Below, piece after piece: positions 1 through 64,000 of a DNA stretch of 64,000 bases (position 1 is its first letter; each line of letters begins with the position of its first letter). This DNA comes from an uncultured Actinomycetes bacterium (GTDB lineage: Bacteria; Actinomycetota; Actinomycetes; Nanopelagicales; Nanopelagicaceae). Where the stretch lies: contig CAILHY010000014.1 in assembly GCA_903834145.1 (NCBI GenBank), positions 33,032-97,031 of the forward strand. The letters are read 5' to 3'. Under the pieces are notes generated by a model that was not told the origin of the DNA, searched no databases, and worked only from the letters and a program-made list of their open reading frames with translations. A program made the translations under genes and the position numbers.

Positions 1-918
1 ATGACACACGGCACTGATGACGCATCCTTAGGACAATTGCGCACTGAACAAGTAGATGCGAAATTTCATCTACTTGATGTCATGTCTGTAGCTGAACTCT
101 TGCAAGCAATGAATGAAAGCGATTCTGAAGTTCCTAAAGCTGTTGCACGAGTTCTTCCAAATATTGAATCTGCAATCGAGGCAATAGTTGAACGAATGAT
201 TCAAGGCGGAAGGCTTATCTATATTGGAGCAGGAACATCAGGTCGACTTGGTGTTTTGGATGCTGCCGAATGTGGACCAACATTTTCTGTAACCGAAGAG
301 CAAGTTCTGGCATTTATTGCTGGTGGCGATCGAGCCATGAAGCACGCAGTTGAAGGCGCCGAAGATGATTTCGGTGCAGGGGGGCAAGAATTAGCTCAAG
401 CAAAATTGTCGGAAAAAGATTGCGTTGTTGGAATCGCCGCGAGTGGGCGTACCCCGTACGTGATGGGCGCGCTTGCCTATGCTAAGAAAATTGGAGCGCT
501 CACAATAAGTCTCACTTGTAACCCCAATTCAGAAATGTCGAAAAATGTAGATCACCCCATTGAAGTTGATTCAGGCCCTGAACTCCTTGCTGGATCTACA
601 CGTTTGAAATCCGGCACCGCTCAAAAACTTGTTCTGAATATGATTTCTACAATCTCGATGGTGCGCTTAGGAAAGACTTTTGGAAATCTCATGGTGGATT
701 TACAAGTGACCAATGAAAAACTCCAAGACCGAGCCATTCGGATTATTGAAAAGGCCACAGGAGCACCTCGATCTGAGGCGAAGAAAGCTCTCCTGGATTC
801 TGGGAATGAAGTGAAAGTCGCCATTTTGATGCTCCTATTAAGCCTGGATGCACCTGCGGCGAAAGATCGACTTCAGGGCGCATCTAATCGCGTACGCCAA
901 GCCCTTGCCACCGAATAG
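1..918 (+). CDS. murQ: N-acetylmuramic acid 6-phosphate etherase MurQ
   Basis: Cleaves the D-lactyl ether of MurNAc-6-P to give GlcNAc-6-P and D-lactate in the cytoplasm, the step that joins cell-wall MurNAc to amino-sugar catabolism. The 305-residue protein is the usual family length. It has the SIS-fold sugar-phosphate motif GAGTSGRLG at about residues 77-85. The two glutamates known to be catalytic in the family appear as E90 (in LDAAECGPTF) and E121 (in EGAEDD). The ATG is the first base of the window, so upstream promoter and partners cannot be seen. It is followed by 154 bases and then a peptide importer. With anmK, a dipeptide epimerase and a MurR-type regulator nearby, the setting supports wall recycling. 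Identification is firm. Confidence 0.95.
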   Translation: MTHGTDDASLGQLRTEQVDAKFHLLDVMSVAELLQAMNESDSEVPKAVARVLPNIESAIEAIVERMIQGGRLIYIGAGTSGRLGVLDAAECGPTFSVTEEQVLAFIAGGDRAMKHAVEGAEDDFGAGGQELAQAKLSEKDCVVGIAASGRTPYVMGALAYAKKIGALTISLTCNPNSEMSKNVDHPIEVDSGPELLAGSTRLKSGTAQKLVLNMISTISMVRLGKTFGNLMVDLQVTNEKLQDRAIRIIEKATGAPRSEAKKALLDSGNEVKVAILMLLLSLDAPAAKDRLQGASNRVRQALATE

Positions 919-961
919 GCGTTATTCACTCATTTGTAACAACTTCGTGACCGAAATCGGC

Positions 962-990
962 TTGACCTTCGCTACGTTTAAGGCGATGAT
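962..990 (+). promoter_or_regulatory. Candidate promoter for the peptide importer operon
   Basis: In the 154-base gap after murQ there is TTGACC (962-967), a 17-base spacer, then GATGAT (985-990), a 4/6 match to a -10 box. It lies about 80 bases before the GTG of the binding-protein gene. The rest of the gap holds a T-rich run near 1018 and an AAGGGGA ribosome site near 1059, but no recognised riboswitch. The box is weak, so this is tentative. Confidence 0.3.
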
Positions 991-1072
991 TTACACAGTC
1001 GGTGTCAATCGATGAAGTTTTTTTTCATGGCATTGTGTCCTCCATGGTTTCATCCTTGAAAGGGGAAATTAA

Positions 1073-2584
1073 GTGAAGTTAAGAAAGAAACTCGCAGTCG
1101 TTGGCGTTGCCACCGCACTGGTTGCAGGCGTGGTGCTCGTGGCACCTGCCCAGGCAGCAAGCAAGGATCTCGTTGTTGGTATCACTCTTGATATCGACAA
1201 GCTCGATCCACAAGGCGCAACAAGTTTCTCAACGGTTCGCGCCCTTGGATTGGTCTACGGATCACTTGTTGAAGTAGGTCCAAAGCTTCAGATTCGTCCA
1301 GGTCTAGCAACTTCTTGGGGCTTTAACGCAACAGGAACGCAGTTGCGCTTGCACCTTCGCAAGGGCGTCAAGTTCCAAGACGGAACACCATTTGATGCAC
1401 AGGATGTAAAGGCATCACTCGAGCGCATTCTTGATCCTGCTAGCAAGGCCGCGGCTCGTGCAAACATTGCAACGATCAAATCGATCACTGCATCTGGACT
1501 TGATGTCACTCTCAACTTGACCATTCCAAACGTTCCAATTCTCGCCGCACTTGATGGTGTGAACATGGCAATGCTTTCCAAGAAAGATATTGCAGCTGGA
1601 AACATTGGAAAGACTGTCAACGGAACCGGCCCATTCAAGTACGTTTCTTGGGATGCTGGTCAATCAGTCAAGTTGATCAAGAACCCAACATACTGGGGCG
1701 GGGCTCCAAAGTTAGATAGCGTGACATTCCGCGTTATCCCAACTGAAGCTTCAATTCTTTCAGCACTCAATGCAGGAACAGTTCAGTTTGCTGTTATCAC
1801 TTCACCACTCGTTGCAAAGCAAGTTGGTTCAAACTTGACCATGTACAAGACCCCTGGCCTTGCTTACATGGCACTTCAAATCAACGCTCGTCAAGCACCG
1901 TTTAATAACCTCAACGTCCGTTTGGCGCTTCAGTGTGCAATCAGTCGTGCAGAAGTTATTAAGACTGCAGCCTCCGGAGATGGATCCGTTATTGGACCAA
2001 TCACAAGCCCTGCATACAAGTCCGATCCAAAGGCTCGCCCATGTCCAGAAGCAGATATTGCGAAGGCTAAGGCGTATCTCACTGCTGGTGGATATCCAAA
2101 CGGATTAACAATCAAGACCATGGTTGCACCAACCCAACAAGCAACAATCGCTGGCATTGGCCAGAGCTTGAAGTCACAGTTGGCCAAGGCTGGAATCACT
2201 ATGGAACTTGATGTCGTTGATGATTCAACTTATGTTTCACGTTGGTTGGCTGCAGACTTCGGTACTGCAATTGCAAACAACGGTGGAAAAATTGATCCAG
2301 ATACGATGTACACCCGTTACTTCACATCAACAGGTAACTTGAACAAGGTTGCTGGATATTCATCTGCAACTCTTGATTCACTATTCATCCAGGGTAAGTC
2401 ATCTGGAAGCGTTACACAGCGCACAGCCATCTACAAGGCAATCTCAGCAGAACTTGAGAACAACGCCGCGTGGGTCTGGCTATTTGCGCCACTTGAGTAT
2501 CGCGTCACCGCTAAGAATGTAACTGGCTTCATCCCACTCGCTACAGGTTCACTTCTTGAACTTCGTAAGGTGGACATGAACTAA
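1073..2584 (+). CDS. Peptide ABC transporter substrate-binding protein (family 5)
   Basis: Extracytoplasmic solute-binding protein of the DppA/OppA class, which delivers peptides to the membrane permease. The 503-residue product has a clear signal peptide: KLRKK basic start, hydrophobic core, and a likely cut after AQA near residue 28. The mature part shows family-5 features such as LDPQGATSF near the N terminus and VKFQDGTPFDAQDVKASLERI near residue 100. The start is GTG with AAGGGGA about 8 bases upstream. The exact ligand cannot be read from sequence. Its place between murQ and anmK suggests murein peptides or muropeptides, as with MppA/OppA in E. coli, but general oligopeptides are possible. 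A hairpin follows the gene. Confidence 0.9.
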   Translation: MKLRKKLAVVGVATALVAGVVLVAPAQAASKDLVVGITLDIDKLDPQGATSFSTVRALGLVYGSLVEVGPKLQIRPGLATSWGFNATGTQLRLHLRKGVKFQDGTPFDAQDVKASLERILDPASKAAARANIATIKSITASGLDVTLNLTIPNVPILAALDGVNMAMLSKKDIAAGNIGKTVNGTGPFKYVSWDAGQSVKLIKNPTYWGGAPKLDSVTFRVIPTEASILSALNAGTVQFAVITSPLVAKQVGSNLTMYKTPGLAYMALQINARQAPFNNLNVRLALQCAISRAEVIKTAASGDGSVIGPITSPAYKSDPKARPCPEADIAKAKAYLTAGGYPNGLTIKTMVAPTQQATIAGIGQSLKSQLAKAGITMELDVVDDSTYVSRWLAADFGTAIANNGGKIDPDTMYTRYFTSTGNLNKVAGYSSATLDSLFIQGKSSGSVTQRTAIYKAISAELENNAAWVWLFAPLEYRVTAKNVTGFIPLATGSLLELRKVDMN

Positions 2585-2591
2585 TTGAACT

Positions 2592-2627
2592 GTGGTGGTG
2601 CGTGGGTTAAAGCCTGCGCACCACCAC
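2592..2627 (+). terminator. Intra-operon hairpin after the peptide-binding protein gene
   Basis: A perfect 11-base inverted repeat, GTGGTGGTGCG (2592-2602) and CGCACCACCAC (2617-2627), has a 14-base loop that can pair further. A pyrimidine-rich stretch follows rather than a clean U-tract. It lies between the binding protein and the first permease. A partial terminator or 3' mRNA stabiliser that favours binding-protein expression is the likely role. Confidence 0.65.
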
Positions 2628-2674
2628 TCTTCATTTCTCGTCCTTTTAAACAACTAACCAGGAGGCTCATCGCA

Positions 2675-3655
2675 ATGCAGGGTATAAGCACACTGCGGCG
2701 ATTGTTCTTCTCCTCAACGTTCATTCGCATTGCAAGTGCCATCACAACTCTTTTTGGAATTTCTATCTTTGTCTTTCTGGTACTTCGCGTTATTCCGGGT
2801 AACACCATTACCGGAGCATTTGGAATTGAAACAGGGGCACTGAATCCTCAGCAGATCGCAGAATTGCGTCATTATTATGGAATAGATCAACCCATGATCA
2901 TGCAATATTTTTCATGGATTAGTAGTTTTCTCAGCGGAAATTTTGGTTACTCCTATGCAACGGGACGTTCTGTTTTTGCTCTTACAAAAGTGGCCTTGCC
3001 CGTTACTATCGAGCTAGCCTTTATTGGAACGATATTAGGTGTCATCATGGGCATCGCGATCGGAATGTTTAGTGCGCGCAAACCCGGTAGTTTCCGCGAC
3101 TTCGGAGGGCAATTATTCGGCCTTCTCGCTCTGGCAATTCCCGGCTTCGTATTAAGTACTGCCATCGTTACGATCATGGCCAATAAATTTCACTATTTTC
3201 CCAACAGTCTTGAATATATGGCTCCATGGAAAGATCCTTGGATGAATTTCCAGCAGATGATGTTTCCTGGACTCGTCCTTGGCATCGCAGTGGCTGCCCC
3301 CGTAATGCGCACGACCAGATCAGCGCTCTTAGAGACTATTGATAAAGATTTCGTGCGCACAGCCTTAGGTAAAGGTGTGCCTGCTCGCAAAGTTCAATTC
3401 AAACATGTTCTGCGCAACTCATTAATTCCGATTGTGACTATGACCGGAATTCAATTTGGGTATTTGCTTGGCGGTGCAGTTATTGTGGAAAAGATCTTTG
3501 CCATGCCAGGCATGGGTCGACAAGTGCTCGAAGCGATCACCCGGAGAGAATATGCAACGGTGCAAAGTAGCGTCATGGTCTTTGCCATTATGTTCGTGAC
3601 GATCAATATATTGACCGATTTGGTGTATCGACGAGTAGATCCGCGGATCAAATAA
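2675..3655 (+). CDS. Peptide ABC transporter permease, DppB/OppB type
   Basis: Integral membrane permease forming half of the translocation channel of the peptide importer. It is a 326-residue protein with an N-terminal membrane segment (FGISIFVFLVLRVIPG) and the inner-membrane coupling region near RTALGKGVPARKVQFKHVLRNS, typical of the BPD permease family. I chose ATG 2675 because a strong AGGAGG lies at 2660-2665 with 9 bases of spacing. A longer in-frame TTG reading from 2585 would run through the hairpin and is unlikely. The stop overlaps the next ATG by one base (TAATG). The family is certain; the substrate is inferred from the operon. Confidence 0.92.
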   Translation: MQGISTLRRLFFSSTFIRIASAITTLFGISIFVFLVLRVIPGNTITGAFGIETGALNPQQIAELRHYYGIDQPMIMQYFSWISSFLSGNFGYSYATGRSVFALTKVALPVTIELAFIGTILGVIMGIAIGMFSARKPGSFRDFGGQLFGLLALAIPGFVLSTAIVTIMANKFHYFPNSLEYMAPWKDPWMNFQQMMFPGLVLGIAVAAPVMRTTRSALLETIDKDFVRTALGKGVPARKVQFKHVLRNSLIPIVTMTGIQFGYLLGGAVIVEKIFAMPGMGRQVLEAITRREYATVQSSVMVFAIMFVTINILTDLVYRRVDPRIK

Positions 3656-4515
3656 TGGCCAAGAAAAAGGAAGTCAGTCAACGGGGCGCAATCCACTATT
3701 ACCTACAAAGCACCAGTGGAATAGTCGGGGCAGTTCTATTGCTTTTTATGATCGTCGTTTCTATTTGTGCCGCCATGGGATGGCTCCCCCACAACCCGCT
3801 CGACCAAAATGTAGATAACTTGCTACATGCACCTTCAAGCAAGTTCTGGTTTGGCACTGACGATTTCGGAAGAGATGTCTTTTCCAGAACCCTCGATGGT
3901 ATGCGTCGATCTCTCACCGTTTCAATTACTGCGGTCTCACTCGCCGCCATCGTTGGAATCACGCTAGGAATCCTGGGTGGATACCTGGGCAAATGGTTTG
4001 ACATGGTTATCACTCGCGTTAGCGATGTCTTCTTCGCATTCCCGGCAATCTTGCTGGCCCTTGCGATCGTGGCCAGTCTTGGAAACGCTTGGTATGAAAC
4101 TTCTCTTGCCATCGCCATTGTTTACACGCCTATATTTATTCGAGTGGCGCGTGGACCAGTATTGAGCGTGAAAGAAATGGATTACATAAAAGTTTCTCGA
4201 ATACTTGGGTTTTCATCCCCGCGGATTTTAATCAAGCACATTTTGCCAAACGTGTTTGCTCCGATTGTTGTGCAGATAGCCCTTTCGTTGTCGTGGGCGA
4301 TTTTGACTGAATCTGGATTGAGCTTTCTTGGCCTCGGAACCCAACCACCAAATGCATCACTGGGGCTCATGGTTTCTGATGCACAGCCATTGGCGGCCTT
4401 TGCTTGGTGGACTCTTGTATTCCCATCACTTTTCATCACGATCGTAGTTGTTGGTCTCAATCTGGTGGGCGATGGACTGCGCGATGCGCTCGATCCTGCA
4501 AGGAGAAGTTCATGA
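3655..4515 (+). CDS. Peptide ABC transporter permease, DppC/OppC type
   Basis: Second permease of the peptide importer, 286 residues. The N-terminal membrane segment is followed by the OppC-type periplasmic motif FGTDDFGRDVFSRTLDG near residues 64-80. The EAA-like coupling loop lies around KVSRILGFSSPRILIKHILPN. The C terminus GDGLRDALDPARR is typical for DppC/OppC. It overlaps the previous stop by one base and the next gene by four (ATGA), so translation is probably coupled through the operon. Confidence 0.93.
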   Translation: MAKKKEVSQRGAIHYYLQSTSGIVGAVLLLFMIVVSICAAMGWLPHNPLDQNVDNLLHAPSSKFWFGTDDFGRDVFSRTLDGMRRSLTVSITAVSLAAIVGITLGILGGYLGKWFDMVITRVSDVFFAFPAILLALAIVASLGNAWYETSLAIAIVYTPIFIRVARGPVLSVKEMDYIKVSRILGFSSPRILIKHILPNVFAPIVVQIALSLSWAILTESGLSFLGLGTQPPNASLGLMVSDAQPLAAFAWWTLVFPSLFITIVVVGLNLVGDGLRDALDPARRSS

Positions 4516-5480
4516 GTCAACCTCTTCTTTCCGTAAGGGATCTATCCATTTCTACTGTGCAAGATCCCCGAATACTGGTCAACGATGTGAGTTTTGAAAT
4601 TCACGCAGGAGAAGCTGTCGGCGTTGTTGGTGAGAGCGGATCCGGTAAAACCCTTTCAGCCCTTTCGGTTCTGGGCTTATTGCCTCGGGGTGTCGAAGTT
4701 TCGGCAGGAACTATAGATTTTGACGGAAACAATTTGCTCTCAATGGATCAAGAGTCTCTGCGCAAATTGCGAGGACTAGATATCTCGATGGTGTATCAAG
4801 ATCCAATGACGGCGCTTAACCCCGTTATGAAAATTGGAAAGCAACTTTTGGAAGTCATTGAATCTCACGAAGAGCTCAACGAGAACTCACTCGATCGAGT
4901 ACGTCAAGCACTTGAAGAAGTAGGAATTCCAGATGTAAATCGTGCAATGGAAAGTTACCCGCACGAATTCTCTGGTGGCATGCGCCAGCGGGTTATGATC
5001 GCGATGGCACTGATTCTTTCTCCGAAGTTGCTTATTGCCGATGAGCCAACAACGGCACTCGACGTCACCATCCAGCAGCAAATACTTGCTCTCGTCGCCG
5101 AGGAGCGACAGAAGCGGAACATGTCGATGCTCTGGATCACTCACGATTTAGGTGTTGTTGCCAACCTAGTTGATCGTCTCGTCGTTATGTACGCAGGCAG
5201 AATTGTAGAATCGGGAAGTGTTAAAGAAATCTTTACCAATCCGCAGCACCCATATACTTCGGGGCTTCTCTCTTCTCTTCCCACCACGACGGATAAAACG
5301 CGAAAGAGATTGACATCGATCGCTGGGGTTCCTGAGAAACCTTGGCTAGTCGGTAATACATGTGCTTTTGCACCACGCTGTTCTTTCGCAACGCAAGAAT
5401 GTAGGAGCCAAGCGCCTCATCTAGTGGGAACTCTCGAAAAGAGTGTTTCCTGCTTTCACCCCGTTGGGAGGGCGCGATGA
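4512..5480 (+). CDS. Peptide ABC transporter ATPase, DppD/OppD type
   Basis: One of two ATPases powering the peptide importer. It is a 322-residue protein with Walker A GESGSGKT (residues 40-47), signature FSGGMRQR, Walker B LLIADEPTTALD, and a C-terminal oligopeptide-transporter cysteine region (CAFAPRCSFATQEC) of the type that binds an Fe-S cluster in OppD/DppD. ATG 4512 is preferred because AAGGAG lies just upstream and it overlaps the permease stop as ATGA. A longer in-frame reading from 4404 lies inside the permease gene. Confidence 0.93.
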   Translation: MSQPLLSVRDLSISTVQDPRILVNDVSFEIHAGEAVGVVGESGSGKTLSALSVLGLLPRGVEVSAGTIDFDGNNLLSMDQESLRKLRGLDISMVYQDPMTALNPVMKIGKQLLEVIESHEELNENSLDRVRQALEEVGIPDVNRAMESYPHEFSGGMRQRVMIAMALILSPKLLIADEPTTALDVTIQQQILALVAEERQKRNMSMLWITHDLGVVANLVDRLVVMYAGRIVESGSVKEIFTNPQHPYTSGLLSSLPTTTDKTRKRLTSIAGVPEKPWLVGNTCAFAPRCSFATQECRSQAPHLVGTLEKSVSCFHPVGRAR

Positions 5481-6430
5481 GCCTCAAGATCGCTGATGTT
5501 CGAAAGCAATACAAGATTCAAGCAACGGGAAGTCTGATTAATGCCCTCAACGGGATATCTGTCACCGTCGAGAAAGGGCAAACTCTCGGCATCGTTGGCG
5601 AAAGTGGCTGCGGAAAGTCCACACTGGCTCGTCTTATTTCAGGGCTGGAGCGCACGACATCGGGGGATATCTCGTGGTCTGATCAGGCGATGACAGATAA
5701 GGCGAGAAATCTCTTTCGAGCTCGTCGCTCCGTGGTCCAATTGGTTTTTCAGGATCCGTACTCATCTCTCAATCCACGGCAGAAGATAGGTGAGTCCATT
5801 TCCGAAATTTTGGAAGTGCACAAACTAGTTCCAGCAAAGGCCATCGATGCTCGCGTAACAGAGCTCCTCACGATTGTTGGTTTAGCGGATGATTTAAAAC
5901 ATCGCTATCCACATCAACTCTCGGGCGGACAGAGGCAACGTGTCAGTATTGCGCGTGCATTAGCTGCCGAACCACAACTTCTTATTTTAGATGAACCAGT
6001 TTCAGCCTTGGATGTATCAGTCCGTGCCGAAGTAATGAACTTACTTATTGACCTTCGTGAAAAATTTGGCTTAACATATATCTTCATTAGCCATGATTTA
6101 GCGATGATCCGCTATATCAGCGATGTCATCGCGGTGATGTACCTTGGAAAAATTGTAGAGTTTGGTACATGGGAGCAGATTATTGATCGCCCTCAACATC
6201 CGTATACGCAAGCTCTTATTGCAGCAATGCCAGATCACAGCATCATCGGCAACCCTGAGACACTTTCGAAAACACTCAAAGGCGAAGTTCCAGATCCTGC
6301 ACATCTTCCCACCGGTTGCTCTTTCCATGTACGTTGCCCGAAGGCGGTAGCGTCTTGCATGGTGACGGGTCCTGAACTTATTGAGATTTCACCCAATCAT
6401 TTAGTGGCATGTACGGAGGTAGAGCGATGA
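5477..6430 (+). CDS. Peptide ABC transporter ATPase, DppF/OppF type
   Basis: Second ATPase of the importer, 317 residues. It has Walker A GESGCGKST (41-49), Q-loop QDPYSSLNPRQ typical of OppF/DppF, signature LSGGQRQR, Walker B LLILDEPVSALD, and a C-terminal cysteine set (CSFHVRCPKAVASC). It overlaps both the previous gene and anmK by four bases (ATGA), so the kinase is the last gene of the same translational unit. That coupling is the strongest sign that this importer serves wall recycling. Confidence 0.93.
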   Translation: MSLKIADVRKQYKIQATGSLINALNGISVTVEKGQTLGIVGESGCGKSTLARLISGLERTTSGDISWSDQAMTDKARNLFRARRSVVQLVFQDPYSSLNPRQKIGESISEILEVHKLVPAKAIDARVTELLTIVGLADDLKHRYPHQLSGGQRQRVSIARALAAEPQLLILDEPVSALDVSVRAEVMNLLIDLREKFGLTYIFISHDLAMIRYISDVIAVMYLGKIVEFGTWEQIIDRPQHPYTQALIAAMPDHSIIGNPETLSKTLKGEVPDPAHLPTGCSFHVRCPKAVASCMVTGPELIEISPNHLVACTEVER

Positions 6431-7593
6431 AAATAATTGGCATGATTTCTGGTACTTCATATGATGGCATCGATGTTGCTTGTTGCGAATTTACGCAAGT
6501 AGATGATGTCATCGAGGTAGTTCAGCATGGATTCACCTCACTTGAGTACACACCCGAATTACATGACATGATTGCTGATTCAATGCCTCCCCGTCCGGTA
6601 ACGATGGAGCGCGTCTGCGTTCTGGATACTCACATTGGGCAAGCATTTTCTCAAGCTGCTCAAAAGGCGATCACTGATTTCGATTTCCAACCGGACCTTA
6701 TTGTTTCCCACGGTCAAACTCTCTTTCATTGGATCGATGCAGATCACAAAGCCCAAGGCACCTTGCAATTGGGAGAGGTTTCGTGGATCGCTGAAGAGAC
6801 AGGTGTACCTGTGCTCTCCAATGTTCGATCCCGCGATGTAGCTGCCGGTGGTCATGGAGCACCTCTCGTGAGTTTGCTGGATCAACTTCTATTAGGACAC
6901 TCTGAAAACCCAGAAGGTGCGCTCAATCTAGGCGGAATTTCAAATATCACCATTGCTGGCGCCAACCTTGCTCCATTGGCATATGACATTGGACCTGCAA
7001 ATGGGTTATTGGATTCGGCAATTTCTGCTTACAGCAAAGGTGAAAAATCCTACGATGAGGGCGGCAAGATCGCTGCCTCTGGCACAGTGGATCTCGCGCT
7101 ACTTGCTGAGTTTCTTGATGAACCGTATTACTCGCTACCGGCACCGAAATCCACTGGTAAAGAGCTATTCCACCTTCCATATTTGATCGAGAAGATCGGG
7201 CAAGTGCCTACGTGGAATATTGAAAATGTCATGGCGACTCTTTTAGAACTGACTGTCGAAACGGTTGCCCGTGAAGTTGAGAAATACCATTTAGCAAAGT
7301 TGTACATAGCTGGAGGTGGTTCCGCCAATCCAGTGATGATGGCGCGCTTACAGGAACGTTTAGGTTCCTGCGCAGTGCTCTCGATGGTGGAGTTAGGTAT
7401 TGATCCTCGGGCAAAAGAAGGTCTCACCTTTGCCTTGATTGGATTTCTATCCATGCACGGCTTAGCGGGTCAAGTGCCAAGTTGTACTGGCGCTCGCGGT
7501 GAGCGCATCCTTGGATCACTCACCCCCGGGAAAGATCCTCTGCGATTACCGCAACCAAGTACCGTCAAACCAATACGTGTAAGAGTTCTTTAA
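6427..7593 (+). CDS. anmK: Anhydro-N-acetylmuramic acid kinase AnmK
   Basis: Phosphorylates and hydrolyses 1,6-anhydro-MurNAc to MurNAc-6-P, the substrate of MurQ. The protein has 388 residues (E. coli AnmK 369). It shows the ATP motif GTSYDG (9-14), the metal/base region around D187 in AYDIGPANG, and a C-terminal GGGSANP nucleotide segment. ATG 6427 overlaps the transporter ATPase stop as ATGA and has GGAGG upstream; an earlier in-frame ATG at 6409 has no room for a ribosome site. Its 3' end overlaps the convergent acetyltransferase by four bases. 1,6-anhydro sugars come from lytic transglycosylases, so the cell salvages its own or other bacteria's wall. Confidence 0.95.
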   Translation: MKIIGMISGTSYDGIDVACCEFTQVDDVIEVVQHGFTSLEYTPELHDMIADSMPPRPVTMERVCVLDTHIGQAFSQAAQKAITDFDFQPDLIVSHGQTLFHWIDADHKAQGTLQLGEVSWIAEETGVPVLSNVRSRDVAAGGHGAPLVSLLDQLLLGHSENPEGALNLGGISNITIAGANLAPLAYDIGPANGLLDSAISAYSKGEKSYDEGGKIAASGTVDLALLAEFLDEPYYSLPAPKSTGKELFHLPYLIEKIGQVPTWNIENVMATLLELTVETVAREVEKYHLAKLYIAGGGSANPVMMARLQERLGSCAVLSMVELGIDPRAKEGLTFALIGFLSMHGLAGQVPSCTGARGERILGSLTPGKDPLRLPQPSTVKPIRVRVL

Positions 7594-8093
7594 CCCTTCG
7601 ATGTTTGCAGCATCTGGATCTCTGGAATCTTCCAGCGTTCATCAATGCGCTCAATTCCCGTTACAGCAAAACCTTCTTTTTCGTATAGCCCGAGTGCGCT
7701 GGAGTTGCTCTTGAAGACCCAGAGCGTTATTTCCGAAAAACCTTTGACATGCAATCGTTCAATTGCATTCTTGAGCAATGATTTCCCAATTCCTCTGCCA
7801 GCAAGGTCAGGATGGACATATAGTGAAAACAAATGTCCACGAAGGGGATCCTGGATATCTTGGCCGATGCGTGCAACTCCCACTACGGAGTGCTCTACAA
7901 CTGCCACCAAGGTTTCTCGTTCAGGATGTGGTCCGAGTGCAGATATCCAAAGAGCATGCGCTGCATCTAGTGTCATTGCATCGCGAACATCCTCTGGTAG
8001 CAAATCTCGATACGAGGTAAGCCAGCAGGCACGAAAGGTTGCGACGACGGCATCTAGATCAGTTGCTATCCCGTTGCGAATAATGATTTCCAC
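7590..8093 (-). CDS. GNAT-family N-acetyltransferase
   Basis: Acyl-CoA-dependent acetyltransferase of 167 residues. The acetyl-CoA site is visible as VHPDLAGRGIGKSLL (R/Q-x-x-G-x-G/A motif) near residues 93-107. It is followed by the usual beta-strand YEKEGF near the C terminus. The target cannot be read from sequence; candidates include an amine, an amino acid or an amino sugar. It is the only minus-strand gene in the wall-salvage island, convergent with anmK (4-base overlap) and 12 bases from the divergent epimerase start, so its promoter must lie inside or against the epimerase gene. Confidence 0.85.
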   Translation of the reverse strand: MEIIIRNGIATDLDAVVATFRACWLTSYRDLLPEDVRDAMTLDAAHALWISALGPHPERETLVAVVEHSVVGVARIGQDIQDPLRGHLFSLYVHPDLAGRGIGKSLLKNAIERLHVKGFSEITLWVFKSNSSALGLYEKEGFAVTGIERIDERWKIPEIQMLQTSKG

Positions 8094-8105
8094 GGGTGCA
8101 ACTCT

Positions 8106-9134
8106 ATGACACGAATCGTTAACGCCTTCTCACGTGTAAGCCCGCGTCCTTTGAGAAATACATTCTCGACAGCTCTTCGAAGTGTGAGCGAACTCGAGGT
8201 CATTGCATATTGCATCGAAACAGATGATGGCATTCAAGCGTGGGGAGAAAGTGTTGAAACTCCCGCCATCACTGGAGATACCAACGTTGCGATACAAAAT
8301 GCACTCGCGAAGGAAATTCCGATGGCGCTTATCGGAACCGAATTTCATAGCGCTCGTGCCACCTGGAACTCGGCAATTAGCCCACTTGATGTTGTCGCGA
8401 GTGCCAAGGCTGCAGTTGATCTAGCCCTGTATGACCTTGAAGCGCAATTGGCCGAAGTTTCAATGAATACGCTCTTGGGGTGCAAGGTGGAAAGCGTTGC
8501 CACCGATGTAACTGTCCCGATTGCGTCCTTGTCGGAAATTGAATCACTTGTTTCCATCCGCTTGGCAGAAGGTTTTTCCAGTTATAAAGTGAAGTTAGGA
8601 ATGGAGGACCTCACTCTCTCGTTAGAGAAGTTGCTTCTTATACGCTCACTTATTGGCAATGACAGCGGATTGCGAGTAGATGCAAACCAAGCATGGAGCG
8701 TGGAGCATTCCATAGAATTCTTGCAAAGTAGCAGTGACCTGAATATTGAATATCTGGAGCAACCCATAATTTCGGCAAATAAAAGAGGGTTAGCGATAAT
8801 TTCTAAGGCTTCCGACACGAAAATCATGGCAGATGAATCATGTTTCACAATGGGAGACATGAACGAATTGATTGACCTGGGAAGCGCTGATCTCGTCAAT
8901 CTTAAAGTGCTAAAAAGCGGTGGTATTACCCCGCTATTGGAGATCGCTCAACGAGCAGAACAAGCCGGAATGGGAATCTCGATTGGCTCAATGATGGAAG
9001 GTGACCGCGGGGTTACCGTGGCTTCGATTCTTGCTGGAGCCCTTGCACCCACTCTTGTGCATGACCTCGATGCGGCTTGGTGGGCTAAGGAAAGCACGAT
9101 TAAATACTCAGATGGGAGAGTGTGGCTTTTATGA
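8106..9134 (+). CDS. Dipeptide epimerase (L-Ala-D/L-Glu type), enolase superfamily
   Basis: Likely interconverts L-Ala-D-Glu and L-Ala-L-Glu so the murein dipeptide can be broken down (YcjG/YkfB family). All muconate-lactonising-type active-site residues are present: KVK lysines K161 and K163, metal ligands D192 (VDANQAW), E218 (LEQP) and D243 (MADES), and K267 (NLKVLK). These fall at almost the same numbers as in the B. subtilis enzyme. A D-L-D motif at 320-322 near the end matches the DxD that binds the dipeptide amino group in this subfamily. Length is 342 residues. The stop overlaps the next gene's start as ATGA. Other dipeptide epimerase specificities exist, so L-Ala-D-Glu is inferred from motif plus neighbours. 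Confidence 0.88.
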   Translation: MTRIVNAFSRVSPRPLRNTFSTALRSVSELEVIAYCIETDDGIQAWGESVETPAITGDTNVAIQNALAKEIPMALIGTEFHSARATWNSAISPLDVVASAKAAVDLALYDLEAQLAEVSMNTLLGCKVESVATDVTVPIASLSEIESLVSIRLAEGFSSYKVKLGMEDLTLSLEKLLLIRSLIGNDSGLRVDANQAWSVEHSIEFLQSSSDLNIEYLEQPIISANKRGLAIISKASDTKIMADESCFTMGDMNELIDLGSADLVNLKVLKSGGITPLLEIAQRAEQAGMGISIGSMMEGDRGVTVASILAGALAPTLVHDLDAAWWAKESTIKYSDGRVWLL

Positions 9135-10168
9135 ATAGTGAATTGACATCTCTCATTGAGTCCGGAATTCCTGGATTAGTTTTTGCGAGCTCTCATGAAG
9201 GCAGACGAAGTACCACATCAATCGGAAATCGTTCCAGCCTAGATCTAGCTTCGCCATTACTTATGACTAACGAGACTTCATTTGATCTTGGCTCGTTGAC
9301 AAAGATTATAATTACAACCTCGGCTCTTATGGATTTAGTACACGAGAAGAAGATATCTCTAGAAGATAAAATTTCTAAATATATCTCACAGTGGAACATA
9401 TCTGAGAAATCTGAAATCACGATCCGAGAACTTCTTCAACATCGTGGGGGATTGTGGGAGTGGCGTCCGCTCTATATTTCTTTGCAGGATCCAAGTGAAG
9501 TTGTTGATTACATCGCGAGATTGCCATTGCGTTATCCCGTGAATCAGAACAGGCACTACTCGGATCTTGGCTTCATAACTTTAGGTAACGTTGTGGCAAG
9601 AATCTTGGGAACTGGTTTGGAAAGTTTGGAGTTCGCACATACTAAGTTTGGCGCGCCAGATGATAAAAGTGATGTTGCAGCGACTTCCCGAGGTGATCGG
9701 TTGGAAAGGGAAATGGTGGGATCCCATGCGCCCTATCCTGTTCCAGAAAAAGTCGAGGACTTCAATCAGTGGCGCACCCACGTACTCAGTGGCGAAGTTA
9801 ATGATGGCAACTCCTTTCATCTCATGGGCTCAGTTTCTGGACATGCTGGCCTGTTCTCCACCGCAGAGGATCTTTTAGATTTTGGCGAAAGAATCGAGCG
9901 ACATCCTCAATTTGAAATCTTCACAAGGAGCGGAGCTGATGCGGACGCTCATCTTGGTTTTCGCAGTTGGGTTGATACCTTCGAAGGGTGCGCAGATAGG
10001 TTCTATGGACATACAGGATTCCCCGGGACCGTTCTTGGGATCTCATCTCGACATAAGGCGGTAGCAACTCTGCTCACCAACCGCCTCCATGTGGAGGGAG
10101 CGCCTAGGCCAACGGAGGAGCTGTGGCGCCCAATTTTGCGCTCATTTCACCAGAGTCTGCATCGATAA
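9131..10168 (+). CDS. Serine hydrolase, beta-lactamase/class C PBP fold
   Basis: Serine hydrolase of 345 residues with the penicillin-recognising triad: S55-L-T-K58 (SxxK), Y143-S-D145 (YxN-like) and H294-T-G296. ATG 9131 is chosen because it overlaps the epimerase stop (ATGA) and has GGGAGAG about 10 bases upstream; an in-frame GTG at 9122 sits on that site. No signal peptide is seen, so it probably acts in the cytoplasm. This makes antibiotic resistance unlikely and peptide or muropeptide trimming more likely. B. subtilis carries a beta-lactamase-fold gene (ybbE/amlB) in its MurNAc recycling cluster, a useful parallel. The exact reaction (D-aminopeptidase, carboxypeptidase or esterase) is unknown. 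Confidence 0.85.
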   Translation: MNSELTSLIESGIPGLVFASSHEGRRSTTSIGNRSSLDLASPLLMTNETSFDLGSLTKIIITTSALMDLVHEKKISLEDKISKYISQWNISEKSEITIRELLQHRGGLWEWRPLYISLQDPSEVVDYIARLPLRYPVNQNRHYSDLGFITLGNVVARILGTGLESLEFAHTKFGAPDDKSDVAATSRGDRLEREMVGSHAPYPVPEKVEDFNQWRTHVLSGEVNDGNSFHLMGSVSGHAGLFSTAEDLLDFGERIERHPQFEIFTRSGADADAHLGFRSWVDTFEGCADRFYGHTGFPGTVLGISSRHKAVATLLTNRLHVEGAPRPTEELWRPILRSFHQSLHR

Positions 10169-10185
10169 ATCATCCTCAAAAAGGG

Positions 10186-10214
10186 TTGACGGATACCGCC
10201 AGTTTGGCAATAAT
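10186..10214 (+). promoter_or_regulatory. Near-consensus promoter of the murR-sugar importer operon
   Basis: TTGACG (10186-10191), a 17-base spacer and AATAAT (10209-10214) form one of the best sigma-70-type promoters in the window. It lies 18 bases after the hydrolase stop and gives a leader of about 50 bases before ATG 10270. Confidence 0.75.
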
Positions 10215-10221
10215 TTTCGCC
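10206..10221 (+). promoter_or_regulatory. Candidate operator overlapping the -10 box
   Basis: The 16-base stretch GGCAATAATTTTCGCC is an imperfect palindrome (12 of 16 positions match its reverse complement) and covers the -10 box. A repressor here would block transcription, and the next gene encodes a MurR/RpiR-type regulator, so autoregulation is possible. Palindromy is seen; the binding protein is inferred. Confidence 0.35.
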
Positions 10222-10269
10222 TACAAGAGATTTGTCTGAAGGATTTTTTCACCATCAAAGGAGCCGGCA

Positions 10270-11238
10270 ATGGCAAAGAAGCCCCCTGCCCTACAAGTTG
10301 TCGGTAAAAACTATCGAGACCTCCTGGGTGAAATTGGCAACTCTTTTCCATCTTTCCACGCAAGTGAAGCCGCTATAGCGCACACCGTTCTTGATAATCC
10401 CGAACTTGTGGCCACGATGAATATCTCACAACTTGCACTCGCGAGTTCTACCTCTGTCGCATCAGTCGTGAGATTTAGCAAAGCTGTGGGATTTAAGGGC
10501 TATCCAGAGTTTCGTATGGCGCTCGTGAGTGAGTTAAGTCGCTTGGCGCACACTGGAATTGAAACCTCCGAGCTCGACGGCGGAATTACTGTCAATGATT
10601 CCGCTGCAGATGTTATTCGCAAGATCGCACAAGCCGACGCACGTGCCATTCAATCAACTGCCGAAAGACTTGATGTTGCAAGTTTTACCGCGACAATCGA
10701 TGCTTGGGAAAAAGCAAAAATTGTTGGTGTTTTCGGTGTTGCTTCAGGAGCCTACGTAGCTATGGATTTACAACTAAAACTTAATCGCCTCGGCAAGAAT
10801 TCTGTTGCCTGGAAAGATGCACACATGGCTCTTACTTCCATTGCTCTACTTGGCAAAGGCGATGTTCTCGTTGCCATTAGCCATAGTGGCACCACTGTTG
10901 ATGTAGTTGACGTCATGACCGAATTCAAAGCAAGAGGCGTAAAAATTATTCTCATCACAAATACGCTACGCAGTCCATCTACTGCTATTGCTGATCTTGT
11001 TCTCTATACATCTGCTCGGGAAACCACTTTCCGAAGCGGAGCGACCGCCAGTCGCATTGCTCAACTAACAGTGGTTGATTGTCTCTGCGTTGCATTAGCG
11101 CAGAGAAACTGGAGCGCAACTAAAAGCGCTTTAGATCTTTCAAGAGAGGCAATCGGAAGCCGAACTGGAAAGAAAGTGCACGATGAAGGAATGCATGCAA
11201 GTAGTACCCCAACCCGCTCTCGAGGAGGAAATAAGTGA
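10270..11238 (+). CDS. MurR/RpiR-family transcriptional regulator
   Basis: Sugar-phosphate-responsive regulator of 322 residues. An RpiR-type helix-turn-helix lies at about residues 20-85 (MNISQLALASSTSVASVVRFSK). A SIS domain lies at about 125-260, with VAISHSGTTVDVVDV as the phosphosugar-binding loop. A polar tail of about 40 residues follows. In E. coli MurR the ligand is MurNAc-6-P, the product of AnmK and substrate of MurQ; that ligand fits here but is not proven. AAAGGAG precedes ATG 10270. The stop overlaps the GTG of the sugar-binding protein (GTGA), so the regulator is cotranscribed with the importer it probably controls. Confidence 0.9.
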   Translation: MAKKPPALQVVGKNYRDLLGEIGNSFPSFHASEAAIAHTVLDNPELVATMNISQLALASSTSVASVVRFSKAVGFKGYPEFRMALVSELSRLAHTGIETSELDGGITVNDSAADVIRKIAQADARAIQSTAERLDVASFTATIDAWEKAKIVGVFGVASGAYVAMDLQLKLNRLGKNSVAWKDAHMALTSIALLGKGDVLVAISHSGTTVDVVDVMTEFKARGVKIILITNTLRSPSTAIADLVLYTSARETTFRSGATASRIAQLTVVDCLCVALAQRNWSATKSALDLSREAIGSRTGKKVHDEGMHASSTPTRSRGGNK

Positions 11239-12518
11239 GAAAGACACAACGCCGCGGTCGCGGCTTGGTGGCCGCGATTCTTGCAGCCAGTGCGATAGCT
11301 GTTCCAGTAATGGCAGCGATTCCTGCACATGCAGCAACAGAACTTTCGTTCTGGAGCTGGCGCCCTGAAGATAAAGTCTTCTATGAAGCCCAAGCTGCTG
11401 ATTTCTTGGCTGCTACAGGTATCGCAGTTAAGTTCACTCCATATGTTGCCACTGAGTACAACGCAACGCTGGCAACCGCTCTTACCGCAGGTAAGGGTCC
11501 AGATGTAATGCAGATCCGTGCTTATGGTGGAATGGCGAACCTTTCCGATGCTGGCAATTTCTTGCCATTAACATCGAAGTTGGTTCCAGCCCTTGCAAAG
11601 ATTCCTGCCGGAACTCTTGCTGGTGCTCAGGGATACACCGACAAGCACCAATTCGGGCTCCCTTATGCCACTTCCGTTTTGGGAGTTATGTATAACCCAG
11701 CACTCCTTAAGAAAGCTGGCATTAAAGCCCTTCCAACAACATGGGATTCATTCCTTGGCGTTCTCTCACGTGTGAAGTCCGCAGGAATCATGCCTCTTGG
11801 AAATGGAACAGGCTATGCACCAGGACTTGAACAACTCTGGGGCGCAGTAGGTCCAGCGTTCTACGGTGGAACTGCTTTCTACAAGGATGTAGTTGCTGGC
11901 AACCGCACCTTCACGGATAAGAACTTCGTAGCATCACTTCAAGCCGTTAAGGACCTTGTTGCATATATGCCAGCAGGAGCCGAAGGTTTGGATTACAACA
12001 CTGCACGTGGCCTCTTCGCTAACGAAAAAGCCGCGTTCTATATCGGTGGAAACTATGAAATCTCCTATTTCCGCAGCTTGAATCCATCACTCAGCGTTGG
12101 CTGGATTCCTGCACCTTCAGCATCCGCAGGATCACCTCGCTATGTCACTAACTGGGCAGATGGTGCTTTTGCAATTAATGCGAAGACCACTCATAAGACT
12201 GAAGCACTCAAGTTCCTGAACTTCTTGGCAAGCAAAGACTTTAATCAAGCAGCAGCTGATCAGCTTGGTTGGATTCCTACCGTTTCCGGAATCAAGGTAA
12301 CTGATCCTGCAGTGATCGCAATGCAACGTGCAATCCCTACTTTGGGAACGCCATTCCTATCACTCGTTGGATTCCGTTATGGAACCCCAACAAGTTCATC
12401 CATTATGCAACCAGGATTCCAAAAGGTTGCAGCCGGTACGAAAACTTCTGCTGATTTGGCAAAAGATATTCAAGCTGGTGTTGCATCTTGGTATAAGCCA
12501 CTAACAGGTAAGGCCTAA
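11235..12518 (+). CDS. Sugar ABC transporter substrate-binding protein (family 1)
   Basis: Exported carbohydrate-binding protein of 427 residues. The signal peptide has an RKTQRRGR start and a hydrophobic core, with a probable cut after AHA near residue 33. The mature N terminus TELSFWSWRPED and the motif GKGPDVMQIRAYGG are typical of family-1 sugar-binding proteins such as MalE/UgpB relatives. AGGAGG lies 6 bases before the GTG start. Context (regulator, kinase, anmK, murQ) suggests GlcNAc, MurNAc or a wall disaccharide as ligand; this is inference. A strong terminator follows the gene. Confidence 0.9.
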   Translation: MRKTQRRGRGLVAAILAASAIAVPVMAAIPAHAATELSFWSWRPEDKVFYEAQAADFLAATGIAVKFTPYVATEYNATLATALTAGKGPDVMQIRAYGGMANLSDAGNFLPLTSKLVPALAKIPAGTLAGAQGYTDKHQFGLPYATSVLGVMYNPALLKKAGIKALPTTWDSFLGVLSRVKSAGIMPLGNGTGYAPGLEQLWGAVGPAFYGGTAFYKDVVAGNRTFTDKNFVASLQAVKDLVAYMPAGAEGLDYNTARGLFANEKAAFYIGGNYEISYFRSLNPSLSVGWIPAPSASAGSPRYVTNWADGAFAINAKTTHKTEALKFLNFLASKDFNQAAADQLGWIPTVSGIKVTDPAVIAMQRAIPTLGTPFLSLVGFRYGTPTSSSIMQPGFQKVAAGTKTSADLAKDIQAGVASWYKPLTGKA

Positions 12519-12527
12519 GAAATAGGG

Positions 12528-12565
12528 CTGGGCGCAGGGGTAAAACTCTGCGCCCAGTTTTTCTT
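12528..12565 (+). terminator. Rho-independent terminator after the sugar-binding protein gene
   Basis: CTGGGCGCAG (12528-12537) and CTGCGCCCAG (12548-12557) form a perfect 10-base stem with a 10-base loop, followed directly by TTTTTCTT. It lies inside the operon, before the permeases. Partial read-through would give more binding protein than membrane subunits. Confidence 0.85.
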
Positions 12566-12603
12566 AACATCACCACTAATTCTAAATAATCTAGAGGAGC
12601 GCT

Positions 12604-13524
12604 GTGTCCAAGACTGGGTTGCAAAGAGAGCAGAGGAAATTCACTTTTCTGCTCCTAGCCCCAGGCTTGTTGACCATTATTATTTTCACCAGTATCCCCG
12701 CGCTCACCACTTTGAGTTACGCCTTCTTTCATTGGAAAGGTTTTCAACGAGGCTCCTTTGCTGGCTTTGAGAATTTCCATCGTCTCTTTAGTTTTCCATT
12801 CAAGGATCAATTCCTTATGGCGCTGCGTCACAACCTCCTAGTCTTTGTCGGGATTTTTACCTTGCAGACCGCCGCGGGAATACTTATCGCCTACAGTCTT
12901 TATCGGATGATCAAGGGTCAACGATTCTTTAGAACGGTGACTTTTCTCCCTGTGATTTTTTCTCTGGTCATTGTTGGATATATGTGGCAAGCACTTCTGG
13001 ATCCTTTTTATGGACCAGTAAATAATATTCTTCATAGCATCGGGCTCGATTCGCTCGCCCGCACGTGGCTCGGAAGCACCAGCACTGCACTGCCTACTTT
13101 GGTTTTCATCAACCTATGGCGCTGGGTTGGCTTTCCGGCAATTATTTTTCTCTCCGGGTTTAACGCAATTAATCAGGAATACCTAGAGGCCGCCAGAATT
13201 GATGGCGCTTCTGAGGGTCAAATATTTCGTAAAGTTATGTTCCCTTTACTTGCTCCATCTATGACCATCGTCGCCATTCTTACTTTTATTGGCGCCTTCG
13301 AATGGTTTGACCTGCCGTATGTGCTTGGAGGTTCCAGTGGAGGACCAGCGGGTGCAACGGACACGTTGGCGCTGATGTTCTATCGCCTCTCATTCGGATC
13401 CGTTGATTCTGGTGCCAATGAGATCGGAATTGGTTCAGCTCTCGGCGTTCTTATCTTCTCCATAGTCGGAGTCGGCGCAGCATTTGGCTCTAAATACTTA
13501 CGAAGCCGCGAGGTAGATGTGTGA
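12604..13524 (+). CDS. Sugar ABC transporter permease (MalF/UgpA type)
   Basis: Inner-membrane permease of 306 residues, with a first membrane segment near LLLAPGLLTIIIFTSIPAL and the EAA loop EAARIDGASEGQIFRKVMFP near residues 196-215, which contacts the ATPase. The start is GTG with AGAGGAG just upstream and short spacing. It overlaps the second permease by four bases (GTGA). Usual family length. Confidence 0.92.
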   Translation: MSKTGLQREQRKFTFLLLAPGLLTIIIFTSIPALTTLSYAFFHWKGFQRGSFAGFENFHRLFSFPFKDQFLMALRHNLLVFVGIFTLQTAAGILIAYSLYRMIKGQRFFRTVTFLPVIFSLVIVGYMWQALLDPFYGPVNNILHSIGLDSLARTWLGSTSTALPTLVFINLWRWVGFPAIIFLSGFNAINQEYLEAARIDGASEGQIFRKVMFPLLAPSMTIVAILTFIGAFEWFDLPYVLGGSSGGPAGATDTLALMFYRLSFGSVDSGANEIGIGSALGVLIFSIVGVGAAFGSKYLRSREVDV

Positions 13525-14348
13525 TTAAAGCGCTTTCGTCACGAATCTTCTTCCGATCAATTTTGATTTTCAATGCGGTAATGGTTTTGGTGCCCGTTCT
13601 CTTCCTCATTAACTCATCGCTTCGTGAAACTAATGATTTTGCGCGCAATCCGATCAAGTTGGCCACCTCGCCACATTGGGCGAATTTCAGTAGCGTCTGG
13701 GCCAACGGCGCCTTCGCAACCTATTTAAAGAATTCTCTTATTATTACCGTTGGATCAACCATCCTGATTCTGACACTTGCTCTTGGTGCAGGTTTTGTTC
13801 TCGGGCGATACACCTTTAAAGGTCAAAACTTCATCATGGGATTCATTCTTTCTGGAATGTTGGTCCCTGCGAAATTAGCGATCTTGCCTCTTTTTATTCA
13901 ACTGAAATGGATGCATCTCCTTGATTCACATCTTGGATTAATCTTGGTTTACACATCAGGTGCGCTACCAGCCGCAATATTTATCATGAGTGGTTTCTTC
14001 AGATCGCTGCCTGCTGATCTAGATAGCGCAGCTCGAATAGATGGTGCTTCAGAATTTCAGCTACTACGAAGAGTCTTGGCACCACTAGTTCGTCCTGGGT
14101 TATCGATTGTTGCTATTTACTCGGCAATCCCCATCTGGAATGACTTCTTCTTGCCTTTAGTCTTTCTACAAACGCCCGAGAAGAAGACCATCATGCAAGG
14201 TCTTACAGTTTTCTTTGGCGAGTATTCATCCCAGTGGGGAATCATCTTCGCGGGGCTGACTTTGGCAGCACTTCCGCTCATCGTTCTTTATTTAATTCTT
14301 TCCGAGCAATTTATTAAAGGCCTTACAGCCGGCGCAGTGAAAGGGTAA
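13521..14348 (+). CDS. Sugar ABC transporter permease (MalG/UgpE type)
   Basis: Second permease of the sugar importer, 275 residues, with about six membrane segments and the EAA loop DSAARIDGASEFQLLRRVLAP near residues 169-190. GTG start overlaps the previous stop. No ATPase gene follows: the next gene is a kinase. As in other actinobacterial and Gram-positive CUT1 systems, a shared MsmK/MsiK-type ATPase encoded elsewhere probably energises it. Confidence 0.92.
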   Translation: MIKALSSRIFFRSILIFNAVMVLVPVLFLINSSLRETNDFARNPIKLATSPHWANFSSVWANGAFATYLKNSLIITVGSTILILTLALGAGFVLGRYTFKGQNFIMGFILSGMLVPAKLAILPLFIQLKWMHLLDSHLGLILVYTSGALPAAIFIMSGFFRSLPADLDSAARIDGASEFQLLRRVLAPLVRPGLSIVAIYSAIPIWNDFFLPLVFLQTPEKKTIMQGLTVFFGEYSSQWGIIFAGLTLAALPLIVLYLILSEQFIKGLTAGAVKG

Positions 14349-14351
14349 AGA

Positions 14352-15230
14352 ATGTTGTCGCTAGGAATTGATGCAGGTGCTTCATCCACAAAATGGGCAC
14401 TTTTGAACGACAAGGGAGTCTTTCGAGAAGGTTCCCTCTTGGCAATGGATGGACACATAAACAAAGCGCCGTCTCGAGCTCGGATGATCCATGTGCTCGA
14501 AGAAATTGTTGCACTAGCCATGCCTGAAAAAATCACCTCAATATATGCAGGAATTACAGGTATCGCTGAAACCGAATCAGGTTCGGCAGCAATAAAGTCA
14601 ATCTTTACAAGCATTTTTGGGGATATCCCAATTGATTTGGTATCAGATATTGAACTTGGTTATCGCGCAAATTTTGAACCTGGTGAAGGGATTTTCCTTT
14701 ACGCCGGAACGGGATCGATCGCAATGTATATAGACGAAAACGAAAAGATCTTTCGGGCAGGTGGCTGGGGATATTTGCTCGGTGATGAAGGCGCCGGCTA
14801 TTGGATCGGGCGAGAAGCAATACGCCAAGTGCTCACGACACTTGAAAGTGGAACGTCATTTACATCGGATTCGTTTGAGTCAGAGATCTTGGGATCTATC
14901 CATTGCAAAGACTGGAAAGACATTAAGTCATTTGTATATTCCGACGACAGGGCAAAGATCGCTGAACTTTCACGGCTCGTTGCCTCTCTCGCGATCCATG
15001 GTGATGCAAAAGCGCTAAAGATCCTCATAAGTGCAGGGAGCGCCCTCGCAAATTTAGTCTGGAGACTTGAAGAAATTGTCAGGAAAGGCAACTTGCGCGT
15101 GATTTTTGCTGGGGGACTCAATGCACCAGAGAGTCCACTTTCGAGCGAACTCATCAAACAGATAGCTCGCCCCGTAGAGGTTTCTCACGTGAGAGCAGCA
15201 AATCGGGCTGCAGAGTTAGCTAGGAAGTGA
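14352..15230 (+). CDS. GlcNAc/MurNAc-type sugar kinase (BadF/BcrA ATPase family)
   Basis: ASKHA-fold kinase of 292 residues. The phosphate-1 loop is LGIDAGASSTKWAL (residues 4-17), and GTGSIAMY with GGWGYLLGDEGAGYWIG near residues 120-155 is the hallmark of N-acetylglucosamine kinases and of MurK, which phosphorylates both MurNAc and GlcNAc. It starts three bases after the permease stop with AAAGGG upstream, so it likely phosphorylates the imported sugar. If MurNAc is accepted, it makes MurNAc-6-P for MurQ and for the MurR-type regulator. The 3' end overlaps mutY by 15 bases. Specificity cannot be settled from sequence. Confidence 0.85.
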   Translation: MLSLGIDAGASSTKWALLNDKGVFREGSLLAMDGHINKAPSRARMIHVLEEIVALAMPEKITSIYAGITGIAETESGSAAIKSIFTSIFGDIPIDLVSDIELGYRANFEPGEGIFLYAGTGSIAMYIDENEKIFRAGGWGYLLGDEGAGYWIGREAIRQVLTTLESGTSFTSDSFESEILGSIHCKDWKDIKSFVYSDDRAKIAELSRLVASLAIHGDAKALKILISAGSALANLVWRLEEIVRKGNLRVIFAGGLNAPESPLSSELIKQIARPVEVSHVRAANRAAELARK

Positions 15231-16067
15231 GTACGAACTTTTTGTTTTCTTGTGAATAAGCCCATCTGCAATGAGCGTTTCGAGGGCCTTTTCTACTTGT
15301 GAATCATCATGCCAAAGTTTCTTTAATAGTTTTTCCGTAAGCCATTCATTCTCTCGGAGTGCTTGAAGGATCGTTCCTCGACATTGTCGATCACTCCCAT
15401 GCCACGTTTGTGTTTTACGAATTGTTGTTGATTTCGGAAAACCCGCTTTGCGCCATTGGCACACATTCGCTACGGGGCACATTTCACAATGGGGGTTTCG
15501 CGCAGTGCACACAAGGGCACCGAGTTCCATAGTTGCCGCTGCCCAAATGTGAGCACCATCTTTAGGTATCAATTCTTTCCGAACCGCTTTCTCAGTTTTT
15601 GAGGTAGAGGAAGTAGGGGATTCCTGCCCGTCGAATAGGCGAACAAAGAGCCGTCGAATATTTACATCTAAAACCAGTGAACTCTCTTTATAGGCAAAGG
15701 CAGTGATGGCCGCTGCCGTGTATTCGCCAACGCCAGGTAAAGTTCTTAGAAGATGCTCGCTAGTGGGAACCTTGTTATTAAATTCAGTCGCGATAATTTT
15801 TGCGCTTTCATGTAGCCGAAGTGCACGACGTGGATAGCCTAAACGGCCCCATGCAGTAATCACTTCGGCCGTTGGCGCTAGTGCAAGATCGGCGGCCGTT
15901 GGCCAGCGCTGCATCCACTCATTCCATTTCGGTAGTACCCGATTGACCGGCGTTTGTTGGAGCATGAACTCACTGACCATTACGCCCCACGGGGTTGTAT
16001 TTCTCCAAGGTAGGTCGCGCTTGTTGCTCTCAAACCAGGAAATGATTTCCTTTTCTACTGCGCTCAT
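15216..16067 (-). CDS. mutY: A/G-specific adenine DNA glycosylase MutY
   Basis: Removes adenine mispaired with 8-oxoguanine. The 283-residue protein has the catalytic glutamate E33 (SEFMLQQTPV), helix-hairpin-helix LPGVGEYTAAA (110-120), catalytic D134 (LDVNIRR), and the four-cysteine Fe-S loop C-x6-C-x2-C-x5-C (CTARNPHCEMCPVANVC). The region after the Fe-S loop is only about 75 residues, shorter than the NUDIX-like 8-oxoG recognition domain of E. coli MutY (350 residues), so that domain is reduced or absent. Start overlaps the radA stop by four bases, so the two repair genes form an operon. Confidence 0.93.
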   Translation of the reverse strand: MSAVEKEIISWFESNKRDLPWRNTTPWGVMVSEFMLQQTPVNRVLPKWNEWMQRWPTAADLALAPTAEVITAWGRLGYPRRALRLHESAKIIATEFNNKVPTSEHLLRTLPGVGEYTAAAITAFAYKESSLVLDVNIRRLFVRLFDGQESPTSSTSKTEKAVRKELIPKDGAHIWAAATMELGALVCTARNPHCEMCPVANVCQWRKAGFPKSTTIRKTQTWHGSDRQCRGTILQALRENEWLTEKLLKKLWHDDSQVEKALETLIADGLIHKKTKSSYSLPS

Positions 16068-17431
16068 TCTCCAGAGATCTTGACTCGGCTCAAAGCTTGA
16101 TCTAGTCGAGAAACTTCTACGATTTCCATTCCTTCAATCTTCGTATCGCTTCCCAATGGCACTAGGGCTCTCTTGAATCCCAATCGATAAGCTTCGGCCA
16201 AGCGGCGACCTACCCCACTTACTTTTCGGATTTCACCAGCAAGACCCACCTCACCAATGGCAACAAGATCACCGGGAAGTGCCAAACCTTTGGCCGCCGA
16301 TGCAACGGCAAGTGCTAAAGCAAGATCTGCTGCAGGTTCGGTCATCTTCATTCCGCCAACAGTTGCTGCATAGACATCTCGTCCTGCAATGCGAATATTT
16401 GCTCGAAGTTCAAGGACTGCCAAGGTCATCGAAGTCCGAGCAGCATCGAGTCCGCTCGTCACTCGCCTGGCATTGCCGTAATCGTTATCGCGCCCAAGAC
16501 CAACGAGCGCTTGAATTTCGGCCAAGAGTGGACGTCGACCTTCGAGCGTCACAGTCACGCAAGTGCCAGGGACTGGTTCGGTATGCCGAGTTGTGAAGAG
16601 GCCAGTGGGATCGGCGACACTTTCGATTCCGCCATCATGCAAATCAAAACATCCAACTTCATCACTTGCACCAAAACGATTCTTGGTTGCTCGGATAAGT
16701 CGTAGCCGTGAATGACGTTCGCCTTCAAATTGCAAAACTACATCCACGATATGTTCCAACAATCGAGGACCAGCGATAGATCCATCTTTGGTGACGTGAC
16801 CAACTAAGAGCAAAGTTATATCGCGATCTTTTGCTAAGCGAATGAGCGCTCCGGCAACTTCACGCACTTGAGTTACTCCGCCCGCAGCGCCATCTGCAGC
16901 GCCACTGCTCATTGTTTGGATACTGTCGATGATTAATAAGTTTGGTTTGACCGTGTCAATGTGTGAAATGACCGCGCCTAAATCATTTTCTGAAGCGAGC
17001 CACAAAAGTGGGTCCACTGCTCCAATGCGTTCGGCTCGAAGTCGGACTTGCGAGGCTGATTCTTCCCCGCTTATGTAAAGCGCCCGGATTCCTCGCGAAG
17101 CGCTTTGTGCTGCAACGGTAAGCAAGAGAGTGGATTTACCAACACCTGGTTCTCCAGCTAGCAATATCGCAGCCCCGGGTACAAGTCCTCCGCCCAAAAC
17201 TCTATCGAGTTCAGTGACACCGGTAGAGCGCGCTGAGGCACTGGAAAGATCGACTTCACCGATAGGTGTTGCAACGTGAGTTACTGCACCAGGAACTAAC
17301 GACAATCGTTTCGGCGCTGCGATTTCTTCAACACTGCCCCAGACCTGACATTCGCCACATCGGCCCACCCATTTATTTGTGGTCCATCCGCATTCAACGC
17401 AACGGAATGGGTCTTTCTCGGGTTTGGCCAT
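16064..17431 (-). CDS. radA: DNA repair protein RadA
   Basis: ATP-dependent branch-migration and recombination helper, 455 residues. N-terminal zinc finger C11-x2-C14 and C25-x2-C28, Walker A GEPGVGKS (93-100), the RadA-specific KNRFG motif near residue 250, and a Lon-protease-like C-terminal domain (TVGGMKMTEPAADLALALA) are all present. Normal family length. It precedes mutY on the same strand with a four-base overlap. Confidence 0.96.
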   Translation of the reverse strand: MAKPEKDPFRCVECGWTTNKWVGRCGECQVWGSVEEIAAPKRLSLVPGAVTHVATPIGEVDLSSASARSTGVTELDRVLGGGLVPGAAILLAGEPGVGKSTLLLTVAAQSASRGIRALYISGEESASQVRLRAERIGAVDPLLWLASENDLGAVISHIDTVKPNLLIIDSIQTMSSGAADGAAGGVTQVREVAGALIRLAKDRDITLLLVGHVTKDGSIAGPRLLEHIVDVVLQFEGERHSRLRLIRATKNRFGASDEVGCFDLHDGGIESVADPTGLFTTRHTEPVPGTCVTVTLEGRRPLLAEIQALVGLGRDNDYGNARRVTSGLDAARTSMTLAVLELRANIRIAGRDVYAATVGGMKMTEPAADLALALAVASAAKGLALPGDLVAIGEVGLAGEIRKVSGVGRRLAEAYRLGFKRALVPLGSDTKIEGMEIVEVSRLDQALSRVKISGE

Positions 17432-17457
17432 AGGGATAGCCTAGAGCGAAGTGCTGA

Positions 17458-18267
17458 CTATTTACCTGCACCCAAGGTGGCTGGGTGAGTGATGACAAAA
17501 AGTGGGAGCGAACGTCGAGCAAGTTCCTTAATTGCAGCTACGCGATCTTCGCAGTGGCGAGCCAAAATGTCGTAGGCCTCTTGGCTCATGAGTGCAACAA
17601 GTTCAGTGCGATTAGAAATGTAGACCGGCTCAATTCCAACGTGTGCTTCAGTATTACTGGTGCAATACCAATCGAAATCTTCTCCGCCATCGCCCCATGC
17701 AAGGCGTTCGTATTCGCCGATGACTGTGACCGAGTATTCGCGCTCGCCGACTTCACGTGTTTCAAAACTACGGCGTAACGGTAATTGCCAACATACATCT
17801 GGCTTTGTATCAACGAAATGTTTGCCCTCTTTTTGGGCTAAGTGGTGAAGTACACAACCGAAGGATCCAGTGAAACCTTCTGCCTGGTACCCCTTTCGAT
17901 TTAGGAAGATGCAGGATCCATCGATAGTCCGAGTCTTGCGTTCGTTATCTTCATCTCGCTCGCTAATGCGAAGTTGTCCGCGAGCTTTTTTAGGTTGAGC
18001 TTGATCAAAGAATTGCCACATCTCAGGTGTCAGGCTTGCAGCGGTGGCAAGAACTTTCGCCTCATCGCTTTCGTCTGTGTACATCGCACCTTCAGTGCAA
18101 CAACCATCATTGGGGCGATCAGCAAAAACTCCCTTGCAACCATCGCCGTAGATACAACTCCAATAGGAAGTGAGCCAGGTGAGATCACACTTGAAGATAC
18201 CTACTTCGTCGTTGGGATCAGTAAATTCAATCCAATCACGGGCGAATCCTGGCTTAACTTCAGACAT
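17458..18267 (-). CDS. Cysteine-rich protein of unknown function
   Basis: A 269-residue soluble protein I do not recognise by function. It has ten cysteines, with an N-terminal cluster C27, C38, C44, C56, C57 in SCIYGDGCKG and NDGCCTEG, and further single cysteines in DGSCIF, SFGCVLH, PDVCWQ, WYCTSN and RHCEDR. This spacing suggests a bound metal or Fe-S cluster, loosely like YkgJ/DUF3109-type proteins, but the link is inference. It has no signal peptide or membrane segment. It lies 26 bases upstream of radA on the same strand, and is divergent from proC across 61 bases. Codon use resembles its neighbours. Confidence 0.8.
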   Translation of the reverse strand: MSEVKPGFARDWIEFTDPNDEVGIFKCDLTWLTSYWSCIYGDGCKGVFADRPNDGCCTEGAMYTDESDEAKVLATAASLTPEMWQFFDQAQPKKARGQLRISERDEDNERKTRTIDGSCIFLNRKGYQAEGFTGSFGCVLHHLAQKEGKHFVDTKPDVCWQLPLRRSFETREVGEREYSVTVIGEYERLAWGDGGEDFDWYCTSNTEAHVGIEPVYISNRTELVALMSQEAYDILARHCEDRVAAIKELARRSLPLFVITHPATLGAGK

Positions 18268-18328
18268 AGTCGCAGAGCCTACGGGTTATTCCATGAATGC
18301 GCACATCAGTACAAGGTAACCTTTGCCT

Positions 18329-19141
18329 ATGACGAGCGACTTCACACCTTCGGCAATTGGCGTCATTGGCGCCGGCATTATGGGCGAGGCACTTATTAGT
18401 GCGCTCATTTCTTCTGGTGTAGCGCCAGCAACGATCACGATTTCTGAGAAGCGTGAAGAACGAGCTCGCGAATTGATGTCGAAGTATGAAGTTCATAGCG
18501 CTGAACTTCTTGCCAATGTTGCAAGTGCACAAGTTCTCTTACTTGTCGTGAAACCTCAAGACATGGCAGGGGTACTTGAAGAAATCAAAGGTGCGCTCAA
18601 TCCTGATGCACTTATCGTGACCTTTGCTGCTGGTAAGAAGATCGACTTCATTGCCTCGATCCTAGGAGGCAAGCGCTCGATCATTCGCGTTATGCCAAAT
18701 ACCCCAGCGCTTGTGGGTGAAGGGATGGCAGCGATCTCAAGCGGGCCTGAAGTGTTACCGGCACACACGCACTTTGTTCGAGGATTTCTTGAGGCGACAG
18801 GTCAAGTAGTAGAAGTAGAAGAGGCGCTACAGGACGCAGTCACAGCGGTAAGTGGCTCTGGCCCTGCCTATTTCTTTGCTTTTATTGAGGCCATGGTGAG
18901 CGCTGGCATAGATCTTGGGCTCTCTCAAGAAGTGGCGACGCAGTTGAGTGTTCAAACAATGGTCGGCGCCGCAAAACTCTTGGCTACTTCGGATAAAAGT
19001 GCAACAACCTTGCGCGAAAATGTGACAAGTCCAAACGGGACAACCGCCGCAGCGCTTGCATCATTTAGTCAAGACGAACTCGGAAAGATAGTGAATACTG
19101 CGATGCGCGCAGCACGAGATCGATCACAAGAATTGGCATGA
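18329..19141 (+). CDS. proC: Pyrroline-5-carboxylate reductase
   Basis: Last step of proline synthesis: reduces pyrroline-5-carboxylate with NAD(P)H. The 270-residue protein has an N-terminal Rossmann motif IGVIGAGIMGEAL, the RVMPNTPALVGEG motif near residue 115 and the C-terminal family signature VTSPNGTTAAALASF near residue 232. ATG 18329 is preferred over an in-frame TTG two codons earlier because AAGG lies upstream at suitable spacing. Its stop is directly followed by the ATG of the next gene. Confidence 0.95.
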   Translation: MTSDFTPSAIGVIGAGIMGEALISALISSGVAPATITISEKREERARELMSKYEVHSAELLANVASAQVLLLVVKPQDMAGVLEEIKGALNPDALIVTFAAGKKIDFIASILGGKRSIIRVMPNTPALVGEGMAAISSGPEVLPAHTHFVRGFLEATGQVVEVEEALQDAVTAVSGSGPAYFFAFIEAMVSAGIDLGLSQEVATQLSVQTMVGAAKLLATSDKSATTLRENVTSPNGTTAAALASFSQDELGKIVNTAMRAARDRSQELA

Positions 19142-20365
19142 ATGCGAAAATCAGTTGTAGTTAGTGCACTGATCTGTTTTAGCCTGCTCGCCTCTTTCTC
19201 GCTTTCACAAGCAGCAACAAAAGTAATAGTTGTTAAACCCATGACCTTTCTATCGACCCTACCTAGTGAACAAAACGTTGCGGGAGCCCTTGCCAATGGA
19301 AAATCGATCTATATTTTTGGAACAGTCGCAACTGCAACCGGAACAGATGGATTTATCAGTTCTCAAGACTCCAACGGAAGTACCCAATGGACACTTCCAC
19401 TTCACGAAGGTGAAGCAAATATTCTCACGTCGCTCACGGTAGATGCTTCGGGAAACCTCATAGTTTTTGGAGCGACTTCAAAACCAACAGTTGTTTCGGT
19501 CCCTCCTTCAGCGATTGATTTTCAAAATCCTGATTCAGTGACGGTTGATACGCAGGTACCGCAAAGAAATGACATAACCGAGGCAATTATTTGGAGTGTT
19601 TCAGCTAGTGGTCAATTGAATTCAAAGGTGGCTCTCGATCTGAAATCTCCAGTGCTCGTGACTGCAGGGGCGATCACTTCTTCAGGATATGCATTGGTGG
19701 GAAACATCAGCACCGCATCTGGCATGGCAGGTTTTGTCGTGACAACTACAACTGCTGGAATATTTTCTAAACCGCTTTACCTTGGTAAAAGTGATACAGA
19801 AATAAATGCCATTGTTGCCAAAGCAAAGGGATTGCTCATTGTTGGAGCAAGTTCAGAAACGATTGTCTCGCGTCCCCTTAAGGGGAAACGAGATGGATTG
19901 CTCATATCCCTGAACTCGTTGGGGAAGATTTCGGCAGTAGTGCGAAGCACTAACCTCGGAGCAATGCGAAGTTGGAAAAGCACCACAGCTTCATATTTCA
20001 TGGGCGGCCTTAGTGTCACAGGAAATAAGGTCGAAGCCGTTGTCACTCAATTCAATTCCTCCCTAGCGCCACTGTGGACTATGCGTTTTCTTGCCTTAGG
20101 GGGAGCGATTACAGCAGATCTTTCAGCAACTTCACGAGTTGCCTTTTTCGCATCGACCTCAGCGATTACTGGGCTATCGGGATGGAAAGCAAGCAAAGGG
20201 GCAGGCTTGGCGCTGGTATTTGGTACCAATGGCGTGCTTACTGGGGGTTATAGCGCTACGGCGATTACCGCGCCCATCTCATTGACCTTTAGCCCAGATT
20301 TGGGGCTGATCGCGGTCGGTTCCGGGCCAAAAGGCGTTTCGGTCTTTCGTGTACTTCCAAGGTAA
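19142..20365 (+). CDS. Secreted protein, possible beta-propeller repeats
   Basis: A 407-residue protein with a signal peptide (RKS start, hydrophobic core, likely cut after SQA near residue 25). The mature part repeats a pattern of the type LTVDASGNLIVFGATS, GYALVGNIS and GLLIVGASS, which suggests SBBP-like blades of a beta-propeller. I see no catalytic motif or anchor. It begins one base after the proC stop, so it is probably cotranscribed, though a shared role is not evident. A lipoprotein box is absent. The function is unknown; surface binding or envelope monitoring would fit. Confidence 0.75.
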   Translation: MRKSVVVSALICFSLLASFSLSQAATKVIVVKPMTFLSTLPSEQNVAGALANGKSIYIFGTVATATGTDGFISSQDSNGSTQWTLPLHEGEANILTSLTVDASGNLIVFGATSKPTVVSVPPSAIDFQNPDSVTVDTQVPQRNDITEAIIWSVSASGQLNSKVALDLKSPVLVTAGAITSSGYALVGNISTASGMAGFVVTTTTAGIFSKPLYLGKSDTEINAIVAKAKGLLIVGASSETIVSRPLKGKRDGLLISLNSLGKISAVVRSTNLGAMRSWKSTTASYFMGGLSVTGNKVEAVVTQFNSSLAPLWTMRFLALGGAITADLSATSRVAFFASTSAITGLSGWKASKGAGLALVFGTNGVLTGGYSATAITAPISLTFSPDLGLIAVGSGPKGVSVFRVLPR

Positions 20366-20416
20366 CCTAACTCCCTTGGGGTTCTTTGCCCTAACAGCAT
20401 AAGGAGATCGTGGCGT

Positions 20417-20518
20417 ATGGGTTCAGTTATCAAGAAGCGACGTAAGCGGATGGCTAAGAAGAAGCATAAGAAACTTCTGAAGAAGACCCGCATTCAGCGT
20501 CGCAACGCCAAGAAGTAG
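20417..20518 (+). CDS. 30S ribosomal protein bS22 (actinobacterial, 33 residues)
   Basis: A 33-codon gene starting ATGGGTTCAGTTATC and ending TAG at 20516-20518. The product begins [20 protein letters not shown] and is about 60% lysine plus arginine, matching the small AURKAIP1/COX24-domain protein seen in mycobacterial 30S subunits. AAGGAG at 20401-20406 with 10 bases of spacing supports the start. It sits alone between a secreted protein and a convergent metalloprotease, often seen downstream of proC-type neighbourhoods in actinobacteria. A strong lineage marker. Confidence 0.93.
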
Positions 20519-20523
20519 TTTTT

Positions 20524-22935
20524 CTAACTTTTTACTAGTGCGAGCTTTCCAGAAATGCTTGTCACTGCGTAGCGCACTTTATTCAGCACAAGCCAGGAAA
20601 CATCGGCGCGGGAACTGTTGCGTACCCCCGAAACTAATTTCATTGATGGGCTTATCGCGCCTGCGTTGAGATCGAGGGAACAGACCCTTGTCTGACATCC
20701 GAAGATCATGGTCTTTGTATCAACACTCATGGGGGTTGATGGCGCTCCATAGTTATCTGGATTCACGGTGTTGATACGAGAATCCGCATCTAAGTTCATC
20801 CATCGAATCTGAACTGGATTGGGAATAGATGCGCTTGTCGCGCCAAGCCAGGAAGCAATGAGTCCATCTGCTGTTTTGTTGAGCGAAACGCCATAGCCAA
20901 CAACTGCAACATCCGCCGATGAAGTATCAAGAGTTTTATAGCTCCAACCAGTGGGTGATGCCGTAGTTCTAGTAGCAAGACGAATCTCGCCCACCGTGGC
21001 TTGCTTTTGTTGATTCACGGCAAGGTTTGAATCATAAATAACGCTTACCTTGGCTCCGACGGTAACGGCACGTATATGAAATGCGACATCGCCTGTCGTT
21101 CGACCATCTGTTTTTCGATCCCCGTCGACTAATTCGTAATTCCATTTACCTGCGGCAGTGCGATCGGCGCCAAGCAAAATACCTTGGCTCTCATCCCGGT
21201 AAAAGACTTGGATTCCTGCCGAAGTAACTGCGCAGGCATTGCTGGCACTTACATCACTGGATGTACGTACACGAACCGGTTGGTCGTAGTTATTTACTGC
21301 AGGACCATTGCCATCAACGATTTCGTACTTGAAATTAGCGCTATCAAATGTTGCATAACGGAGATCTTTATCAACCAAATCAGAGTAGAAAATATGCATG
21401 ACTTGCTTTGCACCGAGACCGCTAATACACACCGAAACTGGTCCGGCAACATTGTGTGCCGTTCGCCCGGCAGTTCCCCCACGTCCATCGACTGTAATTT
21501 TCTTCCACGTCTTGCCATTCCACAGTGCCAGTTTGAGAGCACCGGTTGCGCTATCTGTATAGGCAATTGCTGGTTGATTGCGAAATGAGACGACCGATAA
21601 ATACTTGGCATCTGCAGTAGTGTCCAAGTAGGTGGGCACGAGCGTTGTTTGCGGGGAGACACTGCCAGTAATAGAAGCAGGAGATGAACCCAACGTGTTA
21701 ACAGCGGTAATCGAAAATGAGTAATTAACGCCGTTCTTTAAGCCAGAAATAAAGGCAGGGCTTGTAGCGGTGCTTTGTAGGGCACCAGTTTGAATATTCT
21801 TGATCGAATAGCTAGTAACTTGAGCAGCGCGCACATTTGCTGGGGGATCAAAAGTTATAACGGCAGACTTATCTGCGACAAGAGCCACGGCATTTCTTGG
21901 CGCTTCCGGTAGCGCAATCGCAATTCCAGCTGGTGGTTTATTGCGTAGGTCATCCATCATCGCTAAAAGCAATGGTCCTGGATCATGAAAAATTTCTCCG
22001 GCATCCAAATTTGGAGTCATCACAGAATTGGGCCCGGCAGCTGAATATGTCGCCTCGTCAAGGTGGCTAACGGAGGATCCATCTGAATATCGCGATGGCG
22101 TATAAAGCAACGGTTTGATACCGGCATTCGCTTTGATTCCGAGCGGGCCAGACCACACCAAAGTGTTTGTGAGGGCTTGGCCTAATTCCAAAGAAGGAGA
22201 TGGAATATCTGAAAGTCGTCGGCCATCAGGTAGTTGCGCGTAAGCATCGAATGCTGTTGGTTGATCAATGTTCCCAAATTTATATGTGGAATAAGCGGGA
22301 TTTGAGTCGTACGAATCTGTCGAAAGAAATCCGAGTCCATGACCTAGTTCATGAACAAAGACTGATTCAAGATCGTATTCGGTTGTAGAAGGCACTCCAT
22401 CATTGCGTTGATCCCAATTCGCCGCTGAGTTAACTTGGATTACAATTTCTGGATTGTTTTTATCTAAATCTGATCCGGCAAGTGCATTTGCGAGAGCTGA
22501 GGGATACCACAGCGTTGAATCTGGGGCGTTGGGAAAATTAATGAAGTAGTTACCGGGGCGTGCGCTGCCGAGTACTCCATATACGGCCGAGCGCCCCCAT
22601 GTTGCATCTACCGAAATTGGAACTGGCGATGCAAAATTTTGAGCCCAGACATCGATTGCTGCTTGAACATCAGTCTTGGCCCAGTCTGGAAAATTGTTGT
22701 AATTAACAACGAAGTGACTTTTGGCAACAGTTCGAGCCCCACCGGGTTGAGTGAGAGAAAATGTTTTATTGGAGACAGGGCCGGCATATGTATGTCCCCA
22801 TACAGTAGAAGGAGCCTCGCGAGTGAGAGAAAGGGCGTTGGCATATGGAGCCGCAATAAGGCCAGCGAGTACCGCAACAATTGCGATCCCACTTCCAAGC
22901 GGGCCTTTACCCTTGGTAAACATATTGGTAAACAT
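20524..22935 (-). CDS. Secreted zinc metalloprotease with Fn3 and C-terminal repeat domain
   Basis: An 803-residue exported protein. Signal peptide at about residues 1-35 (hydrophobic GIAIVAVLAGLIAAPYANA). The zincin-like domain carries H195-E-L-G-H199-G-L-G in FVHELGHGLGF; the residue at the usual third-ligand position is S205, with D207 close by, so the third zinc ligand is unclear. A fibronectin type III-like domain spans about 345-435. Residues 440-803 repeat segments such as IAYTDSATGALKLALWNG and IFYSDLVDKDLRYA, suggesting a propeller or lectin-like module. Likely degrades extracellular protein. No ribosome site is seen before either in-frame ATG (22935 or 22923). Confidence 0.85.
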   Translation of the reverse strand: MFTNMFTKGKGPLGSGIAIVAVLAGLIAAPYANALSLTREAPSTVWGHTYAGPVSNKTFSLTQPGGARTVAKSHFVVNYNNFPDWAKTDVQAAIDVWAQNFASPVPISVDATWGRSAVYGVLGSARPGNYFINFPNAPDSTLWYPSALANALAGSDLDKNNPEIVIQVNSAANWDQRNDGVPSTTEYDLESVFVHELGHGLGFLSTDSYDSNPAYSTYKFGNIDQPTAFDAYAQLPDGRRLSDIPSPSLELGQALTNTLVWSGPLGIKANAGIKPLLYTPSRYSDGSSVSHLDEATYSAAGPNSVMTPNLDAGEIFHDPGPLLLAMMDDLRNKPPAGIAIALPEAPRNAVALVADKSAVITFDPPANVRAAQVTSYSIKNIQTGALQSTATSPAFISGLKNGVNYSFSITAVNTLGSSPASITGSVSPQTTLVPTYLDTTADAKYLSVVSFRNQPAIAYTDSATGALKLALWNGKTWKKITVDGRGGTAGRTAHNVAGPVSVCISGLGAKQVMHIFYSDLVDKDLRYATFDSANFKYEIVDGNGPAVNNYDQPVRVRTSSDVSASNACAVTSAGIQVFYRDESQGILLGADRTAAGKWNYELVDGDRKTDGRTTGDVAFHIRAVTVGAKVSVIYDSNLAVNQQKQATVGEIRLATRTTASPTGWSYKTLDTSSADVAVVGYGVSLNKTADGLIASWLGATSASIPNPVQIRWMNLDADSRINTVNPDNYGAPSTPMSVDTKTMIFGCQTRVCSLDLNAGAISPSMKLVSGVRNSSRADVSWLVLNKVRYAVTSISGKLALVKS
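22912..22935 (-). repeat. Tandem 12-base repeat at the metalloprotease start
   Basis: ATGTTTACCAAT is followed at once by ATGTTTACCAAG (11 of 12 identical), giving two in-frame start codons and the protein start MFTNMFTK. It looks like a recent slip duplication of the start codon region. Confidence 0.8.
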
Positions 22936-23041
22936 ATTGGGAAACCGTATCAGGGTGAGAAGATAAGACCATGGCTCAGGTTGGCGAAGTACCCGAATCG
23001 GCAGAAGTCTCAGGCTATTTTAAGGCGCAGGATGGATCCCC

Positions 23042-23296
23042 ATGCCAAATGTCGTAACTATCTATTCACGCCCGGGATGTCATTTGTGTGATGTCGCTTT
23101 GGATGTTCTGGTTAATCTCCAAGAGGAATTGGATTTCGAGATTGAGAAACTTTCTATCGAGGGGGATCCCGAATTAGAGTTGAAATACGGAGATAAAATT
23201 CCGGTCATAAAAATTGATGGATCCCACCACGATTTCTACCGGGTTGACCCAGATCGCTTTAGAGTTTCCCTTGCGAGACATCGTCAGCATCAATGA
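23042..23296 (+). CDS. Glutaredoxin-like thiol-disulfide protein
   Basis: An 84-residue thioredoxin-fold protein with an N-terminal CxxC redox centre, RPGCHLCDVAL, near residues 10-19, and the cis-proline region DKIPVIKIDG near residue 60. This is the short glutaredoxin (DUF836-like) type common in actinobacteria. It probably reduces disulfides or handles Fe-S or metal thiols in the cytoplasm; the partner is unknown. AGGAT lies about 10 bases upstream of the ATG. Its last 38 bases overlap the 3' end of the convergent helicase gene. Confidence 0.85.
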   Translation: MPNVVTIYSRPGCHLCDVALDVLVNLQEELDFEIEKLSIEGDPELELKYGDKIPVIKIDGSHHDFYRVDPDRFRVSLARHRQHQ

Positions 23297-24908
23297 TTTT
23301 GTATGAGTAACCCTGTTCAGCGAGAAAACGTTGACGATTCTGAGCAAAATCCTGATCGATAGTGTCTCGGGAAACGACAGAGTAGAAGCGGGCAGTGCGA
23401 CCATCTGATTTAGGTCGCAGGATTCGACCTAATCTTTGGGCTTCCTCCTGGCGCGATCCAAAGGCACCGGAGACTTGAATGGCAACCGTTGCATCAGGCA
23501 AATCGATAGAAAAGTTTGCAACTTTAGATACGACTAAACATTTAACTTCGCCCGCGCGAAAGAGATTAAATAGGCGCTCGCGTTCATTCACTGGAGTATC
23601 GCCCTTAATAAGGGGTACGCCCAATACTTCAGATAACTCATCTAGTTGGTCGATGTATTGACCAATTACTAACACCTGATCATCTTTATGATGTTTGGTG
23701 AGCAACTCAACGATGGCTCGTTTGGTTTTTGTCGTTGCGCATTGCCGATACCGATTTTCTGGTTCTGCAGTGGCATAGAGCAACCTTTCGGCTTCCGTGA
23801 GAGTTACACGAACTTCGATGCATTCAGCAGGTGCGATATAGCCTTGCGCCTCAATCTCTTTCCATGGAACATCAAAGCGTTTAGGCCCGATCAATGAGAA
23901 GACTTCGCCTTCGAGCCCATCCTCGCGCACGAGTGTCGCGGTTAATCCAAGACGGCGGCGCGATTGAATATCAGCGGTGAAGCGGAAAATTGGAGCAGGA
24001 AGTAAGTGCACCTCATCGTAAATAATCAAGCCCCAGTCGTGGGTGTCAAAGAGATCCAAGTGCGCATAGGTGCCATTTTTTTTCTTAGTCATCACTTGAT
24101 AAGTTGCAATCGTTACGGGACGAATTTCTTTCTTGGCACCAGAGTATTCGCCAATCTCATCCTCATTGAGAGTGGTGCGCTGTAACAATTCTTCTCGCCA
24201 TTGTCGTGCAGCAATGGTGTTAGTGACCAGAATAAGCGTCGTTGCTTTTGCGTGCGCCATGGCGGCGGCACCGACGATAGTTTTACCAGCACCGCAAGGA
24301 AGAACAACAACACCAGATCCACCATGCCAAAATCCCTCTGCAGCAAGTTCTTGGTAGGGGCGAATCTTCCAACCGTTTTGGACAAGGTCGATTTCATGAT
24401 GTTGACCGTCCACGTATCCAGCAAAATCTTCTGCTGGCCAGCCAAGGCGCAAGAGGGATTGCTTGATATGTCCGCGTTGGCTGGGGTGGACCGCAATGGT
24501 TTCAGCATCGATGCGGATTCCCAATAGTGGAGCAATTTTCTTGGCGCGAATTACTTCTTCAAGGACTGCGGTATCAGTTGTTATCAGCACTAATCCATGA
24601 ATGGGGTCTGCCTCTAAACGAAGGCGCCCATAGCGAGACATGATCTCTGCAACGTCCACCAAAATGGAATGAGGAACCGCATAACGTGAGTATTTAAGAA
24701 GTGTGTCGATTACCATTTCCGCATCGTGACCAGCTGCTCGTGCATTCCAAAGACCAAGGGAGGTCAAACGGTATGTATGAATATGCTCCGGAGAGCGCTC
24801 GAGTTCGGCAAATGGCGCAATGGCTCGCCGACATTCAGTACTTAAAACATGATCAATATCTAGCAGAAGTGTTTTGTCACTCTGGACGATAAGTGGACCA
24901 TCAGTCAT
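23259..24908 (-). CDS. XPB/ERCC3-type DNA repair helicase
   Basis: Superfamily 2 helicase of 549 residues, likely 3'-5', related to eukaryotic XPB and to mycobacterial Rv0861c. N-terminal damage-recognition-like domain (about 1-190), Walker A PCGAGKT, DEVH box in IIYDEVHLLP, and C-terminal motif VI region QEEAQRLGRILRPK are seen. ATG 24908 is preferred: the in-frame reading upstream would extend into the peptidase gene. It overlaps the peptidase stop by 8 bases and the glutaredoxin 3' end by 38. The actinobacterial pair of XPB and its helicase-associated neighbour is kept, but with a peptidase gene placed between them. Confidence 0.93.
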   Translation of the reverse strand: MTDGPLIVQSDKTLLLDIDHVLSTECRRAIAPFAELERSPEHIHTYRLTSLGLWNARAAGHDAEMVIDTLLKYSRYAVPHSILVDVAEIMSRYGRLRLEADPIHGLVLITTDTAVLEEVIRAKKIAPLLGIRIDAETIAVHPSQRGHIKQSLLRLGWPAEDFAGYVDGQHHEIDLVQNGWKIRPYQELAAEGFWHGGSGVVVLPCGAGKTIVGAAAMAHAKATTLILVTNTIAARQWREELLQRTTLNEDEIGEYSGAKKEIRPVTIATYQVMTKKKNGTYAHLDLFDTHDWGLIIYDEVHLLPAPIFRFTADIQSRRRLGLTATLVREDGLEGEVFSLIGPKRFDVPWKEIEAQGYIAPAECIEVRVTLTEAERLLYATAEPENRYRQCATTKTKRAIVELLTKHHKDDQVLVIGQYIDQLDELSEVLGVPLIKGDTPVNERERLFNLFRAGEVKCLVVSKVANFSIDLPDATVAIQVSGAFGSRQEEAQRLGRILRPKSDGRTARFYSVVSRDTIDQDFAQNRQRFLAEQGYSYKIIDADDVSQGKL

Positions 24909-25968
24909 TGAGAAGGTCCAGAATAAATGCGTGAAGGAGGTTGGTTCGTTCTTGTATTGCACTTACGCTCGTCCATTCACTGTGAGCGTGTGCACCGTGT
25001 CCAACCGCGCCGAGACCATCGAGAACCTTTGCTCCAGCTGCTGCAGCAAAATTTCCATCACTGGCTCCACCCACTGCGGCATGGTCCAACTTCATTCCGA
25101 GCTTTTCCGCGACTTTTGCTGCTCGCTCGTACAGGTCTTTCGTTGAACTAATTTCAAGTGGTGGTCGATTTAAACCGCCGACGATTTCCACACCTGCACC
25201 TGGATGTTGTGTTGCAAATGCTCGGATTGCGTTATCGACTCGGAGTAAATCTGCCTGCAAGAAAGAGCGTGCATCAACATCCAATACTGCTAGATCAGGA
25301 ACCGTGTTGGACGTATTGCCTGAGCGCATAACAGTTGGCACGACCGTTGTTCCATGTTCGGCATTTTCTAACGCTGCAAGTTGTAGGACTAAATGTGCAA
25401 TCTCCACGGTTGCATTAATTCCCTTTTCTGGCTCCAAGCCCGCATGGGAAGCTTTTCCGTGAACAGTGATGTTGTACATCGACGTTCCTTTTCTGCCAGT
25501 TTTTACCTTGCCATCGATTGCAGCCTCAAGAACAAGAACAGCCTTTGCTTTTCTGGAAAGATCTTTAATAAATTCTTTGGAAGTTGCGCTTCCTGTTTCT
25601 TCGTCGGTGGTAGCTATGAGTGCAACTGATCCGTGAATATTTTGCATCGCGTATAGGCCTTGTATAAACCCAGCCTTCATGTCATAAATTCCTGGACCTC
25701 GCGCAACATCCCCCTCAACGTTCCATATCGGAGCGAATGAACCGTGTGGCCAGACGGTATCTAGATGGGCAAGGAGTACAACATCAGGATCTTTAGCTCC
25801 CCACCAAAAAACAGGACGACCCTCTACCTGCAAGATCGTGGCTGGTGAACCTAGTACTTCGGTTGCCAACTCGCTGGCAAGGTTGATTACGGCGATGCAA
25901 GAACCAAGATCTTCAGTAGGAGATTCGCATCGCACAAGTTTTTCGAGGGCTTCAAGGGGCGTAATCAT
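24901..25968 (-). CDS. M20-family metallopeptidase (carboxypeptidase G2-like)
   Basis: Zinc amino- or carboxypeptidase of 355 residues. The metal ligands are visible in LLAHLDTVWP (H and D), the catalytic glutamate in ATTDEETGS, a dimer-domain histidine near VHGKASHAGLEPEKG, and a C-terminal H in HGAHAHSEW. This fits the ArgE/DapE/CPG2 family; the substrate is not fixed by sequence. ATG 25968 is taken because a longer in-frame start at 26145 would overlap the next gene by more than 140 bases. No Shine-Dalgarno is seen. It ends 8 bases inside the XPB gene, so all three genes are probably one operon. Confidence 0.9.
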   Translation of the reverse strand: MITPLEALEKLVRCESPTEDLGSCIAVINLASELATEVLGSPATILQVEGRPVFWWGAKDPDVVLLAHLDTVWPHGSFAPIWNVEGDVARGPGIYDMKAGFIQGLYAMQNIHGSVALIATTDEETGSATSKEFIKDLSRKAKAVLVLEAAIDGKVKTGRKGTSMYNITVHGKASHAGLEPEKGINATVEIAHLVLQLAALENAEHGTTVVPTVMRSGNTSNTVPDLAVLDVDARSFLQADLLRVDNAIRAFATQHPGAGVEIVGGLNRPPLEISSTKDLYERAAKVAEKLGMKLDHAAVGGASDGNFAAAAGAKVLDGLGAVGHGAHAHSEWTSVSAIQERTNLLHAFILDLLND

Positions 25969-26002
25969 GGGGTCAAGTCTGCCGTATTTCGCTTTTTGGC
26001 GC

Positions 26003-28198
26003 TCACAACGGCGATACGCCTGTAATACGTGGAATTCTAAAAGACTGAACTTTACCCGTTGCATGATCTCGAGCCAACAATGATCCAGCAGAAATGCTGA
26101 GCGGGTCAATGATTCTGTGGGTCGCAGAACCGTTGTTATCGGCATATCCGATGGAGAGCGTGCGTTGCTCTTTGATGAATGTATTGAGAATTTCTAAAGT
26201 TTCATTTGCCGTTGTGCGAGGAACAGAACCAAGAGCCTTGGCAGCAACATCTCTCAAAGATGTTTGCTTGTGGCTTGAGCGCTCACCCGTACGAATAGCG
26301 CGCACTGCAGCCAAAAGAGTTTCTTGCGTTGGTGTTTCAATCTCACCAATAATTCTTGGAGGACGTGGCCTGGACTTTGCACGATTAAGTTTCAATCCCG
26401 ACAGCAAAATTCCTGAGCCAGATTCTGCTGCGGGCATGTATCCGGCTTCACGCAACGTTGTTATCAATTCATTTGCCTCATGATCACAAACTAAAACCTC
26501 AGGGGCAATTCTTCGCAGCCCTAAACCTTCTACTTTTCGATCACTTAAGATTTGAGTGAGGATGCTTGGGTCTTCGCAGCGAATGTAGGCCGTTGTATTT
26601 CCGACTCGAAGACGCCCGTGTCGTTTAGCAACATCGGCAATGAGATATTCAAGAGGTTGTGGCATGGGAGTCTTAGAAGTCTTTCGTAAAAATTCTTTAA
26701 TCTCTTCACCTGTTTTGCCATGGTCTAAACCGCGTCGGATAGTGGCTTCACTGAAACGATAAACAGTGGCACCACCTCGGCTTTCAATGTCGGCGATCGA
26801 ATCAAGCACTCGAGCTACTTCAATCTCGAGTGGGCCGGGTGCGATGGCGGTGTTATCGCTCTGCAAAAGAATGTGATCTACAGGCTTAGGTAAATCTTCG
26901 GCGATGCCAAGAACATCTTCTTCATGAAGAAATGCAGCGCCGTAACGCGAAAGGCCACCTTGTCCAGTGATACCAAGCCATTCCGCTTCGCGCAAAGTCC
27001 ACTGAACTAATTCGCGTTGAAGCGTGGAACTGCGCCGTGATGGCGCCCTCCATTTAGTAACTGCTAGAAAGGAGTCGTGTTCAGGAGAGAGGTAAGGGTT
27101 TTCCGCAAGTATTTGGAGCGCAAGTTTTCTAGCACTGGCGGCGTTGACGCGATCGAGTTCGGGACCGAGAGCGGAAATATGTTTTGAATCTGCTCGACCA
27201 ACTAGACCGCTCACGCGCGATGTAATGAGCCACAAAGAAGCCAGAGTTCTCCAACGGGTCTCATGATCTTGGGTCAGCCACAAATCAAAGGAGTGGGTGG
27301 GCAAAATTCGATCATCCGCATCGATCACTACAAGGCCTGCAAGAAAGACCAATTCAGCAATGAAGGCAGCGCAATTCTCATCGACACCGAGATGTTCGGC
27401 AGCGGCTTTCAAATCGCGAACGCCAACTCCGCCAGCTCGAAGGGAGCTAGGGGCTTCTTCGGACCAGAAATTGAGAATCTCCTCTGACCACCGAAGAACT
27501 GTCGCAACATTCGCTATCGCTGCACGATTAACAGTTGTTTCCTTGCCAGCCGTGCCTTTTACAAGGGGAGGATTTGGTTGCGGATTCTTATGCACTTTCC
27601 CGCCACGCAAATGCAGTGCGACTTCACGCGGAAGTACAACAGTGCGTTGATCAAGAGGAATCAGAAAATTCTCTTTAAGTAACCAAGCGATTCCGGGTCC
27701 AGGATTTCGGATATCGCCAACACTTCCACGTGGTGGTCCCCATGTAAGTCTTTCGAGCACCTTCTTGGAGGACTCGGGTGCTTCATCTAATTTACTCATG
27801 GAAAGTTTTGCCATCGATGAAGGCCCAAGTCCAGCAACTTCATTTCCTAACACTTCGCGCAAAGAATTTGGCAACCAGTACCCATGTGAATCTCCGTAAA
27901 TAAGTGCAAGGTCCACTAGTCGTGGGATGACGAATTTCGCGGAGGTATCCGTTAGGGCAATGATCGATTTTTCGGCGAAAGGCTCAGTGAGCGAGGCACA
28001 TGCTTCGAGAATCTGAAACTGCCATTTGTTGAGTGAATCAACTGCCCTGGCCAAACTAGGAGCTGAACTAGCCCGGATCCCAAGGGATGATATTTCGGGC
28101 GGAACTGGGGAAACTAAATCTGGTCGCAATGCGAAAAGGTTCAGCAACGCCTCATCATCAAGGGCGCGCAAGTAATCTGCAAAGGATCGTGTTTCCAT
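26003..28198 (-). CDS. Helicase-associated protein, XPB/Ssl2-like N-terminal domain (Rv0862c-like)
   Basis: A 731-residue protein of the actinobacterial 'helicase conserved C-terminal domain' family that normally sits next to XPB. It lacks Walker motifs. The C-terminal part (from about residue 470) resembles the XPB damage-recognition/Helicase_C_3 region: RHGRLRVGNTTAYIRCEDPS, LLAAVRAIRTGER and a WYL-like tail (LSIGYADNNGSATHRIIDPLSI) are seen. It probably assists the helicase in DNA repair or binds DNA as a sensor; experimental role is little known. It precedes the M20 peptidase by 34 bases on the same strand. Confidence 0.85.
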   Translation of the reverse strand: METRSFADYLRALDDEALLNLFALRPDLVSPVPPEISSLGIRASSAPSLARAVDSLNKWQFQILEACASLTEPFAEKSIIALTDTSAKFVIPRLVDLALIYGDSHGYWLPNSLREVLGNEVAGLGPSSMAKLSMSKLDEAPESSKKVLERLTWGPPRGSVGDIRNPGPGIAWLLKENFLIPLDQRTVVLPREVALHLRGGKVHKNPQPNPPLVKGTAGKETTVNRAAIANVATVLRWSEEILNFWSEEAPSSLRAGGVGVRDLKAAAEHLGVDENCAAFIAELVFLAGLVVIDADDRILPTHSFDLWLTQDHETRWRTLASLWLITSRVSGLVGRADSKHISALGPELDRVNAASARKLALQILAENPYLSPEHDSFLAVTKWRAPSRRSSTLQRELVQWTLREAEWLGITGQGGLSRYGAAFLHEEDVLGIAEDLPKPVDHILLQSDNTAIAPGPLEIEVARVLDSIADIESRGGATVYRFSEATIRRGLDHGKTGEEIKEFLRKTSKTPMPQPLEYLIADVAKRHGRLRVGNTTAYIRCEDPSILTQILSDRKVEGLGLRRIAPEVLVCDHEANELITTLREAGYMPAAESGSGILLSGLKLNRAKSRPRPPRIIGEIETPTQETLLAAVRAIRTGERSSHKQTSLRDVAAKALGSVPRTTANETLEILNTFIKEQRTLSIGYADNNGSATHRIIDPLSISAGSLLARDHATGKVQSFRIPRITGVSPL

Positions 28199-28234
28199 AA
28201 CTTTCCTACATTAGTGGCACTTTGACCTGGGTGC

Positions 28235-29011
28235 TTACCGTTCTTTCGAGCGGCCCCAACGAGGAGTCAAAAGCGCGCCTAGGGCAACGATCCTGCTGAC
28301 GAGTGGACCAAGAATTCTGTTGAGCACGCGGGCCCTGCGAAAATCGTGGATGGGCCAACCGTCGCGAAGTGCCCGGATTCGTAGGATCGCATCGGGATTT
28401 ATGGTGCTGGGAAATCCCACACCGAGAAGTAAAGGCAGATCGTTATGGGAATCTGAATATGCATAACACTGGGTGAGATCAAAGCCCCGCTCGAGAGCGA
28501 GCTCATTGATCGCAGTTGCTTTCTCTTTACCGTGCAAGAGATTTCCGACCATTCCCCCCGTATAGACGCCGTCTTTAGCCTCGGCCTTGCTACCCAGGGC
28601 GCCAGTAAAACCTAATCGCTGGGCAATCAGACAAGCCATTTCCGCGGGCGCCGCCGTTACTAGCCACACTTCTTCGTCGTTACTTAAATGTGTTTGTGCG
28701 ATATCGATAGTTCCTTGCCATAACGCAGGAGAGACATATTGGTCATAAACATCTTGAGCCATGAGACCAATGTCGGCCACGTTATGACCGCCGATGAATT
28801 CGCATGCCCCGTCTTGCCAACGTTTAATCTCTTCGGGATTTTCTTTCCCTGTTAAACGAAAACGTAGGTTCGCTAGGACAAATCGAGAAATATCCGCCTT
28901 GGAAAAGAATCCACGTTGATACATTCCGCGGCCGAGAAAATAGAGGGTAGAGCCACGAATGAGCGTGTTATCGACATCAAAAAATGCCGCGCGTTTCGGG
29001 GTGGCTTCCAT
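28235..29011 (-). CDS. HAD-IB family phosphatase
   Basis: Haloacid dehalogenase-type hydrolase of 258 residues, subfamily IB (SerB/CicA type). Motif I is FFDVDNTLIRGS with the nucleophile aspartate, motif II is near WLVTAAPAEM, and motif IV is YSDSHNDLPLL. The C terminus has a basic tail. Substrate unknown; a phosphorylated lipid, serine phosphate or sugar phosphate are all possible in this subfamily. AAGG lies before ATG 29011. It is divergent from the histidine phosphatase across 50 bases and shares the strand with the helicase-associated gene downstream. Confidence 0.9.
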   Translation of the reverse strand: MEATPKRAAFFDVDNTLIRGSTLYFLGRGMYQRGFFSKADISRFVLANLRFRLTGKENPEEIKRWQDGACEFIGGHNVADIGLMAQDVYDQYVSPALWQGTIDIAQTHLSNDEEVWLVTAAPAEMACLIAQRLGFTGALGSKAEAKDGVYTGGMVGNLLHGKEKATAINELALERGFDLTQCYAYSDSHNDLPLLLGVGFPSTINPDAILRIRALRDGWPIHDFRRARVLNRILGPLVSRIVALGALLTPRWGRSKER

Positions 29012-29061
29012 GTATCAACCTTAGCGAGGCGGGGGTTCTCCCAGACGTTTATGCTTGGCCT

Positions 29062-29685
29062 ATGCCTTCAACAGTTCATGTCATCCGTCACGGAGAAGTC
29101 GAGAATCCCCACAAGATCCTTTATGGACGCCAACCTGGCTGGCGCCTTTCAGAGCGTGGACAAGAGATGGCCACAACCATCGGTGAATGGTCTAAGGATA
29201 TTGATCTAGGTGCGCTGCATGTTTCTCCGCTGCAAAGAGCACAGGAGACTGCCGCCCCAATTGCTCGTGCACATGGAATTGAGATCACGACCGATGAGAG
29301 ATTAATCGAGGCAGCAAATATATTTGAAGGTCAACCATTTGGAATTGGTGATGGAGTGTTGCGCCATCCCAGTGCATGGCGTCATCTCTGGAATCCATGG
29401 AAACCTTCTTGGGGCGAGCCCTATGTTGAACAGATTAACCGAATGCTCGCGGCCGTCTTTAACGCCCATGAAGCCGCGAACGGCAAAGATGCCATTTGTG
29501 TATCCCACCAACTTCCGATCTGGATCCTTCGAAGTGCAATCGAAGAGCGCCCGATGTTTCATGATCCAAGAAAACGCGAATGCTCACTGGCATCTGTAAC
29601 AAGTATCCACTTCGATGACGAGAATGTTATTTCTGGCATTACATATTCAGAACCCGCTCGCCACTTACTGCCTCCAAAGAAGTAA
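29062..29685 (+). CDS. Histidine phosphatase (phosphoglycerate mutase-like) family protein
   Basis: A 207-residue member of the histidine phosphatase superfamily: catalytic VIRHGEVENP near residue 8, SPLQRAQETA at about 60, and a second histidine in CVSHQLPIWILR near 155. ATG 29062 is chosen because an earlier in-frame start overlaps the divergent phosphatase and lacks a ribosome site. Its stop overlaps the TlpA-like gene by one base (TAATG), so it heads the cytochrome c maturation operon, as in many actinobacteria. The substrate is unknown. Confidence 0.9.
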   Translation: MPSTVHVIRHGEVENPHKILYGRQPGWRLSERGQEMATTIGEWSKDIDLGALHVSPLQRAQETAAPIARAHGIEITTDERLIEAANIFEGQPFGIGDGVLRHPSAWRHLWNPWKPSWGEPYVEQINRMLAAVFNAHEAANGKDAICVSHQLPIWILRSAIEERPMFHDPRKRECSLASVTSIHFDDENVISGITYSEPARHLLPPKK

Positions 29686-30233
29686 TGAAGAGCCGCATAG
29701 CTTTTCTTTCACCTCTACTTCTTGGTGCACTCTTATTGACTTCGTGCGGCGGTAGTGGTGCAACTACTGGTGAAAAAAGTTTTGTAGCAGGAAACGGAAC
29801 TGTCACATTTTTATCAGCCGGAAGTCGAGTTATGGCGCCGACTATTCATGGAGCCACTTTGGAGGGCACAAATTATGTGCTTGCTGCAGGTTCGGTAGCC
29901 GTTGTGAATGTGTGGGCGTCGTGGTGTGCGCCATGTCGTGCTGAAGCGCCAACACTTGCAGCTCTGTCGTTGAAATATCCAATGGTAAGTTTCATCGGCA
30001 TTCTTACACGCGACAATGTCTCTACTGCAAATGCTTTCATAAAGAGGTTTAGTATTCCTTACCCATCACTTAAAGATGACTCAATTCTTTTAGGTTTTCA
30101 CAACTCACTTATTGCAAACGCAATTCCATCGACAGTTATTATTGATAAGCAAGGCAAAGTTGCAGCTCGAATATCAGGCGAAGTTACGGTTGCATCCTTA
30201 ACAGACCTTATCGATCGTGTGGTTGCAGAATGA
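29685..30233 (+). CDS. TlpA/ResA-like thioredoxin lipoprotein
   Basis: Membrane-anchored thiol-disulfide protein of 182 residues. The lipobox LTSC puts the anchoring cysteine near residue 21, and the thioredoxin centre WASWCAPCRAE lies near residues 79-89. A cis-proline sits in NAIPSTVIID. As ResA does, it probably reduces apocytochrome c haem-binding cysteines outside the membrane, with electrons from the CcdA gene next to it (ATGA overlap). Confidence 0.92.
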   Translation: MKSRIAFLSPLLLGALLLTSCGGSGATTGEKSFVAGNGTVTFLSAGSRVMAPTIHGATLEGTNYVLAAGSVAVVNVWASWCAPCRAEAPTLAALSLKYPMVSFIGILTRDNVSTANAFIKRFSIPYPSLKDDSILLGFHNSLIANAIPSTVIIDKQGKVAARISGEVTVASLTDLIDRVVAE

Positions 30234-30955
30234 AAAGTTTTTTCGTCGATCAAATCCTTAGTGGAATGCTCGTTGCTGCCTTTCCCATTTCAATCATCGC
30301 TGGACTTATTTCATTTCTTTCACCATGTGTTTTGCCTTTAGTTCCTGGATATCTGTCATTTGCAGCCGGCCTCTCTCGCAATCGCGGGAAAGTTTTATTA
30401 GGTTCCATACTTTTCGTTTCTGGATTTACGGCGCTCTTCGTCTCCTATGGTGCACTCTTTGGCGGACTTGGTTCCAAGATTTTGATTCACGAAGGCATCA
30501 TCACTCGGATACTGGGAGTCTTCACTATTGCCCTCGGTGTGATCTTTATGGGCGCATTCCCAATGATGCCCACGTATAAGCCCCGAATGTCCGTAGTTGG
30601 TGGTCTTGTCGGCGCGCCCGTACTGGGATTTCTCTTCGGAGTCGGATGGACCCCATGTATTGGCCCAGCCCTTGCCGCGGTTGAAACTCTGGCGTTTGAG
30701 CAGGCAAGTGCTTGGCGAGGCGCCGTACTTTCCCTTGGTTATTGCATTGGCCTAGGGACGCCCTTCATTCTTTCGGGTCTCTTTTTGGATCGTTCAGTGA
30801 AACTTCGCCGCTTCCTTACTCGTCGCGGAAATATCATTACGAATATTGGCGGTGGGCTATTAGTTGTTATCGGCCTGATGCAAGTTTTTGGTTTGTGGAG
30901 TGAAGTTATGAATTCCTTAAGATCTTTCATCTCAGACTTTATCCCGGTGGTATAG
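30230..30955 (+). CDS. ccdA: Cytochrome c biogenesis protein CcdA
   Basis: Polytopic membrane protein of 241 residues that carries reducing power from cytoplasmic thioredoxin to ResA-type proteins. Two conserved cysteines are in SPCVLPLVPGYLSFAAG near residue 30 and GVGWTPCIGPALA near 140, as in DsbD/CcdA. About six membrane segments are visible. It overlaps the TlpA-like gene by four bases and abuts resB. Confidence 0.93.
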   Translation: MKSFFVDQILSGMLVAAFPISIIAGLISFLSPCVLPLVPGYLSFAAGLSRNRGKVLLGSILFVSGFTALFVSYGALFGGLGSKILIHEGIITRILGVFTIALGVIFMGAFPMMPTYKPRMSVVGGLVGAPVLGFLFGVGWTPCIGPALAAVETLAFEQASAWRGAVLSLGYCIGLGTPFILSGLFLDRSVKLRRFLTRRGNIITNIGGGLLVVIGLMQVFGLWSEVMNSLRSFISDFIPVV

Positions 30956-32434
30956 ATGAGCAACGAGAAGGAAATTCCTGAGCTTGGCCTAGTCAGTTCA
31001 CTCCGGTTTGTTTGGCGACAACTCACAAGTATGCGAACGGCTCTCTCGCTTCTCTTGATCCTCGGAGTCGCATCAATTCCCGGATCTCTAATTCCACAGC
31101 GGCCACAGAATCCCATGAAGGTTACGGAGTATTTCAAGAGCGATCCAACTCTTGCATCCTGGATGGATCGACTCTCTCTCTTCGATGTCTATGGTTCGCC
31201 GTGGTTTAGCGCTATTTATATTCTCTTGTTTGTATCACTCATTGGCTGTGTTTTACCTCGAACTTTTGAACATTTCAAAGCCGCCAGGGCACTTCCACCG
31301 ATAACTCCAAAGAATTTGGAGAAGATGGAATTCTTTTCGCAATGGCAGGGCACTGGTGTGGAATTAGAAGCCGCGCGATCTTTTTTGCGCAAGAAGCGTT
31401 TTCGTATTCGAGAGTTTGAAGGCGCACTTTCATCGGAAAAAGGTTACATGCGCGAGACCGGTAACCTCCTTTTCCATTTAGCGCTCATTTTAATTCTCAT
31501 AGGTGTCAGTTTCGGAGCCCTTTTTGGAATGAAGGGTGAGGCGATCGTAAATATTGGAGAACGTTTCACTAATACTCCTACGACATATGACAGCCTCAGT
31601 TACGGAAAACTCTTCCGCGACAGTTCACTCCCGCCATTTACATTATCGATCGATGATTTTCGTGCCGAGTATGATCCCCTGACGAATGCGCCAAAGGATT
31701 ACACCTTGTGGGTAACAGCAACAAATACACCTGGCTCGTCACCCGTCAAACACATTATCAAAGTAAACGCTCCTTTGAGTTTTGGTAGCACTAATGTTTA
31801 TCTTCAAGCCAATGGCTATTCCCCGGTAGTGACAGTTCGCGACAGCAAAGGTGAGGTTGTATTGCAAGGCCCCGTTCCTTTCTTGCCGCAAGATGCCAAC
31901 CTCACATCTGCCGGCACAATTAAAGCTCCCGATGCGACACCTCAATTGGGATTTGTTGCATCATTTTTACCTACCGCCTCCCGCGACAAAATTAGAGGCG
32001 GGGTTTCATCTTTTCCTGAAGCCCTCGATCCTTCTCTCTTGCTCTCTGCCTGGACCGGGAATCTCGGTTTAGATCATGGAGTTCCGCAATCTGTTTATCG
32101 GATCGATACCTCAAAAATGGTTCGAATCGGTTTGAAGTCTCTGAAAATTGGTCAGACGTATTCCTTTGCGCAAGGGTCTATCACTTTTGACGGGTTTGTT
32201 CCTTGGGTGAACCTGCAAGTAGTTCGAGATCCCGGAAAGATGTATGCGCTCTTTGGCGCTATTCTTGCGATTCTTGGTTTGCTGGCATCTTTGTTTACGA
32301 GACGGCGCAGGATCTGGATTCGCGTAGGCGATGATGGAAATGTCCAGGTCGCCGGTCTGGCAAAGAATGCTGCACCTGGTCTTGATGTTGAAATGTCGTT
32401 ATTCATCGAAGAGTTAAAGAAGGCGGGGCAGTGA
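30956..32434 (+). CDS. resB: Cytochrome c biogenesis protein ResB (system II)
   Basis: Membrane protein of 492 residues that works with CcsA/CcsB to carry haem across the membrane and attach it to apocytochrome c. Three N-terminal membrane segments (LLLILGVASIPGSLIPQ, then AIYILLFVSLIGCVLP, then FHLALILILIGVSFGAL), a large outside domain, and a last segment near ALFGAILAILGLLASLF match ResB topology. It starts right after the ccdA stop and overlaps the next gene as GTGA. Confidence 0.93.
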   Translation: MSNEKEIPELGLVSSLRFVWRQLTSMRTALSLLLILGVASIPGSLIPQRPQNPMKVTEYFKSDPTLASWMDRLSLFDVYGSPWFSAIYILLFVSLIGCVLPRTFEHFKAARALPPITPKNLEKMEFFSQWQGTGVELEAARSFLRKKRFRIREFEGALSSEKGYMRETGNLLFHLALILILIGVSFGALFGMKGEAIVNIGERFTNTPTTYDSLSYGKLFRDSSLPPFTLSIDDFRAEYDPLTNAPKDYTLWVTATNTPGSSPVKHIIKVNAPLSFGSTNVYLQANGYSPVVTVRDSKGEVVLQGPVPFLPQDANLTSAGTIKAPDATPQLGFVASFLPTASRDKIRGGVSSFPEALDPSLLLSAWTGNLGLDHGVPQSVYRIDTSKMVRIGLKSLKIGQTYSFAQGSITFDGFVPWVNLQVVRDPGKMYALFGAILAILGLLASLFTRRRRIWIRVGDDGNVQVAGLAKNAAPGLDVEMSLFIEELKKAGQ

Positions 32435-33345
32435 CACATTCGTCGTGGGCATATTTGTCCAACTACCTCATCTACTCGGCAATGGCCGTTTACACTTTGG
32501 CTTTTTTTGCTCATGCCTATGAAACAGCTTGGGCGGTGCGGGCACCTCAGACTGATGAAGTATCAGGCTCTCTCCTAACGAAGACTTTTGATTTTACGCG
32601 TACAGAAAAAATAGCTCGCATCGCGACCGCTTTCATGATTCTTGGATTCCTCCTACTTTTTGCAGGAGTTATTGCCCGCGGTATTTCTGCAGGAAGAGCT
32701 CCATGGGGCAACATGTACGAATTTTCGATCACCGGCGCTCTCGCATTCTGCGGCGCCTATTTAGCGGCGCTTCGCAAATATGATCTTCGCTGGTTAGGTC
32801 TGATTGTCGCAACAGCAGTACTTCTTACTCTTGGAACAGCAATCACGGTTCTTTATCGTCCAAGTGCTCCACTTGTTCCTGCACTTAAATCCACCTGGTT
32901 GGTTATCCATGTTTCTGCAGCGATTATGTCTGGCGGCGTTTTCCTATTGGCAAACGTAATTGCAGCAACTTACCTCTACTTAGATTCCATGGAGTCGCGC
33001 GGGGAGCGCACCGCTTGGGCAAAGCGATTGCCTAGCCTAGAAGTTCTCGACCAACTCTCTTATCGACTCGTCGCATTCGTTTTCCCGCTTTGGACTTTCG
33101 CGGTTATTGCTGGAGCCATTTGGGCCGAGCACGCATGGGGACGCTATTGGGGTTGGGATCCAAAAGAGACCTGGGCTTTCATTACGTGGGTTGCCTATGC
33201 CGCATATTTACATGCCCGAGTAACAGTAGGTTGGCGTGGAAGAAAGGCAGCCTGGCTATGTTTATTTGCCGGATCAACTTTCCTGTTCAATTATGTGTAT
33301 ATAAATATATGGGGAACAGGAAAGCACACCTACTCTGGTTTGTAG
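32431..33345 (+). CDS. ccsB: Cytochrome c biogenesis protein CcsB/CcsA (system II)
   Basis: Haem-handling membrane protein of 304 residues. The tryptophan-rich WWD haem motif is seen as WGRYWGWDPKETWAF near residues 234-248, and flanking histidines (VIHVSAAIMSGG and HAYETAW) fit haem ligation. About eight membrane segments. GTG start overlaps the resB stop. With ResB, CcdA and the TlpA-like lipoprotein, this completes system II maturation. Its stop is four bases from a convergent small gene. Confidence 0.94.
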   Translation: MTHSSWAYLSNYLIYSAMAVYTLAFFAHAYETAWAVRAPQTDEVSGSLLTKTFDFTRTEKIARIATAFMILGFLLLFAGVIARGISAGRAPWGNMYEFSITGALAFCGAYLAALRKYDLRWLGLIVATAVLLTLGTAITVLYRPSAPLVPALKSTWLVIHVSAAIMSGGVFLLANVIAATYLYLDSMESRGERTAWAKRLPSLEVLDQLSYRLVAFVFPLWTFAVIAGAIWAEHAWGRYWGWDPKETWAFITWVAYAAYLHARVTVGWRGRKAAWLCLFAGSTFLFNYVYINIWGTGKHTYSGL

Positions 33346-33348
33346 AGA

Positions 33349-33600
33349 TTAAATCTTTCGAAGAAAGTCTGGGTCGTCATCAGGAGGCAAGATGCGACGA
33401 ACAGGTGGGCGACCTAGCCCAGTTCGGCGAGGACGACCAGCGATCCAATAAGCAATAGTTCCAATGGTGCCGATAATAATAATGATGAGTAGCCAAGCCC
33501 ATTTAGGCAAATTACGAATTTCTGATGCATCCGTCTTCGCACAATCAACAATCGTATAAATCGTAAAGATCACAGGTAAAAGAATTATTAAGAAACGCAT
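33349..33600 (-). CDS. Small membrane protein with PLDc_N-type domain
   Basis: An 83-residue protein with two membrane segments (FLIILLPVIFTIYTIVDC and AWLLIIIIIGTIGTIAYWIAG) and a proline-rich acidic tail. The WAWLLIII-YWIAGRP pattern is the PLDc_N (phospholipase D nuclease N-terminal) signature, a membrane element that occurs alone in many actinobacteria. No catalytic domain is present. It follows menA on the same strand by 16 bases, so it may be cotranscribed with the menaquinone genes; its role is unknown. Confidence 0.8.
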   Translation of the reverse strand: MRFLIILLPVIFTIYTIVDCAKTDASEIRNLPKWAWLLIIIIIGTIGTIAYWIAGRPRRTGLGRPPVRRILPPDDDPDFLRKI

Positions 33601-33616
33601 GTCGGCAGTCTAACCC

Positions 33617-34477
33617 CTACTTGGAGAGCCAGAGAGAAGTTGCTAACAGGCCAGAAAAGAGCAACTGAAGTTGGCCAGTTTTGGCAAGGACGGGAATAAG
33701 CGCACGTGCTTCAATCCCACTTGTGACGGACCTCCCAAGGCCAAACGTGATGGGAAGTAGTAGGAGAGTGATTAACGACCATGGCGAAAGCGTCAGTAAG
33801 GCTGCAATATGTGCGCTCAGCAAGAGTGCAAAAAAGAAACGTCTACTTCCTTTTTCACCAAGGCGTACGGCTAAAGTTCTTTTACCAACGGCTGCATCTT
33901 TCTTGAGGTCACGAATGTTATTCACTGCCAAGATCGCACAAGAAAGTGCACCCATAGGGATGGAAACAATGAAACTTTTCATTGTTATTTTTTCAGTCTG
34001 AACGAAATACGAACCCACGGTTGCAACGACTCCAAAAAAAAGAAAAACAGATATCTCCCCTAAACCTTTATATCCGTAAGGATTCTTACCACCGGTGTAG
34101 GTCCAGGCTGCAAAAATGGCTGAAGCCCCCACAGCAAGAAGCCACCACGACGAAAGCCAAGCAAGTGCTAAGCCTGCAAGGCCCGCAACTGTGAATGAGT
34201 AAAGAGCCGCACGTTTAACCGCCGCGGCACTTGCAAGTCCACTTCCAACAAGACGTACAGGGCCAACTCGATCGGCATCCGTTCCGCGTACCCCATCGGA
34301 ATAATCATTGGAATAGTTGACTGCAATTTGCAGGGCCAAGCTCACAAGAAGCGCAAGTGCTGCACGGCCAATATTGGCATGGCTTTTTGCAAGGGCGGTC
34401 GCGACGAGTACTGGAGCGATGGCAGCAGGAAGTGTCCGCGGGCGGGCGCCCTTAATCCAAGTATCGATTGAAATCAT
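33617..34477 (-). CDS. menA: 1,4-dihydroxy-2-naphthoate polyprenyltransferase MenA
   Basis: UbiA-family membrane enzyme of 286 residues that joins the polyprenyl tail to DHNA, giving demethylmenaquinone. The metal-binding NxxxDxxxD motif appears as NYSNDYSDGVRGTDAD near residue 55. A second aspartate region, NNIRDLKKD, lies near 185. About eight membrane segments. It starts by a one-base overlap with the menE stop (TGATG). Its tail donor may come from the polyprenyl synthase gene at 56718. Confidence 0.95.
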   Translation of the reverse strand: MISIDTWIKGARPRTLPAAIAPVLVATALAKSHANIGRAALALLVSLALQIAVNYSNDYSDGVRGTDADRVGPVRLVGSGLASAAAVKRAALYSFTVAGLAGLALAWLSSWWLLAVGASAIFAAWTYTGGKNPYGYKGLGEISVFLFFGVVATVGSYFVQTEKITMKSFIVSIPMGALSCAILAVNNIRDLKKDAAVGKRTLAVRLGEKGSRRFFFALLLSAHIAALLTLSPWSLITLLLLPITFGLGRSVTSGIEARALIPVLAKTGQLQLLFSGLLATSLWLSK

Positions 34478-35580
34478 CAGAGAAGCCTTTCATGCATTGC
34501 GGTTTCTGCAAGTGCAAGGCGGTCTACTTTGCCAATACCCATTCGTGGGAGCACATCGAGAAAGAGAAAACCTTTAGGTTTTGCGCTTTCGCCATGTGCG
34601 CGAGCAAGAACTTCCGTAATCTCTTTCTCAGAAGGGTGCACAGCGCCTGCGCATGCAATGTGAAGAGCGGATCCCCACTCAGAATCAGGAAGCGCGAATG
34701 CTGCGCTCTCTACATGGACGAATGCGCTCGCGAGAGTTCTTTCAACAGCAGCCAGAGAAACATTTTCACCACCGCTGATAATCACATCATCGGCTCGGCC
34801 AGTGATAGAAACTTTGCCATCTGAAATTACTCCGAGATCATTGGTGGTAAACCAACTATCACTAAAAGAGATCTGCCACAGCTCTTCATCGTTGATATAT
34901 CCGCTCGCTAAGACAGAACCGCGTACCTTAATGCGCCCAGACTTAGTGATTTCAACTTCAACCCCATCGAGCGGTACGCCGTTGTACACACAGCCACCGC
35001 ACGTTTCGCTCATGCCGTAGGTTTCAACAACATTGATCGATTTTAGGATTGCTTGTTCTCGCACATCATGTGAAAGCGCGGCGCCGCCGACAAGAACTGC
35101 CGTGCAATTTCTTAAATGGTCCAAGAGCACATCATCGCCACTAAGTGCACGGAAAAGTTGTGTAGGAACAATCGCCGTAAAATTCGCCTTGGGATACATC
35201 TCGCCTTTGCGAATTTCACGAAGATCCATTGGAGTAGTCCCGAGCTCCAGCGATCGAATCAACACATTTAATCCGGCGATATGGGTGAGTGGAAGCATCA
35301 GAGACCAGACATCGCCAAATTTCGCACCAAGAAATTTGTTTGCCGATCGTGCCGAATTAAGTAGAGCACTGGCAGACAAACCAACTTCCTTGGGCAACCC
35401 CGTCGATCCACTCGTTGCGATGACCACACTCACGCGATCCGGGACATGAGTGCTGGTGACCGCGCCCAGGCCGATGGCAGGACCCTTGGAAGTAAGGGCG
35501 CTTGTTAATTGCGCCATAAGGGAGGTGATTGAGCACTCTGTGGCCGGGACCAGTAGATCTCGTTGTGACGTCTTTTCCAT
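34477..35580 (-). CDS. menE: o-succinylbenzoate-CoA ligase MenE
   Basis: Adenylate-forming ligase that activates o-succinylbenzoate with CoA. The 367-residue protein has the phosphate loop ATSGSTGLPKEV near residue 55, an A5 segment VETYGMSETCGGCVYNG near 188, A7-like WFTTNDLG near 240, and the C-terminal GIGKVDR lysine segment. It is shorter at the N terminus than the E. coli enzyme (451 residues) but near the actinobacterial size. It is divergent from menB across 41 bases and precedes menA. Confidence 0.93.
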   Translation of the reverse strand: MEKTSQRDLLVPATECSITSLMAQLTSALTSKGPAIGLGAVTSTHVPDRVSVVIATSGSTGLPKEVGLSASALLNSARSANKFLGAKFGDVWSLMLPLTHIAGLNVLIRSLELGTTPMDLREIRKGEMYPKANFTAIVPTQLFRALSGDDVLLDHLRNCTAVLVGGAALSHDVREQAILKSINVVETYGMSETCGGCVYNGVPLDGVEVEITKSGRIKVRGSVLASGYINDEELWQISFSDSWFTTNDLGVISDGKVSITGRADDVIISGGENVSLAAVERTLASAFVHVESAAFALPDSEWGSALHIACAGAVHPSEKEITEVLARAHGESAKPKGFLFLDVLPRMGIGKVDRLALAETAMHERLL

Positions 35581-35621
35581 TGAAACCGTAGGCTATCGCC
35601 CGTGAGCACTCGGGAGGAAAT

Positions 35622-36500
35622 ATGAGCAAGCCAATTAAGCGCGATTTCGGCAGTAGGGAAATTCCAGCATGGGCAGTTGGCCCTGGTGGGGAGAATTTCA
35701 CAGACGTGCTCTATCAATGCGCGGACGGAATTGCGAAGATCACCATTAATCGTCCCCAGGTACGCAACGCCTTTAGACCGCAAACAATTATCGAGTTACA
35801 AAGTGCATTTTCACTTGCGCGAGATAACGAAGAGGTCGGCGTCATCATTCTTACCGGTGCCGGCAACGAAGCATTTTGTTCAGGTGGAGACATAAGCGTT
35901 CGCGGAGATGATGGTTATCTTGGCGAAGATTCATTAGCCAAAAAAGGAATTGGGCGCTTGAATGTTTTGGATTTACAAGTGCAAATTCGTAGAACTCCGA
36001 AACCTGTTGTGGCAATGGTTGCTGGTTGGGCTATCGGCGGCGGACATGTTTTGCATGTGGTCTGTGATTTAACGATTGCTGGCGATAACGCAAAATTTGG
36101 TCAGACGGGTCCGATGGTCGGATCTTTCGACGGCGGCTATGGCGCTGGGTTACTAGCTGCTCATGTGGGACAAAAGAAAGCGCGAGAGATTTGGTTCATG
36201 ACTCGCGAATACGACGCACAAGAGGCGCTCGCAATGGGACTTGTGAATACCGTTGTTCCAGTTGCTGAATTAGAAGCGGAGACCGTTTCGTGGTGTCGCG
36301 AAATGTTGCGTAATTCGCCGATGGCACTTCGTTTATTGAAAGCAAGTTTGAATGCTGCAGATGATGGATTGGCTGGCGTTCAACAACTCGCGGGCGATGC
36401 AACGCTGCTTTTTTACATGACTCAAGAAGGCCAAGAAGGTCGAGATGCGTACAAAGAGAAGCGCCCACCAGACTTTGGAAAATTTCCAAGGCGTCCATAA
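35622..36500 (+). CDS. menB: 1,4-dihydroxy-2-naphthoyl-CoA synthase MenB
   Basis: Crotonase-fold enzyme of 292 residues that closes the ring of o-succinylbenzoyl-CoA. The oxyanion-hole segments [18 protein letters not shown] (near 85) and [18 protein letters not shown] (near 130) are typical, with [15 protein letters not shown] near 165. GGGAGG sits 5 bases before the ATG. It is followed without gap by menC and then menD, forming a plus-strand menBCD operon. Confidence 0.95.
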
Positions 36501-37487
36501 ATGTTGGATTCAATTCTTGAATCACTTCACGTTATTTCACTTCCCACCAAGACAAACTTTCGATCGGTAACTTCTCGCGAAGTTGCTCTCTTTGAAGGTC
36601 CTGCGGGGTGGGCTGAATTTTCTCCATTTCTTGAATACGATGCCAAAGAATGCGTTCCTTGGCTAGTTAGTGCAGTGGAATCGGCAACACAGTCTGCTCC
36701 TGAACCCGTTCGAACTTCGATCCCAGTAAATGCAACCCTTCCTGCCGTTAATGGGAGTGAAAGGATTGCAGAGATACTTTCTTGGTATCCCGGTTGTTCG
36801 TCGATAAAAATTAAAATCGGCGGAAACTTAGAAGCAGATTTGAAAAGAATTTCGGATGTGCGGACACTCTCTCCCAATGCGAGTATACGTATCGACGTAA
36901 ATGGTTCTTGGACAATAGATCAAGCCCGAGTCGCACTGCAATCAATCTGTCAAGGCGGCCCCATTCAATATGTCGAACAACCTTGTTCAACGATTGAAGA
37001 ACTTCGCGAATTAAAGAAATTGCTCAACGGTGAAGTTCTGATTGCAGGCGATGAGATTCTTCGGAAGGCGCATGATCCATTGAGCGTCGATCTTCGCGAT
37101 GCCGTAGATATCGTGATGCTCAAAGTTGCCCCTCTTGGGGGTATCTCTCGAAGCCTGGAAATTGCCAAGAAACATGGATTGCCCGTTGTAGTTTCAAGTG
37201 CACTTGAATCGGCGATTGGCCTTTCCTATGGACTCAAGTTGGCGGCTTCACTTCCGGAATTGCCCTACGCGTGCGGATTAGCAACGGGGAAACTTTTAGG
37301 TTCAGATGTTGCTGAATTAGCACTCATGGGCGGATTCATTGAGGTGACAAGTCCTACTCCAGCCCCCGATGCGTTGATAAATCATCGGGTAAGCGATGAG
37401 AAATTATCTTGGTGGCGCGAGAGAATACGAAGCACTTGGGTAGAAGGTGCCCAAGATTGGGCATCAGCAGAAGGGTGGGTTTGGTGA
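36501..37487 (+). CDS. menC: o-succinylbenzoate synthase MenC
   Basis: Enolase-superfamily dehydratase of 328 residues. Active-site residues are the KIK lysines in SSIKIKIGG near 110, D in RIDVNGSW near 133, E in VEQPC near 160, D in IAGDEI near 182 and K in VMLKVAP near 208. It is distinct from the dipeptide epimerase of the same superfamily at 8106. It starts directly after menB and overlaps menD as GTGA. Confidence 0.93.
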   Translation: MLDSILESLHVISLPTKTNFRSVTSREVALFEGPAGWAEFSPFLEYDAKECVPWLVSAVESATQSAPEPVRTSIPVNATLPAVNGSERIAEILSWYPGCSSIKIKIGGNLEADLKRISDVRTLSPNASIRIDVNGSWTIDQARVALQSICQGGPIQYVEQPCSTIEELRELKKLLNGEVLIAGDEILRKAHDPLSVDLRDAVDIVMLKVAPLGGISRSLEIAKKHGLPVVVSSALESAIGLSYGLKLAASLPELPYACGLATGKLLGSDVAELALMGGFIEVTSPTPAPDALINHRVSDEKLSWWRERIRSTWVEGAQDWASAEGWVW

Positions 37488-39061
37488 ATTCATCAACTGC
37501 TCTCGCACGTAGCATCACAAAACAACTCATTGAAGCCGGAATAACGGATGTCGTGCTTTCACCGGGTTCTCGCAATGCTCCGCTATCGATCGCTCTTCAT
37601 CAATCTGAGATTCATGGATTGCTCAAACTTCACGTTCGAATAGATGAACGTGGCGCTGCCTTTTTCGCTCTTGGAATAGCAAAAGCATCAAAGCGTCCGG
37701 TTGCGATTATCTGCACCAGCGGAACCGCGGTCGCAAATTATCACCCAGCAGTTTTAGAAGCGCACCATTCCCAAGTTCCACTCATTATTTTGAGCGCGGA
37801 TCGTCCTGCTCGATTGCGTCATACTGGCGCCAACCAAACGACACTTCAAGATAATTTCTTTGGCGCGAGCGTTGAGTATTCAGCCGACATCTCTGACGAT
37901 CAATTTGATTGCTCGAAGGCGTTTGGAAAACTTATTGAAGGACCCATTCATCTCAATCTTCAATTTGATGAGCCATTGCTTCCTGATGACGATAGTGAAT
38001 GGTTAACTGGAATTTCACGGGGCACATATTCTGAACCATCTTTTAACTCGACGGCACAGCTAACGATCGCGAATAAACGTGGTGTCATTGTTATCGGACA
38101 CGATCGCGGGAGCTTCTCGGTTACGGAAATTTCTAATTTCGTGCGCCAAGTTGGTTGGCCTGTGATATCAGAGGATCCATTGTCCTTCCCAGAAAGCATC
38201 ACCCATGCATCTCTTCTACTGACCTCAGGGAAGATTCGCAAAGAACTCCTACCGGAAGTCGTAATCGTTATCGGCCGCACCACTTTGTCGCGCTCTATTA
38301 ATGCCCTGGTTAAGTCCGCAGACCATGAGATTGTCGTCGATGCACGAATCAATTCTGTTGATAATAAGCGCACAGCGGATCAACTCTTCAGCGAAATACC
38401 AACGGTGATCAACAACACCGAGCAAGATCACGGTTGGCGCGAGCTTTGGCTCAAGAAATCAGCCATGGTAAATTCGATGTTGCCCACACTTCCTACATGG
38501 TGTGAAGAGAATATTGCTCGCGCGTTAGCAGCGATTCTTCCTGCCCGTTCACCGTTGTTTATTTCATCTTCGCGCCCCATTAGAGATATAGAAGGTTTCG
38601 CTAGCGCAAGGGCGGATATAGAAACTTTTGCCAATCGTGGGCTAGCAGGAATTGACGGAAATATTTCTACCGCACTTGGTATAGCTTCACAAAGAAAAAA
38701 CTCAGTGGCGATCGTTGGAGACCTCTCATTCCTTCATGACATGGGCGCTCTGATTTCAATCGAAGATTTCAATCTACGCTTAGTTGTTGTTAACAATGAT
38801 GGCGGAGGAATCTTCTCGACACTTCCGCAAAATTCGGTTGAAGGGTTTGAAAAAATCTTTGGTACACCACATGGTCGCGATGTAGCTGCGATCGCACAGG
38901 CAATGGGTATTGCGTCAACTACGGTGTCGACGATGGAAGATTTTGTTACGGCAATTTCTGCTCCGATAAAGGGCGTGTCAGTGGTGGTCGCACTTGTTCC
39001 ATCTCGAGAGAAAAATTCAGAGATACTTAAGGATTTCTATCAAGCAATCGATCTGGGATAG
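37484..39061 (+). CDS. menD: SEPHCHC synthase MenD
   Basis: Thiamine-diphosphate enzyme that adds the succinyl semialdehyde unit from 2-oxoglutarate to isochorismate. GTG 37484 is taken as the start because it overlaps the menC stop (GTGA), has AGAAGGG upstream and leaves 525 residues; a longer reading from 37409 lies within menC. The N-terminal LSPGSRNAPLSIAL, central RPARLRHTGANQT, and C-terminal VGDLSFLHDMGAL with VNNDGGGIFS are typical MenD segments. Its stop abuts the stop of menF on the other strand. Confidence 0.94.
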   Translation: MNSSTALARSITKQLIEAGITDVVLSPGSRNAPLSIALHQSEIHGLLKLHVRIDERGAAFFALGIAKASKRPVAIICTSGTAVANYHPAVLEAHHSQVPLIILSADRPARLRHTGANQTTLQDNFFGASVEYSADISDDQFDCSKAFGKLIEGPIHLNLQFDEPLLPDDDSEWLTGISRGTYSEPSFNSTAQLTIANKRGVIVIGHDRGSFSVTEISNFVRQVGWPVISEDPLSFPESITHASLLLTSGKIRKELLPEVVIVIGRTTLSRSINALVKSADHEIVVDARINSVDNKRTADQLFSEIPTVINNTEQDHGWRELWLKKSAMVNSMLPTLPTWCEENIARALAAILPARSPLFISSSRPIRDIEGFASARADIETFANRGLAGIDGNISTALGIASQRKNSVAIVGDLSFLHDMGALISIEDFNLRLVVVNNDGGGIFSTLPQNSVEGFEKIFGTPHGRDVAAIAQAMGIASTTVSTMEDFVTAISAPIKGVSVVVALVPSREKNSEILKDFYQAIDLG

Positions 39062-40288
39062 TTATTTTTGAAGTGCGCTCTTCATTGCTGAAAATTTAAC
39101 TTGGCTCTCGCTGAGTTCGCGCTCGGGATTTGATCCGGCAACAATTCCGCACCCAGCAAATAATCTGATGGATTCACCTGAAATCTGACCGCACCTAAGC
39201 GCGATACCGAGTTCGCCATCACCTCGTGCGTCTATCCACCCCACGGGGCCCGCGTATCTACCGCGTGACATTCCTTCGAGATCTTTGATAATTCGCCCAG
39301 CAACATCTGTTGGCGTTCCACATACCGCAGCAGATGGATGAAGTTTCTCAAGTATGGCAAAAGTGTCTACATGTGTACGAGATTCGGCAACGGCTCCAGT
39401 TACATCTGTAGCTAGATGCATGACGTTGGCTAAGTGAAGTACATACGGAGAATCCGGCACGTTTGTCGATGCGCAAAATTGAGCGAGTGAATCTGCGACC
39501 GAACGTACCGCGAATACGTGTTCTTCTAGGTCTTTAGATGATCGTGCCAAGGAAGCCGCAAGCGCCAAATCCTTTTCATCATCACCTGTTTTGCTAATAG
39601 TTCCTGCAAGCACGCGTGATGTAACCATTCCGTGCTTTAGTCGGAGCAATAGTTCAGGGGTTGCACCAACAAGTCCAGCAATCGCGAAACTCCATGTTGT
39701 TGGATATTCGATTGAGAGATTTCGTAGGATGAGGCGCACATCAATTGCAGATGTTGTGGTCGCATTAAGATCACGTGCAAGAACTACTTTTTCAACTTTG
39801 TCTGTACGTATTAATTCAATAGCTTTTTCTACTTGCTCTTCCCACTTGTAGGGAGGCAAGGTTCCATCACCCCATGAGTACGCTAATTCTTCTAATGGGG
39901 CTGGCTCATTAAGGAGAACAGGTGGGGGATTATCACCAATCCATGTAATCCAAGAAATTCCTTCGCGCATTCCAACTACTACTTGAGGAATAACTAAGAC
40001 TGATTCTTCTTCGGGTGAAAAAGAAAATGATGAAAAGAGAATTGGCCCAGTTCCTGATGCGTGAACGGAATCGGTAATCGACAAGTTCTCTAACTGTTGA
40101 TGCCACCAATTGCGCGCATCTCGAAATCTATTTTCACCGCGCACTGTTGTCGTGGCATAAATACCCCAACCGACCAGTCCTTCTCCTCTTCGAACCCACG
40201 ATAATGGATTTGCATCAGGAAGTAGATCGAGCAGAGGTAAATGGTCGCCAAGGCGAGTAGTTGTTACCTGCGTTAATTGCGACATCAT
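39062..40288 (-). CDS. menF: Isochorismate synthase MenF
   Basis: Chorismate-utilising enzyme of 408 residues that makes isochorismate for MenD. Family motifs are VEKVVLARDLN near 162 (general-base lysine region), GATPELLLRLKHG near 208, ATDVTGAV, HPSAAVCGTPTDVA near 315, and GRYAGPVGWIDARGDGE near 344. Two adjacent in-frame ATG codons are present; no Shine-Dalgarno is seen. It is separated from bioY by only 6 bases on the same strand, so the two are likely cotranscribed. Confidence 0.93.
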   Translation of the reverse strand: MMSQLTQVTTTRLGDHLPLLDLLPDANPLSWVRRGEGLVGWGIYATTTVRGENRFRDARNWWHQQLENLSITDSVHASGTGPILFSSFSFSPEEESVLVIPQVVVGMREGISWITWIGDNPPPVLLNEPAPLEELAYSWGDGTLPPYKWEEQVEKAIELIRTDKVEKVVLARDLNATTTSAIDVRLILRNLSIEYPTTWSFAIAGLVGATPELLLRLKHGMVTSRVLAGTISKTGDDEKDLALAASLARSSKDLEEHVFAVRSVADSLAQFCASTNVPDSPYVLHLANVMHLATDVTGAVAESRTHVDTFAILEKLHPSAAVCGTPTDVAGRIIKDLEGMSRGRYAGPVGWIDARGDGELGIALRCGQISGESIRLFAGCGIVAGSNPERELSESQVKFSAMKSALQK

Positions 40289-40294
40289 TAGTCG

Positions 40295-40870
40295 CTATTT
40301 TTGCACAAAGCGCCAGACAAGGGGCAATGAAGTTCCAGCGATTGCTACTTTGAGAACCTCGCCAATGATAAACGGAGTGAATCCTGCCGCAATTGTCCAC
40401 GACCAACTTTTTCCAAGTGATGCATGTAGCCATAGAAGGCCAAAAGAGAAAATGATCACATCGCCTAACAACATTGTGAAGAGCGCTTTATTGATTCTTT
40501 GATCCCATTTGCGTCCCGCAAGGGCACCGACGACAAATGAAGCGACCAGCATTCCAACAAGGTATCCACCAGTGGCACCAGTGAGTCTGCTCAATCCATG
40601 GGCACCACCTGCAAATATCGGCGCTCCTGCGATTCCGATGAAAAGATATGTAAGAAAAGTTGTGATGCCCAGAGTTGCGCCATAACTCGTACCTATTAAT
40701 AGGACGCCAAGGGTTTGTCCCGTAACAGGAATTGGTGAACCAGGAATCGGGAGGGCTACTTGAGCCAGCAGAGCAAGAGCAAGCACTCCGGCTGAGACCA
40801 GAAAAGCATTAGTGGCAACTGATGCGCGCCCAAAAACGGCGCTCCGTAATGAAATTGCAGAAATACTCAT
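40295..40870 (-). CDS. bioY: Biotin transporter substrate-binding subunit BioY
   Basis: S-component of an ECF-type biotin importer, 191 residues and about six membrane segments. The family motif PIPGSPIPVTGQTLGVLLIGTSYG (near 42) and the LTGATGGYLVGML segment near 92 identify it. GGAGAG lies before ATG 40870. EcfA and EcfT partners are not in this window. Its placement in a menaquinone locus has no obvious pathway link, and the gene suggests the cell takes up biotin rather than making it. Confidence 0.93.
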   Translation of the reverse strand: MSISAISLRSAVFGRASVATNAFLVSAGVLALALLAQVALPIPGSPIPVTGQTLGVLLIGTSYGATLGITTFLTYLFIGIAGAPIFAGGAHGLSRLTGATGGYLVGMLVASFVVGALAGRKWDQRINKALFTMLLGDVIIFSFGLLWLHASLGKSWSWTIAAGFTPFIIGEVLKVAIAGTSLPLVWRFVQK

Positions 40871-40888
40871 GAGGCTCTCCTTTAACTT

Positions 40889-40902
40889 GTAGGCGAGCCT
40901 AC
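40889..40902. promoter_or_regulatory. Palindrome between bioY and menG, candidate operator
   Basis: GTAGGCGAGCCTAC is symmetric outside its central two bases. It lies in the 51-base divergent gap. A -10-like TATTCT for bioY (minus strand, 40916-40911) lies just upstream of it and TACTCT for menG (40900-40905) overlaps it. A repressor here could affect both genes. The binder is not known. Confidence 0.45.
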
Positions 40903-40921
40903 TCTGCGCGAGAATAAAGAC

Positions 40922-41614
40922 ATGTCCCGCGCCAATCTTGATAAAGACCCCGATGAAGTTGCGGCGATGTTTGATGGAGTCGCAAAACGCTATGACCTCC
41001 TCAACGATCTTTTAAGCCTGGGACGTACTAAAGCGTGGCGCAAAGTCACCACTGCCACCATTGCACCAAAACCAGGCATGAAGATTCTGGATCTTGCAGC
41101 GGGAACAGGCTCATCTAGCGCACCCTTAGCTGCGGCCGGCGCTGATGTCATTCCTTCTGATTTTTCCGAGGGGATGCTGGCCGCTGGGCGACTTCGCCAC
41201 CCTAATCTGCCTTTTACCAAGGCTGATGCGTTGAATTTGCCCTTCGAAGCAGAGTCCTTCGATGTTGTAACGATCTCTTTTGGTCTGCGAAACACCACGG
41301 ACGTCGATAAAGCCCTCGGGGAAGCCCTACGTGTTACCAAAAAAGGTGGTCGCTTGGTGATAGCGGAATTCTCATCCCCGACCTTTCGTCCCTTTCGTAC
41401 GATTTATACCAATTATCTGATGAGGGCCCTGCCTGTCATTGCGCGACGGACCTCGAGCAATCCAGATGCCTATGTGTATTTGGCGGAGTCCATTCGGGCT
41501 TGGCCAGATCAGGGTGCGCTCGCAGATCGGGTGACCAAAGCTGGTTGGAGCCAGGTCGCTTGGGAAAATCTCACCGGTGGAGTTGTCGCAGTTCACAGGG
41601 CGATTAAGGCCTAG
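40922..41614 (+). CDS. menG: Demethylmenaquinone methyltransferase MenG/UbiE
   Basis: SAM-dependent C-methyltransferase of 230 residues that makes the last step to menaquinone. N-terminal [18 protein letters not shown] and SAM-binding [15 protein letters not shown] near 58, plus [19 protein letters not shown] near 115 are the UbiE/MenG signatures. No Shine-Dalgarno is visible and the leader would be very short, so a leaderless or near-leaderless message is possible. It precedes the nuo operon by 43 bases. Confidence 0.95.
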
Positions 41615-41620
41615 CGGTAT

Positions 41621-41647
41621 TTGAGATGACGCTGGAAACCCTAGGAT
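41621..41647 (+). promoter_or_regulatory. Candidate promoter for the nuo operon
   Basis: TTGAGA (41621-41626), a 15-base spacer and TAGGAT (41642-41647) lie 10 bases before the nuoA ATG. There is no ribosome site between, which fits a near-leaderless start. Spacer length is below optimum, so the call is weak; read-through from menG is the alternative. Confidence 0.3.
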
Positions 41648-41657
41648 TTGGCTCATC

Positions 41658-42029
41658 ATGACATCCACACCCAATCCTTATGTACCGATTCTGGTCATCG
41701 GAGCCATTGGTTTCGGATTTGCTGCTATCTCACTCGTCATAGCCGCAATCACGGGGCCCAAGCGTTATAACCGAGCCAAAGCCCAAGCGTATGAATGCGG
41801 AATTGAGCCAAGTCCACAAGCAGCAGAAGGTGGACGATTCCCGATTAAATATTTCTTAACTGCGATGCTCTTTATTATTTTTGATATTGAAATTGTTTTC
41901 CTTTATCCATGGGCCGTAACTTTCGACAAACTCGGAGTATTCGGTCTTGCTGAGATGGGCATCTTCATCGCTACGGTATTTGTTGCATATGCATATGTCT
42001 GGCGCCGCGGCGGATTGGAATGGGACTAA
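41658..42029 (+). CDS. nuoA: NADH-quinone oxidoreductase subunit A
   Basis: Membrane subunit of complex I, 123 residues with three membrane segments. The loop [19 protein letters not shown] between helices 1 and 2 carries the conserved cysteine and is diagnostic. First gene of a 14-gene nuoA-N operon in the standard order. Confidence 0.95.
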
Positions 42030-42031
42030 TT

Positions 42032-42586
42032 GTGGGTCTAGAGGAAAAATTACCAAGCGGTCTTGTTCTCACTAGCGTTGAAAAACTTGCTGGTTACATG
42101 CGCAAAAACTCATTGTGGCCAGCAACTTTTGGGCTTGCATGTTGCGCGATTGAAATGATGGCTGCTGGTGCAGGGCGTTATGACTTAGCTCGATTTGGGA
42201 TGGAAGTATTTCGCGCCTCGCCTCGTCAAGCAGATTTAATGATTGTTGCTGGTCGTGTTTCAAACAAGATGGCTCCAGTGCTTCGCCAGATTTACGATCA
42301 AATGGCAGCACCCAAATGGGTTATCGCGATGGGTGCATGCGCATCATCAGGGGGAATGTTTAACAACTACGCGATTGTGCAAGGTGTAGATCACGTTGTC
42401 CCCGTTGATATCTACTTGCCAGGTTGCCCACCTCGACCTGAAATGTTGATGGATGCAATTTTGAAGCTTCACGAAAATATCAATAACGAAAAGCTTGGTC
42501 CTAACCGCGAACGAATCATCCGTGAAGTTGAAGCAGCCGCAATGGCCGCAAAGCCAACACATCAATTGAAGGGGTTGCTCGCATGA
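42032..42586 (+). CDS. nuoB: NADH-quinone oxidoreductase subunit B
   Basis: Peripheral subunit that holds the N2 4Fe-4S cluster next to the quinone site. The cluster ligands lie in [18 protein letters not shown] and [10 protein letters not shown] prefer GTG 42032, which gives 184 residues beginning [10 protein letters not shown] as in Streptomyces NuoB; an in-frame ATG at 42020 overlapping nuoA would add four residues. It ends with a four-base overlap with nuoC. Confidence 0.95.
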
Positions 42587-43212
42587 GCGATCAAGGAATG
42601 TTTGGAGCTAAAGGCTCCGGAGATACATCAGGCTACGGCCGACTTGTTCGAACTGCAGCATCTACGGGCTCTAGTGAACGTCCATACGGTGGATATTTCG
42701 ATGAAGTAGCTGATGATTTAGAGCGCGCATATCCAGATTTCGCAGATGCAATTGAGCGTGTTGTCGTGGATCGTGGCGAACTCACACTTCACGTGAAGCG
42801 CGAAAGACTTGTTGAAGTTTCCAAAATCCTGCGCGATAAGTTGCTCTTTGAAATGTGCCTCGGGGTAAATGGAGTTCACTATCCATCAGATGCCAACCGC
42901 GAATTACATGCTGTTTACCCATTGCTATCCATGACTCATAATCGCCGAATTCGCTTGGAAGTTTCTGTTCCAGATTCGGATCCACACATTCCTTCACTTG
43001 TTGAAGTGTGGGCTGGTAACAACTGGAACGAACGTGAAACTTTTGACATGTTCGGAATTATTTTTGACGGACACCCAGGACTCACTCGAATCTTGATGCC
43101 CGATGATTGGCGCGGACATCCGCAACGCAAGGATTATCCACTCGGTGGAATTCCCGTTGAATACAAGGGCGCGACTGTGCCACCTCCTAACGAGCGCAGG
43201 TCCTACCGATGA
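42583..43212 (+). CDS. nuoC: NADH-quinone oxidoreductase subunit C
   Basis: Peripheral-arm 30 kDa-type subunit, 209 residues. The conserved segment [27 protein letters not shown] near 150, then [12 protein letters not shown], is diagnostic. N-terminal 45 residues are low in conservation and glycine/serine-rich. ATGA overlaps at both ends. Confidence 0.94.
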
Positions 43213-44549
43213 CAACGTATACAGATCCATACGCATCCTCACGCGAAACAACAGAAGGTACCGTTTTCTCTGTTACGGGCGGTGATTGGGATTCACTCGT
43301 TACGGAAATTGGCGCAACGAAGGAAGAACGTGTTGTCGTCAACATGGGTCCACAACACCCATCAACTCACGGCGTACTTCGTTTAGTCCTAGAACTTGAA
43401 GGCGAGACGGTTACAGAGTTGCGTTGTGGAATTGGCTACTTGCACACGGGAATTGAAAAGAATGCTGAGTATCGAAGTTGGACTCAAGGTGTCACATTTG
43501 TAACTCGTATGGATTACCTAGCACCTTTATTTAATGAAACCGCTTATTGCTTGGGCGTAGAAAAGCTTCTTGGAATTACAAATGACGTGCCAGAGCGAGC
43601 AAGCGTCATTCGCGTCATGATGATGGAGTTCAACCGTATTTCATCGCACATGGTTGCCCTTGGTACCGGTGCCCTTGAACTTGGCGCTTTATCTCCGATG
43701 ATTTTCTGCTTCCGTGAGCGCGAAAAAGTTTTGGACGTATTCGAACTCATTGCTGGCCTTCGTATGAATATGGCCTACGTGCGTCCGGGTGGAGTCGCAC
43801 AAGATCTTCCTGCGGGAGCACTTCCTAAACTTCGCGAGACCGTCAAAGAGCTTCGCCGCGACTTTAAAGATAATGACAAGTTGCTCATTGGTAACACCAT
43901 TTGGATGAAGCGCACTGAAGGTATTGGATTCCTTGATCTTGCAGGATGCACAACGCTTGGTATTACAGGACCGGTTTTGCGCTCAACAGGAATGCCTTGG
44001 GATTTGCGCAAATTGCAGCCATATTGTGGTTATGAGGATTACAACTTCGATGTTGTCACCGCAAACACCTCCGATGTTTATGGACGTTTCTTGATTCGTA
44101 TGAACGAACTCGAGCAATCACTTCGCATCATCGAACAGTGCATCGACAAGTTGGAGAAACTTGAAGGCGCCCCGGTCATGGTGGCTGATAAGAAGATTGC
44201 TTGGCCATCACAGTTAGCACTCGGCGGAGATGGAATGGGAAACTCCCTTGACCACATTCGCGAAATCATGGGCACTTCAATGGAATCTTTGATTCATCAC
44301 TTTAAATTAGTGACCGAGGGTTTCCGTGTACCTGCTGGTCAGGTTTACTCGGCTGTTGAATCACCTCGCGGTGAAATGGGTGTCCACCTTATTTCCGATG
44401 GTGGCACCAAGCCTTACCGTGTGCATTTTCGCGAACCATCTTTTAATAACCTGCAAGCAACGGCAGCGATGTGTGAAGGCAGTTTGATCGCCGACATCAT
44501 TGGCGCTGTGGCTTCCATTGATCCCGTGATGGGTGGTGTTGACCGCTAA
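43209..44549 (+). CDS. nuoD: NADH-quinone oxidoreductase subunit D
   Basis: Quinone-site subunit of 446 residues, evolutionarily related to hydrogenase large subunits. [19 protein letters not shown] near 45 and [10 protein letters not shown] near 77 are family signatures; the histidines in HPSTHG line the quinone channel. It is separate from nuoC (not fused). ATGA overlap upstream, TAATG downstream. Confidence 0.96.
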
Positions 44550-45181
44550 TGGCATATACCGAGCAAGAACTCTCCGTGATGGATTCCATCATCGCTCGCT
44601 ACCCACGTTCGCGATCGGCAATCATGCCGCTGCTTCACTACGTGCAATCTCTAGCAGGTTTTGTTACCAACGAAGGCATCGAAGAGATCGCTCTTAAATT
44701 AGGCATCGCTACTGCCGAAGTCTCTGCCGTTGCAACTTTTTATACGCAGTACAAGCGCAAGCCAATGGGCGAGTACCACGTCGGAGTCTGCACAAATACT
44801 TTGTGCGCGGTTATGGGCGGCGATGAAATTCTTGCTGGACTTAAAGATCACCTTGGTCTTGAAAATGATGGCGTAACTGCAGATGGAAAAGTCTCACTCG
44901 AACACCTTGAGTGCAACGCGGCTTGTGATTATGCACCTGTGGTTATGGCTAACTGGGAGTTTTACGACAACCAGACTGTGCAATCAGCAAAGGATCTCGT
45001 TGATTCAATGCGTGCCGGTAAACCAATTCCACCGACACGCGGCCCAGATGTTCTTCCAACATGGAAAGAGAATTCAGCAGTACTCGCTGGTCTCAATGAT
45101 GGTCATGCCAACGAAGGTGTTCAGGCCGGTGCAGCTTCGTTGCTGGGTTTGAAACTTTCAAAGAAGGGGTCAAAGAAATGA
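44549..45181 (+). CDS. nuoE: NADH-quinone oxidoreductase subunit E
   Basis: Thioredoxin-like 2Fe-2S subunit of the NADH module, 210 residues. The cluster ligands follow the C-x4-C (VCTNTLC) and C-x3-C (ECNAACDYAP) pattern. The C-terminal 50 residues extend past the core and are typical of actinobacterial NuoE. Confidence 0.95.
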   Translation: MAYTEQELSVMDSIIARYPRSRSAIMPLLHYVQSLAGFVTNEGIEEIALKLGIATAEVSAVATFYTQYKRKPMGEYHVGVCTNTLCAVMGGDEILAGLKDHLGLENDGVTADGKVSLEHLECNAACDYAPVVMANWEFYDNQTVQSAKDLVDSMRAGKPIPPTRGPDVLPTWKENSAVLAGLNDGHANEGVQAGAASLLGLKLSKKGSKK

Positions 45182-46485
45182 CAACGCTGACTCCAGTTCT
45201 TTCAGCGCATTGGGATGAAGCAGATTCGTTCACGATTGCAGGTTATAAACGACATGGTGGATACAAGGCTGCTGCAAAAGCGCTGAAGATGGAACCAGAT
45301 GCCGTTATTCAACTCGTAAAGGATTCAGGACTTCGGGGCCGTGGTGGAGCAGGGTTTCCTACCGGAATGAAATGGGGATTTATTCCTCAAGGCGATAACA
45401 AAGATCACTACCTTGTTGTCAACGCAGATGAATCCGAACCAGGTACATGCAAAGACATGCCACTACTCATGGCCAATCCTCATGTGCTTGTAGAGGGAGT
45501 CATCATTGCGGCTTATGCCATTCGCGCGAAGTACGCATTTATTTATATTCGCGGAGAAGTAGCCCACGTTGCACGTCGCCTTCAGCAGGCAATAGAGGAT
45601 GCATATGCAGCCGGTTACCTAGGTAAGAATGTCTTCAAGAGCGGCACAGATATTGAACTCGTGCTACACGTCGGAGCTGGTGCCTACATTTGCGGAGAAG
45701 AAACCGCCCTCCTTGATTCACTTGAAGGTTTCCGCGGGCAGCCTCGCCTTCGCCCGCCGTTTCCTGCAATCGCTGGCCTCTATGCCCGCCCAACGGTGGT
45801 CAACAATGTTGAGTCCATCGCTTCCGTTCCTGCCATTGTTGCCAACGGCCCTGAATGGTTCCAAGGGATGGGTACCGAAAAGAGCAAGGGAATGACTCTC
45901 TATTCCCTCTCCGGCCACGTTACTAATCCTGGACAGTTTGAAGCACCGCTTGGAATTACATTGCGTGAAATTCTTGAACTTGCTGGCGGAGTTCGCGAAG
46001 GGCACCAACTTAAATTCTGGACACCGGGTGGATCATCAACGCCACTCTTCACCGCAGACCAGTTAGATACCCCTCTTGATTACGAAGGTGTCGCTGCAGC
46101 TGGCTCCATGCTCGGCACAAAAGCTTTGCAAATATTTGACGAAACAACTTGTGTGGTTCGTGCAGTACTTCGATGGACTGAGTTCTACAAGCATGAATCT
46201 TGCGGAAAATGCACGCCCTGTCGTGAAGGTACATGGTGGTTAGTACAGATCTTGCGCGATCTCGAAAACGGTAAAGGTACGGCCGCCGACCTGGATAAAT
46301 TGCTAGATCTTTGCGACAACATTTTGGGTCGTTCATTCTGTGCCCTTGGTGATGGTGCCACGAGCCCGATTACTTCATCGATTAAACATTTCCGCGATGA
46401 ATACATCGCACACGTTACTAGCGCGGGTTGCCCATTTGATTCTCACGCCTCAACACTCTTCGCATCAGCAAAGGTAGGTGCGTAA
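45178..46485 (+). CDS. nuoF: NADH-quinone oxidoreductase subunit F
   Basis: NADH- and FMN-binding subunit, 435 residues. The NADH-binding loop GLRGRGGAGFPTGMKW near 50, FMN site near IYIRGEV and GAGAYICGEETAL, and the 4Fe-4S motif ESCGKCTPCREGTWW near 342 with a distal cysteine in GRSFCALGDGA are all present. Start overlaps nuoE (ATGA). Confidence 0.96.
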   Translation: MTTLTPVLSAHWDEADSFTIAGYKRHGGYKAAAKALKMEPDAVIQLVKDSGLRGRGGAGFPTGMKWGFIPQGDNKDHYLVVNADESEPGTCKDMPLLMANPHVLVEGVIIAAYAIRAKYAFIYIRGEVAHVARRLQQAIEDAYAAGYLGKNVFKSGTDIELVLHVGAGAYICGEETALLDSLEGFRGQPRLRPPFPAIAGLYARPTVVNNVESIASVPAIVANGPEWFQGMGTEKSKGMTLYSLSGHVTNPGQFEAPLGITLREILELAGGVREGHQLKFWTPGGSSTPLFTADQLDTPLDYEGVAAAGSMLGTKALQIFDETTCVVRAVLRWTEFYKHESCGKCTPCREGTWWLVQILRDLENGKGTAADLDKLLDLCDNILGRSFCALGDGATSPITSSIKHFRDEYIAHVTSAGCPFDSHASTLFASAKVGA

Positions 46486-48840
46486 TTGAGTACTGACGTC
46501 GTGGACATGATCACTGTAATCGTTGATGGTTTTGAAATTACGGTGCCAAAAGGAACTCTGGTTATACGTGCAGCAGAAAAACTTGGAATTCAAATTCCTC
46601 GATTCTGCGATCATCCTTTGCTAGATCCTGTTGGCGCTTGTCGTCAATGTTTGGTTGACATTGAAATCAATGGTCGCGCATTCCCGAAGCCACAAGCTTC
46701 CTGCACGATCCCTGTCGAACCAGGAATGATCGTCAAGACGCAGCTGACTTCACCTGTTGCTGAAAAAGCACAAAAAGGCGTCATGGAACTATTGCTCATC
46801 AATCACCCATTGGATTGCCCAGTGTGCGATAAGGGTGGTGAGTGCCCATTGCAGAACCAAGCGATGAGCACGGGCCGCACGGAATCTCGTTTCGAGGGAA
46901 CCAAACGTACCTTTGAAAAGCCAATAAAGATTTCATCACAAGTATTACTTGATCGCGAACGTTGCGTCTTATGCGCACGCTGTACTCGTTTCTCTGATCA
47001 AATTGCTAGCGATCCATTTATTACACTCAATGAACGCGGCGCGCTCCAACAAGTAGGAATTTATGAGAAGCAACCATTCAAGTCTTACTTCTCTGGAAAC
47101 GTTGTTCAGATTTGCCCAGTAGGTGCGCTTACTGGCGCCTCTTACCGATTCCATGCACGTCCCTTTGATTTAGTTTCCACTCCTTCTGCTTGCGAGCATT
47201 GTGCATCAGGTTGTTCACTACGTACCGATGTTCGTCGCGGAAAAACGCTTCGTCGTTTGGCAGGCGATGACGCTGAAGTTAATGAAGAATGGAACTGCGA
47301 TAAGGGTCGTTGGGCATTTAAATATGTCACCTCGGCCGATCGAATTACCCAACCAATGGTTCGTGATTCATCTGGCGAACTCCGCGTAGCATCATGGCCA
47401 GAGGCCCTTGCAGCAGCAGCTGCAGGACTCCAGGACAAGCGCTCTGGCGTTCTTGTTGGTGGTCGTGCAACTGTTGAAGATGCATACGGATACAGCAAGT
47501 TTGCGCGTGTAACACTTGGTACAAACGATATTGATTTCCGCTCTCGAATCACCTCCGATGAAGAGCGCAACTTCCTTGCATCAACCGTGGTTCATTCTGC
47601 ACCTTCATATCGCGATATTGATCGCGCTGATCACGTGCTGCTTGTTGGCTTTGAACCAGAGGAAGAGTCACCCATTGTTTTCTTGCGCATTAACAAGCAG
47701 GTAAGAAAGCGCGGCCTTAAGGTCACAACAATCGGTACAAAACTTTCTATCGCGGCCGAGAAATTAAAAGCTAATTTTGTTTGCGTTGCTCCAGGAACCG
47801 AGGCAGCAGCAGTTGCCTCACAAGAACTCACAGGCAAATCCATCATCCTTGTTGGTGAACGCGCTTCTGAAAGTGCTGGCACGCTTTCTGCGGTTGTTGC
47901 TCTTGCTCATAAAAGTGGTGCACAGTTGGCATGGATTCCTCGTCGCGCAGGTGAACGCGGCGCCCTCAACGCCGGCGCAATCGGAAATCTTCTTCCGGGT
48001 GGGCGCCCTGTATCAGATGCAGCGGCCCGTGTTGATGTTGCAGCAGCGTGGGGTGTTGATTCACTTCCTTCAAGCATCGGACGTAGCAGCGCAGAGATAT
48101 TTGCCGCAGTTAATGCTGGTGCACTCGATGCATTAGTAATCGGTGGCATTGATCCTGTTGATGCCGACAACAGCCACGAAGCAATTTCTGCCATCAAGAA
48201 AGCATTTGTTGTGTCGCTAGAAATTCGTGAAAGTGCTGTTACTAAGTTGGCAGATGTCGTCTTGCCTGTCGCGGCAATTACGGAAAAATCCGGAACGTTT
48301 ATCAACTGGGAAGGTCGCGGTCGCAGCTTTGAAGCAGCAGTGGTTGATTCTCTCAACCGAAGCGATTTACGAATCCTCACGATGATCTCTGAAAAATTGG
48401 GTCGCTCGATTTCGTTGCCCACTGTTTCATCTGCAGCAAAAGAGATTGCGTCTCTAGGTAAATGGGAAGGCGCAGTAGTTGCGTTTACTCCAGTTGCTCC
48501 AGCGCAAACACCAGTACTTGGTGCAACTGATGCACTGCTGACTTCATGGCGTCGTCTTCTGGATGCAGGCTCCTTACAAGATGGAGAAGAGAATCTTGCG
48601 GGAACTTCTCGCCCAACAATCGTTGTGATCTCTCCTAAGCGTGCTGAATCAATTGGCGTTGTTGAAGGAGACTCTGTGAGAGTTTCAAACGCACATGGCG
48701 CCATCGTTCTGCCAGTTCAGATTGAAGAAGGTGCAATTCACGATGATGCAGTTTGGATGCCACGTAATTCACGTGGTTCACACATTCTCGCCACACTGGC
48801 TGTTGCCAATGGCGCTGTAGTAACGGTGGTGAAGGACTAA
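46486..48840 (+). CDS. nuoG: NADH-quinone oxidoreductase subunit G
   Basis: Largest peripheral subunit, 784 residues, carrying several Fe-S clusters. The N-terminal 2Fe-2S ferredoxin fold has [19 protein letters not shown]; the His-Cys cluster is near [19 protein letters not shown]; two further cysteine sets are near [15 protein letters not shown] and [10 protein letters not shown]. The rest resembles a molybdopterin oxidoreductase fold. The start is TTG directly after the nuoF stop, with AAAGGTAGGTG upstream; in-frame GTG 46501 and ATG 46507 are alternatives. Confidence 0.94.
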
Positions 48841-50069
48841 TGACAACTGCGCAACTTCTCGGACAAGATCCAGGCTGGTTGATTGCTGTTAAAGGCGTGC
48901 TGGTCTTTGTATTGTGCGTTCTTCTGACATTGATGTCCGTCTGGGGCGAGCGTCGCATTGTTGCTCGCATGCAGATGCGTCTTGGCCCAAACCGCGTTGG
49001 TCCATTCGGCTTAGTTCAAGCACTTGCCGATGGCGTGAAGTTAGCGCTGAAGGAAGATCTGATTCCTGCAGCTGCCGACAAGATTGTTTTTATTATTGCG
49101 CCGATTATTAGCGCGACAGCGTGTTTCATGTCTTTTGCTGTTATTCCTATGAGTGGACCTGTAACTCTCTTTGGGCACAAGACTGCAATGCAATTGACTG
49201 ACCTACCTGTTGGCGTTCTTTATATCTTGGCAATCGCATCGATTGGCGTGTACGGAATTGTTCTTGCTGGTTGGTCTTCAGGATCAACATATCCATTACT
49301 CGGCGGACTTCGCTCCAGCGCTCAAGTTATTTCCTATGAAGTTGCTATGGGTCTTTCCCTTGTTGCGGTCTTCATTTATTCGGGCTCGATGTCCACTTCA
49401 GAGATCGTCGCGGCTCAACAAAAGTGGTGGTTTGCTGTTGTCTTGTTCCCATCCTTTGTTATCTACGCAATTTCAATGGTTGGCGAAACAAACCGTGCGC
49501 CATTTGACCTAGCTGAAGCTGAAGGCGAACTCGTCGGCGGATTCCATACTGAATATTCATCACTCAAATTCGCACTCTTCTTTTTGGCTGAATACGTCAA
49601 CATTGTCGCGGTATCTGCCCTTGCCACCACGCTCTTCCTTGGCGGATATCATGCTCTACCAGGTCTTGGATTTACAGAGCAATGGCTTGGTGGTTGGTTC
49701 ACACTGGTCTGGTTCTTCGCCAAGGTTATTTTCTTCTTCTTTATTTTTGTTTGGCTTCGCGGAACATTGCCACGTATGCGTTACGACCAATTTATGAAAT
49801 TTGGTTGGAAAGTTTTGATTCCGGTCAGCCTCTTCTGGATCATGGTCGTTGCAACTCTTCGCGTCATGTCACTTCAAGGAGCATCGAGAGTTACGGTTCT
49901 GGGTTTTGCTAGCGTGGTGGTCTTGATTGTTCTCGGCATCAACATTGCCTTCGATGCAGTGAAAAAACGGGCACGAGTTCTTCCTGAAGATAATTTCGAT
50001 GCACCAACATTTGCTGTCCCGCAGATACCCGGTACACAACCTGCACAATTGGGGGAGCCACGTGTCTGA
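48840..50069 (+). CDS. nuoH: NADH-quinone oxidoreductase subunit H
   Basis: Membrane subunit at the junction of the two arms, next to the quinone channel, 409 residues. [22 protein letters not shown] near 37 and [21 protein letters not shown] near 220 are diagnostic. It has about eight membrane segments and a C-terminal extension of about 40 residues common in actinobacteria. Confidence 0.96.
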
Positions 50070-50700
50070 GAACATGAGCAATGAAGTAGAGCCAACACGT
50101 CGTGATTTAGGACTTGAGGCGGTCTCCTCTCAACCTGTTGTCAATGATGGCCCGGCTCCATTTGCCACTCAGTTGTTGGGATTTTGGGTCACCTTCCGCA
50201 CGATGTTTAAGAAGGTTAATACAGTCTCCTACCCTGAAGTTAAAGAGCCAACTGCTCCACGCTTTCATGGGCGTCATCAACTCAACCGTCATCCTGATGG
50301 ACTTGAAAAGTGCATTGGTTGCGAACTCTGCGCGTGGGCATGCCCAGCAGATGCTATTTATGTCGAAGGTGAATCCAACACTGAAGAACATCGCATGTCA
50401 CCAGGTGAGCGATTCGGCAAGGTCTACCAAATTAATTATTTACGGTGCATTTTTTGCGGTCTTTGCATTGAAGCGTGTCCAACACGAGCGCTAACGATGA
50501 CTAATGAATATGAACTCGCTGATGATTCCCGCTCGAAGTTGATTTTCGAGAAAGAGGATCTCCTCGCGCCACTTCGCCAAGGAATGCTTGCGCCACCTCA
50601 CGCAATGTATCCGGGCATGGATGACAGCAACTATTACAAGGGCGATGTACTTGGGTTTCATCCATCTCAAGAAACTTCAAGTGAGGTGAAGCATGATTAA
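50062..50700 (+). CDS. nuoI: NADH-quinone oxidoreductase subunit I
   Basis: Ferredoxin-type subunit with two 4Fe-4S motifs, [12 protein letters not shown] and [12 protein letters not shown], spaced about 45 residues apart. GTG 50062 is preferred since GGGGGAG ends 4 bases before it and overlaps nuoH by 8 bases, giving 212 residues; ATG 50074 is the alternative. It overlaps nuoJ by 8 bases. Confidence 0.94.
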
Positions 50701-51481
50701 TCTTGCAATCGAAGTTGGCAAGACCACTACGCCAGAAGCAGTTATGTTCTGGTTCTTAGCACCACTTGCAGTTCTTGCTGCGCTTGGAATGTTGCTCTCT
50801 AAGAAAGCGGTTCACTCGGCAATCTTGCTGGCCTGGGTCATGATCACATTGGCCATTTTCTACATTGCTCAAGATGCCGTTTTCCTAGGAATTGTGCAGA
50901 TTGTTGTCTACACCGGCGCTGTGATGATGCTCTTCCTCTTTATTTTGATGTTGGTTGGCGTTGATTCAGCTGACTCGTTAAAGGAAACCATCCCCGGCCT
51001 TCGCCCTATCGCCATAACAGCGGCCGTTGGCTTCGGTGGTTTGATGCTTTCACTTCTTGGCCGGGCAACATTAGGTAACGACATCGTTGGATTAACCGAC
51101 GCAAATGCAAACGGCAATGTGCCCGCCTTGGCCGAACTTCTCTTCTCAAAATATGTATGGCCCTTTGAAGTCGTATCGGCCCTTTTGATCACTGCAGCCC
51201 TCGGCGCAATGGTTTTGGCTCATAATCATCGCCTAGTGGCCCGCCCAACTCAGCGCGAACTTTCCATTAAGCGCTTCCGCGGAGAATCTTTGGCGAATGC
51301 TGCTGGCCTACCAAACCCAGGTGTTTACGCCCTTCATAACGCAGTTGATGTTCCAGCGCTATTGCCCGATGGCACCGCTGCTGAAGCCTCTGTTTCGGCG
51401 ATGCTCAAAGCTCGTGGTGACGTCATCGATTCCAAGCCTTTCCAATTGATTGAACTCACCGATGAGGAGGGAGAGAAGTAA
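50693..51481 (+). CDS. nuoJ: NADH-quinone oxidoreductase subunit J
   Basis: Membrane subunit of 262 residues. Five N-terminal membrane segments include [22 protein letters not shown], the conserved NuoJ helix with its pi-bulge region. The C-terminal 90 residues are hydrophilic and longer than in E. coli NuoJ (184 residues), as usual in actinobacteria. One-base overlap with nuoK. Confidence 0.95.
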
Positions 51482-51780
51482 TGAACGCCGCTAATTACCT
51501 GTACGTCTCTGCACTCCTGTTCACGATTGGCGCGATCGGTGTTGTCGTCCGCCGTAATGCGATCGTCGTTTTCATGTGCGTGGAATTAATGCTCAATGCA
51601 GCCAATTTAGCTTTTGTAACTTTTGCCCGAATCAATGGCAACCTCGATGGCCAAGTTATGGCTTTCTTCACAATGGTTGTTGCAGCGTGTGAAGTTGTAG
51701 TGGGACTTGCAATCATCGTGACGATCTATCGCTCACGTCGTTCGGCATCAGTCGATGATGCCAGTTTGTTGAAGCGGTGA
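51481..51780 (+). CDS. nuoK: NADH-quinone oxidoreductase subunit K
   Basis: Small membrane subunit of 99 residues with three helices. Conserved glutamates lie in [17 protein letters not shown] and [19 protein letters not shown], positions known to be part of the proton path. Standard length. Confidence 0.96.
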
Positions 51781-51784
51781 TCTA

Positions 51785-53674
51785 ATGACAAGCAATTACT
51801 TGGTCTACTTAATCGCACTGCCACTCTTCGGCTCTGCCTTGTTGCTCTTTGCCGGTCGCAAGGCAGACAAATGGGGACACTTGCTTGGTACTGCGATGTC
51901 TGGCGGCGCATTCATCATTGGGCTCTACGAATTTTCTCAAATGCTCGGTCGTTCAACCGATCAACGAGCCGTCACCCAGAAACTCTTTAGTTGGATTTCA
52001 GTGGGTTCCTTCCAGGTTGACGCAGGCTTGATGCTGGACCAACTCTCCATTTGTTTCGTTCTCCTTATTACTGGCGTCGGAACACTGATCCATATTTATT
52101 CCATTGCATACATGTCCCATGATTTAGATCGTCGCCGATTTTTCGCCTACCTCAACCTCTTTATTGCAGCGATGCTCTTGCTGGTTCTTGGCGATTCCTA
52201 CCTCAACCTTTATGTCGGTTGGGAAGGCGTAGGACTTGCCTCCTATCTACTCATTGGATTCTGGAATCAAAAACCCACCTATGCAACGGCAGCAAAGAAG
52301 GCATTTGTTGCTAACCGTGTTGGCGATATGGGACTTTCCTTGGCGATCATGATTTCCTTTGCAACACTGGGCACGGTTTCATTTTCTGGAGTTAAAGAGC
52401 ATGCCAGCCAAGCTTCCACGGGTGCGCTGACTGCAATCGGAATCATGTTGTTGGTCGCAGCAACTGGTAAATCAGCACAGTTCCCATTGCAGGCATGGCT
52501 TGGCGATGCCATGGCCGGCCCAACACCAGTTTCGGCCCTTATTCACGCGGCAACTATGGTTACTGCTGGCGTGTATCTCATCACCCGCTCAAACTTTATT
52601 TTCGATGCCGCACCTACCGCCCAACTATGCGTTGCCATTATCGGTGCGATCACACTTCTCTTTGGTGCCATTATCGGTACCGCCAAAGATGACATCAAGA
52701 AAGCACTTGCGGCTTCTACGATGTCGCAAATTGGTTACATGGTTTTGGGCGCAGGCCTTGGGCCGGCAGGTTATGCCTTTGCCATCATGCACTTGCTGAC
52801 ACACGGCTTCTTTAAAGCCGGAATGTTCCTTGGCGCTGGATCGGTTATGCACGGTATGGACGATGAAGTAAATATGCGTCGCTATGGTGGACTGAGTAAA
52901 TTCATGCCAATAACTTTCGCGACATTTGGCCTTGGATATCTCGCAATCATCGGAGTTCCGCCCTTTGCCGGTTTCTATTCCAAAGACAAGATTATTGAAG
53001 TCGCATTCAATGCTGGCGGAATCAAGGGAATAACTCTTGGTTGTGCAGCCCTACTTGGCGCAGCGATTACCGCGTTCTATATGACTCGCGTCGTGATACT
53101 TACCTTCGCCGGAAGTAAGCGTTGGAACGAGAAGGCACATCCGCACGAGTCCCCAGCACTTATGTGGATTCCAATGGCCCTTCTTGCAGTGGGTTCTGTT
53201 GCATCAGGATTCATCTTCACTCATGGAAACTCACTTAAGAATTGGCTTGCACCAGTCGTTGAACAATCTCCTGCGCACGAGGGTGAATTACTCAAGCCCG
53301 CAGTGGTTTCAGTCCTGGCTCTGGTCCTTGTACTTCTAGGAGTCGGTCTTGCCGTTGTTAAGTACATGCGCAAAGAGATTCCATTGGTTGCTCCAACAGA
53401 TGTTTCCATCTTCACTCGAGTTGCCCGTCGCGATCTCTTGCAGGATGACTTTAATGAAGCGGTATTCATGAAGACAGGTCAGAAGATCACGAGCGCACTC
53501 CTTGTCACTGATAAATCAATTATCGATGGCGCAGTCCGTGGTGTGGCAAAACTCGTTCGAGGGTCTGGTTCTGCACTGCGAACAACACAGACCGGCTTCG
53601 TTCGAAGTTACGCAATGTGGATTTTGATCGGAGCTATTGGCTTAGTCGCCGCGATTTGGGTGGTCACACTGTGA
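51785..53674 (+). CDS. nuoL: NADH-quinone oxidoreductase subunit L
   Basis: Antiporter-like proton-pumping subunit of 629 residues. The NuoL signature [22 protein letters not shown] near 138 includes the key glutamate, and [30 protein letters not shown] near 220 includes the conserved lysine-free helix with histidines. The C-terminal lateral helix is present. The stop overlaps the nuoM ATG by one base. Confidence 0.96.
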
Positions 53675-55197
53675 TGAGTAACGTGAACTGGTTAACAACA
53701 CTTGGGCTATTGCCATTACTTGGCGCCGTTTTTGTTGCCTTCTTGCCTAAGACAAATGCCTTGGCCGCCAAGAGAGCTGCCTTTGCCACCACTTTGATTG
53801 TTGCTGCCGCTGGCATCGCAATGGCCACGCAATTTCAACGTGACAATGTAGACCTTCAATTTGTTGAAGTGCATTCATGGATACCAACTTTTGGCATTAA
53901 CTATGCGGTTGGTGTTGACGGAGTAGCTCTGGTTCTCATCTTGCTCAGCGTTTTGCTTTCACCGATCGTGGTCCTTGCTGGATGGAATGAAGCCAGTGGC
54001 GGACGTTGGAGTGCAAAGACGTTTTATATTCTGATTCTTATTCTTGAAACGATGATGATTGGCGTCTTTGCGGCAACTGATGTATTCCTCTTCTATGTCT
54101 TCTTTGAAGCCATGCTGATTCCCGTTTACTTCCTCATTGGAGGATTTGGAACTGGAAAGCGATCTGCCGCGGCCGTGAAGTTCTTGCTCTACAGTCTCTT
54201 CGGTGGATTGCTGATGTTGGCTTCAATCATCGCGTTGTACGTCATCTCTGGTGAGCAAGGCGGACACACTTTCGACACCACCGCACTTTCTCATTTGCAC
54301 ATCAGCTCCACCGCGCAGAATTTCTTGTTCCTTGGATTCTTTATTGCCTTCGCAATCAAAGCGCCGCTATGGCCATTCCATACGTGGTTGCCCGATGCCG
54401 CGGAAGCAGCAACCCCAGGCACATCAGTCTTACTCTTGGGCGTGCTTGATAAGGTCGGCACATTCGGAATGATTCGGTATTGCTTGACTCTTTTTCCTGA
54501 TGCGACGAAAACTTTTACACCAGTAATTTTGGTTCTCTCTGTCATCTCAATTATCTATGGTGCTTTCTTGGCTATCGGTCAGAAAGACTTCAAACGCCTC
54601 ATTGCATTTACTTCCATTTCCCACTTTGGTTTTATCACCATGGGAATTTTTGCCATGACATCACAAGGTCACTCAGGTGCAACTTTGTACATGTTCAATC
54701 ATGGTTTCTCAACAGCCGCACTCTTCTTAGTTGCTGGCTGGATGACATCACGTCGTGGATCCTCCAAAATCTCCGACTTCGGTGGATTGCAACGAGTAAC
54801 ACCCGTTATGGCATGGGTCTTCTTCTTTGCAGGAATGTCATCGTTGGCGCTTCCAGGACTTTCGAGCTTCGTTAGCGAATTCTTAGTACTGGTTGGCACC
54901 TATACGCGCTATCCAGTTGCAGCCATCATCGGAACCTTCGGAATCGTCTTGGCTGCCCTCTATATATTGATACCCATACAGCGTTCGTTGCACGGACCGA
55001 TCATGCCTGGCAATGAAGGTCTCACCGATTTGAATCTGCGCGAGAAGGTGGCGATTGCGCCGGTTGTGGCAATCATCTTGGTTCTGGGTTTCTATCCATC
55101 ACCACTTTTGAATGTCATTAACCCAAGCGTTACGCATGCGCTTTCGGTGAATGGCCATACCGATCCAGCTCCTTCTATTGCAAAGGCTGGTAAGTAA
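53674..55197 (+). CDS. nuoM: NADH-quinone oxidoreductase subunit M
   Basis: Second antiporter-like subunit, 507 residues. FYVFFEAMLIPVYFLIGGFG near 146 carries the key glutamate, and FHTWLPDAAEAATPGTSVLL near 240 the channel histidine region. ATG 53674 overlaps the nuoL stop (TGATG); GTG 53671 would add one residue. Confidence 0.96.
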   Translation: MSNVNWLTTLGLLPLLGAVFVAFLPKTNALAAKRAAFATTLIVAAAGIAMATQFQRDNVDLQFVEVHSWIPTFGINYAVGVDGVALVLILLSVLLSPIVVLAGWNEASGGRWSAKTFYILILILETMMIGVFAATDVFLFYVFFEAMLIPVYFLIGGFGTGKRSAAAVKFLLYSLFGGLLMLASIIALYVISGEQGGHTFDTTALSHLHISSTAQNFLFLGFFIAFAIKAPLWPFHTWLPDAAEAATPGTSVLLLGVLDKVGTFGMIRYCLTLFPDATKTFTPVILVLSVISIIYGAFLAIGQKDFKRLIAFTSISHFGFITMGIFAMTSQGHSGATLYMFNHGFSTAALFLVAGWMTSRRGSSKISDFGGLQRVTPVMAWVFFFAGMSSLALPGLSSFVSEFLVLVGTYTRYPVAAIIGTFGIVLAALYILIPIQRSLHGPIMPGNEGLTDLNLREKVAIAPVVAIILVLGFYPSPLLNVINPSVTHALSVNGHTDPAPSIAKAGK

Positions 55198-56718
55198 ATG
55201 TCCGGTTTCACATCGCCTGTACTTATCTACTCACTAGTTGCACCCATCCTGATCGTTCTTGGAGGCGCCGTTATTGGTGTTCTCGTTGAAGCATTTGCCT
55301 CACGCAAGATTCGTCCGATACTGCAATTGAGCCTCACCGTCGGAACTTTGGTTCTGGCCCTTGCTCAACTCTGGCGCGTTCGCCATGAAACTTCCGGCGG
55401 AGCAGCAATGGGTTCTGTCGCTATTGATGGCGCCGGAATCTTGATGCAAGCAGCCATACTCTTCATGGCAATTCTTGGAGTCTTCCTCATCGCCGATCAA
55501 GAGAACTTCACCGTTCTTGCCGCCGCTGTTCCTGGTTCAGATGAAGAGGCACACTCGATCAAAAGCGGTGAACAACTCACTGAGATCTATCCACTGACAC
55601 TCTTTGCGGTAGCGGGAATGATGCTCTTCCCTATTTCAACAGATTTGATCACGCTCTTTGTTGCGCTGGAAATGTTGTCTTTGCCTTTGTATCTAATGGC
55701 CGGCCTTTCACGCCGTCGTCGACTCATGTCGCAAGAAGCAGCCCTGAAATACTTCCTGCTAGGTGCCTTCTCCTCAGCATTCTTCCTCTTTGGTGCTGCA
55801 TACCTTTACGGTTTCTCAGGCACGGTTTCACTCTCTGGAATTGGCGCCGCAGTTTCGGCATCCACCGGAAATACCGTTTTCATGTTGATCGGTATTGCCT
55901 TCCTTTCTGTAGGACTTCTCTTCAAAGTTGGAGCAGTTCCTTTCCATGCATGGACCCCAGATGTATATCAAGGTGCTCCAACCCCTGTCACTGCCTTTAT
56001 GGCAGCAGCCACCAAGGTCGCCGCATTTGGCGCACTACTTCGAATCTTCTATGTGGGATTTGCTAATGCGTATTGGGATTGGCGTCCATTCATCACGGTA
56101 ATTGCCATCATCACAATGCTCTTTGGATCCTTTGTCGCAATTGCTCAACGCGATATCAAACGCATGTTGGCATACTCATCCATTGCGCACGCCGGTTTCT
56201 TACTCTCTGGCGTACTGGCTTTAAATAAGGCTGGCCTGGATGCATCTATCTTCTATTTGATCGCCTATGGCGTTGCCACTTTGGGCGCTTTCGGTGTTGT
56301 CACACTTGTACGTGATTCTGCTGGCGAAGTTACTGATCTCAATCGATGGGCAGGACTCGGAAAACGTTCGCCATTTGTCGCAACTGTTTTTGCCACGTTC
56401 TTGCTTGGTTTTGCTGGAATTCCGTTAACAAGCGGATTCATTGGAAAATTCTCGATCTTCTCAGCAGCATATGAAAGTGGGAATAAGGCAGTAGTGATTG
56501 TCGGCGTGCTTTCCAGTGCGATCGCGGCTTATTTCTACATTCGCGTGATTGTTTTGATGTTCTTTACTGACCCAGTCGAAGATGGCACGAGCGTAATCAT
56601 TCCTTCTGTTTTGACGCGGATCAGTATCGTGACCGCATTCGCTCTGACCATCTTCCTTGGTGTTTTCCCAACACCGCTACTTAACTTCATCTCGTCGACT
56701 GCGATTCTCCTGCGCTAA
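55198..56718 (+). CDS. nuoN: NADH-quinone oxidoreductase subunit N
   Basis: Third antiporter-like subunit, 506 residues. LFVALEMLSLPLYLMAGLSRR near 155 and GAVPFHAWTPDVYQGAPTPVTAFMA near 250 are NuoN signatures. It ends with a one-base overlap (TAATG) with the polyprenyl synthase gene, which makes that gene part of the operon. Confidence 0.96.
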   Translation: MSGFTSPVLIYSLVAPILIVLGGAVIGVLVEAFASRKIRPILQLSLTVGTLVLALAQLWRVRHETSGGAAMGSVAIDGAGILMQAAILFMAILGVFLIADQENFTVLAAAVPGSDEEAHSIKSGEQLTEIYPLTLFAVAGMMLFPISTDLITLFVALEMLSLPLYLMAGLSRRRRLMSQEAALKYFLLGAFSSAFFLFGAAYLYGFSGTVSLSGIGAAVSASTGNTVFMLIGIAFLSVGLLFKVGAVPFHAWTPDVYQGAPTPVTAFMAAATKVAAFGALLRIFYVGFANAYWDWRPFITVIAIITMLFGSFVAIAQRDIKRMLAYSSIAHAGFLLSGVLALNKAGLDASIFYLIAYGVATLGAFGVVTLVRDSAGEVTDLNRWAGLGKRSPFVATVFATFLLGFAGIPLTSGFIGKFSIFSAAYESGNKAVVIVGVLSSAIAAYFYIRVIVLMFFTDPVEDGTSVIIPSVLTRISIVTAFALTIFLGVFPTPLLNFISSTAILLR

Positions 56719-57707
56719 TGCCGGCCTTTGGCATCCCGAACGTCTCGGGTGAATTAGAAGAATCCCTTACGCAAGGCATGCTTCAGGTGGAGTCCTTACT
56801 GAACTCTCACATCAAAGGTGACTACCCGCTTGTTGAAGAGACATCTCACCACTTGGTTGCGGCAGGCGGAAAAAGATTGCGTCCGCTGCTTACTCTGATT
56901 TCTTCGCACCTTGGCGATCCAACTCGTTACGAGATAATCGAAGCGGCGGTTGTTTGCGAACTCACCCACCTTGCCACGTTGTATCACGATGACGTGATGG
57001 ATGAAGCACCTCTTCGCCGCGGAGTCGAAAGTGCAAATAACCGCTGGGGAAATAGCATCGCGATTCTCACGGGCGATTACCTTTTCGCCAAAGCATCTGA
57101 TTTGCTGGCAGATTTAGGGCCTGAAGCGGTTCGCTTGCAGGCTCGTACCTTCGAACGTCTAGTAATTGGTCAAATTATGGAGACTCAAGGTCCCAGTGCG
57201 GGCGAGGATTCACTTTCTCATTACATGCAAGTTGTGGCCGACAAAACTGGTTCCCTGATATCAACCAGTGCACGATATGGCGCTCTTCTTTCTGGTTGTA
57301 GTTCCGACATTGTTGAAACAGTGACAACCTTTGGCGAACAAATCGGCATCGCTTTCCAATTGGCCGATGACGTTATTGATATTGCTAGTGAGACTAAAGA
57401 TTCTGGAAAGACTCCCGGAACTGATTTACGAGAAGGTGTTCCTACACTTGTCACGCTAAACGTTCTGAAATCGACAGATCCAGCGGATCGCGAATTGCAA
57501 GAACTATTGCAGGCCCCAATTGAATCCGAGGAAGTTGTCGAGCAAGTCTTGCGAGCCCTTCGAAACCACTCGGCCCTTGAAACTTCCAGAGGTCAATTGC
57601 ACAAAGTTGCTCAAACTGCACGGCTAGCGCTTGGCCCGCTACCCATCTGTGATGCCACTTCCGCGCTTTTCTCATTATGTGACACTGTGATTGAGCGCTC
57701 TCACTAG
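56718..57707 (+). CDS. Polyprenyl diphosphate synthase (probable menaquinone tail)
   Basis: Trans-isoprenyl diphosphate synthase of 329 residues. Both aspartate-rich motifs are seen: the first DDVMDEAPLRRG near 94, and the second QLADDVIDIASE near 216. The length and spacing fit long-chain synthases such as HepT/GrcC/IspB. Coupling to nuoN and the nearby menA suggest it makes the menaquinone side chain; chain length cannot be read safely. Other long-chain uses such as carotenoid precursors are possible. Confidence 0.9.
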   Translation: MPAFGIPNVSGELEESLTQGMLQVESLLNSHIKGDYPLVEETSHHLVAAGGKRLRPLLTLISSHLGDPTRYEIIEAAVVCELTHLATLYHDDVMDEAPLRRGVESANNRWGNSIAILTGDYLFAKASDLLADLGPEAVRLQARTFERLVIGQIMETQGPSAGEDSLSHYMQVVADKTGSLISTSARYGALLSGCSSDIVETVTTFGEQIGIAFQLADDVIDIASETKDSGKTPGTDLREGVPTLVTLNVLKSTDPADRELQELLQAPIESEEVVEQVLRALRNHSALETSRGQLHKVAQTARLALGPLPICDATSALFSLCDTVIERSH

Positions 57708-57785
57708 TTCCTATTAATAGTGCTGCATGGCGCTTTGGCTATCGGTTAGGCTTCTTAAATCGCGATCATTGAAGATTGGGAGAAG

Positions 57786-60488
57786 ATGTCCGAGAATCTA
57801 GTTCATCCGTTTACTGTTGGCGATCGTACACAATCTGATTTATTGGGTGGCAAAGGCGCAAACCTTGCCGAGATGGTGCGCATCGGGTTACCAGTACCTC
57901 CCGGATTCACAATTACTACGCAGGCATGTCGCGAGTATTTAAGTTCTGGCTCTATCCCGCTCGGTTTACAAAACGAAATTGACGCAGCGTTAACGGATCT
58001 CGAAAAGTCCTTAGGTAAAGATTTTGGTAATCCGGCAAACCCACTTCTTGTTTCGGTCAGGTCAGGTGCGAAATTCTCTATGCCAGGGATGATGGAAACA
58101 GTGCTCAATGTGGGTATGACTCCAGCCGTTGCAGAGAGCATGGCAAAAGAGACAGGAAATCCGAGGTTTGCCTGGGATTCATATCGCCGATTCGTTGATA
58201 TGTATGGTCGCATTGTCTGCGATGTAGCACCTGAAGAGTTTCATAAGATTGAAACTCGTGTCCTCACTACTTTCGGTGTTTTAAGTATTCCTGACTTAGA
58301 TGTTGCCGGACTTCAAGCGCTAGCAGATGGATACATTAAGGAGAGTGAAGCTGTTACAGGCAAAGCTTTCCCGACTGACCCACGAGAGCATTTAGCGCAA
58401 TCGATCGAAGCGGTATTTAGGTCCTGGAATTCAGAGCGCGCGCAGTTGTATCGCCGCCGTGAGCGAATTCCTTCTGACTTGGGTACGGCCGTAAATATTC
58501 AATCCATGGTCTTTGGAAATCTCACCGATGATTCAGGTACAGGCGTTGCGTTTACTCGCGATCCAGCAACAGGGGAGCGTGGAAGTTATGGCGACTATTT
58601 AGAGCGCGCCCAAGGCGAAGATGTGGTTGCAGGTATTCGCAACACCATGTCATTAGTGGAATTTGGGGAGAAATCTCCCGTAGTTCACGCTGAATTAGAG
58701 CGGGTAATGACTCTTCTTGAGGATCACTACCGCGACCTGTGCGATATTGAATTTACTGTCGAAAAAGGCAAGCTCTGGATTCTGCAAACCCGCGTGGGAA
58801 AACGCACAGCTGAGGCCGCTTTTCGAATCGCTACACAGTTGGTGGATGAGGGCAAGATCAATATGGATGAGGCGCTGGTGCGCACCTCCGGTGATCAATT
58901 AGCACAACTCATGTTTCCGCAGTTTGATTTGAGTGGTTCGATTAAGGCAATAGCAACGGGCATACCAGCTTCTCCAGGCGCTGCGGTGGGTGAGGTTGTA
59001 TTCGATTCCCGGCGCGCGTTTGATCTTGCTAGAAGTGGCAAGAAAGTAATTCTCGTTAGGCGCGAAACTAGCCCGGATGATTTGGTTGGGATGGTCGCAT
59101 CTGAGGGAATCTTGACCAGTCGCGGAGGAAAGACTTCTCACGCCGCCGTTGTTGCGCGCGGTATGGGAAAGACCGCAGTATGTGGAACCGAAGCCATTGC
59201 AGTCGATGAGCGAGCCAATTTATTCACTGTCGGAAGTTTGACTGTGTATGAAGGCGAGACCATATCCATTGATGGATCAACGGGAAATGTTTATCTTGGC
59301 ACAATACCCGTTATTGCGTCCCCTGTTACTTCCTATTTAGAGGGACGTTTGGCTGCATCTAGTGATGAAGCCTCACCTGTCGTAAAGGCCGTGGATCGAA
59401 TCTTGTGTTACGCCGATGAGATTCGAACTCTTAAGGTGCATGCAAACGCCGATACTCCTGAGGATGCAATTCGCGCACGTATTTTAGGAGCAGAAGGTGT
59501 GGGCTTATGTCGCACGGAGCATATGTTCTTAGGCCCTCGACGTTCGTATATCGAACGCTTAGTCTTGGCAGAAAATGAGGACGTGCAACGAGGCGTGATT
59601 TCCGAAATGGAACCGCTACAACGTGCAGATTTTGTTGGGATCATGATGGCGATGTCGGGTTTGCCTGTCACGGTCCGATTGCTAGATCCACCGCTGCACG
59701 AATTCTTGCCACCTCTTGCTGACCTCACCGCGGTAATGGGCAGGGCAGAGGCGCTGGGGGAAGAAGTTCCTATGCGCGAACAAGCCATATTTGCCGCTGT
59801 AAAACGCCTTCACGAGGCTAACCCAATGCTGGGCCTTCGTGGAGTCCGTCTTGGAATACTTATTCCAGAGCTCTACAAAATGCAGGTACGCGCTCTTGTT
59901 CATGCCTACCTAGAAGTTAAACGTCTGGGACATAACCCGAAACCAGAAGTGATGATTCCGCTGGTTGCCACACAGCGCGAACTTCTTTACTTGCGCGAGA
60001 CTTTGGAAGCGGAAATCGCGCGAACATTCGTTGGCTCGGGCCAGAAGATTGATATTCCGATTGGCACAATGATTGAAACTCCACGTGCCGCAATTACAGC
60101 TAGTCGACTTGGACACTATGCCGACTTCTTCTCCTTCGGTACCAATGACCTCACGCAACTAACGTGGGCATTTAGCCGCGATGATGTTGAGTCCACTTTC
60201 TTGCCGCGCTACTTAGATCTAGAACTCCTGCCCTTTAATCCATTTGAATCCTTGGACCAAGCAGGTGTGGGAATTCTTGTACGTACCGCAGTAGAACAAG
60301 CACGAGCGTTGCGACCTGATTTTAAGTTGGGTATTTGCGGCGAACACGGTGGCGATCCTCGAAGCATTCACTTCTTCCACGAATTAGGTTTGAACTATGT
60401 TTCGTGCTCGCCATTTCGGGTGCCTGTTGCCCGCCTGGAATCAGGGCGCGCGCTAGTATTAAAGAGCGCTAGCGGTAGTTCTGTTTGA
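57786..60488 (+). CDS. ppdK: Pyruvate phosphate dikinase
   Basis: Interconverts pyruvate, ATP and Pi with PEP, AMP and PPi. The 900-residue protein has the N-terminal ATP-grasp domain (LLGGKGANLAEM, MPGMMETVLNVG, VNIQSMVFGN), the swivelling domain with the catalytic histidine H452 in GGKTSHAAVVARGMGK, and the C-terminal PEP barrel (GAEGVGLCRTEHMF, FFSFGTNDLTQLTW, KLGICGEHGGDP with the catalytic cysteine). GGGAGA precedes ATG. The 78-base gap upstream holds only a short palindrome and no clear promoter. Its 3' end overlaps the convergent permease gene by 30 bases. Confidence 0.96.
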   Translation: MSENLVHPFTVGDRTQSDLLGGKGANLAEMVRIGLPVPPGFTITTQACREYLSSGSIPLGLQNEIDAALTDLEKSLGKDFGNPANPLLVSVRSGAKFSMPGMMETVLNVGMTPAVAESMAKETGNPRFAWDSYRRFVDMYGRIVCDVAPEEFHKIETRVLTTFGVLSIPDLDVAGLQALADGYIKESEAVTGKAFPTDPREHLAQSIEAVFRSWNSERAQLYRRRERIPSDLGTAVNIQSMVFGNLTDDSGTGVAFTRDPATGERGSYGDYLERAQGEDVVAGIRNTMSLVEFGEKSPVVHAELERVMTLLEDHYRDLCDIEFTVEKGKLWILQTRVGKRTAEAAFRIATQLVDEGKINMDEALVRTSGDQLAQLMFPQFDLSGSIKAIATGIPASPGAAVGEVVFDSRRAFDLARSGKKVILVRRETSPDDLVGMVASEGILTSRGGKTSHAAVVARGMGKTAVCGTEAIAVDERANLFTVGSLTVYEGETISIDGSTGNVYLGTIPVIASPVTSYLEGRLAASSDEASPVVKAVDRILCYADEIRTLKVHANADTPEDAIRARILGAEGVGLCRTEHMFLGPRRSYIERLVLAENEDVQRGVISEMEPLQRADFVGIMMAMSGLPVTVRLLDPPLHEFLPPLADLTAVMGRAEALGEEVPMREQAIFAAVKRLHEANPMLGLRGVRLGILIPELYKMQVRALVHAYLEVKRLGHNPKPEVMIPLVATQRELLYLRETLEAEIARTFVGSGQKIDIPIGTMIETPRAAITASRLGHYADFFSFGTNDLTQLTWAFSRDDVESTFLPRYLDLELLPFNPFESLDQAGVGILVRTAVEQARALRPDFKLGICGEHGGDPRSIHFFHELGLNYVSCSPFRVPVARLESGRALVLKSASGSSV

Positions 60489-61355
60489 TCGCACAAGATC
60501 TGTTCCAAGAAAGATCAGAGCGACCCAAATAAATCCAAAGCCAATTACGCGACCTACAGGCATTGCCTCATGGTTAATCAAGGTTCCCACCAAGAACATG
60601 ATTGTTGGCGTGATGTATTGAAGCAGCCCAGTGATTGTCAGTGGCAAACGTGTTGTTGCGCCATTGAACAGCAACAGTGGAACCACGGTTGCTACACCAG
60701 CGCAAACAAGAAGAAGTGAAAACCCTAGGCTCAATCCAAATTGTGCTCGGTGCTGAGTTTCAATCATAGTTAAGTAGAAAAGATTAGGAATTAAAGCGAT
60801 CAGCGTCTCGATGGAAAGACCCTCTAAAGCCCCTAGTTGTAGGGCTTTTTTGAGCAAACTATAAGAGCTCCAGGAAATTGCCAGCGCCAAAGCAATCCAG
60901 GGCAGAGCACCGTATTGAATCGTCAAAGTAATTACTCCAGCAGCACAAAGAAGCACGGCAACCCACTGCATTTTGCGCAAGCGCTCACGCAGAACGAGTA
61001 CACCAAAAGTTACGCTCACAAGCGGGGTTATGTAATAACCCAGTGATGCCTCAACAATGCGATTAACGCTCACGGACCAGATGTAGACACCCCAATTTAT
61101 GGTCAACATCAAAGAGGTCAGCGCCAGCATGGCCATGGTTCTAGGTTGGCGGAAAATTGCGATGGTGCCCTTAAGTTGTTTGAGGATCGCCAGCAAGATT
61201 ACGCACAGGATAAGTGACCAGACTCCACGGTGGGCCAGGATTTCGAAGGCACTTGCTTTGTGCATGTAATGCCAGAAAAGTGGCAATAAGCCCCAAATTG
61301 TGTAGGCCGCTATTCCGTAGAAGAGCCCAGTAGCTTTATGTTCAATTTTTGGAAT
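60459..61355 (-). CDS. RarD-like EamA-family permease, probable ATT start
   Basis: Drug/metabolite transporter superfamily protein with about ten membrane segments; RarD-type by AFEILAHRGVWSLILC, VNRIVEASLGYYITPLVSV and LLQYITPTIMFLVG. The first standard start in frame is TTG 61286, which would cut most of the first membrane helix. Upstream the frame stays open to ATT 61355 and adds HKATGLFYGIAAYTIWGLL, exactly the RarD first-helix pattern, giving 298 residues as in E. coli (296). GGTGA lies about 7 bases before this ATT, which is 6 bases after the yajQ stop. An ATT start is therefore likely but not proven; substrate unknown. Confidence 0.85.
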   Translation of the reverse strand: MPKIEHKATGLFYGIAAYTIWGLLPLFWHYMHKASAFEILAHRGVWSLILCVILLAILKQLKGTIAIFRQPRTMAMLALTSLMLTINWGVYIWSVSVNRIVEASLGYYITPLVSVTFGVLVLRERLRKMQWVAVLLCAAGVITLTIQYGALPWIALALAISWSSYSLLKKALQLGALEGLSIETLIALIPNLFYLTMIETQHRAQFGLSLGFSLLLVCAGVATVVPLLLFNGATTRLPLTITGLLQYITPTIMFLVGTLINHEAMPVGRVIGFGFIWVALIFLGTDLVRSNRTTASAL

Positions 61356-61361
61356 TTAAGA

Positions 61362-61853
61362 TCACCGATAATTCGTAAATTGAACTGCAAAATCCCATTT
61401 GAAATCTTTGATCATTGCAATGGCATCTTGAAGGTCGTCACGACTCTTACTTGTTACTCGTAATTCATCGCCCTGAATCTGTGTCTTGATAGATTTAGGT
61501 CCCTCATCGCGCAAGAATTTAGCAACCTTTTTCGCATTCTCGGTTGTGATGCCTTCTTTAAGCGGGCAATTGATTTTGTAAATCTTGCCACTGAGTGCGG
61601 GCTCACCTGGATCGATGTGTTTCAGTGAGACTCCACGTTTAACCAATTTATCACGCAGTACTTCCAAGGTCGCCTTAGCTTTCTCTTCGGTACTGGCTTC
61701 GATAGAAATCTTTTCTCCTTCGAGTTCGATCTTTGCTCCAGTGTTTTTGAAGTCAAAGCGAGTATCGATTTCGCGGATGGCCTGATTAACCGCGTTATCG
61801 AGTTCCATACGATCGATCTTGGAGACCACATCGAAACTGCTATCTGATGCCAT
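61362..61853 (-). CDS. YajQ family nucleotide-binding protein (DUF520)
   Basis: A 163-residue protein of the YajQ family, with two ferredoxin-like folds: SSFDVVSKIDRMELDNAVNQ at the N terminus, a repeated K-rich second half, and the C-terminal SKSRDDLQDAIAMIKD. Members bind nucleotides, tRNA or, in Xanthomonas and Pseudomonas, cyclic di-GMP. GAGGAC precedes the ATG. It precedes the RarD-like gene by 6 bases and is divergent from the ABC exporter across 124 bases. Confidence 0.93.
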   Translation of the reverse strand: MASDSSFDVVSKIDRMELDNAVNQAIREIDTRFDFKNTGAKIELEGEKISIEASTEEKAKATLEVLRDKLVKRGVSLKHIDPGEPALSGKIYKINCPLKEGITTENAKKVAKFLRDEGPKSIKTQIQGDELRVTSKSRDDLQDAIAMIKDFKWDFAVQFTNYR

Positions 61854-61943
61854 GAATATGTCCTCTTTCTTGCCTCAAAAGGCTGTTCAAACGCCTACTT
61901 GCATAAGGTACCCGCTCACCACTTAAGAACCATAATTGGGAGA

Positions 61944-61971
61944 TTCACGGCTCGCCCGCTTGGTCTAACGT
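61944..61971 (+). promoter_or_regulatory. Candidate promoter of a leaderless message for the ABC exporter
   Basis: TTCACG (61944-61949), a 16-base spacer and TAACGT (61966-61971) end only 6 bases before GTG 61978. There is no ribosome site, so transcription would start at or near the GTG. Leaderless genes are common in actinobacteria. Confidence 0.45.
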
Positions 61972-61977
61972 TGTGCC

Positions 61978-63774
61978 GTGAATAAACCCCGCCCGCATAC
62001 AGCCGAACTGGAGCATAAGTATGTTGGCGAAAGCCCAATTCGGACTCTCTTCTTCCTCTTTGAAGAGCAAAAACTTCGTGTTGTTTTGGCCTTCATCTTC
62101 TTCAGCATAAAACATTCTCCAACATGGATTATGCCGCTCCTTACCGCTGACACGATCGACATAATCGCATCCCACAAAAGCTTGTCTAAACTGCTGATAA
62201 ATATTGCCATCCTTGCTGTGGTTACTTTGCAGAACTGGCCTATGAACTTGCTCTATGTAAAGTTTCAAAGCAGAGCGATCCGCGAGGTTGAAAACCGGCT
62301 CCGTTCGGCGCTTGTTGAGCGCATGCAACAACTGACCATGGGTTTCTACTTAAAGTCTAATGCTGGCGTCTTACAAACCAAGGTAGTGCGAGATGTTGAA
62401 AATATTGAACAGATGGTGCGAAATTTATCTGACGGAGGTTCGGCTGCGATCAACGGAATCATCGGCGCGATAGTAATTACGGCGATCAAGGTCCCAATCT
62501 TTCTCCCATTCTTTATCGTTCTAGCCCCTCTCATTGCAATATTGATCGCAAAATTACGATTTAAATTGCGTAGTCGAAATGAAGAGTTCCGCGGCGAAAT
62601 CGAAAGCATGTCTGCTCGAGTTAATGAGATGACTTCGCTAATGCCCATCACGAGAGCTCATGGTTTGGAAGAATCTGCTCTGCAAACGATGAATGATTCG
62701 TTCGGTAACGTCAAACGAGCCGGATTCAAGCTCGACATATTTAATGCGAAGTTCGGCGCTCTTTCCTGGGTTACCTTTCAAATGGCCAATGTTCTTTGCT
62801 TGGCAGCTGCCAGTTACTGCGCTTTAAAGGGAAAGTTCGGAGTTACCATTGGCGATGTAGTGCTATTAACCGCTTTTTTTGGTCAATTAATTGGTTCAGT
62901 TATTTTGTTAACCAGCCTCATGCCCACAATTGCTAAGGGTTTCGCTTCTATTCGTTCGCTAGGTGAAGTTTTAGAATCTCCAGATGTCGAAGCAAACGCA
63001 AACAAGCCAGCAATCACTGACGTCGTTGGAGCAGTTAATTTCGACCATGTGATATTTAGGTACCCACAAGGTAATCGGAATGCCATTAATGATTTTAATA
63101 TCAACGTTAAATCCGGCGACATGATCGCCCTAGTTGGTCCTTCGGGTTCAGGTAAGTCGACACTTATTAATTTGGTGATTGGATTCTTGCGTCCCAAGTC
63201 AGGCACCATTTCTATTGACGGTAACGATCTTTCCAAATTTGATTTACGCACCTTTAGAAAATTCATCTCTGTTGTACCTCAAGAGTCGGTGCTCTTTGAA
63301 GGATCAGTGAGAGAGAACATCACCTATGGCCTAGGTTCTGTTTCAGAGGAACGGGTTACAAACGCTTTGCAGGCTGCCAATGCACTGGAATTTGTTAATG
63401 ATTTACCCGAAGGCATTGATACCTTGGTGGGGGAACGAGGAGCAAGAATTTCTGGTGGGCAGAAGCAACGGTTAGCTATCGCTCGTGCACTGATCCGAAA
63501 TCCCCGAATTTTGATACTGGACGAAGCGACTTCTTCACTGGACTCTCAATCAGAGAGTGCAATTCAGTTGGCCTTGGAATCTCTTATGAATGATCGAACA
63601 ACCTTTGTGGTAGCCCATCGTCTTTCCACTGTTCAGAAAGCGGATTTGATTGTGGTCCTAGACAATGGCGAACTTGTTGAATCTGGACGTCATGAAGATT
63701 TGGCCATTGCTGGCGGGTTGTATCAACGACTTCATGACGCGCGGGCCTTCTCAAATGATGCGCAAGAGAAGTGA
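61978..63774 (+). CDS. ABC exporter, fused membrane and ATPase domains
   Basis: Half-transporter of 598 residues, MsbA/LmrA type. Six membrane segments occupy about residues 30-310. The ATPase domain has Walker A GPSGSGKST near 386, signature ISGGQKQR near 487, Walker B ILILDEATSSLD near 507 and the switch histidine in VVAHRLST near 545. It probably works as a homodimer, since no partner half-transporter lies beside it. Lipid, peptide or drug export is possible; no neighbour fixes the substrate. GTG start, no Shine-Dalgarno, probably leaderless. Confidence 0.93.
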   Translation: MNKPRPHTAELEHKYVGESPIRTLFFLFEEQKLRVVLAFIFFSIKHSPTWIMPLLTADTIDIIASHKSLSKLLINIAILAVVTLQNWPMNLLYVKFQSRAIREVENRLRSALVERMQQLTMGFYLKSNAGVLQTKVVRDVENIEQMVRNLSDGGSAAINGIIGAIVITAIKVPIFLPFFIVLAPLIAILIAKLRFKLRSRNEEFRGEIESMSARVNEMTSLMPITRAHGLEESALQTMNDSFGNVKRAGFKLDIFNAKFGALSWVTFQMANVLCLAAASYCALKGKFGVTIGDVVLLTAFFGQLIGSVILLTSLMPTIAKGFASIRSLGEVLESPDVEANANKPAITDVVGAVNFDHVIFRYPQGNRNAINDFNINVKSGDMIALVGPSGSGKSTLINLVIGFLRPKSGTISIDGNDLSKFDLRTFRKFISVVPQESVLFEGSVRENITYGLGSVSEERVTNALQAANALEFVNDLPEGIDTLVGERGARISGGQKQRLAIARALIRNPRILILDEATSSLDSQSESAIQLALESLMNDRTTFVVAHRLSTVQKADLIVVLDNGELVESGRHEDLAIAGGLYQRLHDARAFSNDAQEK

Positions 63775-63805
63775 TTGGCACTCGATTCCCCTCATTTACG
63801 ACCGA

Positions 63806-63835
63806 TTATTTTCCCTTAGCAAAATAGGGTAATCT
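63806..63835 (+). promoter_or_regulatory. Weak candidate promoter for tRNA-Tyr
   Basis: TTATTT (63806-63811), an 18-base gap and TAATCT (63830-63835) lie 27 bases before the tRNA. The -35 box is poor. The 88-base gap after the ABC exporter holds no clear terminator. Confidence 0.3.
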
Positions 63836-63862
63836 ACGCTCGCTGCTTCACAAGATGACCCT

Positions 63863-63947
63863 GGCGGGTTGCCCGAGCGGCCAATGGGAGGGGACTGTAA
63901 ATCCCCCGGCTCTGCCTTCGAAGGTTCAAATCCTTCACCCGCCACCA
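63863..63947 (+). tRNA. tRNA-Tyr (anticodon GTA)
   Basis: Cloverleaf seen directly. Acceptor GGCGGGT pairs with ACCCGCC (63937-63943); discriminator A at 63944 and an encoded CCA at 63945-63947. Anticodon stem GGGGA/TCCCC encloses CTGTAAA with GTA at 63897-63899. A long variable arm with a GGC/GCC stem (63908-63916) marks a class II tRNA, as expected for bacterial tRNA-Tyr. T-arm GAAGG-TTCAAAT-CCTTC. Confidence 0.97.
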
Positions 63948-63959
63948 GTTAGCCCATAA

Positions 63960-64000
63960 TTAGAACTTAGCGAGGATGCCTCCATCGGCAACAAGAGCTG
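63960..64000 (-). CDS. 3' end of an unidentified gene, cut by the window edge
   Basis: Minus-strand frame ending in TAA at 63962-63960. The visible residues are ALVADGGILAKF, a plausible enzyme C terminus but too short to identify. It would end 12 bases from the tRNA. Only coding-like sequence and orientation support it. Confidence 0.35.
   Translation of the reverse strand, partial: ALVADGGILAKF

Follow-up and report, generated by a model that had tools for sequence, protein, structure and literature searches.

The window analysed here is a 64,000-nucleotide stretch of DNA from a genome of the Nanopelagicaceae, a family of planktonic actinobacteria, and its positions 1-15230 carry two importer gene sets side by side, each with its own sugar kinase. 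The gene calls were made with Pfam and NCBIfam scans, by which all genes listed in the initial annotation were found in this region. The peptide cassette has the order SBP5-DppBCDF-anmK-GNAT-epimerase-serine hydrolase, where the GNAT gene is antisense and the epimerase is optional among relatives, and the sugar cassette has the order SBP1-MalFG-murK, while murQ and murR are companions of either. This grouping is beyond chance, and its order is retained across many genomes. All features lie on the forward strand unless stated otherwise.

The murQ gene (1-918) is complete, with its ATG at the first base of the window, and encodes a MurNAc-6-phosphate etherase (TIGR00274, 382.8 bits; cut-off 302) that is 49% identical to E. 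coli MurQ. Its residues E90 and E121 align with E83 and E114 of the E. coli enzyme, which we take to be catalytic. The peptide cassette begins with the substrate-binding protein of a Dpp-type importer, SBP5 (1073-2584; PF00496, 258 bits), which has a Sec-type signal without a lipobox. A 16-bp hairpin resembling a terminator or attenuator (2592-2627; -34.7 kcal/mol, z -8.3) separates it from dppB, and the overall number of terminator-like sites near this hairpin is not above that of shuffles. The start of the dppB permease gene (2675-3655; PF00528) was set from its relatives, several of which are 326 aa long, and the open reading frame itself opens at 2585. It is followed by the permease gene dppC (3655-4515), with 62-98% identical copies in the same place in family loci, and the ATPase genes dppD (4512-5480; best NCBIfam models OppD/DppD, under the equivalog cut-offs) and dppF (5477-6430; PF00005, PF08352). 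The anhydro-MurNAc kinase gene anmK (6427-7593) overlaps dppF by 4 bp (ATGA). Its product scores 498.6 bits against NF007146 (cut-off 440) and 355.6 bits against PF03702 (cut-off 24), and D187 in the DxGPxN motif is invariant (12/12).

Antisense within the operon lies a GNAT acetyltransferase gene (7590-8093, reverse strand; PF00583, 64 bits), overlooked by the initial annotation and kept between anmK and the epimerase or hydrolase in family loci. The dipeptide epimerase (8106-9134), a member of the enolase superfamily, likely acts on L-Ala-D/L-Glu: its nearest solved relative is the L-Ala-D/L-Glu epimerase 1jpm (E 7e-50), with the presumably functional KxK, D, E, D, K and DxD motif positions aligned, and its scores against NF041118 (134.8 bits) and NF011708 (108.8 bits) fall under the equivalog cut-offs of 500 and 343. 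The last gene of the cassette (9122-10168) encodes a hydrolase of the serine beta-lactamase fold (structure model pLDDT 95.6) with the SxxK, YSx and HxG motifs at 58-61, 146-148 (YSD) and 297-299 (HTG) and an N-terminus that is not signal-like. It is 31% identical to E. coli YfeW/PBP4B over 330 aa and reaches 109 bits against the PBP4B equivalog (cut-off 385). This fold does not distinguish amidases, esterases and DD-peptidases; as judged from its sequence, the hydrolase is a likely candidate for the muramyl-L-alanine amidase that cleaves MurNAc-L-Ala. The statement that the window contains no amidase gene is doubtful with this likely amidase in place.

The regulator gene murR (10270-11238) encodes an RpiR-family protein with the RpiR HTH and a SIS domain (PF01418, PF01380), 32% identical to E. 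coli MurR and scoring 119.3 bits against the MurR equivalog (cut-off 408). Next comes SBP1 (11235-12518), the family 1 sugar-binding protein of the second importer. Its matches are distant and comprise several kinds of sugar-binding protein, including those for amino sugars and chitin sugars, and it too has a Sec-type signal without a lipobox. Between it and the MalF-type permease gene (12604-13524; NCBIfam scan) there is a hairpin followed by a T run, again terminator- or attenuator-like (12526-12559; -32.7 kcal/mol, z -7.9). The MalG-type permease gene (13521-14348) is kept in place in family loci. The final gene, for a MurK-type MurNAc/GlcNAc kinase (14352-15230), has a BadF/BcrA domain (PF01869, 73.7 bits; cut-off 31.5), and its best solved relative, yet a distant one, is the MurNAc/GlcNAc kinase 8zo3 (E 2.7e-21); it stays under the NCBIfam equivalog cut-off for NagK. 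The core-genome gene mutY (15216-16067, reverse strand) forms the right-hand boundary, and an island-free site, clpC - 185-aa gene - mutY/radA, was found in 7/20 same-genus loci.

When the gene order was compared in relatives, it was found to be conserved in a modular form. murQ exceeded its cut-off in 19/91 family genomes and anmK was present in 14, all among those 19; Dpp importer genes adjoin anmK in 14/14, and the other five murQ genomes, which have no anmK, all carry SBP1-MalFG-murK. In addition, G002, G014, G015 and G068 keep anmK and murQ with the second importer absent at the locus, while the cassettes of G005, G026 and G039 retain importer, anmK, murQ and hydrolase without the epimerase. 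The initial annotation described one island for wall-fragment uptake. Uptake and catabolism of wall fragments are well supported by the comparative genomics, but a single fixed island is not, as the two cassettes occur jointly or separately.

In a sample of 150 genomes, all 22 with a full anmK have a MurQ of at least 271 bits (Fisher p 1e-17), and 20/22 are over the cut-off (p 2e-16); G115, with a 25-bit match of 70 residues, was excluded, which lowered the full-anmK tally from 23 to 22. Among the 36 anmK loci of at least 44% identity, Dpp/SBP5 genes occur within 8 kb in 33 and the hydrolase in 28, compared with 1/43 for more distant anmK loci, mostly of Burkholderiales. The hydrolase is found near anmK from Nanopelagicaceae to Microbacterium, and also in a Bacillota MAG (L104). 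In Microbacterium, Sporichthyaceae and other groups beyond the family, the permease genes of this same importer are separated from its ATPase genes by anmK and murQ (anmK in this position, with or without murQ: L080, L082-L085, L088, L093, L096, L100, L182, L183). In L092, nagA, anmK and a NagB-II-like gene adjoin dpp, and L093 encodes a MurQ-NagA fusion. A Dpp-type importer is absent within about 8 kb of anmK in 5/8 anmK genomes of other families, and the anmK loci of L091 and L094 lack one. From the placement of anmK and murQ among the importer genes, we judge the Dpp-type importer to be a probable specialist for fragments that contain anhydroMurNAc. Since it pairs with anmK more than with the epimerase, bare peptides are probably not the substrate of this "peptide importer" of the initial annotation.

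The genes nagA and nagB had been placed outside the window, and candidates for both lie elsewhere in the same genome, as neighbours at G000:C20 whose best matches, NagA (204 bits, cut-off 226) and NagB-II (210 bits, cut-off 430), stay under the cut-offs. The profile search of this genome gave no match for GH3 (NagZ), NamZ or Amidase_2 (AmpD-type); PF00933 and PF01510 had 0 matches, with controls matching 10/14 and 6/14 known genomes. A complete muropeptide recycling route of the AmpD/NagZ type (GH3 NagZ plus an AmpD-type amidase) was thus not found in the genome, and neither GH3 nor NamZ enzymes would be available to open disaccharide fragments that carry a GlcNAc cap.

We consider it rather probable that the separately distributed cassettes serve the two forms of muramic acid, the Dpp-type importer with anmK taking anhydroMurNAc-peptides and the sugar ABC importer with the murK-type kinase taking MurNAc, both leading to MurNAc-6-phosphate and to MurQ as the predicted common sink of wall pieces. 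An anhydroMurNAc-peptide would enter the cell via SBP5-DppBCDF, and the cytoplasmic serine hydrolase may then cut the lactyl-L-Ala amide in this genome without an AmpD-type match. By their known family functions, AnmK would yield MurNAc-6-phosphate and the epimerase, where kept, would convert L-Ala-D-Glu to L-Ala-L-Glu for ordinary peptidases. Free MurNAc may be imported by SBP1-MalFG and phosphorylated by MurK. MurQ would release GlcNAc-6-phosphate and lactate, and the NagA and NagB-II candidates encoded elsewhere would lead to fructose-6-phosphate. Finally, a MurR-type repressor would sit on a 15-bp palindrome at both promoters and be freed by muramyl phosphate. A wider proposal, to which we give slightly less than an even chance, is that a dedicated anhydromuropeptide importer, in the role of AmpG and of YejBEF-YepA, arose separately in Actinobacteria and in a few other bacteria. 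It would be a Dpp-type ABC system with a binding protein for amino-blocked, sugar-capped fragments, and its operon would also include anmK, murQ and a cytoplasmic amidase of the beta-lactamase fold. The MurNAc cassette, interchangeable with it and controlled by the same operator, would then allow one cell to harvest both muramic acid forms.

Recycling of the cell's own wall, which is compatible with this mechanism, is a possibility of some weight though not the favoured one. The genome encodes MltG and two NlpC/P60 matches, and three Gram-positive model bacteria are described as recycling their own MurNAc (PMC5061867). However, the patchy presence of murQ and the empty site in same-genus loci suggest a dispensable nutrient trait. 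The fragments may come from dead bacteria or from the cell's own wall. If the former is true, shed wall material would be a nutrient in lake plankton for some, not most, sampled family members.

For the regulation, a promoter-like TTGACC-N17-GATGAT (962-990) and an operator-like TGAAGTTTTTTTTCA (1013-1027) precede the peptide cassette (962-1027 in all), and TTGACG-N17-AATAAT (10186-10214) and TGAAGGATTTTTTCA (10237-10251) precede murR (10186-10251). Ahead of both SBP5 and murR, the 15-bp palindrome TGAA-N6-TTTCA keeps a constant spacing to a TTGAC promoter. It is present in 23/37 SBP5 or murR promoters of relatives, with TTGAC 49-52 bases away in 22/23 of these, while the loose operator motif is expected in fewer than 0.01 of such 150-bp stretches; by count alone it is not above chance in the window (2 observed against 1.5 expected). 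We infer from its position that the MurR-type repressor binds it. That it belongs to another regulator is unlikely, even though the pairing rests on position and the palindrome is missing before murQ (0/21), so that murQ itself may fall outside the regulon. Against another regulator, the palindrome keeps to murR and SBP5, with 0/15 to 0/20 before the epimerase, hydrolase, anmK and GNAT genes, and the only sites before SBP1 (1/7) and dppB (1/12) are both in L036, where SBP1 has no murR ahead.

It is also rather unlikely that the Dpp-type importer takes stem peptides only, like MppA-Opp of E. coli, with anmK merely co-regulated and sugars entering through the second importer. Peptide use would suit the epimerase and the hydrolase, many SBP_bac_5 proteins bind peptides, and in E. 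coli the ycjG gene has mpaA and mppA in its vicinity. Nevertheless, importer, anmK, murQ and hydrolase persist in the three cassettes without the epimerase, and anmK and murQ persist in the four loci without the second importer. Moreover, the amino-group anchor appears to be lost. D436 of DppA is described as the acidic residue binding the amino group of the ligand (PMC12136057); in the sequence alignment, SBP5 has G405 at this column and K406 at the column of the Asp of MppA, which is annotated for murein tripeptide, so the acidic anchor of DppA/MppA was not found. All 12 family SBP5 rows have G at the DppA anchor column and K/R in the next, whereas L083, L093, L099, L100 and L104 have an Asp one column off the anchor. 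The Arg at the DppA R383 column is missing also from the peptide binders OppA and MppA. In the profile comparison of SBP5 with solved structures, AgaA (6hlx), which we take to bind a sugar-amino acid opine, ranked first and GsiB third. Import of free anhydroMurNAc alone, with epimerase, hydrolase and GNAT kept for other tasks, is improbable: anmK is the importer's tightest partner and AgaA its nearest solved binding protein, but the hydrolase that accompanies most of the closer anmK loci would be useless for a free sugar.

When known systems are compared, E. coli imports anhydromuropeptides through AmpG. In Alphaproteobacteria, another phylum, the peptide-family ABC importer YejBEF-YepA takes this role with a wall-specific binding protein (PMC9790009); its muropeptide import is demonstrated, whereas ours is predicted from genes. 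According to the parts of that report consulted, its binding protein is encoded apart and no anmK or murQ is described in the operon (PMC9790009), and it has a single ATPase gene, while our importer has DppB/C-type permeases with two separate ATPases. E. coli MppA-OppBCDF with the YcjG epimerase and MpaA likewise joins an SBP_bac_5 importer to an L-Ala-D/L-Glu epimerase for wall peptides. The E. coli murR/murQ-murP-yfeW divergon resembles our locus in uniting murQ, a MurR-type regulator and a PBP4B-type beta-lactamase-fold protein on a route to GlcNAc-6-phosphate (PMC5061867). However, its anmK, nagA and nagB lie elsewhere while our anmK is inside the importer operon, it uses a PTS (MurP) where our locus has two ABC importers, each paired with a kinase, and our hydrolase, unlike its PBP4B-type protein, lacks a signal-like N-terminus. 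The B. subtilis cluster murQ-murR-murP-amiE-nagZ-ybbC also unites etherase, regulator, importer and MurNAc-L-Ala amidase (PMC5061867), but with a PTS importer and, as described, extracellular AmiE and NagZ, in contrast to our genome without a GH3 or NamZ match. SCO4305-4308 of S. coelicolor is another actinobacterial murQ cluster with a MurR-type regulator, for which no importer is named in the passages cited (PMC5061867).

In a 2026 mycobacterial preprint, MurNAc is stated to be taken up "by an unknown transporter" (PMC13041923, in the part cited). The two cassettes name candidate importers for MurNAc and anhydroMurNAc fragments in Actinomycetota, and they supply a regulator and a predicted operator as well. 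Cultured hosts with the peptide cassette include Microbacterium, Phycicoccus and Nakamurella.

Every gene named in the initial annotation of window bases 1-15230 was borne out by family and domain scans and by comparison with solved relatives. Its proposal of a single wall-salvage island was upheld in part: the wall-fragment uptake locus is real and conserved well beyond the genus, but it is modular, consisting of two cassettes which occur together or apart. Each cassette carries a predicted importer, so that there are two candidate importers of wall fragments, with putative mechanism and substrate. The locus belongs to a known kind, MurQ-type muramic acid salvage. According to PMC9790009, YejBEF-YepA is likewise a peptide-family ABC importer of muropeptides, a function that is here predicted from genes. 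The novelty of the locus is in its parts, its genetic make-up and its taxon.

The genome is 1.75 Mb and 98.6% complete, and the window is C14:33032-97031 (contig 14). The murQ gene is entire, with its start codon at window base 1. One gene had been overlooked, an acetyltransferase (GNAT) at 7590-8093 on the minus strand. It is antisense within the operon, overlaps the anmK stop and lies 12 bases from the epimerase start, a placement kept in family loci. A second enolase-superfamily protein of the window (36501-37487) is found amid menaquinone-type genes and, judged by eye, is MenC-like rather than another dipeptide epimerase.

Comparison of loci among relatives gives the peptide cassette the order SBP5-DppBCDF-anmK-GNAT-[epimerase]-serine hydrolase and the sugar cassette the order SBP1-MalFG-murK, with murQ and murR adjoining either one (SBP5 and SBP1 are the two binding proteins). 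Both cassettes are present in the window and in sampled genomes G020, G005, G009 and G036, and also, up to the contig end inside malF, in G026. In the stretches read, G002, G014, G015, G017, G039 and G068 have the peptide cassette alone; G029, G043, G047, G054 and G084 have the sugar cassette alone; G064 has the two on separate contigs, and the G077 locus is interrupted by contig ends. Nanopelagicaceae are planktonic freshwater actinobacteria, and 19 of the 91 family genomes (own included) have murQ over the cut-off. All 14 genomes with anmK are among these 19, and Dpp genes adjoin anmK in 14/14. The five murQ genomes without anmK all carry the sugar cassette. This distribution argues that each of the two kinases is tied to an importer of its own. 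Both kinases would yield MurNAc-6P, the substrate of MurQ.

The insertion site can be read in the same genus. Seven of 20 loci (G003, G004, G009, G010, G013, G016, G018) have the island-free order clpC, 185-aa gene, mutY, with radA in place of mutY in G003. In six (own, G002, G005, G015, G017, G020) murQ follows the 185-aa gene, as it also does in G014 when read from locus L035; in the remaining six the point is not visible. G009, a MAG with 4% contamination, has the empty site on one contig and the island on another (L036, L157), and its public record L079, labelled Streptomycetaceae, is probably mislabelled or mixed.

Beyond the family, species genomes were scanned with the AnmK alignment and at least 79 loci were kept. 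Among the matches listed, 33 of the 36 loci with AnmK identity of at least 44% have SBP5, DppB or DppC within 8 kb, and 28 of the 36 have the serine hydrolase within that distance. The three without an importer are L063, whose contig begins inside dppF, L091 and L094. Below 44% identity, an importer was found in 1 of the 43 loci listed, which are not independent because they are mostly from Burkholderiales. That one locus, L104 (a Bacillota MAG), has the order SBP5-dppBC-murQ-anmK-hydrolase plus a frame that encodes a NanE domain (ManNAc-6P epimerase). Whether murQ is present or not, anmK lies between dppC and dppD in L080 (Sporichthyaceae), L088 (Phycicoccus), L096 (Microbacterium), and L082-L085, L093 and L100 (mostly Acidimicrobiaceae), and it is likewise placed in L182 and L183. 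In L092 it is murQ that occupies this position, with nagA, anmK and a NagB-II-like SIS gene further along, and in L093 MurQ is fused with a NagA-type domain. Counter to this pattern, the 150-genome sample includes eight genomes from other families that carry anmK, and the importer is nearby in only three of them (G097, G130, G147) and not in the other five (G106, G109, G126, G143, G145). In the AnmK tree of 39 rows, the 17 Nanopelagicaceae copies, including L089 (a contig of G039), form a single clade (97/96) nested in a 32-row clade (100/99) that is all actinobacterial except for L084. The latter is a MAG titled Acidobacteria whose anmK cassette clusters with Acidimicrobiaceae copies, through transfer or binning error.

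A dyad search upstream of SBP5, murR and murQ gave the 15-bp motif TGAA-N6-TTTCA, to which we infer that MurR binds. The case for this operator is built on position and conservation, not count: in the window the loose form occurs 2 times vs 1.5 expected and the one-mismatch form 3 times vs 2.1, neither above chance. The motif precedes SBP5 in 9/17 and murR in 14/20 distinct loci, when less than 0.01 of 150-base upstream stretches are expected to have it (frequency from 17 family loci). In upstream sets counting one genome twice, it is absent before murQ (0/21), the epimerase (0/15), the hydrolase (0/18), anmK (0/19), GNAT (0/20), malF (0/6) and murK (0/6), and found before SBP1 in 1/7 and dppB in 1/12, both in L036, where SBP1 is the first gene of its unit. 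The loci where SBP5 has no site of its own include L036, L040 and L068, in which a site-bearing murR is directly upstream. A TTGAC box stands 49-52 bases upstream of the motif in 22/23 cases, and the SBP5 and murR sites of the window have identical promoter/operator geometry. In the whole genome TGAANNNWTTTTTCA has 4 occurrences vs 0 in the reversed control, and the two remaining copies fall inside open frames. A strong hairpin lies 3' of each binding-protein gene, SBP5 and SBP1, a common means of making more binding protein than permease.

The serine hydrolase (9122-10168) keeps the motifs S58xxK61, Y146-S-D and H297-T-G. Its sequence is similar to that of YfeW, an E. coli protein encoded alongside murQP. 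Hydropathy gives the hydrolase no signal-like N-terminus, which places it in the cytoplasm. AmiE of the B. subtilis murQRP operon is described in PMC5061867 as a MurNAc-L-Ala amidase. A domain search of the own genome had zero matches for Amidase_2, and the serine hydrolase is therefore the best candidate for the amidase. The best-match genes for NagA and NagB-II are adjacent on contig C20 (L049 11595-13571), each below the curated cut-off. GH3 and NamZ also had zero matches in the genome, so GlcNAc-bearing fragments would need another enzyme.

By profile, the solved binding proteins nearest to SBP5 (1073-2584) are AgaA (208 bits), 5u4o and GsiB (178), with lower scores for DppA (about 134 bits) and MppA (about 88). 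In DppA, D436 grips the ligand amino group and R383 its carboxylate (PMC12136057). In the alignment of SBP5 and 26 cassette homologues, the D436 column is G or A and the R383 column has no Arg, which OppA and MppA also lack there. The MppA Asp column, next to that of D436, is K or R in 12/12 Nanopelagicaceae rows and D in L083, L093, L099, L100 and L104. The L-Ala of an anhMurNAc-peptide is without a free alpha-amino group, so that loss of the amino anchor would fit such a ligand; judged from sequence, it would fit other non-peptide ligands as well. Sec-type signals are seen in SBP5 (1073-1160) and SBP1 (11235-11320). The lipobox Cys is absent from both in the Nanopelagicaceae copies examined (loci within L064-L081), though the genome of this monoderm has Lgt, and a lipobox is present in the SBP5 copies of L080, L087, L088 and L096.
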